Of a stretch of 64,000 nt of DNA, positions 1 through 64,000 are shown one piece after another. Location of the stretch: NCBI RefSeq assembly GCF_000829375.1, contig NZ_AP014624.1:2232001-2296000 (forward strand). The letters run 5' to 3'. The translations under genes were made by a program, and so were the position numbers. The notes below the pieces were generated by a model. It worked only from the letters and a program-made list of their open reading frames with translations, did no database searches and was not told the DNA's origin. Numbering within the stretch: the stretch's first letter is position 1; every line of letters starts with the position of its first letter. This DNA comes from Chryseobacterium sp. StRB126. Its GTDB lineage: Bacteria > Bacteroidota > Bacteroidia > Flavobacteriales > Weeksellaceae.

Positions 1-71
1 CATTCGGAAATGAGCTGTTTGAGGTTGTAGGTAAATGAATCATAATTGTCTACAAGCAGTATTTTTTTCAT
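1..71 (-). CDS. trpG: Anthranilate synthase component II (glutamine amidotransferase), 5' end only
   Basis: Only the first 23 codons lie in the window; the gene runs off the left edge. The product begins MKKILLVDNYDSFTYNLKQL, the hallmark start of TrpG/PabA-type amidotransferases, which release ammonia from glutamine for the partner chorismate enzyme. The ATG overlaps the stop of the upstream component I gene in an ATGA arrangement, the usual translational coupling of the two subunits. Its place at the end of a quinolone-like cluster suggests the role of Pseudomonas PhnB: a dedicated anthranilate supply. The Cys-His-Glu triad is outside the window and cannot be checked. Confidence 0.85.
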   Translation of the reverse strand, partial: MKKILLVDNYDSFTYNLKQLISE

Positions 72-1483
72 AAGGTATATGATGTAAATTCTTTTAACGT
101 GTTCAGAATTAAAGTGATTTTATTGTTTACTTCTTCCAACTCTTTTTGAGGGTCAGACGATATGACAACGCCGGCTCCGGCGCGGTAAGCCATCACTCCG
201 TTTTCGAATAAGGCACTTCTTATAAGAATACAGGTATTGATATCATTATTAAATCCTATCCAGCCAAGTAATCCTCCATAGTATGAACGACCGCTGCTTT
301 CTATATCATCAATAAGTTGTACCGCCTTGTATTTAGGCGCTCCGCTTAATGTTCCTGCGGGTAGAAACTCTTTAACCAGGCGGATCGTATTAAGCTCTGT
401 ATTTAGTTTTCCCTGCACCTGGCTTACCATATGGATAACATTATTATAATGTTCTATGGTTTTCAGTTTACTGATCTGTACATCATTTGCATATCTGCTG
501 AGGTCGTTCCTTGCCAAATCAATCAGCATATTGTGTTCTGCATTTTCTTTAGGGTCTGCTAGCAGCTCTTTTTCCAGTAATGCATCTTTTTCTTCATGCA
601 TTGTTTTTTTGTAGGTTCCTGCGATGGGTTTTACTATTGCCAAATCATCTGAAGAACTGAAATGAGTCTCCGGTGATGCTCCTGCTATTGTATAGTTTTC
701 TTCATCCAGAAAGAAATAATACTGGGCATTGTTGTTTTTCAGCTTCACAAAAAATGTCCACGGATCGCCTGCATAGTTTCTGGAAAATCTTCGGGAAACC
801 ACCAGCTGGAATACATTTCCTATCTGGCAGTGATGTTTTGCTTTATTCACTTTTTCTAAAAACTCTTCCTCTGTACAGTCTTTTTCTTCTGTGTTGGATA
901 CTGAAAATCCTTTTAATCCGGTATTTAAGGTGTATTTCAGCTGTTCTTTCATTTCCGTGATCTCATCGTTTTCTCCATTATAATAGTTATTGATGCAGAC
1001 AACCTGTGAGAGGGTGGTATTGAAAACATAAATATATCGGTACAGAGAAAATTTAAAGAGTGGTAACTGGCTGCTTTCTCTTTCCTCAGCGTATTTTTTC
1101 AGAGAAATATTTTCTATAAGCTGTATAGAATCATAGCTGCTGAAACCTAAAAGACCGTTATACTGATGAGAAATATTTTCCGGGGTATTTTTTTTCTGCC
1201 ATTCGGCTGTTTTACCCCAAAAATTAAGCTCGTCAGTTTCTATTGTTTCTGTCTTTTCACCTGATCTGTATTGAAGCTCATTCATATTATTTGACTGTAA
1301 TGAGGCAATAGATTCTGCCGCAATAAAAACCAGCTTGTGATTGTCATTGTTTACAGCTTCAGAAACTTCAAACCAAATAGAACTTGTGGCTTTCTGCCTC
1401 AGAGAGTTATAAAAACTCTTCATATCAAAGTTTTCGGGGTAATCTGAACTTATATGAGAAGAAAAGATCTTAGTTTCTTTCAT
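68..1483 (-). CDS. trpE: Anthranilate synthase component I (chorismate-binding enzyme)
   Basis: 471 residues, a normal TrpE length. The conserved C-terminal chorismate-binding half is clear: GASPETHF, KPIAGT, LPAGTLSGAPKYKAVQLID, then YRAGAGVV and a closing ELEEVNNK. With the amidotransferase it should convert chorismate and glutamine to anthranilate. PabB or isochorismate synthase are alternatives, but the SGAPK block and the coupled trpG-like gene favour anthranilate. It starts 4 bases after the thioesterase stop, so it belongs to the cluster transcript and not to a trp operon; no trpD, C, F, B or A genes are seen. The inferred role is a pathway-dedicated anthranilate source, as phnAB serves pqsABCDE. 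Confidence 0.85.
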   Translation of the reverse strand: MKETKIFSSHISSDYPENFDMKSFYNSLRQKATSSIWFEVSEAVNNDNHKLVFIAAESIASLQSNNMNELQYRSGEKTETIETDELNFWGKTAEWQKKNTPENISHQYNGLLGFSSYDSIQLIENISLKKYAEERESSQLPLFKFSLYRYIYVFNTTLSQVVCINNYYNGENDEITEMKEQLKYTLNTGLKGFSVSNTEEKDCTEEEFLEKVNKAKHHCQIGNVFQLVVSRRFSRNYAGDPWTFFVKLKNNNAQYYFFLDEENYTIAGASPETHFSSSDDLAIVKPIAGTYKKTMHEEKDALLEKELLADPKENAEHNMLIDLARNDLSRYANDVQISKLKTIEHYNNVIHMVSQVQGKLNTELNTIRLVKEFLPAGTLSGAPKYKAVQLIDDIESSGRSYYGGLLGWIGFNNDINTCILIRSALFENGVMAYRAGAGVVISSDPQKELEEVNNKITLILNTLKEFTSYTL

Positions 1484-1487
1484 GGAT

Positions 1488-2216
1488 TTAGTGTATTAAA
1501 TCATTTATTATTTTACTTAGCAGGGCAGAGGTCTGCTTCGGATACTGGAACATAAAAAAATGTCCTCCCTCTACAGGAAAATAGCTTGTAGTATTGGACG
1601 TATGACGGTTCCAATCTTTATAGCAGTCTTTATTATTATACAGCTCATCATTTTCTGCTATGATTACTGCCAAAGGAGTTTCGATGATAATGGACGGCCA
1701 GTCTTCAACAGGATTTTCTTCTAAAAGTGCTGTATCTTTTTCCATAATCTCTATCCGTTTCTGCTGTACTCTCTGAAAAATCGGGGCATTTTTGCTTCTT
1801 TCATATTTCGTTGGAAGAATATCAAGCAGCAGGGCATTCCGCTTTTCTCTCGGCATCGGCAGTTCTGCAGACTGAAACAGGGGAGCCCGCATCCCTGAAA
1901 CGATCAATCCTTTTGGCGTATAATCGTTCTGTAGATTAAATAAGATAAGAAGGCCTAAAACAGCTCCCATACTATGTCCCCACAATATGAAAGGTTGGTC
2001 TTTACTTATCAGCCTGCTTCTGATTTTATCCGAAATATCTTCTATAGTTTCTTCTAATGTTGAATGAAAAGGTTCCGTACTTCTCATTCCCCTTCCCGGC
2101 AGTTCTACATAATGTACCTCCACATCTTCCGTATTCAGTACATTGGCTACATTAGACATTGAGGAAGATGAGCCGCCCGCATAAGGAATACAGAACAATA
2201 GTGTTTTGTATTCCAT
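1488..2216 (-). CDS. Type II thioesterase (alpha/beta hydrolase)
   Basis: 242 residues. Typical type II thioesterase features are FCIPYAGGSS near the start (oxyanion region), LPGRGMR, the nucleophile elbow GHSMGA with Ser82, and a late His in EGGHFFMF. Such enzymes remove stalled or misloaded acyl groups from carrier proteins and sometimes release product. The start codon abuts the stop of the dehydratase gene. In Pseudomonas, TesB can assist PqsE at the 2-aminobenzoylacetyl thioester, so a second thioesterase here could edit the carrier protein or help at that step; which one is inference. Confidence 0.85.
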   Translation of the reverse strand: MEYKTLLFCIPYAGGSSSSMSNVANVLNTEDVEVHYVELPGRGMRSTEPFHSTLEETIEDISDKIRSRLISKDQPFILWGHSMGAVLGLLILFNLQNDYTPKGLIVSGMRAPLFQSAELPMPREKRNALLLDILPTKYERSKNAPIFQRVQQKRIEIMEKDTALLEENPVEDWPSIIIETPLAVIIAENDELYNNKDCYKDWNRHTSNTTSYFPVEGGHFFMFQYPKQTSALLSKIINDLIH

Positions 2217-2699
2217 CTAAACAGATAATTTACTTTTATCTATAAACATTACGGTTACTTTTCCTTTTGCACAGACAGAACCTTCTGCCGATGCTTTTAC
2301 ATAAATAGAGCAGGCGGGCCCTTTTCTCCAGTCTATACTTACCTCCAGCTGCAGCAAGCATCCTGGTAATACCGACTTTAGAAAATTAATCTGGACATTT
2401 CCTAAAACCCCTATTATGGGTCTTTCTGTAGGAGGAAGAGGCCCTCCTTTTTCCCATTCCAGATCATCTAAAGCCAGCATGAGCGATGAAGCCTGTGCTA
2501 AAGCTTCCGTAATAAGAACTCCGGGCATAATGGGGAAATCGGGAAAATGACCTGTGAAATAAGGCTCACCCATAGAGACGGCTTTTACAGCAGTAAGTTC
2601 TTTTCCGGGAATATAACCCGTCACTTTATCTATCAGAAGAAACGGATGTCTGTATTTTAAAATTTGAGTGATCTGATAGGATTCTAATAATGCTTCCAT
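2217..2699 (-). CDS. FabZ/FabA-like 3-hydroxyacyl-ACP dehydratase
   Basis: 160 residues with a hot-dog fold signature: RHPFLLIDKV near residue 18, then the catalytic block GHFPDFPIMPGVLITEALAQ with His51 and Glu65. It should dehydrate 3-hydroxyacyl-ACP to trans-2-enoyl-ACP. It abuts the thioesterase gene and the CLF gene with no spacer. With no enoyl reductase in the cluster, the double bonds would stay and build a conjugated polyene (inference). Confidence 0.9.
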   Translation of the reverse strand: MEALLESYQITQILKYRHPFLLIDKVTGYIPGKELTAVKAVSMGEPYFTGHFPDFPIMPGVLITEALAQASSLMLALDDLEWEKGGPLPPTERPIIGVLGNVQINFLKSVLPGCLLQLEVSIDWRKGPACSIYVKASAEGSVCAKGKVTVMFIDKSKLSV

Positions 2700-3746
2700 T
2701 TATTTTGTTTTTTCTATTATGCTGAGAATTACAGTTCCTGCCTTGTCTGCTGAAAGGACCAGAATGTTTTCCTGATCTGTTTTGTGAATGCTTTTTCCTT
2801 CGAATACCGAAACAGCATAGGCTATTCCCAGCATACCTCCGGCGTTGTCATTATCTCCAAAAAGGTTTTCAGGATAAATGACAGATGTGCTCAGCCCATT
2901 TTTTCTTAACACTTCTTCAAAAATAGTTTCATCAATTACCGAAGTGCCTCCGGAAAAAATAATGGTATCAAAACTGAATAGTGCTGCCATACCTGAAATA
3001 TTCTGATACAGAAATGCTTCTATTGGCAGCCCCTCAGTATGGGTTTCAGAATGTATCTTTTTTATTGTGGCTAAAGGTTTTCTGCCTGCTTCAGATAAAG
3101 TTTCCCTACGTTCTAAAACCATTGCAATTCCAAGTTCGGTGGAGACTGGTCTGTGCAGGGTTTCATTTCCCCTGCGGATAGACTCCTGATATTCATTTCG
3201 GACTTCTGTAGAGGCAATAACTCCGTAATCTGTGATTCCCTGTTTTAGATGGAGGGAAGCAATATCTAAAGCCTGAAGGCTTCCTGCCATCCCTGCACAT
3301 ACACTGAAATTGGGACCTTTTATTCCTGCCTGAATGGCCATCTGACTGGCTGCTGCATTGGCAATGGTGCTTGGAGCTTTCATTGGGCTTACACGGTCCG
3401 GACCTTGATTTTTTGCAGTTAAATCAAAGATAAAACAGTCTTCAAGGTTGGAAAGTTCAGTGCCGTCATAAAGCCCGATTCTTTCAGGAGCTTCATTGAT
3501 TATCGAACTTAAACTCCTGCTATGTATGGCATGAAATGCTGCATTACAGAACAACAATGTTGCTTTGTTAAGGAATCTCTGTCCTTTTGGTTTTAAAAAC
3601 TTCTGGGGATCATGATCTTCAATGATTAAAGCTTTCGTTTCCGATTCTTTTCGGAAGAAATAATTGTCAATCTCCGTTCCGTATGGACTATTGAAGCCTA
3701 TTATGGAAATTACTATATCGTTATTTGAAATGTTATTTGCTATCAT
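2700..3746 (-). CDS. Chain-length factor (KS-beta-like, no catalytic residues)
   Basis: 348 residues, a thiolase fold related to the adjacent ketosynthase but shorter. At the nucleophile elbow the ketosynthase has TACAAGN; here the aligned stretch is VCAGMAGSL, which puts Met153 at the Cys position. The HGTGT and GHxMGA histidine motifs are also absent (GGTSV and NDNAGGMLG occur instead). Catalytically dead partners of this kind pair with a KS and set chain length in type II systems, including ApeC-like proteins of aryl polyene clusters. It overlaps the KS gene by 14 bases, consistent with a heterodimer made in equal amounts. Confidence 0.8.
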   Translation of the reverse strand: MIANNISNNDIVISIIGFNSPYGTEIDNYFFRKESETKALIIEDHDPQKFLKPKGQRFLNKATLLFCNAAFHAIHSRSLSSIINEAPERIGLYDGTELSNLEDCFIFDLTAKNQGPDRVSPMKAPSTIANAAASQMAIQAGIKGPNFSVCAGMAGSLQALDIASLHLKQGITDYGVIASTEVRNEYQESIRRGNETLHRPVSTELGIAMVLERRETLSEAGRKPLATIKKIHSETHTEGLPIEAFLYQNISGMAALFSFDTIIFSGGTSVIDETIFEEVLRKNGLSTSVIYPENLFGDNDNAGGMLGIAYAVSVFEGKSIHKTDQENILVLSADKAGTVILSIIEKTK

Positions 3747-4974
3747 ATTTACTGAATATTACGCTGCATATATTTCCGCCAAAAGCGAAAGAATTACTAA
3801 GAACATGATCTACTTTATTTTCGATTTCTGAGGATGGCTGGATATGAAAATGAGTATTGAAAGCTTCATCAATTTTTTCTGTATTGCGGTTTCTGGGAAC
3901 TTTTTGATGATGTAGGGAAAGAGTGGCCGTTACTGCTTCCAATGCACTGGCTGCTCCCATGCAGTGTCCTAACATGGATTTGATTCCATTGACATATAAA
4001 GAATCTATTTCTTCTCCGAAAACATTGCGCATCGCATTTACCTCATGGGAATCATTGGCTTTTGTTCCTGTTCCGTGGGCGCTTACATAAGTGATGTTCT
4101 CTCTATCAATATTGCTTGATTTTATTGCATTGTTCATAGACAGGGTAGCACCGGAACCTTCCGGATCAGGGGCGGTAGGATCATAAGCATCACAGGCTAA
4201 GCCGTATCCTTTGATTTCGCCATATATTTTAGCTCCTCTTGCTAATGCATGTTCCAGTTCTTCCAATACTAAAACAGCAGCTCCTTCTCCTACAATCATT
4301 CCGTTCCTGTTCTGATCAAAAGGTTTGCAGTTGTCTTTTGACATGGCTCCCAATCTGTAAAAAACGGTGTAGCAGGACCGTGTAAAAGGGTCAGCACCTC
4401 CTGCAATAATCAGGGAAGATCTGCCTTCACGAATCATAGAATAGGCGGTGCCGATAGCATAATTTCCTGCTGCACAGGCTGTAGGAATTACCATATTTGT
4501 TCCGCCGAGATTGTAATATTTTGCTATACTGGCACTTAATTCAACCGGTCTAAAATAAGTAAGTGTTTTTGCAGCTTTAGAGGAAAGGTATTCATGTTTC
4601 ATTTCCAGATTCCACTGATCTACAATTCTTTCTACAATATCCTGGTTGCCGTTTGTAGTACCCAGAATAACTCCGTAATTATTTTTTTTAGTGAATTTTT
4701 CAAAACCGGCATCTTTCAGACCCATGTCTATCGCAGCAGCAGCATAAGTAACGGCTTTACCATAAGGCTTAAAATGCTCCAGCAATTCAGTATTCTTATA
4801 ATCTTTTTCCAAGTCTACTTCAGCAGCGCGGGTAACTCCTTTATAGTTGGAGGGCTCCAGTTTTGTAAGGTCTCCGACTCCTGATTCTCCATTCAAGATT
4901 TTTTCCCAAAAGGCTCCTTTTTCACAGGCTAAAGGGCTTACTACACCCATCCCTGTAATTACGATTCTTTTCAT
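3733..4974 (-). CDS. Beta-ketoacyl-ACP synthase (FabF-type KS)
   Basis: 413 residues from the start MKRIVITGMGVVSPLAC at 4974; a 27-residue in-frame extension upstream overlaps fabG and looks unused. The full Cys-His-His set is present: Cys167 in PTACAAGN, His300 in SAHGTGT, His337 in MLGHCMGAAS. It should condense malonyl-ACP with the growing chain. With the following chain-length factor it forms the KS/CLF pair of a type II polyketide or aryl-polyene-like system. Being separate from the three KASIII-like genes, it probably makes the side chain and not the quinolone ring. Confidence 0.88.
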   Translation of the reverse strand: MKRIVITGMGVVSPLACEKGAFWEKILNGESGVGDLTKLEPSNYKGVTRAAEVDLEKDYKNTELLEHFKPYGKAVTYAAAAIDMGLKDAGFEKFTKKNNYGVILGTTNGNQDIVERIVDQWNLEMKHEYLSSKAAKTLTYFRPVELSASIAKYYNLGGTNMVIPTACAAGNYAIGTAYSMIREGRSSLIIAGGADPFTRSCYTVFYRLGAMSKDNCKPFDQNRNGMIVGEGAAVLVLEELEHALARGAKIYGEIKGYGLACDAYDPTAPDPEGSGATLSMNNAIKSSNIDRENITYVSAHGTGTKANDSHEVNAMRNVFGEEIDSLYVNGIKSMLGHCMGAASALEAVTATLSLHHQKVPRNRNTEKIDEAFNTHFHIQPSSEIENKVDHVLSNSFAFGGNICSVIFSKYDSK

Positions 4975-4988
4975 ATGTTTTGTGTTTT

Positions 4989-5744
4989 TTATAAAGTTAA
5001 TCCTCCATCGATGATGAATGTCTGCCCAGTGATATAGCTGCTTTTGTCCGAGCACAGAAAGGTTACCAGCTCAGCAACTTCTTCCGTTTTTCCCATCCTT
5101 TTCATGGGGATCATCTGATCTATTTTCTTTTTGTCCTGTTCATTCATTTTGGCTACCATTTCGGTATCAATAAATCCCGGGGCAACAGCATTTACCTGTA
5201 AGTTGAATTTTGCAAATTCCAGAGCAAGTGTTTTGGTTAAAGAGATAACAGCTGCTTTAGTTGCTCCGTAATTGGCCTGTCCCACTGCTCCTCTTACACC
5301 TGAAACAGATGATATATTGATGATTTTTGAATTTTTCTTTCGGATGAAAGATCTTATCACTGCTTTTGTGAGGTAATAGGTTCCATTCAGGTTGGTTTCT
5401 AGTACATTGGTCCACATATCGGTGGTCATGCTGAAAAAAGGGGCGTCCATTGTGACTCCTGCATTGTTTACCAAGCCGTATAGCGGACCTAATGCAGATT
5501 TTTCAATTTCGGCGATTAAAGATTTTGATTGTTCTTCATTTTTTATGTCAGCCTGATAAAGCATAGTCTTACCCGGAAATTCAGCTGAAAGTTTGTCCAA
5601 AAAAGCTTCTGCTATTTCTTTCCCATGATTATAGGTAAATGATACGGATGCTCCCGATGAAAGTAGCTGCTGAACAATAGCTCTTCCGATTCCTCTTCCG
5701 CCTCCTGTCACTAAAAAATGTTTGTCTGATAAATCTATTTGCAT
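4989..5744 (-). CDS. fabG: 3-oxoacyl-ACP reductase, FabG type
   Basis: 251-residue short-chain dehydrogenase. The NADPH-binding motif GGGRGIGRA lies at about residues 15-23, then NNAG, the catalytic Ser in NISSVSG, YGATKAA with Tyr and Lys, and the C-terminal [12 protein letters not shown] typical of FabG. It should reduce 3-ketoacyl-ACP to 3-hydroxyacyl-ACP for the dehydratase. It lies between the FAD monooxygenase and KS genes with short spacers. KS/CLF, KR and DH together are the minimum set for a polyene chain. Confidence 0.9.
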
Positions 5745-5752
5745 AATTATTT

Positions 5753-6907
5753 TTAAATCTTATTGAGTATGGAAAGGTCTCTGCTGCTGGTCTGTATTTT
5801 GGAATTAAGGCTGTTCATAAAGTCTTCTGCACTTCCGAAACTGCCTGCCAGGCGATGACCATAAGCTAGAACTTTATTGTTAAGTTCAAAACGTTGCTCC
5901 TGATAGCTTGCCAGTGCTTCTTCCAAAGAAATTTCACTGTTAAAATATTTTGAAAGCCAGATGAAGAGTTCTCCTGTATCTTCGATAGCCAGGTTCATTC
6001 CCTGTCCCGTAATGGGATGGATGGAATGGGCTGCATTTCCCAAAAGAAGTATCCTTCCTTTAAAGTATTGTTCAGAATGCATTCTGCATAAGGGAAAAGT
6101 GAGGAAATTGTCCAGTGAATTGATCTGGTTTAACATGTCATCACTTTGGGTAACAAATGTTTTCAGTCGGTTGATCAAAGTTTCTTTGTTTCCGGATTCT
6201 TTCAGGTTTTTCCCTTCTTCCATATTAAATCCTAAAACACATCGGGCTTCTGTATTGTTGATCGGGTAGAAATAGGCGAGCCCTCCGTTTTTGTCTACAT
6301 ACAATCGGTTGAGCTCTTCTACACTTGATGTAATAGGGTATTTGTTGAAATACATCACATGATCGTAATAGTCGAAATGGGCTTTTATTCCCGCATATTC
6401 TCTTACAATGGATTTGGTTCCGTCCGCTCCGATAAGGATATTGCTGAAAATCTCTTCTCCTGAATTAAGAGTTACATAGACCCCGTTTTCCACTTCATTA
6501 ATTTTTGAAACGGATTGATTGACCAAAAGTTCTATGGTTTTGATGGCCTGAATTTTATCATAAATCGTTTCCAGTAAAACACTGTATGGACAAACCATGA
6601 AATATCCTCTTTCGTTTTCTGCCTTATAATTGATGTGATCGACCTGAATGCCATTATGAAAAACACTGAGCTGATCTCTCACTCTGCATTCCTTATTCAT
6701 AAGTTCCTGTAGCAGTCCGTGTTTTTCAAGGACATTGATTCCGGAAGGCTTTAAAATATCGGCACCATTCATATTGACTTTAGCATTTTTTTCTAAAATC
6801 AGTATTTTTTTTCCTTGTGAACCAAGCAGCCAGGCCAGGAAAATACCGGCAATTCCTGCTCCTACAATGCAAACGTCATATTCTGTATATTTTGGATTTT
6901 GATTCAT
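5753..6907 (-). CDS. FAD-dependent aromatic monooxygenase (PqsH/PqsL/UbiH-like)
   Basis: 384 residues. The FAD-binding [19 protein letters not shown] and the following acidic LILEK start a Rossmann fold; [11 protein letters not shown] and the FAD-ribityl motif [18 protein letters not shown] place it in the group A flavin hydroxylases. Pseudomonas PqsH (382 residues) hydroxylates the quinolone at C3, and PqsL acts on the amino group of 2-aminobenzoylacetate to give N-oxides; both are plausible models. It overlaps the MBL hydrolase gene by 4 bases (ATGA), which mildly favours a PqsL-like role because the PqsE product is the PqsL substrate. The exact reaction cannot be read from sequence. Confidence 0.82.
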
Positions 6908-7782
6908 ACGAATGATTCTGTTTTTAAATGAGAGATTAATAGTCCTATACTTTTTCTGTATACTTTATCCGGAATGAAGGAATGATCCATCACTTTATAT
7001 TTTTTGCATACGTGATCCACCAATTCTTCTTCTGATAAATAATCTTTACGTAGGGCAACAAACTCTATCAATTCGTTACACCCAAGAAGGCTGCAGGCAG
7101 GGGCAGATAGGGCCTCCACACTTGTAAGGATACCATTGTGTCCTAAAGCAACGGTCTCGGCACACAAATCTCCCAATCTATTGATGCTGTCTATAAATTG
7201 TCTTACATGATCAAAAGCCAATGGAAACCATTTTTTTGTATTGATAATTTCCCCTAAAGCATCCGATACAAACAAAATGTCTTTTTCTTTATAATGAATA
7301 CTCACAGAACATGGACTATGGCCCGGAGTATAGATTACTTCCCAGATTCCAGATTCCGTTTCTATTTGTTCTTTATCTTTCAAAGTGATGAAAGGAATCT
7401 GTTGTAAGTCCGCCGGAAATTTTTTAATCTCTTTATCTGAGATCAGGGCATTCAGCTGACGAATCCTTTTTACATATTTTTCATTACGGAAGTTTTTCAC
7501 CGCATGTTCCGAGGCATATAGTTTTACATGCTTCAGATAAGGATAAAGAGATTCTATAGCTCCGCAATGGTCATAATGGGAGTGTGTAATAAACCAGTGT
7601 CTGACTAATGACAGATCAGAAACATGTTTTTTCAATTGTGCCAGCAGAGCTTTGGCATCCCGGGTTAATCCTCCTTCTACCAGTATGTATTCCTGATTTT
7701 CTTTTACCAGATAAACCGGGTTGGATATTGTTCCCAAGATGGCTAAAGAGTTGTTTATATTTCCTGTTTTATTGATCCACAT
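6904..7782 (-). CDS. Metallo-beta-lactamase-fold thioesterase (PqsE-like)
   Basis: 292 residues. The dinuclear metal motif is complete: THSHYDHCG (His67, His69, Asp71, His72), then PGHSPCS, SDALG and LGHNG supplying later ligands. Pseudomonas PqsE (301 residues) has this fold and hydrolyses 2-aminobenzoylacetyl-CoA to 2-aminobenzoylacetate. Position next to a PqsD-like KASIII and coupling to the FAD monooxygenase support that role. A generic MBL hydrolase is the alternative; the assignment comes mostly from context. Confidence 0.78.
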   Translation of the reverse strand: MWINKTGNINNSLAILGTISNPVYLVKENQEYILVEGGLTRDAKALLAQLKKHVSDLSLVRHWFITHSHYDHCGAIESLYPYLKHVKLYASEHAVKNFRNEKYVKRIRQLNALISDKEIKKFPADLQQIPFITLKDKEQIETESGIWEVIYTPGHSPCSVSIHYKEKDILFVSDALGEIINTKKWFPLAFDHVRQFIDSINRLGDLCAETVALGHNGILTSVEALSAPACSLLGCNELIEFVALRKDYLSEEELVDHVCKKYKVMDHSFIPDKVYRKSIGLLISHLKTESFV

Positions 7783-7793
7783 GGTATTATGAA

Positions 7794-8786
7794 TTAGAAT
7801 TTATATAAAACACTTCCCCATGTCGCTCCGGAGCCATATCCTACTATAAGTCCCAGCTTTCCTTCTCTTTCTTCCGGAGGAGTATTCTCCATATATTCAC
7901 TCAAAGTGATGGGTAAAGAACCGGAAGCAATATTTCCATATTTATGTACATTGATCTGTACCTTATTTCTTGGAATTCCCAGATTATTTATCACTGCATC
8001 CAAAATTCTCATATTGGGCTGGTGGGGAATAATAACATCTATATCTTCCATGGAAAGATTGTGCTTTTTCAATGTCTGTACTGTTACTTCAGTGAATTTC
8101 TCTACTGCATGTTTAAACATGGCTTTGCCGTTCATCCGGAAATAGGAACATTTGCTCTCATCTCCGCTGAAGGTTTTGCCTGATGTACCGGGACTTTCTG
8201 TCCAAAGCAGTTCAAAATAACTTCCATCAGCGTGTATTGCAGCATCCAGAATTCCTTTGTTCTGATCTTCTGAAGCACTTAGCACAACAGCTCCGGCGCC
8301 GTCACCAAGTAATATAGAGAGGTTTCTGCCCTCATCAGAATAGTCCATTCTTTTTGATAAAGCTTCTCCGCAGCAGACTAATATATTCTGATGAGTTCCG
8401 GTTGCTATAAATTGTCTTGCGATGTCCATTCCATAAATAAGCCCACTACACTGCGCCCGGATATCAAATACGGGAATTGTATTTTTCAGAGAAAGCATTG
8501 GCTGAATCAGGCAGGCCTGAGACGGATCATGGTAATCAGGACTCAATGTATTTACAATCAGCATATCGATATCTTCCGGTAAGAGATTGGCTTTTTCAAT
8601 TGCTTTTTTGCAGGCTTCTACCATTAATACGCCTGTGCTTTCATTTTCAGAAATATGTTGTCTGGTGAGCACGCCTGTACGGGTTTCTATGAATTCTTCC
8701 GTGGTATTCATCCATTCAACAATTGTTTTGTTGTCTATGGTTGCAGAGGGCAGAGCATGACCAAATCCGGATATGACAGTATTCAT
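7794..8786 (-). CDS. KASIII/FabH-like condensing enzyme with full triad (PqsD-like)
   Basis: 330 residues. The Cys-His-Asn triad is intact: Cys113 in RAQCSGLIYG, His255 in PHQPNMR, Asn285 in KYGNIASGS. Pseudomonas PqsD has the same triad at nearly the same positions and condenses anthraniloyl-CoA with a malonyl thioester to 2-aminobenzoylacetyl-CoA. The alternative is a starter-unit KASIII for the polyene chain. Context (CoA ligase, MBL hydrolase and PqsBC-like pair in the same cluster) favours PqsD. The ATG overlaps the previous gene's stop in a TAATG arrangement. Confidence 0.82.
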   Translation of the reverse strand: MNTVISGFGHALPSATIDNKTIVEWMNTTEEFIETRTGVLTRQHISENESTGVLMVEACKKAIEKANLLPEDIDMLIVNTLSPDYHDPSQACLIQPMLSLKNTIPVFDIRAQCSGLIYGMDIARQFIATGTHQNILVCCGEALSKRMDYSDEGRNLSILLGDGAGAVVLSASEDQNKGILDAAIHADGSYFELLWTESPGTSGKTFSGDESKCSYFRMNGKAMFKHAVEKFTEVTVQTLKKHNLSMEDIDVIIPHQPNMRILDAVINNLGIPRNKVQINVHKYGNIASGSLPITLSEYMENTPPEEREGKLGLIVGYGSGATWGSVLYKF

Positions 8787-9811
8787 TAGTCGTAGTTTTT
8801 GTTCATTACATTATCTATATCCTCTGTTGCGGCAGATTTTTTTCTGAAATATTCTACAGCATCTTCCACATCTTTTTCAAATCTGTTGTCTCTCCATACT
8901 TTCATGTTTTCATCATCACTAGGATCGAAGATTCCAAGTTCCAGGAAGTATCTCATCAAGGGAGCCATAATTCTGGAATTGATTTTCTGACGGTTTTCAC
9001 TTTCCAACACGGCAGGAATCAGTTTTTTATAATCTCTGAATGCAGGATTCTGAAAGCCGACGCGGGAATACACTACAATACTACAGACAGACATATCAAG
9101 CATGCTTCTAAGCATTGGAGCTGTACTTTCCTGTGCTTCTTTCAAAAATTCAGGAACCATATCTATAAACTCACGGATCATATTTTTGCCCCATTCTATA
9201 TGTCTTGCTTCTTCTTTATGATGTTCTACCGCTACAGCTCTTGATAAGGGGGAAATTTCCTTGCTGTTGCAGTCTTCCATTGCATTGTTTTCTGCCAGCC
9301 ATTCAATAAGAATGGTAAGGTAGATGGCCTTTAAGGGAAATTCGGACATTGAGGCATTGTGGCTGTATATTTCTCTAAGGTTTAAAGGGCTCGGGAAGGG
9401 GGTAATCTGAAAATGGGCCATTGCCTTTTTGAAGACCATTGCATGCACTATTTCTTCTTTGCAGAAATGATGTATGTATTTTACGACTTCGGGAAATTTT
9501 TTAAGGGAGCCATGATTGACGATTTTCATATAGTATTCTGACACAAGGTTTTCGAATACGATGAAAGTGTACCACCATGAACCTGTTTCATAGACGGATA
9601 AAAGCCTTCTTTCTTCTTCTGTAGCAAGATCATAATAAGGTGTTCCGTAGATCGCAATATTTTCTCTTTTTTTCAGCCAGGCGCTTTCTATAGGTTCGTC
9701 CCAAGGATGATCCAGAAGGAGGCTCATCTGTTTTTTTTCGGAAGCTTTATTCAGTTTTTCTAGTAAGAGGGTAAACTTTGGGCTTAGTGTTTTTTTCTTT
9801 AGATTGCTCAT
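8786..9811 (-). CDS. AurF-like diiron N-oxygenase
   Basis: 341 residues from the start MSNLKKKTLSPKF at 9811; an upstream in-frame Met would overlap the previous gene far more. Two EExxH motifs about 80 residues apart (Glu119-Glu120-x-x-His123 and Glu200-Glu201-x-x-His204), with further helical Glu/His around them, are the pattern of a diiron carboxylate helical bundle of the AurF family. AurF oxidises p-aminobenzoate to p-nitrobenzoate through hydroxylamine and nitroso stages. Here the natural substrate would be an anthranilate-derived amine. The start overlaps the previous gene as ATGA. N-oxygenation is inference; other diiron oxygenations cannot be excluded. Confidence 0.78.
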   Translation of the reverse strand: MSNLKKKTLSPKFTLLLEKLNKASEKKQMSLLLDHPWDEPIESAWLKKRENIAIYGTPYYDLATEEERRLLSVYETGSWWYTFIVFENLVSEYYMKIVNHGSLKKFPEVVKYIHHFCKEEIVHAMVFKKAMAHFQITPFPSPLNLREIYSHNASMSEFPLKAIYLTILIEWLAENNAMEDCNSKEISPLSRAVAVEHHKEEARHIEWGKNMIREFIDMVPEFLKEAQESTAPMLRSMLDMSVCSIVVYSRVGFQNPAFRDYKKLIPAVLESENRQKINSRIMAPLMRYFLELGIFDPSDDENMKVWRDNRFEKDVEDAVEYFRKKSAATEDIDNVMNKNYD

Positions 9812-11301
9812 ATATTTTGTGTTTTTTCCATATTTAATAGTTTTCCTTGTGTAAATCCGAAACACATTGCGGTTTCATAGCCGGGACCTCCGGACCATGT
9901 GCTTACCAGTTTTACTTTGTCATTTGGGAAGTTGCTCAATAGCCCTAAATTGGTTTTTGGAAGCATTTTGTAGGCGAAAGCCGAACCTTTGGTAGCCAGT
10001 GTAAATTTGTAATTGGTCTTCGGAGTTGAAGATTCTGTATAGATCAGCTTGTCTTCTATCTGAGGAAAGGTTTTAAGAACTCTTTTGATCAGTTTTTCCT
10101 GAATTTTATCTTTTCTCTGATTATATTCTTCTTCGGACAGGTGGAACCAGCGGTCTCCGTGATCCAGAACTATAAGCTGGAGAATATAGCCGCCTTCCGG
10201 GTCTACCCGGTGATAGTTGCTGACACTCAGGGTAAAAAGGTCATAATACCGGTCGTTCTCAAAATCTTCTTCTGTAAAGTCATCACCCGTGTCGGACACC
10301 AAAAGGTATTCTGGTGAGCTAATTCCCAGTTCATTGGGTGGAACAGAAAGTACAGCAAATACACAAAAATGTCCCCATCCAACAGTAAAGTTTTCGAGAA
10401 CTTCTTTAAATTCCTGAGACTTTTCATCTTTTTTCAGCATTCTTACTACATCTTCGGGAGGGCAGGTCGCGATGACCCTTTTGGTCTTTACTATATTTTT
10501 CCGGGTGGTTACCAGCATATGGTCACCCATATCTTCCATCTCGTGCACCTGGTTTTTCTTCAAAAGAATTCCGCCGCGGTCTACAAATTCTTTTAACAGC
10601 AGATCCGAAATACGCTGTCCGGTTCCTTTCATAAATGCGGGGCCGCCATAGAACATGGCATAAAGGCAATGAAGAAAATAAAATGCATTGACTTCATTGG
10701 AAATGGAACCTGAATAAATAGCAATGGGACTGAGTACTTCTACAATGTCCGGTCCTTTGAAAATGGATTGAAAGTAATCACGGGCTGTAATTTTTGATAA
10801 GCCTCTGCTTTCTCTCAAAATATCCCTGTTTATGGTATATTCATTCATCAGTTTTCTAAAAAACATATAATGCTGATATCCGTGAGATTCTATATCCTGA
10901 AATAGTTTTTCTATTCCTGCCAATTCATCCGGGAAATGGGTAATGAGTGTTTTTTTTATGTCTTCCGGCTCAGAGGGAAGTTTGATGAATTGGTTTTTAT
11001 ACACTACTGTTCCAATTTCTTCATGCAATTCGAATTCGTCTAGTAATGACTGTAGTTCGAGTCTTTTAAGGGTATTCCATAGGTTTCCAACATTTTCTTT
11101 GAGTCCGCTTACTTTATGTTGGCTGCAGTCAAAAACAAATTTTCTTTTGTTCCGATAAAAATTGGTAGCATAACCTCCTACTTTATGATGGGCTTCGCTG
11201 ATGGCAACCGAGCTTCCTTCGGTAACTGCAGAAATACCGTACATAAGGCCACAAAGTCCTGCACCTATTACTAATTCATCGACTTCTAAATTTTCAATCA
11301 T
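9808..11301 (-). CDS. CrtI/CrtISO-like FAD-dependent oxidoreductase or isomerase
   Basis: 497 residues. The N-terminal dinucleotide motif VIGAGLCGLMYG is followed by the acidic SEAHHKVGGYATNF, and the C-terminal FAD block is GGPGYETAMCFGFTQGKLL. Both ends match the phytoene desaturase, carotenoid isomerase and retinol saturase superfamily. No carotenoid gene is present, so a conjugated polyene from the KS/CLF system is a reasonable substrate: desaturation or cis-trans isomerisation (inference). It is separated from the carrier protein gene by about 190 bases containing two hairpins. Confidence 0.78.
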   Translation of the reverse strand: MIENLEVDELVIGAGLCGLMYGISAVTEGSSVAISEAHHKVGGYATNFYRNKRKFVFDCSQHKVSGLKENVGNLWNTLKRLELQSLLDEFELHEEIGTVVYKNQFIKLPSEPEDIKKTLITHFPDELAGIEKLFQDIESHGYQHYMFFRKLMNEYTINRDILRESRGLSKITARDYFQSIFKGPDIVEVLSPIAIYSGSISNEVNAFYFLHCLYAMFYGGPAFMKGTGQRISDLLLKEFVDRGGILLKKNQVHEMEDMGDHMLVTTRKNIVKTKRVIATCPPEDVVRMLKKDEKSQEFKEVLENFTVGWGHFCVFAVLSVPPNELGISSPEYLLVSDTGDDFTEEDFENDRYYDLFTLSVSNYHRVDPEGGYILQLIVLDHGDRWFHLSEEEYNQRKDKIQEKLIKRVLKTFPQIEDKLIYTESSTPKTNYKFTLATKGSAFAYKMLPKTNLGLLSNFPNDKVKLVSTWSGGPGYETAMCFGFTQGKLLNMEKTQNI

Positions 11302-11343
11302 TATTTAGATTATTTTGTTTTAATTTTTCCAAAAGAAATAACC

Positions 11344-11363
11344 CTCACTTTTTTTTAAGTGAG
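11344..11363 (-). other. Short hairpin in the ACP-oxidoreductase spacer
   Basis: A perfect 7-base stem, CTCACTT and AAGTGAG, closes a 6-base T/A loop in the untranslated spacer upstream of the CrtI-like gene. Read on the minus strand it lies about 40 bases before that start codon. It may be an mRNA-stabilising or processing hairpin; no function is shown by sequence. Confidence 0.4.
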
Positions 11364-11442
11364 TATTTTTAATTACGGATGTCTGTTATGAACCAACATT
11401 AATGGGCTGTATTAATATTGGTAAAAAGTCAAAATCTATTAA

Positions 11443-11481
11443 AATCTTTGGGCCCGACACGCTGGTAAAAACCCAAAGATT
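11443..11481 (-). terminator. Leaky intrinsic terminator or attenuator after the ACP gene
   Basis: A perfect 10-base inverted repeat (AATCTTTGGG and CCCAAAGATT) with a loop of about 19 bases starts 13 bases beyond the ACP stop codon. On the minus strand it is followed by TTTTAAT. It divides the cluster into ligase-PqsBC-ACP and the rest, and could give more carrier protein than downstream enzymes. No promoter with a good TAnnTTTG match was found between it and the next gene, so read-through seems needed. Confidence 0.6.
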
Positions 11482-11494
11482 GTGTTTTGTATTC

Positions 11495-11740
11495 TTAAAC
11501 GGCCAATTCTTCTTCCAGAACGTCTACGATATCTTTCGGCGTCTTCATTTTGATCAGGATTCCTTCATCTAAGCTGATGTCGAATTCTCTTTCCAGCTCA
11601 ACCAAAACTTCCAATCCCATAAGAGAAGTAACCCCTATTTCATTTAACAGGTCTGTATCAGGTTTAATCATATTGATATCGCATTCTGCAATATCTGCTA
11701 AAATAGCATACACTTTGTTGAATAATTCTTGGTTTTCCAT
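11495..11740 (-). CDS. Acyl carrier protein
   Basis: 81 residues from the start MENQELFNKVY at 11740; a 29-residue upstream extension overlaps the previous gene and lacks family features. The phosphopantetheine site is GVTSLMGLEVL with Ser39 (the usual DSL is TSL here), followed by the acidic helix II typical of ACPs. It probably carries the KS/CLF-made chain. It is the only carrier protein gene in the visible cluster. It lies 13 bases after the PqsC-like gene. Confidence 0.9.
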   Translation of the reverse strand: MENQELFNKVYAILADIAECDINMIKPDTDLLNEIGVTSLMGLEVLVELEREFDISLDEGILIKMKTPKDIVDVLEEELAV

Positions 11741-11753
11741 TCTATTGTAATTT

Positions 11754-12788
11754 TTAATAGTTAATATTTTCTGTATTCCATACCTGTGCTCCAAAACCCC
11801 ATCCGATTCCTGCTCCGGCAAATACAACTGTATTATTGGGTTTTATTTTCCCGTTTTTTAATGCAAAGTAGAGGGTCATGGGGATTGAGGCAGAGCTCAG
11901 GCAACTGTATTTTTCTACGGTGGTTGTATATTTTTCTTTCTTTATTCCTATTCCCATTGCCCACATTCTGATAAGCATTTTTGATGGCTGATGGAAGACA
12001 AAATGATGTATATCTTCAAGAGATGCGTCTGCCTTTTCTAAAGCTTTAAAGACAACCTCAGGAACATTTTGAGGCACAAATGTCTGCATTTGAGTGGGGG
12101 CATCTTCTCCTAATGTAAAGTAAGGACGGATAAATTCTTTCCCGGGCTTATCTGCCGGGGTTTTCCATTGTAATGTTGCAATATCATTATAGGTGGGAAT
12201 GCTTTTATAGTGAGAAGAAACCAATTTTCCTTCTTTTTCTGATCTTCCAATGACTATTGCTGCCGCACCATCTCCAAAAAGGGTAGAAGAGGGTAAGGAG
12301 AAGTCTGCAATTTGCGTAAATGTTTCTGCGGAACAGATCAGAACGTTTTCGTACATTCCTGTTTTTATGTAATCAGATGCTATTTGTAGGGCTACCAGGA
12401 ATGATATGCATGCCTGGTTGACTTCCATAGTCATGGCTGAGTGTTTACAGTTCAGTTCTGTTTTTAAATACTCTGAAATTCCCGGGAAAATTCTGTCGTC
12501 TTCTTTATCAGACCAACCTGTAATGGTGCATGTGGTTCCTATGATAAGATCTATGTCCTGTGTAGAAAGACCTGCTTTTTCTATGGCTCCCAAAGATGCT
12601 TTTCTGGCAAGTTGAGAGCAGGATTCTCCTTTTTCTTTGTTTACCATATATCTTCCTTCCATTCCCCAATTTCTCCACCAGTTTTTTGGAAGATTGGGAA
12701 TTTCGGAAAACGGAGGCATATCATTGGTGTAATATGTCTCTGGAAGTCCTATGGCTACACTTTTTATTGAGGAGTTATATTTCATCAT
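11754..12788 (-). CDS. KASIII-like condensing enzyme, PqsC-like (Cys-His, no Asn)
   Basis: 344 residues. Cys127 in NQACISF and His266 in FHQPSKM are in the right places, but the KASIII asparagine motif YGNTSAAS reads YSCLSSAS, so Asn is replaced by Cys296. Pseudomonas PqsC (about 348 residues) likewise works with Cys129 and His269 and no Asn, loading octanoate and condensing it with 2-aminobenzoylacetate to form the quinolone ring. The gene overlaps the PqsB-like gene by 14 bases. The inference is the ring-forming condensing subunit accepting the polyene or fatty acyl chain. Confidence 0.85.
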   Translation of the reverse strand: MMKYNSSIKSVAIGLPETYYTNDMPPFSEIPNLPKNWWRNWGMEGRYMVNKEKGESCSQLARKASLGAIEKAGLSTQDIDLIIGTTCTITGWSDKEDDRIFPGISEYLKTELNCKHSAMTMEVNQACISFLVALQIASDYIKTGMYENVLICSAETFTQIADFSLPSSTLFGDGAAAIVIGRSEKEGKLVSSHYKSIPTYNDIATLQWKTPADKPGKEFIRPYFTLGEDAPTQMQTFVPQNVPEVVFKALEKADASLEDIHHFVFHQPSKMLIRMWAMGIGIKKEKYTTTVEKYSCLSSASIPMTLYFALKNGKIKPNNTVVFAGAGIGWGFGAQVWNTENINY

Positions 12789-13647
12789 TTGTAATTTTTA
12801 GAACCGAATATTGGGCAAGAAACGGATTGTATGATACTATGGTGAGGGGGTGTTCTTTTAGTTGTTTGTTTTCTTGTAAATGCCACGGAATAGTATTCAT
12901 GGCTAGTGTATTTTCAGTTTCATGGGATGAGAGGTGTTCTGAAAACCATTTTTCTGTGATCACCGGGGTCTGTTGTTCTTTTAGGTTTAAGAATATATTT
13001 TTCAATTCAGCGTTGATGGCTTTTACAAAGGATGAACTGTAATTCCAGTTCAGCCTGAAAATATTCTCTTTTTTCAGGGCTTCTTCATTTCCTGCATTGA
13101 AGCTTAAACCCGCTTTTGATATTTCTGAGGAAAGAATATGGATATTTTCCAGTTCTATTTTGTTGTTGCTTGATTTAAGGAGCAATGCATTTACCCCGTC
13201 AGGAATACAGAATCCGTTTTTATCATCCTTAAGGAAATCCGAGAATTTATTTGATTGAATGATCAATGCATATTTATGCTCAGAGTTTGATAAAAAATCA
13301 GATGCGATTTTAATCATATTTCCCAAGTCATTATGAAACATTTCGAAAACGAATGCATTTTTTGCATCCAAATGCTTTTGTACTTCATGCCCTACGCCGG
13401 GAGCTGAGGTATTTCTCAGAGCAGTAGTATCATATAGCGAAATAGAAGCATTGATAATTATGCCCAGCTCATCTTGCGAAACAGCATTTTTATCCAATAG
13501 CTGTCTGCTTAATTCTGAAGCCCAGGCGGATAAGGATTTTTCTTTTTCGATTTCGTAAATCTGGCATTGAAAGCCATTCTGCATTTTACCACGGATACCA
13601 ATGATATTCATTCCGGGAACTTCGCTTACTGCATCTATTATCTGCAT
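12775..13647 (-). CDS. Non-catalytic KASIII-like partner (PqsB-like)
   Basis: 290 residues, close to PqsB (283). It has a recognisable but degenerate thiolase-fold pattern: in place of the Cys motif stands FEMFHNDLGNMIKIA, and no HQxN or GNxS motif is visible. PqsB is the catalytically dead subunit that forms a heterodimer with PqsC. The order ligase, dead KAS, Cys-His KAS is the same as pqsA, pqsB, pqsC. Sequence similarity to PqsB itself cannot be measured here, so the name rests on size, order and lost active site. Confidence 0.75.
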   Translation of the reverse strand: MQIIDAVSEVPGMNIIGIRGKMQNGFQCQIYEIEKEKSLSAWASELSRQLLDKNAVSQDELGIIINASISLYDTTALRNTSAPGVGHEVQKHLDAKNAFVFEMFHNDLGNMIKIASDFLSNSEHKYALIIQSNKFSDFLKDDKNGFCIPDGVNALLLKSSNNKIELENIHILSSEISKAGLSFNAGNEEALKKENIFRLNWNYSSSFVKAINAELKNIFLNLKEQQTPVITEKWFSEHLSSHETENTLAMNTIPWHLQENKQLKEHPLTIVSYNPFLAQYSVLKITNDEI

Positions 13648-13669
13648 ATTTTAATATTAATAATTTGTG

Positions 13670-15244
13670 TTATGTTAAATTGTTTTCCAGTCTTTTTCTG
13701 ATTACTTTTCCATTGCTATTTCTGGTTAATTCTTTTATGAAATAAATTCTGGAAGGACGTTTATAGGAGGGGAAGTTTTCTGACAGTTTTTTTTGAATTT
13801 CTTCAGAAAGAACATCAGTGGCTATTCCGTTTTTTTCCACCAGATATAATACTGACCTGGCAAGATCATCATCATCCAGGTAATAGCTGATGGCACATTC
13901 ATTTACCTGCCTGAAGTTCTGTAATACATAATTTTCTATTTCAATAGGATTTACCCAGCGTCCATTTACCTTAAATAGATCGTCTTTTCTGCCGTGATAG
14001 ATGTAGGAGCCATCTTCATTTTGAGAACACAGGTCTCCTGAAAAATACCAACCTTCTTTATATTTTATTTTATTGGTTTCTTCTTTTTCCCAATATGAAC
14101 TGAGTGTGCTTTTTGGAGGATAAATGCACAGTTCACCTATCTCTCCATAGTTTTCTATTGTTTCATCGGGCGTGTCGATCCTGCTTATTTTTATATGGTA
14201 GCCGGGAACGGGAACACCTAGTGATGAATTTTTACTTTGTTCTTGTAATTGGTGGTTGCACATGAAAATATGCCCTATTTCTGTAGAGCCAATTCCGTTG
14301 ATAATCGTTTTATCAAATACTGTCTCCCATTCTCTGATGATGGATTCCGGAAGGGAAGAACCTGCGGATATAAATAATCTTATGCTATTGAACTCATTTT
14401 TTGAAAAGTTCTCGTGCTGATGAAGAATTTCCGCATATACTTTTGGGGTCCCAAATAAAATGGTGGGTTTATAAAGCCTTATGTTTTTTTTCAGATAATC
14501 AACTGTGAACCATTTTTCATCAATTATCACAGAAGCTCCTGTGAGCAACGGAAAAAACAGACTGTTTCCTAATCCGTAACCGAAAAACATCTTGGAAACG
14601 GATAATATGATGTCTTCTTTAGCAATTTCCAATGTCTTTTGTGCAAATAGCTCTGTATTTGTAAGCATAGTATGGTGCCTGTGCTGTACTGCCTTTGGAT
14701 TACCGGTAGTTCCGGAAGTATATTGCCAGAAAGCAACCGGATTATTTTCTGCATATTCAAATTCCAATTCCAAAGAAGCGGCAGGGAAATTTTGAGGAGA
14801 TAAAAATTTCTGCAAATAATTTATTGAACCATATTCTTTTACTGAAGGATTATTTACTATGATGCAATCATTTATAATGTGGTATGAGCTATGTATAGTA
14901 TGATAAAGCCTAAGATATTGGTGATTATCTATAATAACCCCTGTTGCTTTAGAGTCCAGTAAGATATATTCTAATTCCGAATCCTGAATTAAAGGGTTAA
15001 GGGGAACGGGAATGCACCCGATGGATATTAAAGATAAGAATGAATAAATAAATTCCGGTGAATCATTCATAATCAGAATCACCCTATCTCCACAACCAAA
15101 TTTTCCTGTAGATCTTAGGCTGGTGGCAACGGTTATTATTTTTTCGGCTATTTCTTTTCCCGATAGGCTGTTAAGATCATAGAGGATTTGGTTTTCATTA
15201 TTATATAACAATAAATTTTTAATGATATTCCTTGATGTATTCAT
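13670..15244 (-). CDS. Aryl-CoA ligase, anthranilate/benzoate type (PqsA-like)
   Basis: 524 residues, against 517 for PqsA. ANL-superfamily motifs occur in order: QYTSGTTGNPKAVQHRHH (P-loop, about residue 178), the GYGLGNSLFFPLLTG block of benzoate-CoA ligases, GIGSTEIGHIFMCN, YFSGDLC, the hinge GRKDDLFKVNGRWVNP, and the C-terminal lysine in NSNGKVIRKRL. It should activate anthranilate with ATP and CoA (or load it onto a carrier). It is the first gene of the cluster, so the main promoter must lie in the divergent region above 15244. Confidence 0.85.
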   Translation of the reverse strand: MNTSRNIIKNLLLYNNENQILYDLNSLSGKEIAEKIITVATSLRSTGKFGCGDRVILIMNDSPEFIYSFLSLISIGCIPVPLNPLIQDSELEYILLDSKATGVIIDNHQYLRLYHTIHSSYHIINDCIIVNNPSVKEYGSINYLQKFLSPQNFPAASLELEFEYAENNPVAFWQYTSGTTGNPKAVQHRHHTMLTNTELFAQKTLEIAKEDIILSVSKMFFGYGLGNSLFFPLLTGASVIIDEKWFTVDYLKKNIRLYKPTILFGTPKVYAEILHQHENFSKNEFNSIRLFISAGSSLPESIIREWETVFDKTIINGIGSTEIGHIFMCNHQLQEQSKNSSLGVPVPGYHIKISRIDTPDETIENYGEIGELCIYPPKSTLSSYWEKEETNKIKYKEGWYFSGDLCSQNEDGSYIYHGRKDDLFKVNGRWVNPIEIENYVLQNFRQVNECAISYYLDDDDLARSVLYLVEKNGIATDVLSEEIQKKLSENFPSYKRPSRIYFIKELTRNSNGKVIRKRLENNLT

Positions 15245-16704
15245 AGAGTATATATTATCACTCCTGACCTTAATTTTAAAGTCAGAGTATGTAAATGATT
15301 AATCTGATTTTGATTTTTCTATCTAGAAAAGATTGCTATATCTCCTGATTTATCTAACGGGAAGTATTGGAAAATTAGTGGGTTAATTTTTGTCATTTGT
15401 TTGTGTTTTAAAGAGGGATTGTTATTTGGAATTAAATTTTATTTTAATACATCATCGAAAGTTGATTATCTGTGGTAAGATCTCTGCGAAATTATAAATT
15501 TACTGCTATAGCTATATGGGTATTGTGTTATAATTTCTGAAAAAAAGTAATTTTTCTTTGGTGCTTATTTTAGAATTTTTGAATCATAAGACAGTATGGT
15601 GTAGAGAATAATAATATGTTATTAATGTTGTATTATTGATTCTGTTTTTGGAAATATGTTGGTATTTTACTTTGTGTAATATATAAGTGTTAAAGTTTTG
15701 AATTGTTGTAAATGGGATATCTTACTGTGTATTTCTGTAAGTATATTGAAGTAGGTATATGAGAAGAGGTTGTCTTTTTTATGGTGTCTTTTTCTGAATA
15801 TATAACATTCATTTTTTAATAAATGAAAGTGAATTTTTTTTGTGTATAGGTTTGTCAAAGAAAATATTAACTACATGATAATATTTCATGTATCTTAATG
15901 ATCAAAAAAACTATTTTTCTATAAATACTAATATTAAAACTAATTCTTACCTTACCAATGCTTTAGTACTATTGCAATCGAATTAAATTTATACTGATGA
16001 TTTGGAAAAAATATCTTAAACAGATTGATACGCAGAGATAACGAAAGTCAGCCAACAGTTGACTGTAGCTTCTACCATAATTATTGATATGAATTACTTA
16101 CAGAAAAACAATGTAAGGAAAGCTCTTTTAAAAACAACTTCTTTTTTTGTTGTCACCATTGTTAGTTTTATATATACGATACTCACATCAATAATATATG
16201 ATAAAATTATAAATGTAGTACTGTATTTGTTTTAACTAAGGAATAAGGTGGTATGTTATTTTTGTTTATTTTTTTTGAAATATTTTCATTAAATCGGAAG
16301 TTATTAATCATTTGCTTTCCATCAAACTGAAGAATTAAAAGAATTTTATTTATTGTAGAATTTACTGATAATAAAGTGATTTCCCCCTCTTTTTTTTGTT
16401 AATATTTCCGAAAATATTACTTATAATACTTTGAATATCTGATTAAAGTATGTAACCTTGTAATTAGAATATTAGTTGTCGTTGAAATGAGTTAATATCC
16501 CTCATAAAATTCTAAAAATATAAATGACCATTCAGCAATCTTAAATTAACACACAGAAAAAATAGCTTGATTCAATGACAACATATGTATTCTAAAATGG
16601 ATAATTATATTGGGTATACAATAGAATATGCTGTACATATATAATAGTAAATCCAATTTTATAATTCTCATAAAAACACAAATTCTAACATACAAACAAC
16701 ATTC
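15245..16704. other. Divergent intergenic region upstream of the biosynthetic cluster
   Basis: About 1.46 kb of very AT-rich sequence between the minus-strand ligase gene and the plus-strand HTH gene pair. It must contain the promoters of both. I found no convincing TTTG-N19..21-TAnnTTTG pair facing the cluster. The only coding candidate is a 48-codon membrane-like frame at 16089-16235. The great length compared with other gaps here suggests regulatory content or decayed genes. Confidence 0.6.
16089..16235 (+). CDS. Possible small membrane protein (48 residues)
   Basis: A frame starting MNYLQKNNVRKALLKTT has a short basic N-terminus followed by one hydrophobic segment of about 20 residues and a short tail. 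It lies alone between the cluster and the HTH pair, with no visible ribosome-binding clue (normal for this phylum). It could be chance in AT-rich DNA. No family is recognised. Confidence 0.25.
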   Translation: MNYLQKNNVRKALLKTTSFFVVTIVSFIYTILTSIIYDKIINVVLYLF

Positions 16705-17148
16705 ATGATTTTCGATTTTAAAAATATTCATATTGGAGATTTAATAAGCAAACGTGTTGAGGAAAAGGCATTTGATTCAGTCCGTGTCTGTAATTTTTTA
16801 AAATGTACTGACAAGGAATGGGAAGTAATACAATCCCAAAAGTCTTTGGATACCAATATTCTTTTAAGATTAAGCACATTGCTTGAGTATGATTTTTTCA
16901 GGCTTTATTCTCAGTATCTGATTTTATATGCTCCTCAGGGTTCAAACTATAATAAAGCCGGAGATAAAAAGTCCTCATTACCCTATTACAGAAAAAATAT
17001 TTATACAAAGGAAATTGTAGATTTTATCTTAGAGCAGTTAGAAAATGGCATTAAGACAAAATTACAAATTATAGAAGAATATAGGATACCGAAAAGTACT
17101 TTGTATAAATGGATTAACAAATATAATAACTTAAAAAAAGAAAAGTAA
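16705..17148 (+). CDS. Small two-domain HTH protein, HTH-1 family copy a
   Basis: 147 residues, intact. The N-terminal half (about residues 8-66) resembles an XRE-like helical domain and contains the family signature LLEYDFFRLYSQYLILYAP; the C-terminal half (about 85-145) is a helix-turn-helix with RKNIYTKEIVDFIL and IPKSTLYKWINKY, like the DNA-binding part of transposase OrfA proteins. No catalytic transposase domain is present. Relatives in this window lie at 38200-38554 (decayed), 53109 and 57108. A second small HTH gene follows 6 bases later. A DNA-binding regulatory role is likely but unproven. Confidence 0.75.
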   Translation: MIFDFKNIHIGDLISKRVEEKAFDSVRVCNFLKCTDKEWEVIQSQKSLDTNILLRLSTLLEYDFFRLYSQYLILYAPQGSNYNKAGDKKSSLPYYRKNIYTKEIVDFILEQLENGIKTKLQIIEEYRIPKSTLYKWINKYNNLKKEK

Positions 17149-17154
17149 GAAAAT

Positions 17155-17472
17155 ATGAAAAACACACCTGATTATAAAAAAATTTACGATGATATGTTAA
17201 TTATAAAACATCCAGAAAGAAAAGAAGAATTTCAACAATTATTATCTAAATCTGATTTTTCAGCACTTGACATTATTGAAATAAACAAAGTACTTTTTAG
17301 CGGAGGTTTTGAAGAAAGCGCAAGATTTAATCAAAGACATCGTTCCTATGATCCTTCAACCATTATCCACATATTAGAATATCAGAAAAAGAATAAATTG
17401 AATAATTCTCAACTTGCCAAACACTTTAAATTAAGCAGAAATACAGTGACAAAATGGAAAAGTCATTTTTAA
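17155..17472 (+). CDS. Small HTH protein, HTH-2 family copy a
   Basis: 105 residues, paired with the preceding gene. It opens with a helical segment (PDYKKIYDDML), then the signature FNQRHRSYDPSTI and a C-terminal HTH, LNNSQLAKHFKLSRNTVTKWK. An intact relative is at 38574 and a frameshifted one at 53525. The C-terminal HTH resembles transposase-type DNA-binding helices. The repeated pairing of HTH-1 and HTH-2 implies that they act together, perhaps as a heteromeric regulator of the neighbouring secreted-protein operon (inference). Confidence 0.75.
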   Translation: MKNTPDYKKIYDDMLIIKHPERKEEFQQLLSKSDFSALDIIEINKVLFSGGFEESARFNQRHRSYDPSTIIHILEYQKKNKLNNSQLAKHFKLSRNTVTKWKSHF

Positions 17473-17589
17473 TAAGGAGTTTCAATGATTTTATATACTC
17501 TATTTAACCCAATTATTTTATAGGATCTTCCCCCTATTGTACAAATGAAGACATAAAGAAACCCTCTAGAATAATCTAAAAAAACTAAA

Positions 17590-18498
17590 ATGAGAGAAAT
17601 AAGTAAGATAATGTATAAGGTGTTATTAATGGCAATACTCTATTTGAATATCAGCTTTACTTTTGCACAAATTGGGATAGGAACCGAAAATCCGCAAGGA
17701 ATTTTACATGTAGATGGGGCTAAGGATAATGTTACTACAGGTAGTCCAACTGATACACAGGTTATTAATGATATTGTAATTAATAAAACAACCGCATTTA
17801 TTGGAGTAGGCACTCTCAATCCTCAGGTAAAATTAGATGCGAGGTCGGTAGGTACTGAAAATGCTTTAGGGCTGGGTACTACTACCATGACAGCGAACGA
17901 AGCGGGTGCAGGTACTGTGCGATATGATGTTGCTGATATACCTGTAGGAGCAAAAATTGAAGTTTCGGATGGATCCGTATGGAATAAAGCCTATGTAGCT
18001 CCTCAAAAAGCGGTGGTAGTTGTGCGTAAAATTACAAGTCAGTCAATACAACAGGGGATAGCCACTACTATTGGAAATTGGAATGTGGTACGTGATATGA
18101 GTAACAGTTTTATTCCGGCTACAGGTGAGTTTACAGCTCCTCGTAATGGTACTTATACTTTTTTATTAACCTTTAATTTTAATGGAGTCATTATTAATGA
18201 TGGATCCAGAGTTGAGTCTCAGTTTTATAATCCTGTAAGCAATACAATTCTGGCTAGCGTCTATAAAACTTTCGGTCAATCGATGACGGGGACTCCCGAC
18301 GATGCAAATTCTGTTCGTTCAACACAAGCCGGAGGTTCAAGTACGGTTACGCTTACCTTAACTGCTGGCACAAAAGTGGTGGCTAGATTATATCATAACC
18401 TTACCTCAGGTGCTGTTTCGCTTAGGGTCACCAGTAATTCTTCAGATCCTGCAAATCCTGATGATGGATTTAATAATTTAACCATTATAGAACATTAA
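17590..18498 (+). CDS. Secreted C1q-like protein, first of three
   Basis: 302 residues. A signal peptide ends at FTFAQ, giving a mature start IGIGTENPQGILHVDG, the common N-terminal motif of Bacteroidota surface proteins. A middle segment (VKLDARS, then GTTTMTANEAGAGTVRY) leads to a jelly-roll domain with GEFTAPRNGTYTFLLTFNF, the C1q/TNF-like core signature. It is followed by two paralogues at 10-11 base spacing, so an operon. A role as adhesin, fibre subunit or surface-layer component is inference. Confidence 0.7.
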   Translation: MREISKIMYKVLLMAILYLNISFTFAQIGIGTENPQGILHVDGAKDNVTTGSPTDTQVINDIVINKTTAFIGVGTLNPQVKLDARSVGTENALGLGTTTMTANEAGAGTVRYDVADIPVGAKIEVSDGSVWNKAYVAPQKAVVVVRKITSQSIQQGIATTIGNWNVVRDMSNSFIPATGEFTAPRNGTYTFLLTFNFNGVIINDGSRVESQFYNPVSNTILASVYKTFGQSMTGTPDDANSVRSTQAGGSSTVTLTLTAGTKVVARLYHNLTSGAVSLRVTSNSSDPANPDDGFNNLTIIEH

Positions 18499-18508
18499 AA
18501 GATAGATT

Positions 18509-19357
18509 ATGAAAAAGAAATTTAATATTGTATATAATTGGCTGCTTTGTATTTTAATTCTTTCAGCAAGTAAAATGACGGCACAGGTAGGTTTTTTTAC
18601 TCTGAATCCTGTACATTCCTTACAGATAGATGCTGCAAAAGACAATGGTGCAGCACCAGATGCAGCACAGCTATCTAATGATGTAGTTATGACATCAGAG
18701 GGTAAGTTAGGAATTGGGGTTTTACATCCCATAACTAAAGTAGATCTGAGGTCGGTAGATAATAAGGGGCTTATCGGTGTTGGTACTAACATACAAACTC
18801 CTTCCGAGGCAGGAGGTGGTGCTATACGCTATAACACAGGTGGTTTTTTAGAATATTCTGATGGTGAACAATGGATTGCCTTGCCACTGACGGCACCGAC
18901 TAAGGCGCTTGTGAATGCCAATAAAAGTTCTGCAAAAAATATACAGAGCAACGCTGTTACCTACATTGATGGATGGGTGGAAACGGTAGATTTAGGTACT
19001 GGACCGGATGGAGATTTTGATCCCGTCAATGGTATTTTTAAAGCGCCACGGGATGGGTTTTATTTGGTTTCTTTCAATATTACTTTATCCAATGGCAATA
19101 TCCCTAAAAATACATTTTTAGAAACAGCAATAGAAAGCAGCCAGAGCACAGATAATATTTCCATATTTAAAACAGTCAATTCTTATCCGGCATTTCAGGC
19201 TGGTGCAGTAAATAATTATATAAGTGGTAATTGCAATGCCATTTTTAATCTTAAAAAGAATGATACTGTAAAGTTTAGTATTAAACACACTTTAGGCAGT
19301 GCAAGAAATACTTTAAATGACAGTAAATTAAATAATTTAAGCATTAGCGAGCTGTAA
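18509..19357 (+). CDS. Secreted C1q-like protein, second of three
   Basis: 282 residues. The signal peptide ends at KMTAQ, and the mature protein starts VGFFTLNPVHSLQIDAAKD. It shares the three-part plan of its neighbours: an N-terminal motif, a middle block with KVDLRS and GGGAIRYNTGGFLEYSDG, and a C-terminal jelly roll with GIFKAPRDGFYLVSFNITL. It has diverged strongly from them, which suggests old duplication and selection for different surfaces. Ligand unknown. Confidence 0.7.
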   Translation: MKKKFNIVYNWLLCILILSASKMTAQVGFFTLNPVHSLQIDAAKDNGAAPDAAQLSNDVVMTSEGKLGIGVLHPITKVDLRSVDNKGLIGVGTNIQTPSEAGGGAIRYNTGGFLEYSDGEQWIALPLTAPTKALVNANKSSAKNIQSNAVTYIDGWVETVDLGTGPDGDFDPVNGIFKAPRDGFYLVSFNITLSNGNIPKNTFLETAIESSQSTDNISIFKTVNSYPAFQAGAVNNYISGNCNAIFNLKKNDTVKFSIKHTLGSARNTLNDSKLNNLSISEL

Positions 19358-19368
19358 AAAGTATACCA

Positions 19369-20280
19369 ATGACTATAAGACACTATAAAATTAAAAGCGT
19401 AGTAACCGCTTTCATACCTCTGTTGTTCATTGTAACAGAGGTTAATGCCCAAATTGGATTAGGGGTACAAAATCCTACTAATCCTGTTGAAATTAAAACT
19501 GATGCAGGTAAAGTAATCATTGATAAAACAGGAAAGGTAGGCGTGTTGCTTGCCAATCCAAAGGTAGCTATAGACCTGCGTGGCGGCTCCAATGGTTCGG
19601 TGGCGATAGGAAATACCGATAAAACAGCCAGCCAGGCAGGTGCGGGTGCCCTTCGTTATGTTGCAAGCCCGGCAATTGGTGTGAAGGGCTATTTAGAATT
19701 TTCGGATGGTACCAATTGGGTTAGTTTTTATCCTAAAGGGAAACCTCGCATTGTGGTAATGGCTAAGAAAATAACACAGGATACCTATGTATTTGAAAGT
19801 GCCACACCCTCCGAAATAGGAACTAAATCAGGGATTGTTCAACGACGTTCATCCTATTTGACTAATTGGACAGAAGTATTGGACTCTGATTCTGGGGTTC
19901 CAACCACGAACTTTACACCTGCAACAGGTGAGTTCATCGCCCCACGTGATGGTGTGTATTTTGCAACCTTTACATTTGCATTACAACCCAGCCAGGTAAA
20001 TACGGGTGGTAATAACCAGACGGAGGCTATCTGGGAAGTTAGAAGCCCCGCAGGGATAATTACTCAAAGGGTAAAAACAAATAACGGCTATGCTTCGGAT
20101 ACTGGTGCCAGTCCTAATGTTGTACCCGTAGGTTCGGCATGTACGGTAAGTGTATATCTGAATAAAGGAGATAAATTAAGACCTTTTACTTGGATTACGG
20201 TAGGGTTTGATGGAACAATAAGCCAGTTTGATATTTCAGGAAGTGGAGGCTATAATGCGCTCACCATAGTTGAGCAATAA
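19369..20280 (+). CDS. Secreted C1q-like protein, third of three
   Basis: 303 residues. The signal peptide ends at EVNAQ and the mature end is IGLGVQNPTNPVEIKT. The middle block has VAIDLRGG and AGAGALRY with LEFSDGTNW, then the jelly roll GEFIAPRDGVYFATFTFAL. It is the last gene of the operon: a terminator hairpin starts 65 bases downstream. The shared C-terminal fold suggests trimerisation of the three gene products, mixed or separate (inference from the C1q family). Confidence 0.7.
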   Translation: MTIRHYKIKSVVTAFIPLLFIVTEVNAQIGLGVQNPTNPVEIKTDAGKVIIDKTGKVGVLLANPKVAIDLRGGSNGSVAIGNTDKTASQAGAGALRYVASPAIGVKGYLEFSDGTNWVSFYPKGKPRIVVMAKKITQDTYVFESATPSEIGTKSGIVQRRSSYLTNWTEVLDSDSGVPTTNFTPATGEFIAPRDGVYFATFTFALQPSQVNTGGNNQTEAIWEVRSPAGIITQRVKTNNGYASDTGASPNVVPVGSACTVSVYLNKGDKLRPFTWITVGFDGTISQFDISGSGGYNALTIVEQ

Positions 20281-20344
20281 AGTATAGCAAAATATAATAT
20301 ATCTTATGGTAACAAAGATAGATATTTGTTACAAGTTAGAAAAT

Positions 20345-20374
20345 AAAGGTACCATTACTAAAATGGCACCTTTT
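20345..20374. terminator. Bidirectional terminator between the C1q operon and the terpene synthase array
   Basis: A 12-base stem, AAAGGTACCATT and AATGGCACCTTT (one mismatch), closes a short loop and is followed by TTTTAGTTTT. It lies between convergent transcription units and could serve both strands. Confidence 0.75.
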
Positions 20375-20511
20375 AGTTTTCATCATTCTTAATTTATTGC
20401 AGACATAAAAATATTACTAAAATATGTTGTATTGGATTTTATGTCTGATACAAAGCCTTAAGCTGTTTGATTCTCAAACTTTTCTAAATAAAGCTATTCT
20501 GTGAATCGTGC

Positions 20512-21094
20512 TCATATACATACTATAATAGATATTGTGCGAATGAAATTAAAATAAGTAAGGAGGAGGTGTTTTCCCGAGTCTTGAATACTGGCATTCC
20601 TCCATAAGGCCATACTTCATGTAAGTACTCATACGCTTTACGAATCGTTGTATCCATTCATCAGGAAGAAAAGACATAAATTCATTCCGCATAATAGCCG
20701 TCTCATGAAACAGTCCGTTCTCATGGGCAGACGGATTTCTTCCCTGTAGTACAGAAAGCATTTGTATTCTTATTTTTTCCAACTCTTTTATAGGACAAAG
20801 TCCATAGGTGTCATCAAAGACGGCGATCCATATCATCCATCGATTGCAGGGTATAATATGTTCGTTGGGAATTGATAATGCTTCAGGAGTCATTCTTGCA
20901 GCCGCCATATGCAGCATCTGCAGTTTGTATTTTGCTCTTACCTCTTCAGTCAAAAAAGTGTAAGCGTTATCATACCAGTCATCAGCAGCTTTTTTCATAA
21001 GCTCTGTAGGGGCTGAAATACCATCGGCCCAGGGATAGTATCCCGGAGGGAAAAAGTCCTTGGGGTTAATTGTTAATTTTCTCTCTGTTTTCAT
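20512..21094 (-). pseudogene. Terpene synthase TS1, frameshifted and 3'-truncated
   Basis: The open part encodes 181 residues with the family start (YYPWADG, DDWYDNAYTFLTEE) and a first motif VFDDTYG, closest in layout to TS3. It ends at PPPYLF and a stop. In the next frame homology continues briefly: YFNFIRTISII aligns with TS3 YYMIFREYSIA, then stops near 20512. So a frameshift plus loss of the 3' half removed the sensor region, NSE triad and RY pair. The product cannot be a class I cyclase. It lies at the distal end of the array. Confidence 0.85.
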
Positions 21095-21250
21095 AGGTTT
21101 GATGAATAGATTTTTTTAAAATAAATTTGTCAAACGGGTTATCATGGTGTATGATCATTTATATTGAATAAAGCCTGCAGATCCTCATTGCTCACAATAG
21201 GTCCTACAGCTTCCTGTATCCTGTATTGTATAACCGGTTGAAGTGTTTTA

Positions 21251-22279
21251 TTATTCCTTTACAAAAATGCTGTGTGGAATAATAAGATCATCACCCTCTT
21301 TACCATATTGCGGGATAATAAATGCTTTATGTTCATATCGGCTGGTTCCCGAGTTATAATACCAGTTGGCACAGCCGCTAACATGCAGTTTAATATGATA
21401 AACATGATCGTATGCCGCCTCTTGAAATTCACCAAAATCAGGAAGATTATTATGCAGGTGATCGAGTTCCTGAGCATGGGCGTTATGTATTCTCATTGCT
21501 TCTGTACATGCTTCCTGGTAAGAAAGTTTATATTGATTTCTTAGAACGAAGATAATATTCAGACATTCATGATCTATTTCAATTTCTTTTTTCAGAGAGA
21601 CAAAGTCGTTCTGAACGGCAATAAGCAAACATAGAAGTTCCCTGCAACGCTGCATAATGGGATGATTATAAATATGAACGGGTAGTGCGTAATTAATAGC
21701 AGGATCTGTCAGGTCACCATAAGGCATCATGCCGATTGAGTATCTTCGGAAACTTAGATAGTGGGCAAGCAAAGGATATGTTCTGTTTTCAGCTTGCTTA
21801 AAAGGTATTTCTTCTGCGATACCATACATAATGAATTCATAAAAATTGATAGAAATACGCTCTATCCAAAACTGTGGCATGCCATTAGCAAGCCATTCCT
21901 TTCTTGCCGCTGCCATTTGGCGCAAAATGCCGATTTCATCTTCACGAGGATCTTCACCCATCATCACTTCATACACCCGATCTGCAATGACTTCCAGTTC
22001 TTTTGCAGGAGTCATCCCGAAATAGTCATCAAAAAGGGTGATATAGATCATCATTCTGGCGCAGGGACGCATACGTTCTATGCTGTCGCAGGTAGGATTC
22101 ATATAGGTGGCAACTCTCGATAGAAACTGGGGCTTACATCTTCTTATCCCTTCTTCGGAAATAAAAGTATAATCATTATCATACCAGTCTTTTTCTTCAT
22201 CATCAAAAGCATTGGCAATAGGGCTATTCACTGTAGGCCAGGGGTAATGGCATTTAGGAACAATTAATTCTTCTCTCAT
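21251..22279 (-). CDS. Class I terpene synthase TS2
   Basis: 342 residues, full length for a bacterial single-domain cyclase. Diagnostic features: Asp-rich motif FDDYFG (Asp84, Asp85; the usual third acid is Gly88), pyrophosphate-sensor Arg178 exactly 46 residues before the NSE triad Asn224-Asp225-Ser228-Glu232 (NDFVSLKKE), and the C-terminal pair Arg314-Tyr315. It should ionise a prenyl diphosphate and cyclise it; chain length (C15 or C20) and product cannot be read. TS4 is a close duplicate, including its upstream flank. No prenyltransferase or P450 is adjacent. Confidence 0.9.
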   Translation of the reverse strand: MREELIVPKCHYPWPTVNSPIANAFDDEEKDWYDNDYTFISEEGIRRCKPQFLSRVATYMNPTCDSIERMRPCARMMIYITLFDDYFGMTPAKELEVIADRVYEVMMGEDPREDEIGILRQMAAARKEWLANGMPQFWIERISINFYEFIMYGIAEEIPFKQAENRTYPLLAHYLSFRRYSIGMMPYGDLTDPAINYALPVHIYNHPIMQRCRELLCLLIAVQNDFVSLKKEIEIDHECLNIIFVLRNQYKLSYQEACTEAMRIHNAHAQELDHLHNNLPDFGEFQEAAYDHVYHIKLHVSGCANWYYNSGTSRYEHKAFIIPQYGKEGDDLIIPHSIFVKE

Positions 22280-22345
22280 CGTTATCGTATTATATTATTA
22301 AAAATTAAATTATAGTAGATCGTGTGTTTTAATTATTTGTTCCAA

Positions 22346-22432
22346 GAGATTTTATGGCATTTCCACTCCCTGGAAATATGTTTTACCTCAATTTTACCTC
22401 AAAATCCAAAGGTATTGTGTCTTGCCCGTTAG
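22346..22432 (-). pseudogene. 3' fragment of a TS5-like terpene synthase
   Basis: On the minus strand this reads GQDTIPLDFEVK, matching the last residues of TS5 (GQDPIPLDFEVKHISRE), but a short tandem duplication (TTTTACCTCAA-like) introduces an early stop. The sequence from here to the TS2 start is nearly the same as that between TS5 and the TS4 start. It is therefore the scar of a deleted or unequally recombined TS5-like copy. Confidence 0.75.
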
Positions 22433-22445
22433 TACTTCCATAAGA

Positions 22446-23447
22446 CTATTTGTTCAGCCGAGTGTATTCCTTTTCAGCATATTGATCACTGGAATGATAA
22501 CGCAAAGTATCCTTTATGTACCAGGTATTCAATCCTTGAATCATCATTCCCTGATAAAGTACATATTGATATACTTTGTCGTTCCACTCACCAAAATCTG
22601 GCAGGTTTTTGTGCAGAGCAACAAATTCAGCTATATCTTCATTATGAATGGATACTACTTTTTGTGTCGCCTCCTCCAATGAGATATTTTCTTCATGCTG
22701 TATAATAAGTACCAAATTAATCACTTCTCCTTTTCTAGCAATTTCTTTTTTCAATGAATACACATCATTTTGCCAGCTCATTATTCTACTCGTTAATGCC
22801 TGAATTCGCTGGATTACAGGATGAGCAGAAATCTCTTTAGGCAAAACAAATCCAAGCCCAAGTTCAGCCCAGGGTTCATAGGCATACATGGCAATGCTAT
22901 ATTCCCGGAATATCATATAATAGTTCCGCGGAGGAAATGTTCCTGTTGTCTTATAAGGGGCTTCAGCACGCATTCCGTATTTTATATAACGATCCATAAA
23001 AAAGGTGAATGTTTCCAGCCATTCGGGAGATGTAACTGCAAGATATTCATCCCTGATCTGTGCCATTATTTTATCATGAGGATGCGCATCAGGCAGTGGC
23101 TGATTACCTTTGAGGATACCAATTATTCTTTTATGTATATCATCTACCTCTTCAACAGTACATAATCCGCAATAATCATCAAAAGTGGTAATCCAGATCA
23201 TGAAGCGATTGCAGGCACTTGCATGCTCATAAGTTGGTGCTATAGCAAGCATCCTGGCGGTGGCCCCGTGTAGGCCCATGCGTTTATAACTTTCACGGGT
23301 TTTCGCAGATAAAAAGGTAAAGTCAGTATCCAACCAGCTTTCTAAATCTTCCTTCATTTGATCAAAATGAGGATTTACCAAATCTGGCCATGGATATTCA
23401 AAAATTAATGCGTAAGGTTGTTCGAAATGTCTAACTTCAGATTCCAT
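22446..23447 (-). CDS. Class I terpene synthase TS3
   Basis: 333 residues. Motifs: FDDYCG (Asp90-Asp91, third position Gly), sensor Arg181 in FREYSIA, NSE triad starting at Asn227 (NDVYSLKKE), 46 residues after the Arg, and a C-terminal RY in TLRYHSS. It is well diverged from TS2/4, TS5 and TS6/7, so probably a different product. It shares its architecture with the broken TS1. The gap to the TS4 stop holds a gene fragment. Confidence 0.9.
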   Translation of the reverse strand: MESEVRHFEQPYALIFEYPWPDLVNPHFDQMKEDLESWLDTDFTFLSAKTRESYKRMGLHGATARMLAIAPTYEHASACNRFMIWITTFDDYCGLCTVEEVDDIHKRIIGILKGNQPLPDAHPHDKIMAQIRDEYLAVTSPEWLETFTFFMDRYIKYGMRAEAPYKTTGTFPPRNYYMIFREYSIAMYAYEPWAELGLGFVLPKEISAHPVIQRIQALTSRIMSWQNDVYSLKKEIARKGEVINLVLIIQHEENISLEEATQKVVSIHNEDIAEFVALHKNLPDFGEWNDKVYQYVLYQGMMIQGLNTWYIKDTLRYHSSDQYAEKEYTRLNK

Positions 23448-23502
23448 TTAATTAGTTTTATTTTTGGTTATTCTATTATTAATAATCGTATTTAATTGAT
23501 TA

Positions 23503-23709
23503 TCAAAGGTGATTATGCCCGAAAGTTTCTTTTAATTCTGAAAGGTTGGGAAACTTGGTATTATAATGATCAAGTTTGGTGAAAATATTCTTCCGATCAC
23601 TTAGCATCATATACATATAATATACCCAATTAACCACAGCTTCTTGCCAAATACCAAAATCAGGAAGAGAGGCTTGCATTTGTATAAACTTAAGGTCTTT
23701 ATCAATTTA
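23503..23709 (-). pseudogene. 3' fragment of a TS8-like terpene synthase
   Basis: About 65 codons survive without a start: QASLPDFGIWQEAVVNWVYY, then a stretch with FTKLDHYNTKFP, ending in a stop. This aligns along its length with the C-terminus of TS8 (QASLPDFGMWQDAVVNWVHY, TKLDRYNAMEFP). The RY pair has become HY. The 5' part is gone and a stop lies just upstream. It records a further duplication in the array. Confidence 0.85.
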
Positions 23710-23739
23710 ACGGATTGTATAAGAGAATCATTTTTTTTG

Positions 23740-24768
23740 CTATTCCTTTATAAAAATACTGTGTGGAATAACAATATCATCACCTTCTCTACCGTACTGA
23801 GGTACAATAAATGCCCTATGTTCATATCTGCTGGTGCCTGAATTATAATACCAGTCTGCACAACCACTTATTTGCAATTTAATATGATAAACATGATTAT
23901 ATGCATCTTCTTGAAAAGGACCAAAGTCTGGAAGAGATTGATGCAAATCATCCAGCTCCTGAGCATACGCGTCATGTAGTTTCATGGCCTCTGTACAGGC
24001 TTCCTGATAAGAAATTTTATATTGATGTCTTAGAATAAAAATAATATTCAAAGATTCACTTTCTATTTCAAGCTCTTTTTTGAGAGAGGCAAAGTCATTC
24101 TGAATCACAATAATCAGAGATAAAAGCTCTCTGCAACGCTGTATAATGGGATGATTGTAAATATGAACAGGTAATGCATAATTAACTGAAGGATCTATCA
24201 GATCTCCATAAGGCCACATCCCTATAGAATATTTCCGGAAACTAAGATAGTGGGCAAGTAAGGGATATTTTCTATTTTCAGCTTGTTTGAAGGGGATTTC
24301 TTCCATCATACCATACATGATAAATTCATAAAAGTTAATGGAGACACGGTCTATCCAGTACTGTGGCATGCCGTTAGCCAGCCATTCCTTTCTTGCCGTC
24401 GCCATTTGGCGCAAAATGCCAATTTCATCCTCGTGTGGATCTTGACCCATCATTACTTCATATACACGGTCTGCCATTATTTTCAATTCATTTGCAGGGG
24501 TCATTCCAAAAAAATCATCAAATATTGTGATATAGATCATTAATCTTGCACAGGGACGCATGCGGTCCATGCTGTCGCATGTTGGGTTCATATAAGTAGC
24601 GACCCTCGATAGAAACTGGGGTTTACATCTTTTTATTCCCTCTTCAGAAATAAAGGTATAGTCATTATCGTACCATGCTTTTTCTTCATCATCAAAAGCA
24701 TTGGCAATTGGACTGGGAATAGTTGGCCACGGATAATGGCATTGTGGAAGGATTAATTCTTCTTTCAT
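23740..24768 (-). CDS. Class I terpene synthase TS4
   Basis: 342 residues, the close duplicate of TS2. Motifs: FDDFFG (Asp84-Asp85, Gly88), sensor Arg178 in FRKYSIG, NSE triad Asn224-Asp225-Ser228-Glu232 (NDFASLKKE), and Arg314-Tyr315. Long blocks are identical to TS2, and most differences are conservative. The upstream flank also matches that of TS2, so the duplication included the leader. All catalytic positions are kept in both copies, suggesting that both are active. Confidence 0.9.
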   Translation of the reverse strand: MKEELILPQCHYPWPTIPSPIANAFDDEEKAWYDNDYTFISEEGIKRCKPQFLSRVATYMNPTCDSMDRMRPCARLMIYITIFDDFFGMTPANELKIMADRVYEVMMGQDPHEDEIGILRQMATARKEWLANGMPQYWIDRVSINFYEFIMYGMMEEIPFKQAENRKYPLLAHYLSFRKYSIGMWPYGDLIDPSVNYALPVHIYNHPIIQRCRELLSLIIVIQNDFASLKKELEIESESLNIIFILRHQYKISYQEACTEAMKLHDAYAQELDDLHQSLPDFGPFQEDAYNHVYHIKLQISGCADWYYNSGTSRYEHRAFIVPQYGREGDDIVIPHSIFIKE

Positions 24769-24852
24769 ATCTATTATTTTATATTATTAAAAACTTAATT
24801 ATAGTATTATGGTGTGTTTTAATTACTTGTTATAAGAAATCTTATAGCATTT

Positions 24853-25881
24853 CTATTCCCGGGAGATATGTTTTACTTCAAAATCCAAAGGTATTGGGTC
24901 TTGCCCGTCAGGGGTTACTGCAAAGCCATCCGGGAAATACCTTTGCGTCCCTCCTTCATAGTACCAGGCATTGCAACCAGTTACCATCAGCTTCATGTGA
25001 TAGACATAATTTTCCACTTCTTTCTGATAAGGGCTGAAATCGGGTAGGCCTATAGATAAAGATTCCATTTCCTTTACAAATTCATCATGTATTCTCAGCC
25101 CCTCAATGCAAGCTTCTTCAAATGATATGTTCTGCTCATTTTGTAAGATAAATATGATATTGAATCTTTCCGATTCTATAGTCATTTCCTTTCTTATCGA
25201 CGCGTAATCATTCTGAATGGCAATAATAGTGGCAAGAAGCATTACCAGGCGCTGAATAACCGGATGATTATAAATGTCGACAGGGAGTGCAAATCCGGTA
25301 GCCGGCTCTATCAGGTCACCATAGGTTACCATACCTATAGAATAGGCACGGATCATCAGATAGCGGGCAAGTGATGGATCGGTTTTGTTGAATTTAAAAG
25401 GAGTTTCTTCCATGATACCATACGTAATGAAACGATGAAAATTGGTGGCAATCCGGTCGATCCAGAACTGTGGCATTCCGTTGTCCATAAATTCCTTTCT
25501 TGCTGCTGCCATCTGGCGGAGTATCCCCCTTTCTTCAGGCTGGGGATCTTCCCTGGTCATTACTTCAAAAATCCGGTCTCTGAAAACTTTTAACTCTTCC
25601 AGCGGCATAAGTTCAACGTAATCATCGAAAGTAGTTACATAGACTGCAAATCTGCCAATGGGGCGAAAAATATCCCGGTCGGAAGTGGTAGGGGACATAA
25701 AAGCCCCTACCTGAACAAGTCTTTGTTTTTTGTATCTTTTTATAGATTCCGGGGTCATGAAACCATAATCCGTGTCATACCAGGTGCTTTCTTCTTTATA
25801 AAAAGTTTCACTGATCGGACTGTATACTGTAGGCCAGGGATAAGTAGGCTTCGGGATGTGAACGATGTTTTGCATGATCAA
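24853..25881 (-). CDS. Class I terpene synthase TS5
   Basis: 342 residues (a second Met two codons in may be the start). The Asp-rich motif is canonical, FDDYVE (Asp86, Asp87, Glu90). Sensor Arg178 lies 46 residues before the NSE triad at Asn224 (NDYASIRKE). The C-terminal pair is Arg314-Tyr315 in GGTQRYFPD. It shares C-terminal layout with TS2/4 but differs in the metal-binding motif, so product specificity probably differs. Its 3' end is the source type of the fragment at 22346. Confidence 0.9.
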   Translation of the reverse strand: MIMQNIVHIPKPTYPWPTVYSPISETFYKEESTWYDTDYGFMTPESIKRYKKQRLVQVGAFMSPTTSDRDIFRPIGRFAVYVTTFDDYVELMPLEELKVFRDRIFEVMTREDPQPEERGILRQMAAARKEFMDNGMPQFWIDRIATNFHRFITYGIMEETPFKFNKTDPSLARYLMIRAYSIGMVTYGDLIEPATGFALPVDIYNHPVIQRLVMLLATIIAIQNDYASIRKEMTIESERFNIIFILQNEQNISFEEACIEGLRIHDEFVKEMESLSIGLPDFSPYQKEVENYVYHMKLMVTGCNAWYYEGGTQRYFPDGFAVTPDGQDPIPLDFEVKHISRE

Positions 25882-26004
25882 GTTTTCGGTTTTAAGTTTT
25901 GGACTTATTGTTTGATTATATTACTTGAGTTAGGATTTTTTTTGATTTCCATTCAACTCAGCATTGGTATAGTATTTCAGTATTACAGACTTATTTTTCT
26001 GATA

Positions 26005-26985
26005 CTATACTTGATGCCCATATTCGGGTCTTGGATATTCTCCCGGTACTTTATAGCGGGTTGAACTGCCTTTATGATACCAGGCACCCAGTCCTGAGAT
26101 CATCAATGTCATATGATGTACAAAATTTTCTACATCCTTTTGAATAGGGCCAAATTCAGGGAGATTGGCCTGTAACTCCACAAATTCTCTGATATAATCA
26201 TCATGCATACGCATAGCCTCAATACAGGCTTCTTCCAATGAGATTTTGTATTGGTATTTCATGACGAGTATGATGTTGAGTACTTCAGTGTCCACTGCCA
26301 ATTCTTTTTCTATGGATGCAAAATCATTCTGGATAGCCATGATACGGCACATCAGCATCTTCAGCCTTTTGATAACAGGATGTCTTGAAACAGCGCTCGG
26401 CGCAATAAAACCCATAGATGGTTCAACAGGGTCACCATAAGGATACATAGAGATTGAATATTCACGGATGAGTAGAAGATTGTTTAGTGTCGGAAATTCC
26501 TGTTTTAATTTATAAGGAGTTTCCTCCATAATTCCATATGTAGTGTAATCATAGAAAGACGCTGTCCAACGTTGAAGCCAATTATCATTAATATAAGGAC
26601 GGAACTCATCCCTGCTCAATGCAACCTGTCTCAGTAACCCGATGTCTTCAGGTCTCGGGTTTTCTCCCAGCATTATATCCATAATACGATCTCTGATGGG
26701 AGCTAATTCTTTTACAGGACAAACTTCATAATAGTCATCATATAGCGTTAGCCAAACCATAAACCTTGCAATGGGTCTCATCTGTTCCATTGTTTTGGTG
26801 GCAGGAAACATATACGATGCAGCCTGTACCAAGCCATGCTTTTTGTATTTGGTTCTTGTGGCTTCGGACATAAACAGGTAGTCTTTATCAATCCAGTCAT
26901 TCTGCTCCTCATAAAATGATTCTGCAAAAGGAGCAATTTTATAGTCCCATGGATATTGTAAAACAGGAACATCTGATTGTTTCAT
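26005..26985 (-). CDS. Class I terpene synthase TS6
   Basis: 326 residues. All motifs are canonical: YDDYYE (Asp83, Asp84, Glu87), sensor Arg174 in LIREYSIS, NSE triad Asn220-Asp221-Ser224-Glu228 (NDFASIEKE) and Arg310-Tyr311. It ends in a Pro/Tyr-rich tail (PGEYPRPEYG). It is the intact sister of TS7, with matching 3' untranslated sequence, so the two arose by tandem duplication. Confidence 0.92.
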   Translation of the reverse strand: MKQSDVPVLQYPWDYKIAPFAESFYEEQNDWIDKDYLFMSEATRTKYKKHGLVQAASYMFPATKTMEQMRPIARFMVWLTLYDDYYEVCPVKELAPIRDRIMDIMLGENPRPEDIGLLRQVALSRDEFRPYINDNWLQRWTASFYDYTTYGIMEETPYKLKQEFPTLNNLLLIREYSISMYPYGDPVEPSMGFIAPSAVSRHPVIKRLKMLMCRIMAIQNDFASIEKELAVDTEVLNIILVMKYQYKISLEEACIEAMRMHDDYIREFVELQANLPEFGPIQKDVENFVHHMTLMISGLGAWYHKGSSTRYKVPGEYPRPEYGHQV

Positions 26986-27099
26986 ATTTATTATAATTAA
27001 AAATTTATTCTTGTTGAGTATCCTATCAACTCGGGTTCAAATTTTATTCAATTCAGTGCCGGTATATTATTCTGGTATTGTTGATTTGTTTTTCTGGAG

Positions 27100-28080
27100 T
27101 TATCCCTGCTGAGTATATTCCGGTCTGGGATATTCTCCCGGGATTTCGTAATGAGGTAATTTTCCCGAATGGTACCAGGCTCCCAATCCTGAGATCATCA
27201 ACGTCATATGATGTACAAAGTTTTCTACATCCTTTTGAATAGAACCAAATTCTGGGAGATTGGCCTTTAGTTCTACAAATTCCCTTACGTAGTCATCATG
27301 CATTTGCATAGCTTCCATACAGGCTTCCTCCAATGAAATTCTATATTGATTTTTTAAGACAAGTATTATATTGAGCACATCCGGTTTCATTGCCAATTTA
27401 TTCTCTATAGATGCAAAGCTATTCTGGATAACCATAATACGGGACATCAGTGTCTTCAGCCGCTTAATAACAGGGTGTTTCGAAACAAAATTCGGTGCAA
27501 TAAAGCCCATAGAAGGTTCAACGGGGTCAGCATAAGGATAGATAGAGATTGAATATTCACTCATGAGGAGCAGATGGCTTAATGTTGGAAACTCATGCTT
27601 TAATTTATAGGGAGTTTCCTCCATAATTCCATAAGTGGTGTAGTCATGGAAAGAATCTGCCCAACGTTGAAACCAATTATCATTAACGTAAGGACGGAAC
27701 TCATCCCTGCTCAATGCAACCTGTCTCAGTAACCCGATGTCACCTGGTCTGGGATCTTCGCCCAGCATTACATTCATGATGTCATCTCTGACAGAAGCTA
27801 ATTCTTTTACAGGGCAAAGCTCATAATAATCCTCATATAAGGTCAGCCAGACCATAAATCTTGCAATGGGTCGCATCTGTTCCATGGTTTTGGTGGCGGG
27901 AAACATATATGAGGCCGCCTGTACCAGATTAGTTCTTTTGTATTTAGTTCTCGTTGTTTCAGATATAAACTGGTAGTCTGTATCAATCCAATCATTCTGT
28001 TCGTTATAGAATGATTCTGCAAAAGGTGCAACTTTATAGGCCCAGGAATATTGTAAAACCGGGATATCCGATTGTTTCAT
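27100..28080 (-). CDS. Terpene synthase TS7 with every catalytic motif altered (candidate pseudoenzyme)
   Basis: 326 residues, open from start to stop and the same length as its sister TS6. Each diagnostic site is changed: Asp-rich motif YEDYYE (Asp83 to Glu), pyrophosphate-sensor Arg174 to Ser (LMSEYSIS), NSE triad NSFASIENK (Asp221 to Ser, Glu228 to Lys), and the RY pair to His310-Tyr311. Such a protein should not bind the Mg-diphosphate cluster normally. Frame, hydrophobic core and tail are preserved. It is either very young decay with only missense hits or a retained non-catalytic homologue. Confidence 0.85.
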   Translation of the reverse strand: MKQSDIPVLQYSWAYKVAPFAESFYNEQNDWIDTDYQFISETTRTKYKRTNLVQAASYMFPATKTMEQMRPIARFMVWLTLYEDYYELCPVKELASVRDDIMNVMLGEDPRPGDIGLLRQVALSRDEFRPYVNDNWFQRWADSFHDYTTYGIMEETPYKLKHEFPTLSHLLLMSEYSISIYPYADPVEPSMGFIAPNFVSKHPVIKRLKTLMSRIMVIQNSFASIENKLAMKPDVLNIILVLKNQYRISLEEACMEAMQMHDDYVREFVELKANLPEFGSIQKDVENFVHHMTLMISGLGAWYHSGKLPHYEIPGEYPRPEYTQQG

Positions 28081-28121
28081 TATTATATATTTTAGGTTAC
28101 AAAATATTCTTGTTTAAAGTG

Positions 28122-29138
28122 TTATCGAATCTGATTCAACTTATCTTTTAGTTCTCTTGCTTCTGGAAACTCCATGGCATTATAACGATCCAGTTTTGTA
28201 GATACATTTTTCCATCCACTAAGCACCATGCTCATATAATGAACCCAGTTAACCACTGCATCCTGCCACATTCCAAAATCAGGAAGAGAAGCCTGTAATT
28301 CTACAAATTCTTTCAAGTCTTCGTTGTGAAGGCGCAAATCCTCAAGACAGGCCTCCTGCAGAGACATCTGCCGCTCATGCTGAATCACCTTTACAATATT
28401 GTAATAAATACTGTCGGTTGCTTCATCTTTCAATACAGATTGTACTTCATTGAAAAAAGTAACCAGATGGCATGCCAGAGTTTGTAAACGGATGATCACG
28501 GGATGCTCGTGGATTTCTTGTGGGAGTACGATTCCTGTCTCCAATTCCGTAAGCTGCAGAAAAGGATAAAGGCAGATTGAATTTTCACGCAAAGCAATGC
28601 ATTCGCTCACACTGGGATAGGCTTTATTTTTCTTAAATCTTAATTCAGTTTCTAGTCCTATAAAATACCTGCTGATCATTTTCGTGAAACGGACCACTGA
28701 TTCTTGCGGGATAAACTCCAGCAATTCTGCTCTTAATGAAGCCAGCATAGAACCTAAGGGTATTCCTGAGTCCTCAGCATTGATCTCGCCATTCAGTATG
28801 GCAATAGATTTGGCGTGTACATATCCTATATCTTCAGGTTCACTTTCTTCATACAGATCATCATTGTACAAGGTCCACAACATCAGTCTGCAGATGGGTT
28901 TGAACCGTTCAGGTGATGCTGTTGGAAACCATTGCGCCGCAATATGCGCTGTTTTGGTTTTTTTGTACTTTTTTCGAAGATCGGGGTTCTGTTCATACAG
29001 CCAGAGATATTCTCCATCAATCCATTGATTTTCAGTGAGCTGTTGTAATTGTTCGGCATTGGGGTTTTTTAATGTGGGGAACGGATACCTGAACTGTTTT
29101 CGAAGGAGTTCAAGGGTACTAAAATTTTCAGTATTCAT
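28122..29138 (-). CDS. Divergent class I terpene synthase TS8 (altered NSE triad)
   Basis: 338 residues, the most divergent copy and first in transcription order. The Asp-rich motif is canonical, NDDLYEE (Asp93, Asp94, Glu97), sensor Arg184 is in place and lies 46 residues before Asn230, and Arg318-Tyr319 is present. The NSE triad reads NEVQSVLKD: Asp to Glu and Glu to Asp, so acids are kept but their lengths are swapped. Activity with altered metal geometry is possible. A fragment of a sister gene is at 23503. Confidence 0.82.
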   Translation of the reverse strand: MNTENFSTLELLRKQFRYPFPTLKNPNAEQLQQLTENQWIDGEYLWLYEQNPDLRKKYKKTKTAHIAAQWFPTASPERFKPICRLMLWTLYNDDLYEESEPEDIGYVHAKSIAILNGEINAEDSGIPLGSMLASLRAELLEFIPQESVVRFTKMISRYFIGLETELRFKKNKAYPSVSECIALRENSICLYPFLQLTELETGIVLPQEIHEHPVIIRLQTLACHLVTFFNEVQSVLKDEATDSIYYNIVKVIQHERQMSLQEACLEDLRLHNEDLKEFVELQASLPDFGMWQDAVVNWVHYMSMVLSGWKNVSTKLDRYNAMEFPEARELKDKLNQIR

Positions 29139-30170
29139 ATTGTGATGATTATTGGTTTTGTTTTATACTAATATACAATCGTATTGTGTTATAATTGTAT
29201 TTTATTTCACAAAAAGTTGAAATTTAATATTAATGTTTCTTGAAATATCAATATTGATGCGGATATTTTAAATAGAAAAAATCATTAAATAGGGTAAGAA
29301 ATTCGGAATATATTAAATTGTATTAATCCATTTAATACTTTTTATGACGCCATTTTAACACAAGAAAACCCTGATAATATAAAATTGAAAAAAGAAATAG
29401 GGTAGAATCTGGAAAATGTTAATGATATTTTGGAATGCCTCCAATATTTTTTGTCTTTAATGAAATCTGATCTTTGAATAAATATATTTTGTAAATCAAT
29501 TTTACTTGGCCATTCTTTATTACAATCAAGTATTAAAAAGTAATTATATAAAAACCTAATTGATGTAATAAGAGGGAAAGAAATTAATAACATATTCGTA
29601 AATATAATCAGTCTATTGTAATAAAATGAGTATGTTATTATTTCAGAAATCATTCAGTATAGATTTATGATTTTAGTACTGCTCAATGTACCTTCGCCTA
29701 AAAATTATTGTTTTCGAATATCCCTGATCATCCCTTTAGAATCCAAGTGTAGTTTTGAATATATTGATATGATCACATTTTCGCCTATCACTGCTACTGA
29801 TAATTCTGAGAGATATCTCTGGAATTTTTAGACATATTAAAAAATACAAAAACACAAAAGAAAATGAAAATATACCTATTGTAATTTCTCAACTAACATC
29901 CGGATAGACAGCATTCATACAAAAAGTCTATAAAATCAACTACAGGCCTACAAAGAACAAGTGCCTGCAAAATGTATATCTCAAAAATGGAGGTCTATTC
30001 AATATACAGACATTTCCGGATTTGATTATATAATGATTGAAAAACGCAGATCTAAATTTCAAAATAACAAAATTAGATTTCAGCTTGTAAGATATTCATT
30101 ATTAGCGAGTTGTTTCTTGTAGTCTTTGTTTGAAATTCAGACTAAAAAAATTATTTAATATTTATTTTCT
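29139..30170. other. Divergent intergenic region between the terpene array and the giant surface protein
   Basis: About 1 kb, AT-rich. It should carry the terpene array promoter (minus) and the promoter of the large surface protein gene (plus). A 103-codon minus-strand frame at 29342-29653 has no recognisable domain and is probably chance. A 29-codon frame at 30032 is also unconvincing. I found no clear promoter or structured RNA. Confidence 0.5.
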
Positions 30171-33100
30171 ATGAAATTAAAACCAACCTATTATGATGTC
30201 CGAAAATATACTTTTCGGTCGGCATGGATTATTTTGATGACTTTCAGTAGTTTTACTGCTGTAAAGTCTCAAAATTTGCTGACGGAGAGTTTCAATTATG
30301 TTTCCGGTACATTGCTTACGAATGCCAATTGGTTACAGTTTGCGGCAGGAACACCTACGATAGCCGTATCCAATGGAAACCTCCCCAGCACAGGTACTAT
30401 TGTCAATAATTTTGGGAATAAAGTATCTTTGGCAAGCAGCGGGCAGGATTTGTACCGTAGCTTTACAGCAGTAGCACTTAATACCACAACACCGGCGGTA
30501 TATGCCAGTGCTGTGGTGAATGTATCTGCTGCACAGGCTGCCGGAGATTACGTGATTTCCCTGAATGATATTGCCCGGTTATATATCCGGTCCAATGGCA
30601 CAGGGTTCAGTTTTGGAGTGATGAGATCCCCAGGAACTGTTGCTTATGAATCAACTGTAAGACCTTTCAATACTAATATCAGGGTGGTTTTAAAGTATGA
30701 ACAGGTAACAGGAGCATCCAATGATATCGTTAAGCTATATGCAGATCCCGCATCAGGAACAGAACCTTCTACAGCTGATATTTCCCACACCGGGACAGCT
30801 GCAGATATGACCTCAGTTTCATATATTGCGTTAATGCAGGGAACGGCGGCTAATGCTCCGACCCTTGAAGTTGATGGGATCACAGTAGGTACAACATGGG
30901 CAAGTGTTACTTCAGCTATTTATGATTATGGTGATGTTCCTTCCTCTTATGATTTCACCAAGGACGGAGTTTATGCACCTGCCGTACATTCCCTTGTTCC
31001 TAATTTTTCATTAGGAAGTGTGCTTCCGGATTCTGAGCTGACTCCTAACAGTGTTTCCTCAGGGGCAGATAACAATGGAGCAAACGGAGATGGTGCTGAT
31101 GAGGACGCTATCAATATTGCAACCAATCAAATCAGGAAAGGAATACCTTATACTTTAAACGTACCGGTTAGTAATGCATCCGGAACAAAATATCTATATG
31201 GCTGGATCGATTTCAACAATAATGGAAAGTTTGAAGCCGGAGAATTTGCAACGGTTGCTTTCAGTACTACAGGAAGCAGTATCCAGGTTCTTACCTGGCT
31301 TCCAGCACAGACCTCTACCATTGCAGCAGGAGCTACTAAGCTTTATATGAGGCTTCGAACTTCTGACAGGGTATTGCAGGATTTTACGACAGCGGCGAGT
31401 GGGGGTGCTGTTATTGATGAGAGAAGCATTGGAAACGGTGCTGTTTCTACAGGTAATGCAGCGGACAACGGTATAGTAGCTGGAGGAGAAGTGGAAGACT
31501 ATCAGATAGAAGTAACCAATACATTCGACTACGGAGACGTACCTGCTGCCTTTGAGAATGATAAGGATGGAAATCCTTTGCCGGCATTGCATGCTCCGCT
31601 TTCAGGATTTACTATGGGAACTCTTCTGGATACAGAAATTTCTCCAAACAGTGTTGCTGCAGGAGCTGATAATAATGGAACCAATGGAGACGGAGCAGAT
31701 GAAGATGGTATTACATCGTTAACGAGTGTAAGCCGTAATGTGGCTTACAGTATCACTGTTCCTGTGAATGTTCCGGGAACCCTGACAGGAACCAAATACG
31801 TATATGGATGGTTGGATATAAACGGAGACGGACGATTCCAGATAGGAGAATTTACCACTACCACCATAGCTGTAACGGGTGCTACAAATGCCACACTAAC
31901 ATGGACAGCGGCTCAAACAGCTTTGATTCCAGCAGGAACTTCCAAAGTATACGCAAGGCTGAGGCTTTCCAATTTGTCGCTTCTTGACTTTAATTCAGGG
32001 AGTAATAGTGCTGTCATTGATGAAAGAAGTATAGGAAATGGAGCTACGGCCAGTAATAATGCTGCTAATGCTCTTATTACTGCTTTTGGAGAAGTGGAAG
32101 ACTATCAGCTGCCTGTGGATTTATATGATTTCGGGGATGTTCCTGCTTCTTATGAGATCAATAATGCAGGTGTTTCAAACCCTGCAAGACAGATTGCTAC
32201 TCCTCAGTATAAGATTGGCTCTGTTATAGATAGCGAGGGTGCTGTGCAGAGTGTAACAGTTGGTAATGATAATAATGGAACCAATGGTGACGGTATTGAT
32301 GAAGACGGCTTTTCTGGAACCCTTCCTGTTATTACAAAAGCGGCTCCATTTAGTTTTTCAGTACCGGTTACAGTTCAGACTGCATCATCGGTTATTGCAT
32401 GGATAGATTTTAACAATAACGGAAAGTTTGAAGCCAGTGAAGCTTCTTACACATTGGCAACTGGTTCTGTTACAGGTTATCAGTCGGCTTCTGTTGGTAC
32501 TTCTGTAAAAACATTTTGGTTTAGAGGAACACAGACGAATACGATACCGGACGGAATCAATAATCTGTATGTAAGGATCAGGCTTACGCAGACTGCAGGT
32601 ACAGATAACACTGTTACAACAGCTGTGGATGAGCGTTCCATAAGTGATGGTGCTAATACGGGGATCTATACGATTCCGGTTAATGGAGAAGTGGAAGATT
32701 ATCGTTTTACGGTAATCCGAAATCTAGACTTTGGAGATGCTCCGGAAAGCTATGAAATGGATAAGGACGGTTTGGGAAATCCTGCGAACTTTAAACCTGC
32801 AAGGAATTCTGCAACAGATGCTTTGTTTTTAGGAATGTCTTACACGCTGGAACCAGGTCCATCTTCTGTTGCTTCTGGAACGGATAATAATAATCCTAAT
32901 GGCGATGGACCTTCTGATGACGGCCTTTCCCTGGATCAACTGCGTATCCGTACCAATGCTGTAAATACATATACTGTAGGAGTAAATAATACTACAGGAG
33001 CTGCGGCTACACTGTATGCCTGGATAGATTTTAATAATAATGGAAGATTTGAAGCAAGTGAGTTTGCTACAGCACCGGTTGCCAATAATGCCGTATCTGC

Positions 33101-36100
33101 GAATGTCAGCTTCACAGCGGCTCAGGTGAATACTATTGCAGCTTCCACCGGAAAAGTATACATGAGATTAAGATTGGTACAGCCCAATGCCGAATTAACG
33201 ATAGCAGATCTTACTACAGGCACTAATGCAATGGTAGTGGATGAAAGAGCTATTGCAGATGGGCTTAGTACAGGATTGTATACTTCTGCTTCTCTAGGGG
33301 AAATAGAGGATTATCAGCTGATCATCACAAAAGATTACGGAGATGTACCCGACAGTTACGAAAATGGAATTCCTGCATCTCATACCAACAGTATAATTCC
33401 TGAACTTATTATTGGGACGACAGTAGACTATGAGCTTATTAACAATGCGGTAGCTTCAGGAGATGATAATAACGGGACCAATGGAGACGGTGCAGATGAA
33501 GATGGAGTGATTACACCTCAAACTATTACAAGCGGTGCTCCGTTTACACTGACTGTACCCGTTAATACAACCGTTACCGGGACGAAGAATCTGTATGCAT
33601 GGATTGATTTTAACGGAGATGGCGTATTTAACGGAAATGAAGCTTCAGCAGTTTCTGTATCAGTAACTGCAGGTACTACCAGTAACTTTACTCTAACCTG
33701 GAATTCCACAAATGCATCACCTTCTGTAATTTCAGCAGGAAAAACCTATGTGAGACTACGTCTTTCAGGAACCGCTCTTACCAATAGCAACAGCGCTAAT
33801 GTTGTATTGATAGATACACGAAGCTTTGGACAGGGTGTTGATGAAGGAGAAATTGAAGATTATCAGTTTCAAGTGAGTAACTTATATGACTATGGTGATG
33901 TACCTGCTAATTTGTACGAATATACCAAAGACGCAGTGCCTGTATACCAGCCCGCACGTCAGGCTTCTTCTTCTACCTTAAGATTGGGTAACACAGTAGA
34001 TATTGAATCTGCTCCAAATGCCGTGGCAGCTAATGCTGATAATAACGGAACCAATGGAGATGGAACGGATGAAGATGGTATTACTTCAGTAATGCCCGTT
34101 TATAAAGGAATTAATTACTATTCTAAAGTGAGTGTACTGAATAATACAGGTGCCGCAAAAACACTATATGGATGGATTGATATTAATAATAATGGAAGAT
34201 TTGAAGCTTCTGAGTTAGCTTCAGTTTCAGTACCAACTTCTGCATCTCAACAAACAGCAACACTTTTATGGACAGGAACCAGTACCAATACTATTCCTAC
34301 AGGTACCACTAAGGTGTATATGCGTCTGCGTGTATCTGAAAATCTTTCTATGAGTGATTTTGTGACAGGTGTACCAGGTGCATTAGTGGATGAACGCTCT
34401 ATAGGAGATGGGCTTAATACAGGTCTTTATAATATAGCCTATGGTGGTGAGGTGGAAGATTATCTTTTACCTGTAATTACTGATTTAGATTATGGAGATA
34501 CTGCTCATGCTTCTTATGAAACAAGCCGAACTAATACGGTAGCTCCTGCAAGACAGGCATCCAGTCAGGGATTATATCTTGGTAATAATCCGGCCGATTA
34601 TGAAGTGGTAAAACAAATACAAACGGGGAATGCTTTAGGAGATGATACTGATGGGGAAGACGATGAAGATGGAACAGTACCGGGACCTGTAGTGTCTGGT
34701 GGTGGTTATAGCTTAAATGTTACGGCAACAAATAGTACAAGTGCTGCCAAAACACTATATGGCTGGATTGATTTTAATAACAATGGCAGCTTTGAAGCCT
34801 CAGAAGCAACTATGGCTTCAGTTCCTGCAGGAGTTAGTCAAGGAAATATAGTTTTGAACTGGGCAACAACTGCCACTAGTATTGTTGGAAATCCAAGCCA
34901 ACTATATATGCGTTTACGTATATCGGAAGGTGTATTGACTGATTTTATAACTGGTGCTCCGGGACTTGTAGTAGATGAACGTGCACTTGCTGATGGCCTT
35001 AGTACAGGAGAATATGCTGCCAGTCCTGTAATATACAATGGTGAGATTGAAGACTATACTATTCCGGTAGCCACTGATTTAGATTATGGTGATGTTCCTG
35101 TGAGTTATGAAAAACCAGGTGCAGTCTTGATTCCTGCCAGACAAATTTCAAGTGCAGCATTACAGATAGGAACAACTCCGGACATAGAACCTTCTGCACA
35201 AAGTGTAGTTGCAGATACTGATAACAACACAACGAATGGTGATGGACTGGACGAAGATGGAGTAAACCCTAGTGCAAATGAAGTAATAAGAGGAACAGCA
35301 TTTTCTTTACCTGTAAAAGTAACGAACGTTATAGGATTAGCAAAAGTATTATATGGCTGGATCGATATAAATAATAACGGAGTATTTGAAAGCAAGGAAG
35401 CGACCTCTGTTTCAGTTCCTAATAATACTGTAAATGGAACCGTTACGCTTACATGGACAGCAGCAAATACTGCTGATATAGCGACTTCAAATGTGTATCT
35501 GCGCCTGAGATTATCAGACGGAACCCTTACTGATAATACGGTTACTGCTTTATATGACGAAAGAGCTGTTGGCGACGGCCAGACTACAGGAGCTTATGCA
35601 GCCAATGCATATCGTGGAGAGATTGAAGATTACAGACTTCATGTTACTTCTCCAATTGCATGTTCAGGTACTGCCAATATACCTGCTAATGGAACAATAA
35701 CAGTTAATGGGATTCAGGTAACTTCTTCATCTTCAGGTAATGTGACTTATTATACTCCTGCTTACGGAAGTTGTAGCGGAGATACTATTAGCCCGGGATC
35801 ATTATGGGTGGGTAATAACTCGCAGACTACTGCTACGCCAGCTTCTGCATGGTCTGTTACCTTTACCTTTGATAAGCCCGTTAATGATTTGGTAATTCTA
35901 TTATCAGGTTCAGGAAATACCTATAATGAAGATTTTATTTTCAATTCCAATGGGGGAGCAGTATCTCTCTTCTCTAATAATTCTTGTTATTCAACAATTA
36001 ATGGAAATAAAATAATCTCTGGTCAGGGTTCGCCTCCGGGTACTGGAGGTGGTGGTGTTTTCAAAATCAGTGCGCCAAATGCTTTTACAACATTAACGAT

Positions 36101-36791
36101 CAATGGTGGAGGCGGTGCCAATGGTACCTTAATAGCAATGTGTTCGGCAAGTATTACGCCGCAGCCGCCTGTTATTAAGCAACTTACTCCTGATGACCAA
36201 ACGGTATGTACAAATACAACACCTGCAGCGATTGCAGTTTCTGCAACAGGAACAGGAACATTGAATTATCAATGGTACAGTAACACAACTAACACCAATA
36301 CTGGAGGAACAATAATAGCTGGGGCTACATCTGCAAGTTATACACCGCCAGCATCTTCTGTTCCGGTAACAAATTATTACTACGTAGTGATTGCAGATGA
36401 TAATGGAAGTACAACCTCACCTTCGGTAGATGTTATTATAAATGATTGTACAGGAGTACCATGCTATAAACCAGGTGCTACGACTGGTGGAGCAACATTA
36501 ATTAGCAAGGTAGGAATCACCTCGTTAGACAGATCAATGGCACAAGCTGATAACTGGCCTGCAATACGTAGCGGAGCATGGCTTGTATTGGAAGCTAAAA
36601 CCAAAGGTTTTGTACCTAACCGATTGCCTTTTGATGCTTCAGGTAACCCTGTGGGAATTCCTGCTGCTAATTTCGTAGAAGGGATGATGGTGTATGATAC
36701 AACAAATAAATGCCTGAAAGTGTATACCTCAACAGATGGTGGAACTACATTCAGCTGGCAATGTATGAACACACAGACATGTCCTGATTAA
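30171..36791 (+). CDS. Giant secreted surface protein with eight GEVEDY repeats
   Basis: 2206 residues. A signal peptide ends near TAVKSQ; a beta-rich N-terminal domain follows (about 35-235). Then come eight repeats of roughly 180-205 residues, each with DYGDVPxSY, an acidic calcium-type loop such as NNGTNGDGADEDG, GWIDFNNNGKFEASE, a VDERSIGxG block and a closing GEVEDY. The closing motifs start at residues 439, 640, 839, 1043, 1226, 1426, 1624 and 1816. After that lie a beta domain, an Ig/PKD-like domain (QWYSNTTN, about 1995-2085) and a C-terminal segment with GMMVYDTTNKCLKVYTS. I see no typical T9SS C-terminal sorting domain. Likely an adhesin or cell-surface fibre. Confidence 0.85.
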   Translation: MKLKPTYYDVRKYTFRSAWIILMTFSSFTAVKSQNLLTESFNYVSGTLLTNANWLQFAAGTPTIAVSNGNLPSTGTIVNNFGNKVSLASSGQDLYRSFTAVALNTTTPAVYASAVVNVSAAQAAGDYVISLNDIARLYIRSNGTGFSFGVMRSPGTVAYESTVRPFNTNIRVVLKYEQVTGASNDIVKLYADPASGTEPSTADISHTGTAADMTSVSYIALMQGTAANAPTLEVDGITVGTTWASVTSAIYDYGDVPSSYDFTKDGVYAPAVHSLVPNFSLGSVLPDSELTPNSVSSGADNNGANGDGADEDAINIATNQIRKGIPYTLNVPVSNASGTKYLYGWIDFNNNGKFEAGEFATVAFSTTGSSIQVLTWLPAQTSTIAAGATKLYMRLRTSDRVLQDFTTAASGGAVIDERSIGNGAVSTGNAADNGIVAGGEVEDYQIEVTNTFDYGDVPAAFENDKDGNPLPALHAPLSGFTMGTLLDTEISPNSVAAGADNNGTNGDGADEDGITSLTSVSRNVAYSITVPVNVPGTLTGTKYVYGWLDINGDGRFQIGEFTTTTIAVTGATNATLTWTAAQTALIPAGTSKVYARLRLSNLSLLDFNSGSNSAVIDERSIGNGATASNNAANALITAFGEVEDYQLPVDLYDFGDVPASYEINNAGVSNPARQIATPQYKIGSVIDSEGAVQSVTVGNDNNGTNGDGIDEDGFSGTLPVITKAAPFSFSVPVTVQTASSVIAWIDFNNNGKFEASEASYTLATGSVTGYQSASVGTSVKTFWFRGTQTNTIPDGINNLYVRIRLTQTAGTDNTVTTAVDERSISDGANTGIYTIPVNGEVEDYRFTVIRNLDFGDAPESYEMDKDGLGNPANFKPARNSATDALFLGMSYTLEPGPSSVASGTDNNNPNGDGPSDDGLSLDQLRIRTNAVNTYTVGVNNTTGAAATLYAWIDFNNNGRFEASEFATAPVANNAVSANVSFTAAQVNTIAASTGKVYMRLRLVQPNAELTIADLTTGTNAMVVDERAIADGLSTGLYTSASLGEIEDYQLIITKDYGDVPDSYENGIPASHTNSIIPELIIGTTVDYELINNAVASGDDNNGTNGDGADEDGVITPQTITSGAPFTLTVPVNTTVTGTKNLYAWIDFNGDGVFNGNEASAVSVSVTAGTTSNFTLTWNSTNASPSVISAGKTYVRLRLSGTALTNSNSANVVLIDTRSFGQGVDEGEIEDYQFQVSNLYDYGDVPANLYEYTKDAVPVYQPARQASSSTLRLGNTVDIESAPNAVAANADNNGTNGDGTDEDGITSVMPVYKGINYYSKVSVLNNTGAAKTLYGWIDINNNGRFEASELASVSVPTSASQQTATLLWTGTSTNTIPTGTTKVYMRLRVSENLSMSDFVTGVPGALVDERSIGDGLNTGLYNIAYGGEVEDYLLPVITDLDYGDTAHASYETSRTNTVAPARQASSQGLYLGNNPADYEVVKQIQTGNALGDDTDGEDDEDGTVPGPVVSGGGYSLNVTATNSTSAAKTLYGWIDFNNNGSFEASEATMASVPAGVSQGNIVLNWATTATSIVGNPSQLYMRLRISEGVLTDFITGAPGLVVDERALADGLSTGEYAASPVIYNGEIEDYTIPVATDLDYGDVPVSYEKPGAVLIPARQISSAALQIGTTPDIEPSAQSVVADTDNNTTNGDGLDEDGVNPSANEVIRGTAFSLPVKVTNVIGLAKVLYGWIDINNNGVFESKEATSVSVPNNTVNGTVTLTWTAANTADIATSNVYLRLRLSDGTLTDNTVTALYDERAVGDGQTTGAYAANAYRGEIEDYRLHVTSPIACSGTANIPANGTITVNGIQVTSSSSGNVTYYTPAYGSCSGDTISPGSLWVGNNSQTTATPASAWSVTFTFDKPVNDLVILLSGSGNTYNEDFIFNSNGGAVSLFSNNSCYSTINGNKIISGQGSPPGTGGGGVFKISAPNAFTTLTINGGGGANGTLIAMCSASITPQPPVIKQLTPDDQTVCTNTTPAAIAVSATGTGTLNYQWYSNTTNTNTGGTIIAGATSASYTPPASSVPVTNYYYVVIADDNGSTTSPSVDVIINDCTGVPCYKPGATTGGATLISKVGITSLDRSMAQADNWPAIRSGAWLVLEAKTKGFVPNRLPFDASGNPVGIPAANFVEGMMVYDTTNKCLKVYTSTDGGTTFSWQCMNTQTCPD

Positions 36792-36806
36792 TTAATAATA
36801 AATATT

Positions 36807-36846
36807 CATTCCGGAATCCAGAAATTGGATTGCCATTCCGGAATGG
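36807..36846. repeat. Paired palindromes in the 3' region of the surface protein gene
   Basis: Two copies of ATTCCGGAAT occur 15 bases apart, the second inside the perfect 14-base palindrome CCATTCCGGAATGG (36833-36846). They follow the giant gene's stop codon by about 15 bases and precede the next gene by about 25. They can fold as hairpins and may act as a weak terminator or RNA-processing site; a protein-binding site is also possible. Confidence 0.5.
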
Positions 36847-36871
36847 ATTTTAACTGTTAAAAAAACAAAAA

Positions 36872-37360
36872 ATGAAATACACACATCAATATGTCATATT
36901 TTTAATAGTGACATTTTTAGCAGGGTGCCTTTCGGTTATCTCTGCACAGGAAAAAAGTCCTTTAACGAACAGCGTTTTAAATTTTGAAGGAACGGGCTTT
37001 CATCCCGGAACAAAAATGTTGAGACTTTCAGGGGCCTCATTGCAACGTACTGATAACAAAAGAGCTTCCCTTAATGATAAAGGAATAGTAGTCGGGGAAA
37101 GCGGATTATATCAGATTTCTTTTTCTGGCAATATGCGGGAAAATGACAATTTTGAGCAAAAAGAAGAATATGTTGTATATATCAACGGTACGGAAGTGAT
37201 GAAAGGCTATGAAGTTCCTTCACCTCCTACAGGAGTTCTGTCTTTTCAAAAAGAGCTAAAAAAGGGTGATATATTAAGTATCGGGACTACTGCTGATGAT
37301 AAGGACCTGAAGAGTATGGCCGGAATTAATATGCTGTCGATGAGATTGCTGAAAAACTAA
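36872..37360 (+). CDS. Small secreted jelly-roll protein (C1q/TNF-like)
   Basis: 162 residues. The signal region contains LAGC, a possible lipobox, but also a later signal-peptidase site at VISAQ, so lipoprotein or soluble form is undecided. The body has RTDNKRASLNDKG and ESGLYQISFSGNM, with a closing block KKGDILSIGTT, consistent with a C1q-like jelly roll. It lies 80 bases downstream of the giant surface protein and may be co-transcribed. Confidence 0.6.
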   Translation: MKYTHQYVIFLIVTFLAGCLSVISAQEKSPLTNSVLNFEGTGFHPGTKMLRLSGASLQRTDNKRASLNDKGIVVGESGLYQISFSGNMRENDNFEQKEEYVVYINGTEVMKGYEVPSPPTGVLSFQKELKKGDILSIGTTADDKDLKSMAGINMLSMRLLKN

Positions 37361-37381
37361 TTGTGTAACTATAAAGCAACA

Positions 37382-37906
37382 ATGAAAAAAACAATAACAA
37401 CAATCATTCTGTTCGCCGCGATAGCTGTACAGTCACAGGTCGCCATAGATAAACCGAACATAGCGAATGGTTCTGTTTCTCTCGAGTTTGGTGATACGGA
37501 GAACAAGGGAATAATTCTTCCTTATGTTACCTCCAAAAGCGGGATTACAGAAAACGGGACAATAATTTATGATGCTTCAGATTTTAAAATTAAATACCTC
37601 AAAGACACCAACACCTGGTTTGACTTAAGCGTGGATCCCACGGGAACGGCTGATCTAAGCATCCAGGGAAGTGATAAAATAGAACAGCCAGGGGCTAAAG
37701 TAACTATTTATTCCACAGCAAGTGCAGATGATGCTTTGCAGGGAATTCTTGTGCTGGGAGATACAGATAAGGCAATGATATTGCCCAAAGTTGCCAGCCC
37801 TCATCTGAATATTATCAACCCAAGTGCGGGAATGATGGCTTATGATACTGTTAAAAAACAATTGGCGGTTTATAATGGCAAAGTATGGACATTTTGGAAA
37901 CCATAG
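37382..37906 (+). CDS. Small secreted protein sharing a C-terminal motif with the giant surface protein
   Basis: 174 residues from the start MKKTITTIILF at 37382; an upstream in-frame Met only adds a non-signal extension. The signal peptide ends at AVQSQ, mature end VAIDKPN. The C-terminus has AGMMAYDTVKKQLAVYNGK and VWTFW, the same pattern as GMMVYDTTNKCLKVYTS at the end of the giant protein. This shared tail suggests a common assembly or anchoring function. The gene starts 21 bases after the previous stop. Confidence 0.6.
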   Translation: MKKTITTIILFAAIAVQSQVAIDKPNIANGSVSLEFGDTENKGIILPYVTSKSGITENGTIIYDASDFKIKYLKDTNTWFDLSVDPTGTADLSIQGSDKIEQPGAKVTIYSTASADDALQGILVLGDTDKAMILPKVASPHLNIINPSAGMMAYDTVKKQLAVYNGKVWTFWKP

Positions 37907-37923
37907 ATTTTAATTGATACCAT

Positions 37924-37969
37924 CTTCGGCCAGGTAGTTGTGATAGGAAATACTCTGCTTTGGCCGAAG
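37924..37969 (+). terminator. Inverted repeat after the surface-protein group
   Basis: A perfect 9-base inverted repeat, CTTCGGCCA and TGGCCGAAG, is separated by 28 bases and lies 17 bases after the stop codon. The right arm is followed only by CTTTATG, so as an intrinsic terminator it is weak. Confidence 0.4.
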
Positions 37970-38199
37970 CTTTATGCCATGGATAAAATATAACAGGATT
38001 GTTGGAGAAAGTAAAAAAGAACTTTTAGAAATAATGGTAAAATTCGTTTATAGATCAAAAGTATCAATACCTTTTTTTGTAGAATAACTGTTACGAGATG
38101 CTATACTGTTTTTAAACACTAAAAGACTGAAAAATATTTTAAATGATAGACCTGAAAAGAGATTAACATAGGATGACCAATAGAAAAAATGGAAAGAAC

Positions 38200-38554
38200 G
38201 GGTGGAAGACATCTAAATTTTTTAAATGTCAAGATGAAGAGATAAAAGCTATGTTTGCAGATGTTCTTATGAAGTGGTCGAAACTCTTGGAGTATGATTT
38301 TTTCAGATTATATTCTCTGTTCATCCTCTTCATCGATTAATGCTAAAAGTAAAAACTAAAATATGGCTTCTCTGTTTGTTTTCAGAAAAAAATATACATA
38401 AAATTTTTTGATTTTATATTAGAATTAGTAATAAAACAGTAGAAAAATGAAGCAACAGATCGTAACGGAATATAGAATTCATAAGACAACCCTCTATGAA
38501 TGGATCATTAATATTAGGAATCAGAAGAAAAATAATTACCACAACCTAGTCTGA
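38200..38554 (+). pseudogene. Decayed HTH-1 family gene, copy b
   Basis: One frame reads KFFKCQDEEIKAMFADVLM and then KWSKLLEYDFFRLYS before a stop, matching the N-terminal domain of the intact HTH-1 genes. After that, in shifted frames, FRKKIYIKFFDFILELV and TEYRIHKTTLYEW match the C-terminal HTH. Internal deletions, frameshifts and in-frame stops make it non-functional. The partner HTH-2 gene 20 bases downstream is still intact. Confidence 0.8.
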
Positions 38555-38573
38555 AAAGCACAATTAACAAAAT

Positions 38574-38906
38574 ATGGAAGAAACAAGCCCTGATTACAAA
38601 ATGATCTTCACTGATATCATTACCGAACAATTTCCTCACAAAAAAAAAATATGCCAAAACATTTTAGGAAAAGAAAAGTTATCAACGTTCGATATTATAA
38701 AATTAAATAAACTATTATTTGAAAAGGAAAACAAGGAAAAAAATACCTTCAATCAAAAGCATCGTTCTTACGACACATCTACAATTCGGGAAATCTTAGA
38801 TTATCAAATAAAAAATAATCTAAATAATACAGAACTGGCAAATTACTTTATGCTGAGCCGAAATTCGGTAACGAAGTGGAAGAAGATGTTTAATATCAAT
38901 CAATAG
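38574..38906 (+). CDS. Small HTH protein, HTH-2 family copy b
   Basis: 110 residues, intact, starting MEETSPDYKMIFTDIITEQF. It carries the family core FNQKHRSYDTSTI and the C-terminal HTH LNNTELANYFMLSRNSVTKWK. It is orphaned: its HTH-1 partner just upstream has decayed. Retention of this gene alone suggests that HTH-2 can act on its own or that decay is recent. A strong terminator lies about 110 bases downstream. Confidence 0.72.
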   Translation: MEETSPDYKMIFTDIITEQFPHKKKICQNILGKEKLSTFDIIKLNKLLFEKENKEKNTFNQKHRSYDTSTIREILDYQIKNNLNNTELANYFMLSRNSVTKWKKMFNINQ

Positions 38907-39012
38907 GATAAGATGATTTAAGATTTTTCATCTGTATTCGTTCTATCATTTTCTTATCATTCAAAATAAACACAAACAAGTCCTAAAAATTACAAAAAAT
39001 AAAAACATCAAT

Positions 39013-39047
39013 AAAAACCAGAGCCGAAAATTTCGGCTCTGGTTTTT
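39013..39047. terminator. Strong bidirectional intrinsic terminator
   Basis: A perfect 17-base inverted repeat centred at 39030, with GC-rich core CCAGAGCCGAAA, is flanked by A-tracts on the left and T-tracts on the right. It lies between the convergent HTH-2 gene and the TPR-AraC gene and suits both. Confidence 0.9.
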
Positions 39048-39123
39048 ATTTTAATTGTCAAGAACTCATTGTAAACAAGAGTTTAAGTTTTATTTATATT
39101 GCTTTCTGAAGGCTTTCCGAATT

Positions 39124-40734
39124 TTATAATTGAGTTTGTTTGTTCTTTTTTAGATTTCCTATAAAATAGGAAGGAGTGACCCCGGTTTCTTTCTTGAATA
39201 CCGTTATAAATACCTGATGGGATGCAAAACCGCATTCTTCTGCAAGATAGCTTATTTTATATTCCAGGTAATGAGGGTCATCATACAGTTTTTGGGTTAT
39301 ATATTCAATTTTCAATCCGTTAATATAATTACTGAATGATTTCCCTTTTTGAATTTTTATGATTTCGGTAAGGTATCTCTGATTGGTATTCAATGAATGG
39401 GCGAGGGAGCTGAGATTTATATTTTTCTTTAGGTATTTGTCAGAACTTTCAAACTTATTTAGTTTGGAAAGTATAGAAGCCATTGTTTCGTCTGAAATAG
39501 GCGTAAATGCAGGTGGTTTTTTCTCTACTTTACTAGTGTTCTGAGTATTAGAAGTATTTACATTGAGCTTTTCAACCAGTTTTTCATAATTCTTCCTGAC
39601 CTTTCTGTTTTTTTGCCTCAGATATAATCCTCCGATAAAAATGATTGCAATAATTGCTAGTATGGCGCTGGTAAGAATTTTGAAAATACTGTTATTGTAA
39701 GAAATGTCCTTTTGTGTATTGATACCTTTGAGAGTGTTATCTGTTATTCTTTTCTGGGTGATCGAAATACTGTCGGAAAGGTCTGAATACAGCTGGGTAT
39801 ATTGTAAAGTAGAATCTTTGCTCTTAAGGGCATCATAGGAATTGGCCAGTACCATATAAGCAGTTAGCCTTTCATTGATATGCTTGCTTTTCTTTTCCAG
39901 TTTCAGTACCTCAGTGGAATAGGGGATTGCTTTTTGGGGCTGTTGTGTATACTCATAAAAGCTTCCTAATGCATTTAGGAGAATTATTTTGCTAGGTAAT
40001 GTTTTAATTTTTTTAGTTTCCAGAATATGTAAAGCTTCGAGAAGGTATTTTTCTGCCAATTCAGGCTGCTGTGGTTTATAAATGCCAGTATAAAACATAC
40101 CTATCTGGATATGGATAAAAGAAAGCATATAATATTTTTCATCTATACTAAGGATATTTTTATCATTCTCAGGTAGCTGTTCTATTTCGTATAAACTCTT
40201 CTTGAAATAAGAGAGAAGTGTATCCTGCGGGGCTTTGGTAGCCTCGGCATAGCTTGCTAACTTCAAATAAGTACTTGATGATCGGAGATGTTGATGATTT
40301 TTTATGTAATAGGAAAGCGCTATTTGAAATTCATTATAAGCTTCGCTATTCAGCCCTAAATTTCGGTAAGCTGAACCCCTAAATTCATGCACCTCTGCAA
40401 GAACCTCATCATCATTAAGTTCCTGAGCCAATTTTTCTGTTTTTTCTCCGTAGGTAAGGGATTTCTCATTATCTCCATTGCCATCAATAAGTTTTTTCAT
40501 CAGATATTTACAACTGGCCATCAATCCCTCTTTATATCCTATGGCTTCTGATCTTTTTTCAGCTTCTATATAAAGAGCTATTCCCTTATCCAAATCCATG
40601 GCCGGGTTGGCTGGTGAAGACAGTTTTGTGGCCAGGATGATCATCTTGTCGATTTCTTTTTTTTTTGCTTCTGAGGTTTGTTGTTTGCAGGCAAAAAATA
40701 TAAGACAAAATGAAAATAATAATAGTTTTTTCAT
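39124..40734 (-). CDS. Membrane-anchored TPR-AraC regulator, copy 1
   Basis: 536 residues. The N-terminus has a lipoprotein-like signal (LIFFACKQQ, Cys16). TPR-type helical repeats cover about 50-330; a transmembrane segment (ILAIIAIIFIGGLYL) lies near 350-370; the C-terminal 110 residues are an AraC-type HTH with LSSLAHSLNTNQRYLTEIIK, ISYLAEECGFASHQVF and FKKETGVTPSYF. The plan implies periplasmic sensing by TPRs and cytoplasmic DNA binding. Two relatives are at 55316 and 58177. The signal and targets are unknown. Confidence 0.82.
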   Translation of the reverse strand: MKKLLLFSFCLIFFACKQQTSEAKKKEIDKMIILATKLSSPANPAMDLDKGIALYIEAEKRSEAIGYKEGLMASCKYLMKKLIDGNGDNEKSLTYGEKTEKLAQELNDDEVLAEVHEFRGSAYRNLGLNSEAYNEFQIALSYYIKNHQHLRSSSTYLKLASYAEATKAPQDTLLSYFKKSLYEIEQLPENDKNILSIDEKYYMLSFIHIQIGMFYTGIYKPQQPELAEKYLLEALHILETKKIKTLPSKIILLNALGSFYEYTQQPQKAIPYSTEVLKLEKKSKHINERLTAYMVLANSYDALKSKDSTLQYTQLYSDLSDSISITQKRITDNTLKGINTQKDISYNNSIFKILTSAILAIIAIIFIGGLYLRQKNRKVRKNYEKLVEKLNVNTSNTQNTSKVEKKPPAFTPISDETMASILSKLNKFESSDKYLKKNINLSSLAHSLNTNQRYLTEIIKIQKGKSFSNYINGLKIEYITQKLYDDPHYLEYKISYLAEECGFASHQVFITVFKKETGVTPSYFIGNLKKNKQTQL

Positions 40735-41366
40735 TGTTGTGTTTTTATAATTATAGCGTATGATTATTTTAAAATTCCTTTTTGAGAGATTTTGGAAGAT
40801 AAATCCTAAAATTTTATTTAGTTAGTTTTGATCCTTTTTGTTAGTGTGAACTTAGAAGTATAACAAAAGTTTTTCATTATTTTCGATGCAAATATATATG
40901 TTTATAAACTTGAGTTCATATTTTCTGATATTTATTATTAATTATTTCCAAATTTGATAACTTTAAATAATGATTAATAATTTGATCATCAGTATTATTT
41001 ATTTGTAAAATGTTACATTTTAAAAGAGGGAATTTTTTGTCTTCACTAGAATCATTGGAAAATTATAAATTACAATTTGATGCTTTGTTTTTTATTATGC
41101 TAAATTCTATCCCATAATGTGTCGAACTTATTTTATCATCTTTAAAAATAGGGTATTTCTTATCATCTTTCCTGTGTTTAATTAACTGTATATTAGTATT
41201 TTATATTTTATCGTCTATTGAGAAGAAAAAATTATAAATAAGTATTTAAAAATTTAATTATTTCCGAAATTATTACAGCATATTTTTTTTAGTACCCTAA
41301 TAAAGATATAATATTGTAACCACATAGTCCAATAAAGACTGATGTCCTAATAAAAAAACATAAATT
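40735..41366. other. Intergenic region without recognised genes
   Basis: About 630 bases of AT-rich DNA upstream of the TPR-AraC gene on one side and of a broken secreted-protein gene on the other. I see no coding region, RNA gene or convincing promoter in it. Confidence 0.5.
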
Positions 41367-41475
41367 ATGAAAAAAAAGGTTGTCTGCTTTTGCGGTTTCA
41401 TTATCTGTTGCTACATCGGCTCAATCTGGAAATGTTGGGATTAATACGCCAAATCCGACAGAAATACTTTGGTAA
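41367..41475 (+). pseudogene. Fragment of a secreted-protein gene with poly-A frameshift
   Basis: ATG followed by eight A leads into a frame that stops early. Removing one A gives MKKRLSAFAVSLSVATSAQ and then GNVGINTPNPTEIL: a signal peptide and the VGINTPNP mature start of the secreted family, closest to the gene at 54248 (LLTAFAVSLCFSLYAQ). A stop follows at once, so only the first 30-odd codons remain. Confidence 0.75.
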
Positions 41476-41643
41476 AATTGAAAAAGAATTTTCTAGTATA
41501 AATAGTATAAAGATCGAATGTTTCAATCTATAGATTGATGTTATGGCCTTTTGAACAATGCGATATTGGACTTTCTACCAATATATAGTAATTGAAGATA
41601 CTTGAACTTTACAACAATAGTAATCACATTTAAAAAACAAAAA

Positions 41644-42435
41644 ATGAGTAAGACAATTTTGATTACAGGTGCAGCAAGCGGATTTGGAAAAATCGCAGCA
41701 TTTGATTTAGCGAAAAAAGGACACAAGGTAATTGCTACTGCACAGGTTTACCCGCAGATGAGCGACCTTATAAGAGAAGCAAAAGAACAGGGAGTAGAAC
41801 TTACAGTAGACAAACTTGATGTTACCAATCCTCGTGATATCGCTTATATTTATGGAAAATATGATATCGATATTTTAATCAGCAATGCAGGAATAATGGA
41901 AGGCGGGCCTATTGCCGAGCAGCCAATCGATTTAATCCGTTCTATGTTTGATGTAAACGTCTTTGGCGGGTTGGAATTGGCGCAGGGATTCATCAAAAAA
42001 TGGATAGGCCAAAAGAAACCGGGGAAAATTGTATTTACAACTTCTATGGGAGAACTATGGACTGTTCCTTATGTAGCTGCTTATTGTGCATCAAAGCATG
42101 CGATGGGATCTATAGCTGAAGGTTTAAAAACAGAATTGGCTCAGTTTAATATTAAAATTGCGACCTGTAATCCGGGTGTTTTTGGAACAGGATTTAACGA
42201 CCGTGGGGTAGATACTATTTCCCGTTGGTACAACCCTGAAACTAATTTTACACCACCTTCAGTTTTCGATGGTACTGCAGAATCATTAGCTCATCAGCTG
42301 GATCCGCAGTCAATGGCAGACTGTATTGTAGATGTAACATTAGATGATAATCCTAATTTCAGAAATGTACATCCAAAAGAAACGGAAGATTTTGTAAAAC
42401 AATTGCAGGCAGAAGCTTGGGTTGCTAAAAGTTAA
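41644..42435 (+). CDS. Short-chain dehydrogenase/reductase SDR-1
   Basis: 263 residues from the start MSKTILITGAASGFGK at 41644; the longer in-frame start lacks family features. The NAD(P)-binding GAASGFGK, SNAG, catalytic Ser in TTSMGEL, and YCASKHA with Tyr/Lys define a classical SDR. The substrate is unknown. A terminator-like hairpin follows 15 bases after the stop. A fragment of a related SDR lies on the opposite strand at 48267-48371. Confidence 0.85.
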   Translation: MSKTILITGAASGFGKIAAFDLAKKGHKVIATAQVYPQMSDLIREAKEQGVELTVDKLDVTNPRDIAYIYGKYDIDILISNAGIMEGGPIAEQPIDLIRSMFDVNVFGGLELAQGFIKKWIGQKKPGKIVFTTSMGELWTVPYVAAYCASKHAMGSIAEGLKTELAQFNIKIATCNPGVFGTGFNDRGVDTISRWYNPETNFTPPSVFDGTAESLAHQLDPQSMADCIVDVTLDDNPNFRNVHPKETEDFVKQLQAEAWVAKS

Positions 42436-42450
42436 GATATTAAATATTAC

Positions 42451-42489
42451 AGAGATGCGCAATTATTAAAGTAATTTTTGCGCATCTCT
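42451..42489 (+). terminator. Intrinsic terminator after SDR-1
   Basis: A perfect 12-base stem, AGAGATGCGCAA and TTGCGCATCTCT, followed by TTTTTAC, lies 15 bases beyond the SDR-1 stop codon. It separates SDR-1 from the GlcG-like gene. Confidence 0.8.
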
Positions 42490-42518
42490 TTTTACTAAAA
42501 ATTAAATAAAAAAATAAA

Positions 42519-42920
42519 ATGAATATCACATATAATGAGGCCACAAAGGCTTTACAGGCCTCCATTGAAAAAGCAAAAGCATTCAATATCCCTGTAAGCC
42601 TTGCTGTAGTAGATACAGGAGGTCATCTTGTGGCTTTTGCCCGTTTAGACAGTGTTTATGGAGTAATAGATTTTGCGATTAAAAAAGCAAGAACAACAGT
42701 AATGTTCGGAATAGACAGTGATATTATGGGAACCATTATTTCTGGTGCAGATGTGCATGGATACGGAATGCTGAATTCGAATGAAGGACTGCTGACTATT
42801 GCTGGTGGAGTGGTGATCAGAAATCAGGAAGGAAACATCATCGGAGCCATAGCCTCTTCCGGAGGAACAACCGATCAGGATAAAGAAATTGCCGGTACAG
42901 GGGCAAGTGTGATTTCTTAG
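42519..42920 (+). CDS. GlcG/HbpS-like small protein
   Basis: 133 residues. The pattern VSLAVVDTGGHLVAFARLD, a central GVVIRNQEGNIIGAIASSGG and the closing DKEIAGTGA are the signature of the GlcG/HbpS family, found near oxidoreductases and in some heme-binding proteins. Function in this setting is unclear: cofactor binding or an enzyme accessory. It lies between SDR-1 and an AraC regulator. Confidence 0.85.
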   Translation: MNITYNEATKALQASIEKAKAFNIPVSLAVVDTGGHLVAFARLDSVYGVIDFAIKKARTTVMFGIDSDIMGTIISGADVHGYGMLNSNEGLLTIAGGVVIRNQEGNIIGAIASSGGTTDQDKEIAGTGASVIS

Positions 42921-42948
42921 ATTGAAGAGATTTAAATAGGGAAAGTTT

Positions 42949-43740
42949 ATGGAAATAATATTTGATAAGCTGGTATACTTATGGACATTTGAAAAAAAGA
43001 GAATTGATGAAGAATTTATTTCTGATCACGTTTTAGGTTTTCAGGTGTCAGGAGAGACCCATCTGTTTCATGATCGGGATACGACAGTCATCAAAGAAAA
43101 TACAACGGTATTCGTCCGGAAGAATCAATTGGTCAGAACGATCAGGTATCCCTCCAAAAAAGAAAAATATCAGTTTATTTCCATTACTTTAGACAGTGAA
43201 ATATTAAAGAAACATGCTTTAGAAAACGGGATTGCGCCAGACGGGCCATTTACTGATCAACGAAAACTTTTCTTTAAGTCGGATGATTTTTTCTCTTCTT
43301 ATTTTGTTTCACTTAAGCCCTATATTGACAAAAGAAAAATGGTTCCTGCCCGGCTTGAAGACCTGAAGATCAGAGAATCAATAGAACTTTTGCTGCAAAG
43401 TAATCCGGATTTTAAAAACCTGCTTTTTGATTTTTCAAAGCCCTATAAAATAGATTTAGAAGAGTTTATGGATCATCATTTTATGTTTAATGTACCTCTG
43501 AAATCTTTTGCTACACTTACCGGGCGAAGTCTTTCCGGATTTAAACGTGATTTTAGCAAAATTTTCAATGTGAAACCTACACAATGGTTTCGCGACAGAA
43601 GGCTTAAAGAAGCGTATTATCTTATCAAATATAAAAATAGAAAGCCGGTTGACATTTACATGAACCTGGGATTTGAAAACCTATCCCATTTTTATTATTC
43701 TTTTAAACAGAAATATGGTATTACGACTTCCGAAGTCTAA
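42949..43740 (+). CDS. AraC-family transcriptional regulator
   Basis: 263 residues. The N-terminal part (1-150) is a beta-rich sensing region; the C-terminal 100 residues contain the AraC double HTH, with FATLTGRSLSGFKRDFSKIF and PVDIYMNLGFENLSHFYYSF. It starts 28 bases after the GlcG gene. It probably controls the neighbouring oxidoreductase genes (context inference). It has no TPR or membrane part, unlike the other AraC proteins here. Confidence 0.85.
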   Translation: MEIIFDKLVYLWTFEKKRIDEEFISDHVLGFQVSGETHLFHDRDTTVIKENTTVFVRKNQLVRTIRYPSKKEKYQFISITLDSEILKKHALENGIAPDGPFTDQRKLFFKSDDFFSSYFVSLKPYIDKRKMVPARLEDLKIRESIELLLQSNPDFKNLLFDFSKPYKIDLEEFMDHHFMFNVPLKSFATLTGRSLSGFKRDFSKIFNVKPTQWFRDRRLKEAYYLIKYKNRKPVDIYMNLGFENLSHFYYSFKQKYGITTSEV

Positions 43741-43774
43741 TCGGCAATTAATCAAATTTTAAGTTTCAATAACA

Positions 43775-44278
43775 ATGGATTTTATTCAGCAATCAAATAA
43801 CTGGGCAAAAGGGGATATCGCTCAAGGGCAACTAATGATAGGGTTTGTAATGTTTTTTTTATTTCCTGTAATTATTCTTTCTATCCCGAGTCATAATGTC
43901 CTTTTAAAAGGAATGCTTATCCCCTTAAGCCTTTTGTTGGTGCTCAACCTGGCCTATGGAGGTTACCTGCTGTTAACAAGAACAAAAAATGTTCAGGAGA
44001 CCCAAAGATTATATGATAAAAATGACCAACAAACGCTGGAAAAGGAGCTTCACGACAAAGAAAAAGACGATAAAAGCTACCTTGTTTTTACCCGTATCTG
44101 GGCTTCTTTTGTTATCATTTCGGTTGTATTGTACTTTCTATCCGGCAAAGATTACCTGAAAGGGTTGTCACTTGGTTTTATCCTGATGTTTTTCGGTCTG
44201 TTGGTTGTTGATACCCATTTTCACTCCCGTTTAAAGGTTTATTACTCTTTCCTTCAGAAAGCCACTCAAGACAACTAA
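43775..44278 (+). CDS. Four-helix membrane protein, copy 1
   Basis: 167 residues with about four hydrophobic segments, two before and two after a charged central loop (about residues 75-105). It starts MDFIQQSNNWAKGDIAQGQL, matching the relative at 47774 (LSIWTKGDELQGKIMVGIG). Both relatives are near SDR genes. Function is not recognised; it may be a membrane partner of the oxidoreductases. Confidence 0.65.
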   Translation: MDFIQQSNNWAKGDIAQGQLMIGFVMFFLFPVIILSIPSHNVLLKGMLIPLSLLLVLNLAYGGYLLLTRTKNVQETQRLYDKNDQQTLEKELHDKEKDDKSYLVFTRIWASFVIISVVLYFLSGKDYLKGLSLGFILMFFGLLVVDTHFHSRLKVYYSFLQKATQDN

Positions 44279-44295
44279 CACACAAATGAAAAAAA

Positions 44296-44613
44296 ATGAT
44301 TACCTCAGCTATTAGCGTTAAGATTAAACCTGCTAACGAAAAAAACACATATCATAAAAAAAACTCCCAATCAGGAATCGGTCTATATTCCAAGACGGTC
44401 CTTAAATTTATGATATTAATTATGGGAATGTCTTATATGAGCACCCAATTAACTGCTCAGGATATTGATGCGAAAAGCTCATTTCTGGTAGCTGGCGTAA
44501 GTGTGAATATTCCGAAAAATAATAAACTGCTGCTATATGGAGGCTATAGTCCTACCGATAATATTAAGGCAATAGTCTTTCAGCCTAATTTTAAAATAAA
44601 TAAATATCTTTGA
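44296..44613 (+). pseudogene. Probable 5' remnant of an outer-membrane protein gene
   Basis: 105 codons with an internal signal-like segment (about 36-56, ending QLTAQ) and a short beta-strand-like stretch ending FQPNFKINKYL and a stop. That looks like the first strands of a beta-barrel, not a whole protein. Another ATG at 44286 opens into a run of eight A; with seven A it would read MKKMITSAIS in the present frame. Truncation is the best reading, though a small secreted protein is possible. Confidence 0.5.
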
Positions 44614-44639
44614 GTATTCAAGCAAGATTATTATATTTG
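44609..44639 (+). promoter_or_regulatory. Bacteroidota-type promoter of the TetR gene
   Basis: TTTG at 44609-44612 and TATATTTG at 44632-44639 are separated by 19 bases, an exact match to the TTTG-N19..21-TAnnTTTG consensus of this phylum. The TetR start codon lies 30 bases downstream. A palindrome overlaps the -7 element. Confidence 0.8.
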
Positions 44640-44657
44640 TTCATGAATGAACATTCA
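44638..44657. promoter_or_regulatory. Candidate TetR operator at its own promoter
   Basis: The inverted repeat TGTTCAT-GA-ATGAACA (44638-44653) starts inside the -7 element and runs into GAATGAACATTCA. A 13-base box GAATGAAYATTCA recurs upstream of the aldehyde dehydrogenase gene at 45265. Position and symmetry are those of a TetR-family autorepression site. Confidence 0.65.
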
Positions 44658-44669
44658 GTTAGATAAACT

Positions 44670-45242
44670 ATGCAAGGGGAAAAATTAGATAAAAAAACTC
44701 AGATTGTAAAGACTGCATTACGGTTATTTTCAGAACAGGGTCTGCAACAGACTTCAATGGCGCAACTTTCAAAAGAGTCGGGAGTTGCAGTAGGAACAAT
44801 GTATTTACATTTTAAAAGTAAGGATGAATTGGTTGAAGGGTTATTTTTGCATATTCAAGAAGCATTTGGTAAAGCGATTGATCTTTCTGACTCAGAAATG
44901 AAAGCTTCTTACAAGGATCGTTTTTTTATTTTAGGCCGAAAAGTACACCATTACTATGTAAACAATCCTGCCCATTTTTTCGTTGTGAATACACTTAATT
45001 ATTCGCCATATATATCAAAAGAAATTACAGAATTGGGAAGAACATATTATCAGCAGTCTGTAGACCTTATGGCTGAGGGACTTGAGAACGGATCATTTCA
45101 GCCTATTAATATTGTGTTGCTAATCCGATTTATTTATAATGCTGTGATTGCACTGGTTCAGGTACAGCTTAAAGATAATGTTGAAGTTACAGAACATATG
45201 ATAGACCAAAATATAGAAAGAATATGGAAAGCTATTAAGTAA
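44670..45242 (+). CDS. TetR-family transcriptional regulator
   Basis: 190 residues. The N-terminal HTH is typical: KKTQIVKTALRLFSEQG, SMAQLSKESGVAVGTMYLHF and KDELVEGLF. The C-terminal ligand domain is not specific. The gene lies just before the aldehyde dehydrogenase operon on the same strand. Matching palindromic boxes precede both, so it probably represses itself and that operon, released by an aldehyde, alcohol or related small molecule (inference). Confidence 0.88.
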   Translation: MQGEKLDKKTQIVKTALRLFSEQGLQQTSMAQLSKESGVAVGTMYLHFKSKDELVEGLFLHIQEAFGKAIDLSDSEMKASYKDRFFILGRKVHHYYVNNPAHFFVVNTLNYSPYISKEITELGRTYYQQSVDLMAEGLENGSFQPINIVLLIRFIYNAVIALVQVQLKDNVEVTEHMIDQNIERIWKAIK

Positions 45243-45264
45243 AAAAAAAATTAACATAAAAACC

Positions 45265-45290
45265 GAATGAATATTCATTTATAAATGAAT
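45265..45290. promoter_or_regulatory. Candidate TetR operator upstream of the aldehyde dehydrogenase operon
   Basis: GAATGAATATTCA (45265-45277) matches the box at the TetR promoter with one difference, and it overlaps a perfect 18-base palindrome ATTCATTTATAAATGAAT (45273-45290). It lies 40-60 bases before the aldehyde dehydrogenase start. Confidence 0.6.
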
Positions 45291-45327
45291 ATCATTAATT
45301 ATTAATGATTTAAAAAAATTATTTAAA

Positions 45328-46929
45328 ATGACAGCGCAAGAAGCTTTTAATCAATTAGACCCTAAGAAATGGGCAGAAACTTCAGTAGTGGAAAAACTTC
45401 ATCTACTGGAAGAAGTACAGAATAATCTGAAAAAGTATGCAGACGATTTGGGCACCTCTGATCAAAAAATGAAAAACACCATCATGGGTGAAGACATTTA
45501 TACGCATGCCGAATCAGTATTTGCCACAGCAGTTCCATTGGCAGGAAATGTTTCAGCCTGCATCCAGCTTTACGAATCCATCGCGAAAGGTGAAATGCCA
45601 AAACCGTTGAATGTTACCAAAGTAGATGATGATACCTATGATGTACATGTATTCCCAATGGATGCCAAGGACAAAGTACTCAGTGGAACACAAAGCGGGC
45701 ACTTACGTATAAAAGGTATTCCAAAGCAGGCAAATCCCTTAGAAAAGCCAGCCGGGGTAACTGCCATTTTGGGAGCTGGAAATTACAGTTCATCACTTGA
45801 AATGGTAAAAGCCCTTTTTTACGATAACAAAGCTGTCATCCACAAACCACATCATCTGAACGAAGAAACTGATGCGATCTGGGAAAAGATTTTCAAGCCT
45901 ATTATTGATTTTGGAGCCTTACGCTTTGTTTCGGCAGACCAAGGACGTGAACTTACAACAATTGATGGTTTAACTGCCATTTATTTCACAGGTGGAACAG
46001 GAACTGCCAAAGCAATTATGAGCAATACCAATACCCCTATGGTAGCAGAGTGTGGTGGCAATAACCCTTGCATTATAGTTCCTGGCGACAGACCCTGGAC
46101 GAAAAAAGAAATGGAACACCAGGCTAATCAGATTGCTACCGTTGCCAAGCTCAATGGCGGTGCTGTATGTGGCCGCCCGCAAACTCTGGTAACTTCCAGA
46201 CATTGGGAGCAGAGAAATGAATTTTTAAATGCTCTGAGAAAAGCTCTTTCTGAAGATACTCCGGCTGCTGGGGCCTATTATCCGGGAACAGACAAAGCAG
46301 AGGAAGGTTTCAAAAAAGCCTATCCGAATGCAGAAATCTTAAAACCTGAAAACGGCAGATTCAAACATGCCAATTTTATGCTTATTACAGACTGTGAAGA
46401 GGACAGCTACGCCACACAAAACGAAGCATTCTGCCAAATTATGGATGAAGTCGCATTAGACGTACCAGCCAATGCCAAAGATTTTTTACCAAAAGCTACT
46501 GCATTCTGTAATGATAAACTATTGGGTTCATTGGGATGTATGCTTCTTATAGATGAAGACACCAAAAAGGCTTATCAGGATGAATTAGACACCACAGTAA
46601 CCCATCTGAAATATGGTGGAATAGCCGTAAACACTATTCCTGTAATTGTATTTTTAAGCCCTTATCTGACTTGGGGTGGAAATGAGCAAGGTAAAGAAAT
46701 GGTATCCGGTTCCGGTAATTTCGGAAATCTGCTGGGCTTTGAAAATATTGAAAAATCAATTGTTTACGACAAATTTGTATCTCCTGGACATATGCTTCGT
46801 ACCAACCAGAAAGCATTTGACCATCTTGCAAAAAATATGGCAAGCTATTCCATGGAACCTACCTGGAGAAACTTAACAAAAATGGCAGGAATAGCAATGA
46901 TAGACGGCTTAAGAAAGAAAGATTTTTAA
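45328..46929 (+). CDS. Aldehyde dehydrogenase family protein
   Basis: 533 residues. Superfamily marks are present: a Rossmann block around VTAILGAGNYSSSLEM, FTGGTGTAKAI (NAD binding), the general-base region AECGGNNPCII with its Glu, and the Cys nucleophile in NGGAVCGRPQTLV. The sequence is unlike the classical family (no GQxCxA), so the substrate cannot be named; a hydrophobic aldehyde or acyl-CoA is possible. It begins an operon with SDR-2 and a membrane protein, behind candidate TetR operator sites. Confidence 0.8.
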   Translation: MTAQEAFNQLDPKKWAETSVVEKLHLLEEVQNNLKKYADDLGTSDQKMKNTIMGEDIYTHAESVFATAVPLAGNVSACIQLYESIAKGEMPKPLNVTKVDDDTYDVHVFPMDAKDKVLSGTQSGHLRIKGIPKQANPLEKPAGVTAILGAGNYSSSLEMVKALFYDNKAVIHKPHHLNEETDAIWEKIFKPIIDFGALRFVSADQGRELTTIDGLTAIYFTGGTGTAKAIMSNTNTPMVAECGGNNPCIIVPGDRPWTKKEMEHQANQIATVAKLNGGAVCGRPQTLVTSRHWEQRNEFLNALRKALSEDTPAAGAYYPGTDKAEEGFKKAYPNAEILKPENGRFKHANFMLITDCEEDSYATQNEAFCQIMDEVALDVPANAKDFLPKATAFCNDKLLGSLGCMLLIDEDTKKAYQDELDTTVTHLKYGGIAVNTIPVIVFLSPYLTWGGNEQGKEMVSGSGNFGNLLGFENIEKSIVYDKFVSPGHMLRTNQKAFDHLAKNMASYSMEPTWRNLTKMAGIAMIDGLRKKDF

Positions 46930-46950
46930 TTTAGCACCTCAATACCTACA

Positions 46951-47772
46951 ATGAGAAAAACAATTTTAATTACAGGATGTGGCAGCGGTATCGGACGTAT
47001 GACTGCCAAATATTTCCAACAAAAAGGATGGAATGTGGCAGCCACTGTTCGCTCTAATCCGGAACAAGACACAGAACTTAACAGCCTGGATAATGTACAG
47101 GTCATAGCACTGGATGTTACCAAAGAAGATACCATTCAATTTGCCGTACAACAAGCCGTTGAACGGTTCGGAAAAATTGATGTACTCCTCAACAATGCAG
47201 GGTATGGTTCTTATGGTATCCTGGAGGCAACCCCTGAACAGGCTATCAGAATGCAGTTTGATGTCAATGTAATCGGTACCCTGCTGGTAGCTAAAAATAT
47301 CATTCCCATCATGAGAAAGCAAGGTGAAGGGATGATTATCAATATTTCTTCAATGGGAGGTAAAATTTCTTTCCCATTAGGGACGTTGTACCACGGTTCT
47401 AAATTTGCAGTGGAAGGGTTGAGTGAAGCCCTTTCGTTTGAATTGGAAGCCATTGGTATCCAGGTAAAAATGATTGAGCCAGGAATGATCAATACGAATT
47501 TTGAGGAAACGGTAATGCAGAATATGAATGTGGATCCTACCCAGACTGAGTATGCTCCATTCCTGGAAAAGGTAATGAAAGGAATGCAGCAGGCAGGAAG
47601 CCAGAATTCGGAGCCTATTGTAGTAGCTGAAAAAATCTATGAAGCAGCCACAGATGGTAAAAAACAGCTTCGTTACATTGCAGGGGCGGATGCAGAGAAA
47701 ATTATAGAAGCCCGTAAGCAGCTGAATGACGAGAGTTATTTAGCCATGATAAAACAAAGTATGGGGTTATAA
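46951..47772 (+). CDS. Short-chain dehydrogenase/reductase SDR-2
   Basis: 273 residues. Classical SDR motifs: LITGCGSGIGRMTAKYF, LNNAGYGSYG, the catalytic Ser in NISSMGGK, and YHGSKFA with Tyr/Lys. It resembles the SDR subgroup that reduces ketones or oxidises alcohols in detoxification operons. It starts 21 bases after the aldehyde dehydrogenase. Together they could oxidise an alcohol to an acid in two steps (inference). Confidence 0.87.
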   Translation: MRKTILITGCGSGIGRMTAKYFQQKGWNVAATVRSNPEQDTELNSLDNVQVIALDVTKEDTIQFAVQQAVERFGKIDVLLNNAGYGSYGILEATPEQAIRMQFDVNVIGTLLVAKNIIPIMRKQGEGMIINISSMGGKISFPLGTLYHGSKFAVEGLSEALSFELEAIGIQVKMIEPGMINTNFEETVMQNMNVDPTQTEYAPFLEKVMKGMQQAGSQNSEPIVVAEKIYEAATDGKKQLRYIAGADAEKIIEARKQLNDESYLAMIKQSMGL

Positions 47773-47773
47773 T

Positions 47774-48280
47774 ATGGAAATTTTGCAAGAACTCAGTATA
47801 TGGACAAAAGGAGATGAGCTGCAAGGCAAAATAATGGTAGGCATAGGACTTGTTTTAGTACTGTGCCTGCTATTGGGCTTCAAATATGAAAATCCTTTGT
47901 TAAATGGGATGTTCATTCCTATTTGCCTGCTAACAGCTGCTTCTCTGGGGTATGGAAGTTTTATTACCTATTCCAGAACAAAACATCTCAAAACGCTTAC
48001 AGAACAATACGTGAATAACCCAAAAGAAACAGTAAAAATGGCTTTGGGTAAAGCTCAAAACGACCATAAGATCTACATTATTCTAAAAATTGTTTGGAGT
48101 ACTTTGCTTATTCTTTCTGTGCTTATTTTTTTATTTACTGTAAAAGAATATTACAAAGGACTCATTCTCGGATTATTCTGTTTATTTGTTGGGTTTTTAT
48201 TGATAGAGACATTTTTACACAGCCGATTAACCCATTGTTTTGAAAATATTTCACGACTTGATAAGCTATCCATTTTTTGA
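47774..48280 (+). CDS. Four-helix membrane protein, copy 2
   Basis: 168 residues, with four hydrophobic segments and a charged middle loop; relative of the protein at 43775. The start codon lies one base after the SDR-2 stop, so it is translationally coupled. The SDR/membrane-protein combination occurs twice in this block, supporting a functional link. Function not recognised. Confidence 0.68.
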   Translation: MEILQELSIWTKGDELQGKIMVGIGLVLVLCLLLGFKYENPLLNGMFIPICLLTAASLGYGSFITYSRTKHLKTLTEQYVNNPKETVKMALGKAQNDHKIYIILKIVWSTLLILSVLIFLFTVKEYYKGLILGLFCLFVGFLLIETFLHSRLTHCFENISRLDKLSIF

Positions 48281-48371
48281 TAAATCCTGTTGTCAGTGCC
48301 AACCGACCAAAGACATTTATATCAAACGTAGGGTGGATTAAATATAATGTTTGTTCAGTTATAGGCATCAA
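48267..48371 (-). pseudogene. Antisense fragment of an SDR gene
   Basis: Read on the minus strand, PITEQTLYLIHPTFDINVFG and LALTTGFIKKWI align with SDR-1 (PIAEQPIDLIRSMFDVNVFG, LELAQGFIKKWI). Neither the start nor the catalytic part remains. It marks an inverted and largely deleted third SDR copy. Confidence 0.7.
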
Positions 48372-48761
48372 CTGTGATGATAATGGTTTTGATCTTCCCA
48401 TAGTATAATTTCTGAGAATGTTATTGAAATTTATATTAAAAACTATTGAAAGAAGAATGAAACAAATTTTAAGTATCTAGAAACAGAAGCTTAAAATAAT
48501 AACATGAAAAGTAAATTACTTTTTAAGGAAAATTTTATACTTTATCTTATTACAGCTGTTCAAAAGTCTTTACTCTAAATTAAAATTATGATTTTTGATC
48601 AGAAAATCTGTTGTTTTCGGAAATTATTACAACTAGTTATAGGGTGTAAGTTGTTGGTATTTATTGTATTGTGATTGTGTCCTTGTTAGTTTGAATTAAG
48701 GTAAATAATTGAGCAATATTTTGGTGAATAATTATCTTATTTTAGATTTTTATAAATTATT
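48372..48761. other. Intergenic region, no recognised genes
   Basis: About 390 AT-rich bases between the SDR fragment and the membrane LuxR-type regulator. It should contain the promoter of that regulator. A TTTG and a TATTTTG are visible before the gene, but spacing and sequence do not fit the consensus well. Confidence 0.5.
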
Positions 48762-49685
48762 ATGTTAAATTATATAAAAGAGAAAAGGCAATTGGCCACT
48801 GATGAGATTGAATATGAAAAAAGTCTTTATTTTGATATTTATACTCTTGTCCTTGTATTTATTCTTTTCTGCAATGTTATACTTAATTTTTTCTTTTTAG
48901 ATCAGCCAGTGTATAGTGGTATATTCTTCGGAATGGCTCTTTTTATGTTGTGCACACTGTTGTGGCCAGATAAGATAAGGTTTAACCGGTATCTTTTGAT
49001 GCTTCTTTTCTGGTTTTTGGGATTGATTATTTTTTATTGCGATATAATAAGCGGAAACGGAGCTATGAATTATTTGTCATATATTTCTCTTACCATAGCA
49101 GTTGCGTTTTTTTTTGATTATGATAAGGACAAGTATATTATTTTTATATTGGTAGCCACTTATATCATATTTTTTTTAATCAATATCATTACAGACTATT
49201 CTATATTTTCACCTCTTCATCAAAATTTATCTCCTGTAAAGCTTTGGTATATAAGGGTCTATAAGGCGATGGAGATTTCCTTTTGTACTTTTGTTGGGAT
49301 GTATATCATACATAGGAAAGAAAAGATGATCATAAAATATTATATAGAGAAGGAAAAGCTTAATGATTTTATAAAGAAAACGGACAAGATAAGCTCTTCC
49401 AACGAATTATATGAATTAGCGATGAGTAAAAACTCACTTTTTATTACCTATTTTAAATCTGAATTTCCTGAATTTTTTGAAAAGATTTTAAAAGTTTGCC
49501 CAAATCTCATTTCATCAGAACTGGAAATATGTGCTTTGTTAAAACTGAACCTGACTACAAAGGAAATTGCCATTGCAACTAATGCAACTATCCGTGCCGT
49601 GGAAAACAAAAAACATAGAATCCGAAAAAAAATTGATCTTCCTTCAGAAGCTGATCTGAATTTGTATATCATAAACTATTTTTGA
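48762..49685 (+). CDS. Membrane-anchored LuxR-type HTH regulator
   Basis: 307 residues. About six hydrophobic segments fill residues 28-190, followed by a linker and a C-terminal LuxR/GerE-like HTH (ELEICALLKLNLTTKEIAIA, then ATIRAVENKKHRIRKK). It should bind DNA from the membrane without a separate kinase. It lies directly upstream of a three-gene secreted-protein operon and is a candidate controller of it. The ligand is unknown. Confidence 0.78.
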   Translation: MLNYIKEKRQLATDEIEYEKSLYFDIYTLVLVFILFCNVILNFFFLDQPVYSGIFFGMALFMLCTLLWPDKIRFNRYLLMLLFWFLGLIIFYCDIISGNGAMNYLSYISLTIAVAFFFDYDKDKYIIFILVATYIIFFLINIITDYSIFSPLHQNLSPVKLWYIRVYKAMEISFCTFVGMYIIHRKEKMIIKYYIEKEKLNDFIKKTDKISSSNELYELAMSKNSLFITYFKSEFPEFFEKILKVCPNLISSELEICALLKLNLTTKEIAIATNATIRAVENKKHRIRKKIDLPSEADLNLYIINYF

Positions 49686-49860
49686 AACTTATTGATATTC
49701 AGTCTTTTATAAATTTTGAGTATAAGTGGGTAGGTTTGAAAGTAGATATGAAAAGAACCTTTTTAGCATTGGATGCTCTTTTTAATTTAATATTGCACTC
49801 ATCTAGAAAATCAGATATAATTGTATTTTCTGAAACAAAACACAAATGTCTTAATATATA

Positions 49861-49882
49861 GCTGGGAATATTATTTTCCCAG
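49861..49882 (+). other. Leader hairpin upstream of the secreted-protein operon
   Basis: A perfect 8-base stem GCTGGGAA/TTCCCAGC with a 6-base loop, 65 bases before the next start codon. A second palindrome, ATTTCTT-A-AAGAAAT, is at 49907-49921. The first could be a terminator or leader structure; the second could be an operator. Confidence 0.45.
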
Positions 49883-49947
49883 CCCTCTCACGGGGGATTA
49901 TGACACATTTCTTAAAGAAATCGTATACAAATTAAAATTTATACACA

Positions 49948-50958
49948 ATGAAAAGAAACTATTATGCTTTAGGGATAACTTTTTTTTCCCTTTGTAGTTA
50001 TGCCCAAGTCGGTATTAATACAGCATCACCGGATCCTACAGTAATGTTAGAAATAAGGGGCCCCGGTAAAACTGATGCATCTTATATTATGAAACTGAAT
50101 GATCTTGAAGAAGTTTCTTTTGCAGAAGGAGAATCTTATAATGTTCTTGGAGTGAATCAAGATTCTAAAGTTATTGCAACCAAGCTTTCTCTGGGTTACA
50201 GAACTTATGGTAATCATTTGTATGATGATCCCAAAACTTCAATTACCAATGGAAATGTTACAGGCACGAATAAACTTAACCCGCATTTTGGATGGTGGTA
50301 CGCAGATGGAGTAGGTTATAGTGGTTATGGTTCGCAGGGAATAAACACAGGATTGGAAACCAATAGCGGGAGATGGATTTTACCTTATCAGAATACTTCA
50401 GGAGCTACCATTTCCAGTGTTTCAGAAAACTTTAATATAACCATCAATAATCTAAATTCATTTTCAGACAGTAGGGGAGCTCCTGTACAGAGTTGGCAGG
50501 GGCAATGGTCAGAAATATTCATCATAGAGGGTGATTCTCCTGTGGATGTATTTGTAACCAGTACACTTTCAGATGAGGCTATCAGAGAATCTCCGGCAGC
50601 ATCACGAACCGGTTTACAGACTTGTCGTGCAAAATCATTAGGTCTGGTAAAGCTCAGCAGTCCCAGTTATAATTCAAGTACAGGTACTCTTGTAAATACA
50701 GCATCATCTAATGAACCTTATATTTCACTTAAAACATATAACGCTACTATGCCCAGAGTGCATTCTGGGAATTATTTCATATCTGGTGTTATCAGAAATG
50801 TAGATCCTGGTTATTATACTATTGTTCAAATGGAAAGGATGGATTGTTCAGATGAGAATTGGTTGGGGACTGGAGCTCCCAATGTAGAGATGGGATGGGA
50901 TGGGATGCGTGCTGACACCCATGCATGGTCTTATAGCTTAGGAATATATCATGAATAA
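49948..50958 (+). CDS. Secreted protein with QVGINT mature end, operon gene 1
   Basis: 336 residues. The signal peptide ends at CSYAQ, followed by VGINTASPDPTVMLEI, the surface-protein family start. The rest is beta-rich with no motif I can name; two Cys (in LQTCRAKS and MDCSDENW) could form a disulphide. It is first in an operon of three unrelated-length secreted proteins ending in a terminator at 53021. Surface or extracellular role inferred. Confidence 0.68.
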   Translation: MKRNYYALGITFFSLCSYAQVGINTASPDPTVMLEIRGPGKTDASYIMKLNDLEEVSFAEGESYNVLGVNQDSKVIATKLSLGYRTYGNHLYDDPKTSITNGNVTGTNKLNPHFGWWYADGVGYSGYGSQGINTGLETNSGRWILPYQNTSGATISSVSENFNITINNLNSFSDSRGAPVQSWQGQWSEIFIIEGDSPVDVFVTSTLSDEAIRESPAASRTGLQTCRAKSLGLVKLSSPSYNSSTGTLVNTASSNEPYISLKTYNATMPRVHSGNYFISGVIRNVDPGYYTIVQMERMDCSDENWLGTGAPNVEMGWDGMRADTHAWSYSLGIYHE

Positions 50959-50980
50959 AAATACAATGAAAAAATAAATT

Positions 50981-51826
50981 ATGAAAAAAAATATTTCAAT
51001 AGTATTGCTTTCTCTTGGTTCGGCTGCTTTTGCTCAGATAGGGATAGGAGTTACAAATCCTCAGGAAATACTGGAGGTAAAAAAAAATACACCCGATACA
51101 AACATTTTGAAGCTGGACGATGTTCCCCGAACTGCAGGTTCCTCTGTTGCTCAGCTTTATATAGATCCTGAAGGTCATGTTTATGCCTCTCAGGGATTTA
51201 AAACTGCTAACCAACAGGTGTCTACAATTTCTTGGTTTTCAAATGGTATTAATGGGATAGATTATGGCACATCTGGTGTGCAGAGGCCTGCGAAGCTACT
51301 GAGTTCTCCCACTTCAGTTTATCAGGACTTTCCTTCGGTTAGCTATAAAGAAAATATCAATGGAACTCTTCAGGATATAAATATAGATAATGTAAGTAAG
51401 ATTGTATTTACAACTGCTATACCCAATAAAAATGTTCCTTTTGTTTATTCTCTTTCTGCTCTGGATATCCCATTAGGAGTAGATCCCAATACCAATGAAC
51501 AGGAAAGAGACGGGAGATTAACAGCAAGCGATTTTGTTTTAATACGAAATTTTCAGTTTGTAACAGCGGAAGTTTTTCTGGATGGCATTGCAACGGGGAT
51601 TGTTGTTACAGATAAGGTATTTAAATCCCTGGACTGGCAAACTTATCTGTCGGGAGCTGTTATGGTTTCTGCACCGGGAGAACATGTCCTTACGCTAAAA
51701 TATAAACTGATGAATAATGCTCCCAGAGATCTTAATACTTATTCTTATAGTAATTTTAATTCGGGAAACCATTCCTGGACGCCTAGATTAATGTTGATGT
51801 CTTTATCAGGATGGGCAAAACCTTAA
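50981..51826 (+). CDS. Secreted protein, operon gene 2
   Basis: 281 residues. The signal peptide ends at AAFAQ, mature start IGIGVTNPQEILEVKKN. A short N-terminal block (LKLDDVPRTAGSSVAQLYID) resembles that of gene 1 (MKLNDLEEVSF). The C-terminal two thirds is beta-rich and unrecognised. The gene lies 22 bases after gene 1. Confidence 0.68.
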   Translation: MKKNISIVLLSLGSAAFAQIGIGVTNPQEILEVKKNTPDTNILKLDDVPRTAGSSVAQLYIDPEGHVYASQGFKTANQQVSTISWFSNGINGIDYGTSGVQRPAKLLSSPTSVYQDFPSVSYKENINGTLQDINIDNVSKIVFTTAIPNKNVPFVYSLSALDIPLGVDPNTNEQERDGRLTASDFVLIRNFQFVTAEVFLDGIATGIVVTDKVFKSLDWQTYLSGAVMVSAPGEHVLTLKYKLMNNAPRDLNTYSYSNFNSGNHSWTPRLMLMSLSGWAKP

Positions 51827-51849
51827 TTAATTTTTTAAAAAACACTGAA

Positions 51850-52959
51850 ATGAAACTATTAAAAAAAATCAATATAACTATGGCTGTGTTAATATCAGCT
51901 GTGTGTTCAACATTAGGAGCTCAGGTGTTAATGTCAAACGATCCGATTAGGATGAATAGCAATCCGTCAACAAATTTCGGGTTGGAAATTGACCCTAAAA
52001 CTGGAGCTCTTCCTTTAAAGATCACAAACTTTCCCTTTAAGAATGAGCCTACTCCAGGAAGCAGGCCTTTAATAATTGATGCGGAAGGAAAGGTAAAGAA
52101 GCTTAATATTGCAAAAGCTACGATATCAGATGTACTTTTTAAAAAGTGGAACGTAACGGATTATAATGATTTGCAGGCTGGAGTTTATACTATTTTACCG
52201 CCTTTCGGAGGTAAGCCTAATGCTGCATATAATGCCATTACAACCAATCTTACAGGATGTATGCATAGCGGTAGCAAAACAATTCCTTTGGTGGCCTCAG
52301 GTAGTGCAGTAACCAATTGTAGTGATCTACCCAATGGAAACACCAAAATGTCCGGGTATGCAACTGTTCCCAACACAGATTTTAATCTAAGAGTTAATTT
52401 TAATCAGAAAGTATTCATTCATGCTTTTATTTTCGGACATGTTATCCCTACTTATCTTAATGGAACTTTATCAGTTGCTACTCCCAATTACGGATATACT
52501 ACAGCTGCTGCATTGAATTCAAATTATAACAGAGAATGGCTAAATTCAGGTTCATTAACTGCGGATTGGGAGAATCATGGTGGTACATTATCTTATTCCG
52601 GAAAAAAAGATCGTCTCTATCAAAACGGAAGTGATGTGGATGGTTATGACCAGGGGGGGGCTATGGTGTTCTATGAAGTAATTTATTCTACAGATAGCGG
52701 ATCTACGTGGTCACACTCAGGAATCACATGCAATAATCGATATATTAAAGGGGTTCCTTTAAGAATAACATTGGCCGGCGGGGTGGATATACCAGCCAAT
52801 ACGGATGTTCAATTTAAAATTGTTTCCCATTACCGTTTTCCGTTTTATGCACAGCAAACAACTAACGCAGCGGCCAGCGGAGAGCTTAATGATAGCTTTA
52901 AATTCCTCATTAATTCAATTAATATCCTTGCGGAAAGCAAAAGACAAATTGATTTGTAA
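51850..52959 (+). CDS. Secreted protein, operon gene 3, containing a G8 tract
   Basis: 369 residues from the start MKLLKKINITMAVLI at 51850; an earlier in-frame Met overlaps gene 2 and lacks a signal peptide. The signal peptide ends at TLGAQ, mature start VLMSNDPIRM. An N-terminal segment LPLKITNFPFKNE precedes a large beta-rich domain of unknown function. A run of eight G at 52653-52660 (codons for Gln-Gly-Gly-Ala) is exceptional in this AT-rich DNA and could make the gene phase-variable. Confidence 0.68.
   Translation: MKLLKKINITMAVLISAVCSTLGAQVLMSNDPIRMNSNPSTNFGLEIDPKTGALPLKITNFPFKNEPTPGSRPLIIDAEGKVKKLNIAKATISDVLFKKWNVTDYNDLQAGVYTILPPFGGKPNAAYNAITTNLTGCMHSGSKTIPLVASGSAVTNCSDLPNGNTKMSGYATVPNTDFNLRVNFNQKVFIHAFIFGHVIPTYLNGTLSVATPNYGYTTAAALNSNYNREWLNSGSLTADWENHGGTLSYSGKKDRLYQNGSDVDGYDQGGAMVFYEVIYSTDSGSTWSHSGITCNNRYIKGVPLRITLAGGVDIPANTDVQFKIVSHYRFPFYAQQTTNAAASGELNDSFKFLINSINILAESKRQIDL
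52653..52660 (+). repeat. Homopolymer G8 tract inside a coding region
   Basis: Eight consecutive G about 800 bases into the third secreted-protein gene. Loss or gain of one G would shift the frame and truncate the last third of the protein. Confidence 0.8.
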
Positions 52960-53020
52960 GCGTATTCTAAAAGCTGAAAATAGCAAAGAATATTTATTCA
53001 GCAAATTATATTGATTTGAT

Positions 53021-53062
53021 ATGACCACGGTTTTGAAAAAATCAAATGCTGTGGTCATTTTC
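53021..53062 (+). terminator. Terminator of the secreted-protein operon
   Basis: ATGACCAC and GTGGTCAT form a perfect 8-base stem, with an inner region that can pair further (TTTTGA / TCAAA). The right arm is followed by TTTTCC. It starts 62 bases beyond the stop codon of gene 3. Confidence 0.75.
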
Positions 53063-53108
53063 CAGATGTAGAAATGCTATTTATAACAATACTTAAAAAA
53101 CACTTGAT

Positions 53109-53525
53109 TTGAATTTAGAAAATATAAATATTGGGGTATTAATTAAAGAAACGGTTGCGCAGAGCGGGATAAATATGTCTCGTATCTGTAGTTTTCTCAA
53201 ATGTTCTGAAGAAGAGGTTATCAGCATGTATAATGAGAAAAACTTGGATACCAATACATTATTGCGTTGGAGTAAGTTATTAGAGTATGATTTCTTCAGA
53301 ATTTATTCCCAGCATTTAATACTTTATTGTCCGTTTAAAAAAGAACAAAATAAAAATGTAAACACTCAATTACCTCAATTCCGTAAGAACATTTATACTA
53401 AGGAGATGAGAGATTTTATCCTTGAAAAGATCAATAAAGGAGAAAAAACCTGTAGTGAAGCTATAAATGATTATGGAATACCTAAAACAACACTATACAA
53501 ATGGGTGAAAAAATACAACAATTAA
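53109..53525 (+). CDS. Small two-domain HTH protein, HTH-1 family copy c
   Basis: 138 residues, starting with TTG: no ATG lies upstream in frame, and NLENINIGVLI aligns with the starts of the other copies. The N-terminal domain has RICSFLKCSEEEV and LLEYDFFRIYSQHLILY, and the C-terminal HTH is RKNIYTKEMRDFILEKI with IPKTTLYKWVKKY. Its stop overlaps the ATG of the HTH-2 gene (TAATG), so the pair was translationally coupled, but the HTH-2 copy is broken. It follows the secreted-protein operon. Confidence 0.75.
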   Translation: MNLENINIGVLIKETVAQSGINMSRICSFLKCSEEEVISMYNEKNLDTNTLLRWSKLLEYDFFRIYSQHLILYCPFKKEQNKNVNTQLPQFRKNIYTKEMRDFILEKINKGEKTCSEAINDYGIPKTTLYKWVKKYNN

Positions 53526-53775
53526 TGCCTAGTTCTAAAAGGATATATCACGATATCCTTTCTGATAAATATTCAGAGAGAATAAATGAATTTAAAAATT
53601 TTTTGGATAGGCAGATAAATTAATAGAAACCTTTAATCAAAGATACAGATCCCACAGCAGCAATGATATCCTCGAAATATTGGAATATCAGAAAAATAAT
53701 AACCTGAATAAGGTGCAGCTTGCCTATCACTTTAAGCTGATCAGAAATACAATAACCAAATGGAAAAATAGGTAA
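53525..53775 (+). pseudogene. Frameshifted HTH-2 family gene, copy c
   Basis: From the coupled ATG the frame reads MPSSKRIYHDILSDKYSERI and stops after 32 codons. Another frame then continues TFNQRYRSHSSNDILEILEY and NKVQLAYHFKLIRNTITKWK up to a stop, matching the family's core and HTH. A deletion in the middle caused the shift. The HTH part is well preserved, so inactivation is recent. Confidence 0.82.
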
Positions 53776-53824
53776 TATAGACGGATATCAAAAAAATGTT
53801 AAATAAACAACGTTTTATACAGAA

Positions 53825-53849
53825 AAAGGAGACCTTTTGAGTCTCCTTT
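53825..53849. terminator. Bidirectional terminator between the HTH pair and the Cys-rich peptide gene
   Basis: AAAGGAGAC and GTCTCCTTT form a perfect 9-base stem with a 7-base loop; A-tracts lie to the left and CTTATAC to the right. It is located between convergent genes. Confidence 0.8.
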
Positions 53850-53886
53850 CTTATACAAAATTTGTTTGTTGATGATTACTTAAAAA

Positions 53887-54147
53887 TTACTTTGTAACTT
53901 TGCCATTTCCACCTCCTGAACAGTCTCTTTTTACTTCAGTTCTGTTTTCACAAACAACAAAGCAAAGGAAATAAGTTTTTGTCACTTTATAAGTAACGTT
54001 ACAATTTCCTTCTTTTACTGTAATTAGTGTGCATACTTGTCTATAGCATTGTGCTGTTTCAGTCTCTTTAATATTTAGTGTTTTTGCACTGATATTTGAG
54101 GTTCCTAATGTTGCAAGTAATAATCCTGCGAATAATGTTTTTTTCAT
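53887..54147 (-). CDS. Small secreted Cys-rich peptide
   Basis: 86 residues. A signal peptide ends near NISAK. The mature part of about 65 residues has six Cys (AQC, QVC, GNC, FLC, VVC, RDC), an even number that could form three disulphides, and closes with SGGGNGKVTK. No family is recognised. It may be a disulphide-stabilised secreted peptide, such as an inhibitor, toxin or structural peptide; this is open. It is followed on the same strand, upstream, by a separate secreted-protein gene. Confidence 0.6.
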   Translation of the reverse strand: MKKTLFAGLLLATLGTSNISAKTLNIKETETAQCYRQVCTLITVKEGNCNVTYKVTKTYFLCFVVCENRTEVKRDCSGGGNGKVTK

Positions 54148-54163
54148 CGTAAATGATTTTTAA

Positions 54164-54197
54164 AATGTTAATAATGAATGTTAATAATGAATGTTAT
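54164..54197. repeat. Short tandem repeat, 13-base unit
   Basis: AATGTTAATAATG is repeated about 2.5 times in the leader of the Cys-rich peptide gene, 17-50 bases before its start. It may include its promoter region; no exact consensus promoter is visible. Confidence 0.6.
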
Positions 54198-54247
54198 ATT
54201 GTATTTTGTTTTCTAAAGAAATATAATTTTCGATTAGGCAGGATAAA

Positions 54248-55000
54248 TTATTGAACAGGTATTGCAATAATATCAAACTGATCTGTAGAAGTAGCTCCAA
54301 AGGTGGCCCTTATTCCTACAGTATCACCAATGTAGGCAAATACGTTACCAACCAGATTAACAGTATAGGTGCCTTCGTTTAATATAATGCTTCTGTTTCC
54401 GTTCAGGTAAAAAAAACCAAAGGCATATTTCTCACCGCTATTGGTAAAAGGAATTCCGGAATCGATAATGTCCTTTGAGTTTAAAATCAATTTAGCACCC
54501 ACTTTTTTTGAAGTACCGTCCAAAAGAGTGCCTCCATTGGCTTTTAGTATATCAGAAGCGGAAATGTTATAGGAAAATGTAACCATTGATTTTTTAGACA
54601 GAGTAAAGGTTTTTGTTGCTAAAACTGGTGTTGTAGTTAGCTCCCCGTTTACGGCAGATATTGTACTGGTATTTGGTACGGCATCCAAACCATCGGCTCC
54701 GCTAATAACTTTGAAAGGCTGTGCAGGCATCCAGTTTACGGAACCTAGTACACCATTAGCATCAGCTACAAGAGTTTTAAGAGCTTTGAAAGACTGGTCT
54801 TTATTAACGGATTTTGTTCCATCCGGTTTAGTATAGATAACATTTGAAGTTCCGTCTACCGGAAGCTCTCTTATTCTTTCTGTACCGTTTATGTCTAAAG
54901 TTTCGGTGGGAGTGGAAGTGCTGACACCTACACTATTGGATTGAGCGTAAAGTGAAAAGCATAATGAGACAGCAAAAGCAGTCAATAATTTTTTGTTCAT
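54248..55000 (-). CDS. Secreted protein with N-terminal VGVST motif and beta-rich C-terminus
   Basis: 250 residues. The signal peptide MNKKLLTAFAVSLCFSLYAQ is followed by SNSVGVSTSTPTETLDING, the family start also seen in the broken gene at 41367. A middle segment (RIRELPVDGT, IYTKPDGTKSVNKDQ) resembles the spacer of phage-tail-like or adhesin proteins. The C-terminal 130 residues are predicted mostly beta. It is transcribed away from the TPR-AraC gene at 55316, which may control it (context only). Confidence 0.68.
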   Translation of the reverse strand: MNKKLLTAFAVSLCFSLYAQSNSVGVSTSTPTETLDINGTERIRELPVDGTSNVIYTKPDGTKSVNKDQSFKALKTLVADANGVLGSVNWMPAQPFKVISGADGLDAVPNTSTISAVNGELTTTPVLATKTFTLSKKSMVTFSYNISASDILKANGGTLLDGTSKKVGAKLILNSKDIIDSGIPFTNSGEKYAFGFFYLNGNRSIILNEGTYTVNLVGNVFAYIGDTVGIRATFGATSTDQFDIIAIPVQ

Positions 55001-55247
55001 TTTATGTTGTTTTTTAGTTCGGTGTTTAACCTGCCTGTGATTAACAGGTCTGCAAACCTACGTGTTTATCTCTGCTATAGAAAATTTAACACAAGATGAT
55101 TTATGAATATGTCCTATTTTTTTCGGAAAATATTTTTAATAAGAATAAATCAATCCAATAGGAATAATATTGTATTTAATTATTTGAATACTAAATATTT
55201 AACATTGATTAAATACGAGTTGAATTATGAAAAACTCACATTGTTCT

Positions 55248-55280
55248 TTTGTATAGATCAATAGGTTATGATTTAATTTG
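55248..55280 (+). promoter_or_regulatory. Candidate promoter of TPR-AraC copy 2
   Basis: TTTG at 55248-55251 and TTAATTTG at 55273-55280 are 21 bases apart; the second element differs from TAnnTTTG at one base. The ATG at 55299 is 18 bases downstream, giving a short leader. Confidence 0.5.
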
Positions 55281-55315
55281 TTAACACAAACACGACCAAT
55301 GATAGAAAAAAAAAA

Positions 55316-56875
55316 TTGATTTTTTTGTTTTGTATACTCTCTTTTACAAGCTTAAAGTCAATAAATGAATCCCAAATTGAAGAAGAAATTAAAAAGATTC
55401 AAAACCTTCCTGATAATAATCCCCATAAAATAATTGCTATCTCTACGGATATATATCGAATCGCGAGGAATAGTAGGGACAAAAAAGGAATACTTACAAT
55501 TAGCAGCTTGCTTATTAATAAATATTGCGAGATTGGAAACTTTAAAAAAGCAATTGAAATATGTAATGAGATTGAAAAATTGGCTGGTAAAAATGATACA
55601 ATACTGGTTAATTCTCATAGACTTAAAGCATCTGCTTATCTTGAACTGAATGCTGATAATGAAAGCTTTCGAGAATTAAAAAAAGCCCTTAAGACTGCAG
55701 ATAATCTAGAATCTCAAAATGATAAAAATTACATGAAAGCTCTTGTATATAAGGGTTTTGTAGCCTATTTCTCTCATGTGAATGCATCCATTGATTCAGT
55801 AATGTATTATCAGAATGAATGCCTGGAAAGCGCTATGAGTATTGATGACCATAAAGATTTTCAGGATAAAAAATACCAAACTTTGGCTGTTGCTTATATG
55901 AATTTGGGAATGATGAATATAGCTTTAGGAAATACTAAAGAAGCTATCAATAAATTGTCAAAAGCGCTGGGGATTTGTAAGTATGAAAAGTATCATATTC
56001 ATAAAGACCTTGAAGTAAGTATACTCAATGAATTAGCATGGACATATTATGACCAGAAAAACTATGATAAAGCTGCACACTATGCAGCTCAGGCAGAAAG
56101 AGAAGAAAAAAAGGTAGGTATGCCTTATGTCCGCAGAGACGTTTTTGAAATTGCTTTTAAAACATATTCATCATTAAAAAAGAAAGCACTCGCAAGAAAA
56201 TACACCAATCTTTACATTCAGCTCAATGACAGCCTTGTAAATGTAGAGAAGAATGTAGCGGATATCAATGGGGAAAAATCTATAATCGGAAAACAAGAGG
56301 ATAACACGGAAAGGAAACAGGATAATATTGTAATCTGGATTATTCTTGCTATTCTTCTTGCTATTCTTCTTCTTATAATCTGTATCGTTGTATGGAAAAA
56401 GTTATATAAACCTGATATTGCAGACGCAGGAAATAGTACGGCAGAGCCAAATGAACCTTTGAAAGTTTCCCATGAAAAAAATATACATATACCTGACTAT
56501 ACAACGAGGTCGATCTTGGATAAGCTTGCTAAATTCGAAAAATCTCAGAAATTTATAAAAAAAGACATAAGTCTCAGCTCTCTGGCCAGCGACCTTGATA
56601 CCAATACGCGATATCTCTCAGCTATTATAAAGGAGCATAAAAAAAAGAGTTATAGTAGTTATATTAACGGCCTAAGAATAGCTTATATTAAAACGAAACT
56701 TATTGAAGATCCTATTTATAGAGAGTATAAAATAAGTTATCTGGCTGATGAATGTGGGTTTTCATCAAGAGAAGTTTTTGCTGTTACTTTCAAAAAAGAC
56801 ACAGGAATTACTCCTTCATACTTTATCAGCAGTTTAAATGATAAGTTTATGCAGGATGGTCTTTCATTAGATTAA
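55316..56875 (+). CDS. Membrane-anchored TPR-AraC regulator, copy 2 (start disrupted by poly-A)
   Basis: 519 residues from a TTG. An ATG at 55299 is out of frame by one base across a run of ten A; with eleven A it would read MIEKKKLIFLFCILSFTS, a good signal peptide. TPR repeats fill about 40-310, a transmembrane segment with repeated AILLAILL lies near 338-360, and the C-terminus is AraC-type: LSSLASDLDTNTRYLSAIIK, ISYLADECGFSSREVF, FKKDTGITPSYF. Expression from TTG, by slippage, or phase variation are the options. Confidence 0.75.
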   Translation: MIFLFCILSFTSLKSINESQIEEEIKKIQNLPDNNPHKIIAISTDIYRIARNSRDKKGILTISSLLINKYCEIGNFKKAIEICNEIEKLAGKNDTILVNSHRLKASAYLELNADNESFRELKKALKTADNLESQNDKNYMKALVYKGFVAYFSHVNASIDSVMYYQNECLESAMSIDDHKDFQDKKYQTLAVAYMNLGMMNIALGNTKEAINKLSKALGICKYEKYHIHKDLEVSILNELAWTYYDQKNYDKAAHYAAQAEREEKKVGMPYVRRDVFEIAFKTYSSLKKKALARKYTNLYIQLNDSLVNVEKNVADINGEKSIIGKQEDNTERKQDNIVIWIILAILLAILLLIICIVVWKKLYKPDIADAGNSTAEPNEPLKVSHEKNIHIPDYTTRSILDKLAKFEKSQKFIKKDISLSSLASDLDTNTRYLSAIIKEHKKKSYSSYINGLRIAYIKTKLIEDPIYREYKISYLADECGFSSREVFAVTFKKDTGITPSYFISSLNDKFMQDGLSLD

Positions 56876-56934
56876 TTCTAATGTTTTGACAAATAATAAT
56901 ATTATGTTATTATGATTAATTGATGGAGTCTGAA

Positions 56935-57005
56935 AGAAAGACTTTAATCACTTATCGTGATGTATTCAGAATTTATTACCAGGTTCTTTTTTCTGTATTA
57001 CTCTA
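56935..57005 (+). pseudogene. Possible trace of another HTH-1 gene
   Basis: A short stretch reads DVFRIYYQVLFSVL, resembling the family signature DFFRIYSQHLILY. Nothing else of the gene is recognisable around it. It may be chance. Confidence 0.3.
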
Positions 57006-57107
57006 AAGTCATATTGTTGTACTTTAAATAGATCCAGTGATATACATTTTAGATATAAAATATTTAGCCAACAGAATCAATGGACAAATGATAAAACAAA
57101 TGAACTT

Positions 57108-57545
57108 ATGATGGATTTAAAACAAATTAAAATTGGGCAATTACTTGAGAACAGTGTAAAAGAAAATCATATAGAAATAGAACGTCTGTGTAATTTTTTT
57201 AATTGTGAGGCTAAGAATATTGAGGAAATGTATGGTTCAGATACTGTAAGTACGGATATTTTAATCAAATGGTCTCAGCTATTACAATATGATTTTTTCA
57301 GATTGTATTCCCAGCATTTGGTTTTATATGCTCCTCCAGCGGCTAATGTATATAGCCAGACAGGAACCAAAAAAAAGGTTGAGATTCAAGAACTTCAGTT
57401 TCGTAAAAATATTTATACAAAAGAAATTATAGAATTTATTATCAATAGAATCAATAAAGGTGAAATGACCAGGGGAGAGGTCATCAGTAAATACCGGATA
57501 CCCAAAACAACCCTTTACAAATGGCTGAATAAGTATAATGAATAG
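57108..57545 (+). CDS. Small two-domain HTH protein, HTH-1 family copy d
   Basis: 145 residues (start at the first or second Met of MMDLKQIKIG). The N-terminal domain has LCNFFNCEAKNI and LLQYDFFRLYSQHLVLYAP; the C-terminal HTH has RKNIYTKEIIEFIINRI and IPKTTLYKWLNKY. No HTH-2 partner follows; about 600 bases of non-coding DNA come next. It lies between two TPR-AraC genes, which strengthens the link between the two families. Confidence 0.75.
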   Translation: MMDLKQIKIGQLLENSVKENHIEIERLCNFFNCEAKNIEEMYGSDTVSTDILIKWSQLLQYDFFRLYSQHLVLYAPPAANVYSQTGTKKKVEIQELQFRKNIYTKEIIEFIINRINKGEMTRGEVISKYRIPKTTLYKWLNKYNE

Positions 57546-58176
57546 AGAGAAGAATACAAATGATAGACTAAATGTTGAACAATAATATTCTTTTGCTGAA
57601 ATATAGAATATTTTAAACAACACATATAGTTTAATTTCTATATGGTTTTAGAAGTTATAGTTTTAGGATTGAGCAGTTGGCCAATAATAAAATAAGCGAG
57701 GTTTCCTATATTTAACAATTAAAAAGACAAACCTTAAGCACAATAAGTTTCTATTGAGTTTTAATTGAAATTTTGATTGGCATAGCGTAAAAGAAATTAG
57801 GAATTATTATAATTTCAAAGACCTTCATTAATATGGGAAATGATTTTTTCCGGTGTCATGATACTTGAGCCAAAAGTGTTGATTTTGAGATTAGAATCAA
57901 TATAAAAATAATCTTATTGCAGCAATTGTATCATCCACATCTATTGTTCTTTTTTATACTTAATTTACATTATTTTATGCAAAGATAATCTTGGTATTCG
58001 GTTTATTTCTATTCAGAAATTATAATGAATCAAAACGGAGTTTTGCCATTTTATCTACTTGTAATTGAGAAGGTCAATTGTATTTTGTTGTGTGATAACT
58101 TACGAAAATGTAACATAAAATTTAAACTAATATTTTTAAATTAATGTTTATATTGTATGTTATAAAATTAGTAACT
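57546..58176. other. Intergenic region without recognised genes
   Basis: About 630 AT-rich bases. An HTH-2 gene would be expected here by analogy, but only a doubtful EQLANNKIS-like fragment near 57680 can be read. The promoter of TPR-AraC copy 3 should lie in the last 150 bases; TATTTTG elements are present, but none fits the consensus exactly. Confidence 0.5.
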
Positions 58177-59802
58177 ATGAAAAATTTTATCTTCTCCATC
58201 CTGTGCTTTTTTTTTATAGCTATCAATTCGCAATCTTTATCTGAAAAGGAGTTGGATAAAAAAATTAATGCGCTAAAGGAACTAAATAGTACAAATCCTA
58301 AAAAAACGATTGAGCTTTCAATAGAATGCTATAATTCAGCTAAAAAAATTGATTATAAAAAAGGAATGCTTGGCAGTATTATGATTCAACTGACAAAGTA
58401 TTTTGATGTGGGAAATTTCAAGAAAGTAATTGAAATTAGCAAAGAAGCAGAACTTCTATCAAAAAGCATGGAAGATATGGAAAATTTATCAAATACATTT
58501 AGACTCAGAGCCTCTGCATATACTGAATTGGGTTTCAATGACGAAAGTTTAAAAAATTTTAATAAAGCTTTAGAAATATCTGAAAAAATTAAATCTTCTG
58601 ATTCCAGGTTTTATTATAGATCTCTTATTTATACTGGGATGGCAACCTATATGGCCCATATTAACACACCTATAGACTCTGTAATTTTTTATCAACAAAA
58701 AAGTTTAAATGAAGCATTAAAAATGACCTCCGATAAAAAAAATCTAAACAGAAAGTATTACTTAATTTCAAGAGCTTATATGAATCTTGGGATGACCAGT
58801 GTGGCAAAAGGAAACCTTAAAAAAGCGGAAAATCATTTTACCAAAGCTTTAGAAATTTGCAGAAATAAGAATTACTCAATAAATATACAAACCGAGGTAT
58901 TGGTTTTAAATGAATTTGCATGGCTGTATTTTGATCAGAAAAACTATGACAATGCCATACAGTACGCTAAGGAAGCTGCTATCATGGAAAAACAGTTCAG
59001 TTTCCCATATATCCGTAGAGATATATATGAAGTTATGTTCAAATCCTATGTAGAGAAGGGAAATAAAGGAAAATCTTCCGAATACATGGAGAAATTTACC
59101 AAGTTGAATGATAGTATTGTAAATGCAGAAAAGAAAACGATCAATACCCCTGTGAAACATATTTTGTCTGAAAAAGAGAACGATAACCGAAGCCTGATGA
59201 ATAGAATGATGATAACGGGTGCTGGTTTACTTGTGCTTTCAATGTCAGGAGGGTGGCTTTATTGGAAAAAAAGAAACCATAACTTACATCTAAAATATGA
59301 GAAGATCATTGAAAACTTAAAAAAATCAGAATCTGCTGAAGAAAATAAGATATCAGCTGAAGTTCTGGTCATAGAAAATAATGGAGGTACCACTTATCCC
59401 AATGAAAAAACATCAGGTCTTATTATTAAAAATGATACTATAAATAATATTCTGTTGAAGCTGAATAAAATTGAAGACTCACAGAAATTTATAAGAAAAG
59501 ACTTTACCCTTACATTTCTTGCTAGTGAACTGAATACAAACCCCAGATATTTATCTGAAATTATAAAACAACATAAAGGAAAAAGCTACAATAATTATAT
59601 TAATGGTTTAAGAATTGGCTATATCACTAATAAACTTTATAAAAATCCTATATATAGAGAATATAAGGTCAGTTATTTAGCAGAACAATGTGGCTTCACA
59701 TCCAGAGAAGTTTTTGCGGTTATTTTTAAAAAAGAAACGGGAATGACTCCTTCTTATTTTATAGGGCAACTAAAAAAAGAAAATACAACGTATTTGCAAT
59801 AG
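58177..59802 (+). CDS. Membrane-anchored TPR-AraC regulator, copy 3
   Basis: 541 residues from MKNFIFSILCFFFIAINSQ at 58177, which gives a proper signal peptide; an earlier ATG at 58144 adds 11 residues. TPR-like repeats cover about 30-310, one transmembrane segment (MITGAGLLVLSMSGGWLYW) lies near 345, and the AraC HTH forms the last 110 residues: FLASELNTNPRYLSEIIK, VSYLAEQCGFTSREVF, FKKETGMTPSYF. It resembles copy 2 closely in the DNA-binding part, so they may share targets or cross-regulate. Confidence 0.82.
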   Translation: MKNFIFSILCFFFIAINSQSLSEKELDKKINALKELNSTNPKKTIELSIECYNSAKKIDYKKGMLGSIMIQLTKYFDVGNFKKVIEISKEAELLSKSMEDMENLSNTFRLRASAYTELGFNDESLKNFNKALEISEKIKSSDSRFYYRSLIYTGMATYMAHINTPIDSVIFYQQKSLNEALKMTSDKKNLNRKYYLISRAYMNLGMTSVAKGNLKKAENHFTKALEICRNKNYSINIQTEVLVLNEFAWLYFDQKNYDNAIQYAKEAAIMEKQFSFPYIRRDIYEVMFKSYVEKGNKGKSSEYMEKFTKLNDSIVNAEKKTINTPVKHILSEKENDNRSLMNRMMITGAGLLVLSMSGGWLYWKKRNHNLHLKYEKIIENLKKSESAEENKISAEVLVIENNGGTTYPNEKTSGLIIKNDTINNILLKLNKIEDSQKFIRKDFTLTFLASELNTNPRYLSEIIKQHKGKSYNNYINGLRIGYITNKLYKNPIYREYKVSYLAEQCGFTSREVFAVIFKKETGMTPSYFIGQLKKENTTYLQ

Positions 59803-59953
59803 TTATTTTTACTATTTTAATTTCTATTTATTAATTTCCATCATAATTAAATAACTATACAAATTTCAAGTTTTATAATTTTTTAAAGGATAGGTTTTCA
59901 AAAACAGTGAAGTCTACCAATTTTGAATTTGATCTGCTATGATATTTATTTTA

Positions 59954-62900
59954 TCAAATAACTGCAAAAAAATATTCCGAAAAAATAGGAATAATTATTA
60001 TTAATGTGTTGTTAACATGAGTAATTGATAATAGCTTATGTGTTTTCCGCCTTGGCAATCCAATTTCATGTTCCTGGGGATACGGTTTTCTAAAAGTCAT
60101 ACTAACATCCTCATGCAAATTACGCTGAGCTTCCAATGATTTTTCTTTATCCATTGAATATCTTGGATCCGGAATAAAAGGCATTTTGGCCATTTTATGG
60201 ATGGTAACAGTGGGGAAGTGAAAATCGACCTCTACCGTTCCTAATAAGAGATAGCAGCCTCCTCCCTGAAAAGGATACTCTTCAAGACAATTTGGAAAAT
60301 GAGCGGTATCAAAATATTCTCCTTCAGCATCAATCCAGGTACCGAAATACATCGATCCTTTTTTGGTGGGTACATGCTTTCTTGAAATAAGATATGCCAG
60401 CATTTTAACCTGACATTTATGAAACTTCAATAAATCTTTTACCAAAACAGAACCTCTGTAGCGGGTTTGTAATAAATCAAAAGGACTGAATGAAATAGGA
60501 AATCCTAATATTTCTATTTCATCAAAAGCATCTTCAAACTTATTTCTTTCTATACTAGGTAACTTATAATCCTTTTGAGGTTCTTCCAGTAAAGTCAAAT
60601 GTCTGAAAGGAACCTTATTATGTCCCAGGAGAAATCTTGATTCAATCAGCAACTCATGCTTCTGTTTTCCGGTAAAGCGGAATGCTCCGATAAAGATTAA
60701 AATTTGTAGTGTTTCGATGCCAATAGGAATTCTTTTCACAAAGTTTTCCAAGGAAGTATACTCTCCATTTTGGGTTCTTTCTTCAGGAATCAGCTGTGCT
60801 AACCTTGTTTCCAGTTTTTCAAAATGCATCAATCCCAAATACACATCCAAGCCATAAACCGTTGTCTGGTATTCACTTAAATTGACACAGGGATTATGGA
60901 TAGTAGCTCCCGACATCTTAGCCTCATGAATATAGACTTCCGTTCTGTAGAAACCTCCGCCGTTATTAATAGCGGAGACCATGAATTCGATAGGATAATA
61001 GACCTTGAGGTATAAGCTCTGATAGCTTTCCACAGCATAGGAAGCAGAATGTGCTTTACAGAATGAGTATCCTGCAAAAGATTCGATCTGACGGTATACT
61101 TCCATAGATAACTTTTCGGGGTGTCCTAATCTTTTACAGGACTCAAAGAAGTTATCTTTTACTTTCTGTAATGCAGATAAAGACCTGCCTTTACCGCTCA
61201 TGGCCCGTCTCAGGACGTCACCATCAGGGGCGGATAATCCTCCGAAGTGCAGGGCAATTTTAATAACATCTTCTTGATACACCATAATGCCATAGGTTTC
61301 TCCCAGTTCTTTTTCAAAAACATCATGGAAGTATTCAAATTTTGAGGGATTGTTATGCCTGAAAATATATTCCCGCATCATCCCGCTTTGGGCAACACCG
61401 GGACGTATGATAGACGAGGCAGCTACCAGGACTTTGTAATTGTCACATTTAAGCCTTCTGAGCAACCCCCTCATGGCTGGAGATTCAATATAAAAACAGC
61501 CGATGGTTTTTCCGGAACTTAAGAATTCATTGCATTGGGCTTCATCTTTTGAGAGAGATATATCCCGGATATCGATATCAATACCTTTTTTTTCCTTCAC
61601 CAGTTTTACTGTGTCGTTAATGGTACCTAAACCCCTCTGTGAAAGAATGTCAAACTTTTCAAGACCAATTTCTTCAGCAGTGTACATATCGAACTGTACA
61701 ATCGGAAAACCTTTGGGAGGCATTTCCAGTGCAGAATAATTGGTTATGGGTTCTTCTGATATAAGAATCCCACAGGAGTGCATGCTTCTCTGATTAGGAA
61801 ACTTTTCCAACAATTTTCCGTAGTAATGAACCTGTCTGGATACCGAATTGTTATCATGTTCGTGGATCGGTTTTGTTGCGAGCGTATCCAGTTCCTCTTT
61901 CGGAAGACCGAAAACTTTTCCTACTTCTCGGAAAATAGAACGGTATTTAAATTCAACATTGGTTCCACAGAAGGCAACATGATCTTTTCCGTATTTATCA
62001 AAAATATATTCCAGGATGATATCCCTGGTCTGCCAGCTCCAGTCAATGTCAAAGTCAGGAGGTGTTTTACGGTTGAGGTTTAAAAACCTCTCAAAATATA
62101 GGTCCAGTTCCAGAGGACATATATCAGTAATTCCGATGCAGTAACTGACAATGGAATTGGCACCACTGCCTCTTCCTACATGCATAAATCCCATCCGGTT
62201 GCTGTATTGGAGAATGTCCCAAGTGATCAGGAAATAGGCACAGAAATTAAGCTGCTTAATAACCATTAATTCTTTGTCCACTCTTGCTTTTGCCTGTAGA
62301 TTATCTTCGGAGTATCTTTTTGAAAGTCCCTCATACGCTAACTTTTTTAAAAGCTCAAAATCATTTTCCCTGCTATCCGTAAAATTTTTTTTGTTTTTAG
62401 GGGTTGAAAAATCAAAATCAAAATGGCAGGTATTGACAATATATTTTGTGTTCTCAATAATTTGTGGCTTATGGTAAAATTGAGCCAGAAGCTCTTTTTT
62501 ATCCGTAAACATTTCATTGTCTTTACAGTAATGAGCTTCTGTAAGTTTACTGATCAATGTATTGTGATCGATAGCCCTTAGTATTTTATGAAGCTCATAT
62601 TCTTCATGAGTGGTAAAGGTAACCGGATGCAGGATGACCATTTTATGGATGAACGGTTTCAATTCCGGTTGAATCAAAAGGTTGAGCTGGTTCTGTCTGA
62701 TACCTATAAATTCATGATCTGATAATTGTTCCGGAATATTCTCCAGAGGGTAAATAACAAAAGTATCTTTAAAATCAGGATTGGCTTTAGAAATTTCAAT
62801 GCCATCACAATTATAAGCTGTTAAAAGCCTGTTGACTTCTGCAATGCTTTTCTGATTTCGGGCCAGGCAGATATAATACAGTTCATTCTGAACCCGTATT

Positions 62901-63088
62901 TCCACTCCGACGATCGGTCTGATATTATACTCCTGACAAAGCTTATAAAAATCATAGATCCCGGTAATGGTATTGATGTCTGTAAGAGCCAGGGTTTTAA
63001 TATTAAAATGTACAGCCTGATCAACCAGTTCTTTAATAGAAATGGTTCCATACCGAAGGCTGTGATAAGAATGACAATTCAGAAACAT
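59954..63088 (-). CDS. dnaE: DNA polymerase III alpha-like subunit (DnaE, second type)
   Basis: 1044 residues, shorter than replicative DnaE (about 1160 in Escherichia coli). An N-terminal PHP domain starts NCHSYHSLRYGTISIKELV; the polymerase palm has PPDFDIDW near residue 345, carrying two of the three catalytic Asp; fingers, HhH and OB-like regions follow. The gene is 7 bases downstream of a Y-family polymerase gene, the arrangement of error-prone DnaE/PolY cassettes. It probably acts in damage tolerance. The last 20 residues are hydrophobic and unusual, possibly a read-through past the ancestral end. Confidence 0.85.
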   Translation of the reverse strand: MFLNCHSYHSLRYGTISIKELVDQAVHFNIKTLALTDINTITGIYDFYKLCQEYNIRPIVGVEIRVQNELYYICLARNQKSIAEVNRLLTAYNCDGIEISKANPDFKDTFVIYPLENIPEQLSDHEFIGIRQNQLNLLIQPELKPFIHKMVILHPVTFTTHEEYELHKILRAIDHNTLISKLTEAHYCKDNEMFTDKKELLAQFYHKPQIIENTKYIVNTCHFDFDFSTPKNKKNFTDSRENDFELLKKLAYEGLSKRYSEDNLQAKARVDKELMVIKQLNFCAYFLITWDILQYSNRMGFMHVGRGSGANSIVSYCIGITDICPLELDLYFERFLNLNRKTPPDFDIDWSWQTRDIILEYIFDKYGKDHVAFCGTNVEFKYRSIFREVGKVFGLPKEELDTLATKPIHEHDNNSVSRQVHYYGKLLEKFPNQRSMHSCGILISEEPITNYSALEMPPKGFPIVQFDMYTAEEIGLEKFDILSQRGLGTINDTVKLVKEKKGIDIDIRDISLSKDEAQCNEFLSSGKTIGCFYIESPAMRGLLRRLKCDNYKVLVAASSIIRPGVAQSGMMREYIFRHNNPSKFEYFHDVFEKELGETYGIMVYQEDVIKIALHFGGLSAPDGDVLRRAMSGKGRSLSALQKVKDNFFESCKRLGHPEKLSMEVYRQIESFAGYSFCKAHSASYAVESYQSLYLKVYYPIEFMVSAINNGGGFYRTEVYIHEAKMSGATIHNPCVNLSEYQTTVYGLDVYLGLMHFEKLETRLAQLIPEERTQNGEYTSLENFVKRIPIGIETLQILIFIGAFRFTGKQKHELLIESRFLLGHNKVPFRHLTLLEEPQKDYKLPSIERNKFEDAFDEIEILGFPISFSPFDLLQTRYRGSVLVKDLLKFHKCQVKMLAYLISRKHVPTKKGSMYFGTWIDAEGEYFDTAHFPNCLEEYPFQGGGCYLLLGTVEVDFHFPTVTIHKMAKMPFIPDPRYSMDKEKSLEAQRNLHEDVSMTFRKPYPQEHEIGLPRRKTHKLLSITHVNNTLIIIIPIFSEYFFAVI

Positions 63089-63095
63089 CTTGTAC

Positions 63096-64000
63096 TTATT
63101 TTAATAAACCTGAAGCTCTTCCTACACTTGTTGCCCCAAACCTGTTCTTGATTTTATCCATTGTCTGATACAGAGATATCAACTCTTCCGTATCTTCAAA
63201 GAGATCCATCTGATGGCATCCGTGAACCAGTCCGGTAAACTTTACTCCTACTAACCTGATTCTCATACGCCTGGTATATACTTTTTTAAAGAGTTCTAAA
63301 ACATACCTAAGCAGGGTATGGTCAGCTGAGGTGTAAGGAATTCTGTATTGCTTGGTTTCCGTATCAAAATTGGCATAGCGGAGTTTTACCACCACTACCG
63401 ATACCAGCCATTTCTCTGCACGAAGTTGATAACAGAGTTTTTCAACCATTCCAGAGAGTATACTTTGGATACCCTGAATATCGATGGTGTCCTGAGCAAA
63501 AGTATCTTCGGTAGAGATGGATTTTCGTTCAGAGTAAGGAACTACAGGGGCTTCGTCAATTCCATGTGCTTTTTTCCAAAGTTCATATCCGTTTTTACCA
63601 ATCAGCTGCCCAAGCACATCAACAGGCATTTCAGAAAGTGTTTGTATCGTTCTGATCCCCAGTCTTGAGAGCAGTTGAAAGGTTACATCTCCGACCATAG
63701 GAATCTTCTTTACCGAAAGCGGGTTTAAAAACGGCTGTATGTCAGACTGTTTCACTTCCAATCTTCCGATTGGCTTTGATTCTCCGGTTCCGATTTTGGA
63801 TACGGTCTTATTAGTGGATAGAGCAAAACTTATCGGTAAACCTGTATTTTTCTGCACGCTTTCCGCTATTTCATGTGTCCATTTGTAACATCCGAAAAAC
63901 TGATCCATTCCGGAAAGATCCAAATAAAATTCATCGATGCTTGCCTTTTCAAGAACAGGTACTTTTTCCTGAATAATCTCCGTTACCATATGGGACATAT
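63096..64000 (-). CDS. Y-family DNA polymerase, C-terminal part (cut by window edge)
   Basis: 300 residues are visible; the gene continues past 64000, so the Met at 63998 is internal. The catalytic motif SIDEFYLDLSG retains both Asp and Glu, so this is an active Y-family enzyme and not the inactive ImuB type. Then come an HhH block (PMVGDVTFQLLSRLGIRTIQ) and the little-finger domain (RKSISTEDTF and onward). It should carry out translesion synthesis with the following DnaE. No LexA-type site can be checked because the 5' end is outside the window. Confidence 0.87.
   Translation of the reverse strand, partial: MSHMVTEIIQEKVPVLEKASIDEFYLDLSGMDQFFGCYKWTHEIAESVQKNTGLPISFALSTNKTVSKIGTGESKPIGRLEVKQSDIQPFLNPLSVKKIPMVGDVTFQLLSRLGIRTIQTLSEMPVDVLGQLIGKNGYELWKKAHGIDEAPVVPYSERKSISTEDTFAQDTIDIQGIQSILSGMVEKLCYQLRAEKWLVSVVVVKLRYANFDTETKQYRIPYTSADHTLLRYVLELFKKVYTRRMRIRLVGVKFTGLVHGCHQMDLFEDTEELISLYQTMDKIKNRFGATSVGRASGLLK

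Follow-up and report, generated by a model that had tools for sequence, protein, structure and literature searches.

Why should the genes of a pqs-type quinolone pathway lie interleaved with genes for building a carbon chain in a genome of the Bacteroidota? The window analysed here, a stretch of 64,000 nucleotides from Chryseobacterium sp. StRB126 (NZ_AP014624.1, positions 2,232,001 to 2,296,000), carries such a block on its minus strand between positions 68 and 15244, with a trpG/phnB gene just outside. The locus encodes homologues of PqsA, PqsB, PqsC, PqsD and PqsE, together with an anthranilate synthase and a flavoprotein of PqsL type, and genes for an ACP, a KS, a CLF, a KR and a DH sit among the Pqs-type genes. 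We propose, with a probability of about 0.7, that they form a pathway devoted to 2-polyenyl-4(1H)-quinolones, probably to their N-oxides too; the putative product of this genome is thus probably a quinolone that carries a polyene tail. The features are as follows.

13670..15244, minus strand: PqsA-type ligase, predicted anthranilate-CoA ligase (272 bits to P. aeruginosa PqsA)
12775..13647, minus strand: PqsB-type inactive KASIII (best PDB match PqsB, 5dwz_B)
11754..12788, minus strand: PqsC-type KASIII, Cys-His, no Asn (PqsC match and tree group)
11495..11740, minus strand: acyl carrier protein, ACP (PF00550, 49 bits; the ATG at 11740 is the likely start, ORF listed to 11827)
9808..11301, minus strand: carotenoid-desaturase/isomerase-like FAD oxidoreductase ('Sat')
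8786..9811, minus strand: AurF-like protein, predicted diiron oxygenase (PF11583, ligand residues, Foldseek; likely start 9811, ORF listed to 9865)
7794..8786, minus strand: PqsD-type KASIII, Cys-His-Asn (PqsD match and triad)
6904..7782, minus strand: PqsE-type metallo-hydrolase (PqsE match and site residues)
5753..6907, minus strand: PqsL-type FAD monooxygenase (match to 2x3n)
4989..5744, minus strand: ketoreductase, KR (NF009466)
3733..4974, minus strand: FabF-type KS (Cys-His-His, PDB match 9s5h_B; the ATG at 4974 is the likely start, ORF listed to 5055)
2700..3746, minus strand: CLF, inactive KS partner (ketoacyl-synt N domain only)
2217..2699, minus strand: FabZ-type dehydratase, DH (PF07977; fabZ)
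1488..2216, minus strand: thioesterase-like hydrolase, TE (PF00975; position after DH in other clusters)
68..1483, minus strand: anthranilate synthase component I, PhnA/TrpE type (TIGR00564)
1..71, minus strand: start of anthranilate synthase component II, PhnB/TrpG type (whole gene -498 to 71; L009:17502-18071)

The initial annotation had listed the ligase, the KASIIIs, the MBL hydrolase and the FAD monooxygenase, and we recovered them in the order and with the active-site states it gave, as we did the ACP, KS, CLF, KR, DH and TE that it placed between the Pqs-type genes. Of the phnAB pair it described, component I lies in the window but component II falls mostly outside (-498 to 71), and while every protein it named is present, it left two out of its reasoning, the AurF-like protein (8786-9811) and the one resembling carotenoid desaturases (9808-11301). 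DUF3995 and di-haem peroxidase genes continue the block in three of the four whole-mapped quinolone clusters of Chryseobacterium.

The Pqs-type proteins were compared with the PDB by phmmer, the best match being set against the next protein in bits. The PqsD-type protein matched PqsD at 359 bits (next 230), the PqsC-type protein PqsC at 221 (next 114), the PqsE-type protein PqsE at 117 (next 41) and the FAD monooxygenase 2x3n/6sw2 at 253 (next 88). We take 2x3n to be PqsL, and the best match together with the pqs context marks the flavoprotein as PqsL-type and a putative N-hydroxylase. The PqsB-type protein matches PqsB (5dwz_B) weakly, at 44 bits (next 23) and about 19% identity. HmqC and HmqE score slightly higher than PqsC and PqsE with the window proteins. 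In all ten aligned clusters PqsD keeps its Cys-His-Asn triad, PqsC keeps Cys-His with the Asn replaced, PqsB lacks the catalytic Cys and PqsE keeps eight site residues, metal site included. A PqsB without Cys, weak as its match is, beside a PqsC with Cys-His and no Asn points to a putative heterodimer, and the PqsD triad, the grouping with PqsD and the PqsE metal site are consistent with predicted enzymes of the Pqs/Hmq pathway. The PqsL-type gene is absent from its usual place in 5/15 loci, so N-oxidation would not be universal. A second FAD monooxygenase family, 23-25% identical to the window PqsL-type protein, occurs in the neighbourhood of five clusters, those of F. hercynium, C. phosphatilyticum, G711, G712 and Photobacterium; the best PDB match of the F. 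hercynium member is 6-hydroxynicotinate 3-monooxygenase.

The main KASIII tree holds 37 rows and derives from an earlier one of 54 rows, from which own_L007, own_L008 and 16 other rows were dropped and to which DarB was added; own_L008 is a KS, not a KASIII, and sat on a very long branch. In the 37-row tree, which like its predecessor carries long-branch warnings, the PqsC-type rows group with known PqsC (100/100), and both PqsC-type and PqsD-type proteins separate from FabH-type proteins and from the genome's own flexirubin DarB. In the 54-row tree the PqsC-type proteins form one group (88/90 for 13 cluster-type rows, 96/100 with six references) and the PqsD-type cluster rows are not a single group. 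In the 37-row tree the PqsD sequences of the three gammaproteobacterial clusters it contains fall with that of P. aeruginosa (100/97), apart from those of the Bacteroidota clusters; the cluster genes therefore have not all moved together. No DarB-type KASIII was found in the quinolone cluster: the sole match genome-wide at E <= 1e-20, which is over the cut-off, lies away from it at 5.29 Mb, and the KSs in its vicinity share only 29-34% identity with the cluster KS. A flexirubin origin was rejected on the tree, the separate DarB locus and these identities, and a grouping of the PqsC- and PqsD-type KASIIIs with the flexirubin type, named at the outset as one outcome that would count against the quinolone reading, did not occur.

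The ligase scores 272 bits when full-length P. aeruginosa PqsA is scored alone, and in the PDB its best match is a benzoate-CoA ligase at 249, with an anthranilate-CoA ligase at 235 and the PqsA chain, truncated to 407 aa, at 208. The window ligase and PqsA have an FFGYGxGNSLFFP pocket stretch in common, and with 272 bits versus 249 we class the ligase as PqsA-type, its predicted substrate being anthranilate. For component I of the anthranilate synthase, the best NCBIfam match is TIGR00564 at 333 bits, under the cut-off of 518, and the genome encodes a further copy at another locus (39% identity); component II is 37% identical to P. aeruginosa PhnB. Local anthranilate supply is not universal, since trpEG is missing in 6/11 clusters mapped whole (some contigs end nearby).

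Highly reducing type II polyketide synthases include aryl polyene, ishigamide and cinnamoyl lipid types. The cluster KS keeps Cys-His-His in 7/7 aligned sequences; its best PDB match is 9s5h_B (326 bits, next 247), and 6kxd, which we take to be the ishigamide KS, is among the better ones at 237 bits. In 16/16 sequences the CLF lacks both catalytic His and has no Cys in register, that of Hymenobacter and Arcicella having a Cys one position off. The KR exceeds the cut-off of the NCBIfam FabG model NF009466 (244 vs 222), the DH matches PF07977 and, at 111 bits, falls below the fabZ cut-off, and the TE follows the DH in 5/11 clusters mapped whole and in 6/6 stand-alone copies (see below). An active KS, an inactive CLF, a KR, a DH and a free ACP make up a predicted highly reducing type II synthase. 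NCBIfam recognised no enoyl reductase in the cluster; the top Pfam match of the KR, PF13561, is titled enoyl-ACP reductase and is presumably a broad SDR model, and the desaturase-like flavoprotein could act in either direction.

The quinolone-type core keeps its order in all 15 loci compared, in Bacteroidota and Gammaproteobacteria. As this order is found in two phyla, with PqsC identity falling to 36%, the grouping of the genes is not due to chance. The chain half also stands alone, without PqsB-E or trp genes, at another place in the window genome and in five further genomes of the genus. Since the trees nest the stand-alone type within the quinolone type, it has probably lost its pqs genes.

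At every locus compared, an AurF-like gene adjoins a carotenoid-desaturase-like gene, overlapping it in several. The AurF-like protein matches PF11583 at 85 bits (cut-off 29.6), and seven ligand-type residues, assigned as metal ligands on the assumption that AurF numbering carries over, are invariant in 38/38 sequences, which suggests a diiron protein. Its nearest folds are AurF and CmlI (Foldseek, E 0.004-0.008, with no match under E 0.001); by VIA, CmlI and R2 chains of ribonucleotide reductase matched it equally well. Neither it nor the desaturase-like protein has a PDB match by sequence search. A second AurF-like copy was considered as a broken gene (two TAA) and this was rejected, a 338-aa frame being open from an ATG just downstream. 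Family, ligands and folds would suit an N-oxidation of anthranilate or 2-aminobenzoylacetate feeding PqsBC, as AurF and CmlI act on arylamines, and the protein is also present in the five loci without PqsL in place. We nonetheless consider this unlikely: AurF-like protein and PqsL occur together in 10/15 loci, the AurF-like gene keeps its desaturase-like neighbour throughout, and the stand-alone copies carry it at 81-82% identity (6/6). The pair thus persists without PqsB-E, which argues for a link to the chain and against one to anthranilate.

Somewhat less probable again are ordinary 2-alkyl-quinolones, in which a housekeeping enoyl reductase, encoded outside the cluster, would saturate the KS/CLF/KR/DH chain in trans. 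Simple saturated or unsaturated tails dominate the known products, and the word polyene is absent from excerpts of a 2020 review (PMC7731028), but the fatty acid pool alone could give a saturated chain with neither KS/CLF nor a desaturase-like protein, and their presence in every locus fits an unreduced chain. It is very improbable that the synthase directly extends an anthraniloyl starter while PqsBC does something else: such priming of a type II synthase is cited in an extract of PMC12664062, and aurachins derive from anthraniloyl-CoA and two malonyl-CoA (extract of PMC12012761), but PqsD, PqsE and PqsC have the correct residues in 10/10 clusters, which makes this route unneeded, and no trp or PqsD gene accompanies the stand-alone synthases. 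Least probable of all is that two unrelated pathways merely adjoin here, or that a flexirubin cluster has been misread: flexirubin-type KS, KR, DH and ACP are similar (the KR reaches 237 bits with the FlxB model, under its cut-off of 340), but both halves interleave in 15/15 loci of two phyla, the genome's DarB lies elsewhere among dissimilar KSs, and neither the PqsC-type nor the PqsD-type protein groups with that DarB.

The on-site polyene joined by PqsBC, as the initial annotation had read the locus, is supported by homology, active-site states and the conserved interleaved order. We infer each reaction of this pathway, as well as the product and that its tail is a polyene. The cluster anthranilate synthase would provide anthranilate, which PqsA, by analogy with Pqs, would convert to anthraniloyl-CoA; PqsD would add malonyl-CoA, PqsE would release 2-aminobenzoylacetate and PqsL could N-hydroxylate it. 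Meanwhile the KS/CLF, KR and DH would assemble a chain on the cluster ACP and leave it unreduced, and the desaturase-like and AurF-like proteins may isomerise, desaturate or oxygenate this chain. PqsBC would couple this ACP-bound chain to 2-aminobenzoylacetate or its N-hydroxy form, and ring closure would give 2-polyenyl-4-quinolones or N-oxides. Against this pathway, a fatty-acid enoyl reductase in trans could yield a saturated tail, PqsB is weak by sequence (44 bits) and the best PDB match of the ligase is a benzoate-CoA ligase.

Tentatively, and at somewhat less than even odds, the desaturase-like and AurF-like pair may perform an undescribed polyene tailoring on the ACP-bound chain, in a synthase family that began joined to the quinolone genes, crossed between Bacteroidota and Gammaproteobacteria, and shed those genes in Chryseobacterium to make a free-standing polyene. 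If true, the quinolone type would make oxidised polyenyl quinolones, a coloured, respiration-blocking class not yet known, and Chryseobacterium would have a second, free-standing polyene product.

In extracts of a 2025 genome-mining paper (PMC12012761), four producing genera are counted, all proteobacterial, and excerpts of the 2020 review (PMC7731028) also name Alteromonas and Arthrobacter; neither set of extracts mentions a producer from the Bacteroidota or a cluster that includes a chain synthase of its own. Among the matches listed from open-licence PMC literature (titles and abstract starts) there was no pqs-type cluster in Bacteroidota and no polyenyl quinolone cluster. The novelty of a quinolone cluster with a built-in synthase is provisional, judged against open-licence PMC papers. 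According to passages of PMC11513363, hmqD-dependent quinolones inhibit Bacteroidota, including Chryseobacterium, and Bacteroidota respiration uses naphthoquinones; a Chryseobacterium producer would therefore need self-protection. A pqs route that includes its own synthase, shared by Bacteroidota and Gammaproteobacteria, would broaden the quinolone class and make tail length and unsaturation accessible to genetics, with the stand-alone paralogue as a natural control separating chain chemistry from quinolone chemistry.

With pqsABCDE-phnAB and pqsL of P. aeruginosa, the window shares enzymes, active-site states and an anthranilate synthase joined to the operon, but it adds the ACP, desaturase-like, AurF-like, KR, KS, CLF and DH genes, has its pqsL-type gene in the cluster and no second monooxygenase, and belongs to a Bacteroidota host. 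The hmqABCDE(L)FG clusters of Burkholderia and Chitinivorax have PqsB/C/D/E homologues in common with it; according to extracts of PMC12012761, pqsL also lies inside the Chitinivorax cluster, HmqF and HmqG stand where the window has a type II synthase, and the aurachin synthase, which like the window combines anthranilate with a type II PKS, uses anthraniloyl-CoA and malonyl-CoA to make the ring, not the tail. The AurF-like protein shares Pfam family, metal-ligand pattern and nearest Foldseek folds with the arylamine oxygenases AurF and CmlI, but has a desaturase-like partner at each locus and also occurs in clusters without trp genes or PqsD. Finally, the KS with inactive CLF, the KR, the DH and the free ACP resemble highly reducing type II synthases, from which the window differs in that its KS is nearer 9s5h_B (326 bits) and its chain would pass to PqsBC.

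The merged gene set proposed in the initial annotation, in which Pqs-type quinolone genes are interleaved with those of a type II synthase, is confirmed by namesake matches, by active-site states and by the gene order, since A, B, C, Sat (desaturase-like FAD oxidoreductase), AurF (AurF-like diiron oxygenase), D, E, KR, KS, CLF, DH follow one another in 15/15 loci compared. In the host genome, a single contig of 5.5 Mb, the cluster occupies the minus strand, opening with the PqsA-type gene at 15244 and closing with a trpG-type gene whose end is at window -498 (negative positions lie outside the window), past which come genes for a DUF3995 protein and a di-haem cytochrome c peroxidase. Its closest named relatives, in C. 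jejuense, C. lathyri and C. panacisoli, have proteins 94-100% identical to those of the cluster. Upstream, two small ORFs with helix-turn-helix-looking ends (window 16705-17472) have no match in Pfam or NCBIfam, and a tandem trio of related-looking, likely secreted ORFs of 282-303 aa lies at window 17590-20280.

L009:15847-17076 (window -2153 to -924): CCP_MauG di-haem peroxidase, after the quinolone cluster
G000:C1:3330983-3339385 (L056:12983-20000 + L057:1-1385): stand-alone paralogue of the chain-building genes, 1.1 Mb away in the same genome

In the PDB, the best match of each of PqsB, C, D and E is the Pseudomonas protein of that name, and for C, D and E the runner-up is far behind; the FAD monooxygenase best matches 2x3n/6sw2, which we take to be PqsL. 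The ligase scores 272 bits to full-length PqsA; in the PDB, benzoate-CoA ligase comes best (249 bits) and truncated PqsA reaches 208 bits. Against the fetched reference operons, PqsA, B and D score above HmqA, B and D, whereas HmqC and HmqE score slightly above PqsC and PqsE. In alignments of ten clusters, with Photobacterium left outside, PqsD retains Cys-His-Asn, PqsC retains Cys and His but not Asn, and PqsE retains eight site residues (10/10 each); the catalytic Cys of PqsB is absent from all ten, as it is from the P. aeruginosa and B. stagnalis proteins. Because the genome holds a second trpE-type gene, 39% identical to the cluster copy, the latter is probably dedicated to the cluster.

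The assignment of the KASIII-like proteins to PqsC and PqsD also holds in a 37-row tree, where the 15 D-type rows (99/100) and the 13 C-type rows (100/100) each form a single group, separate from the genome's own FabH-type proteins and from its flexirubin KASIII, DarB. In the gammaproteobacterial clusters, PqsD goes with that of P. aeruginosa (100/97), while PqsC leans toward its Bacteroidota counterparts (88/84, unstarred). Canonical and merged clusters have probably undergone some exchange. PqsD-like proteins 56-59% identical to that of the window were also seen in other Bacteroidota: P0063 and P0072 (Chitinophaga) and P0066 (Pseudofulvibacter).

A PqsC profile scan of an 84,980-species collection returned 31 loci. 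The first 11 hold the whole core: five Chryseobacterium (C. jejuense, C. lathyri, C. panacisoli, C. pennae, C. phosphatilyticum), Flavobacterium hercynium, Hymenobacter rubripertinctus, Arcicella aurantiaca, two gammaproteobacterial MAGs and Cellvibrio sp. OA-2007; the remaining 20 match at 18-28%. The window, G668 and G688 (same genus) and Photobacterium sp. GJ3 complete the 15 loci. The Photobacterium cluster (L110) lies on the 1.69-Mb replicon pGJ3-1, which is typed non-mobilizable and is unannotated in the collection. PqsC-type proteins occur in 8/173 genomes of the genus and PqsB-type in 4/197 of a family sample. The AurF-like protein is found in 1/395 genomes of a phylum sample (the window's own), and 15/369 of a gammaproteobacterial sample pass E 1e-5, two strongly (E < 1e-80, both already known) and 13 weakly. 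Protein searches also named Chryseobacterium nematophagum for PqsC-, PqsD- and AurF-like proteins of the cluster type (P0006, P0042, P0176, P0179).

Around this core, PqsL, the thioesterase-like hydrolase (TE) and trpEG are each seen in part of the clusters. PqsL occupies its usual position in 10/15 loci. Among the 11 distinct clusters mapped whole, Photobacterium included, TE follows DH in five (Hymenobacter has a 24% TE match before PqsA), trpEG is present in five, the peroxidase in three and DUF3995 in seven (in two pieces in G668); some contigs end near the cluster, which weakens absences there. In 6/11, AurF and PqsD are separated by a small SCP2-type (lipid carrier) gene, called by Pfam in two and by likeness in the others:

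L022:14878-15231: SCP2-type gene
L024:13825-14157: SCP2-type gene; same place in G710, G712, Hymenobacter and Photobacterium

An MMPL-type exporter, assigned by Pfam in Arcicella, continues the cluster in Hymenobacter, Arcicella and Cellvibrio. In one gammaproteobacterial cluster, PqsA is preceded by flavodoxin and LysR-type regulator genes (L024:7046-7567 and L024:4187-5140), and Cellvibrio has similar ORFs; the flavodoxin may supply electrons to the diiron protein.

The AurF-like protein occurs at 14 places in 12/173 genomes of the genus, eight with PqsC and six stand-alone. In 6/6 stand-alone copies the same nine genes stand in identical order (ACP, desaturase-like, AurF-like, KR, KS, CLF, DH, TE and the same-type di-haem peroxidase), and PqsB, C, D, E, L and trpEG had no match in the stretches read around them. 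In the G665 copy, a 1,262-aa frame lying 3.5 kb past the peroxidase matches the ligase at 23%. Four genomes, G626, G195, G665 (89% complete) and G136, carry the stand-alone type and have no PqsC match. The peroxidase, which also trails three Chryseobacterium quinolone clusters, perhaps serves in protection or polyene oxidation.

In a joined-protein tree (six proteins, 16 clusters, rooted on gammaproteobacteria), the stand-alone copies form a group (100) whose sister is that of the window, and the remaining quinolone clusters branch outside these two. A KS tree was rooted on the other KSs of the window's genome and drew a program warning of long branches at its root; here the stand-alone rows nest within two starred quinolone-cluster groups (99/96 and 100/99), while their own group has 87/95 support and no firmly placed sister. 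Both trees thus suggest that the stand-alone type most likely derives from the quinolone type by loss of pqs. The AurF-like and desaturase-like proteins were most likely retained because they serve the chain. This loss, with the tailoring pair kept for the chain, is the main inference we add to the initial annotation, whose interpretation is otherwise supported, the product being predicted.

As to novelty, which had been left to a literature check, none of the open-licence papers listed by the searches deals, to judge by title and opening of the abstract, with a merged cluster. In the available portions of a 2020 review (PMC7731028), the word polyene is absent and further producers are named. 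Savchenko et al. 2025 (PMC12012761), as far as the available text goes, list four producing genera and name Chitinivorax as the only one whose cluster includes pqsL.
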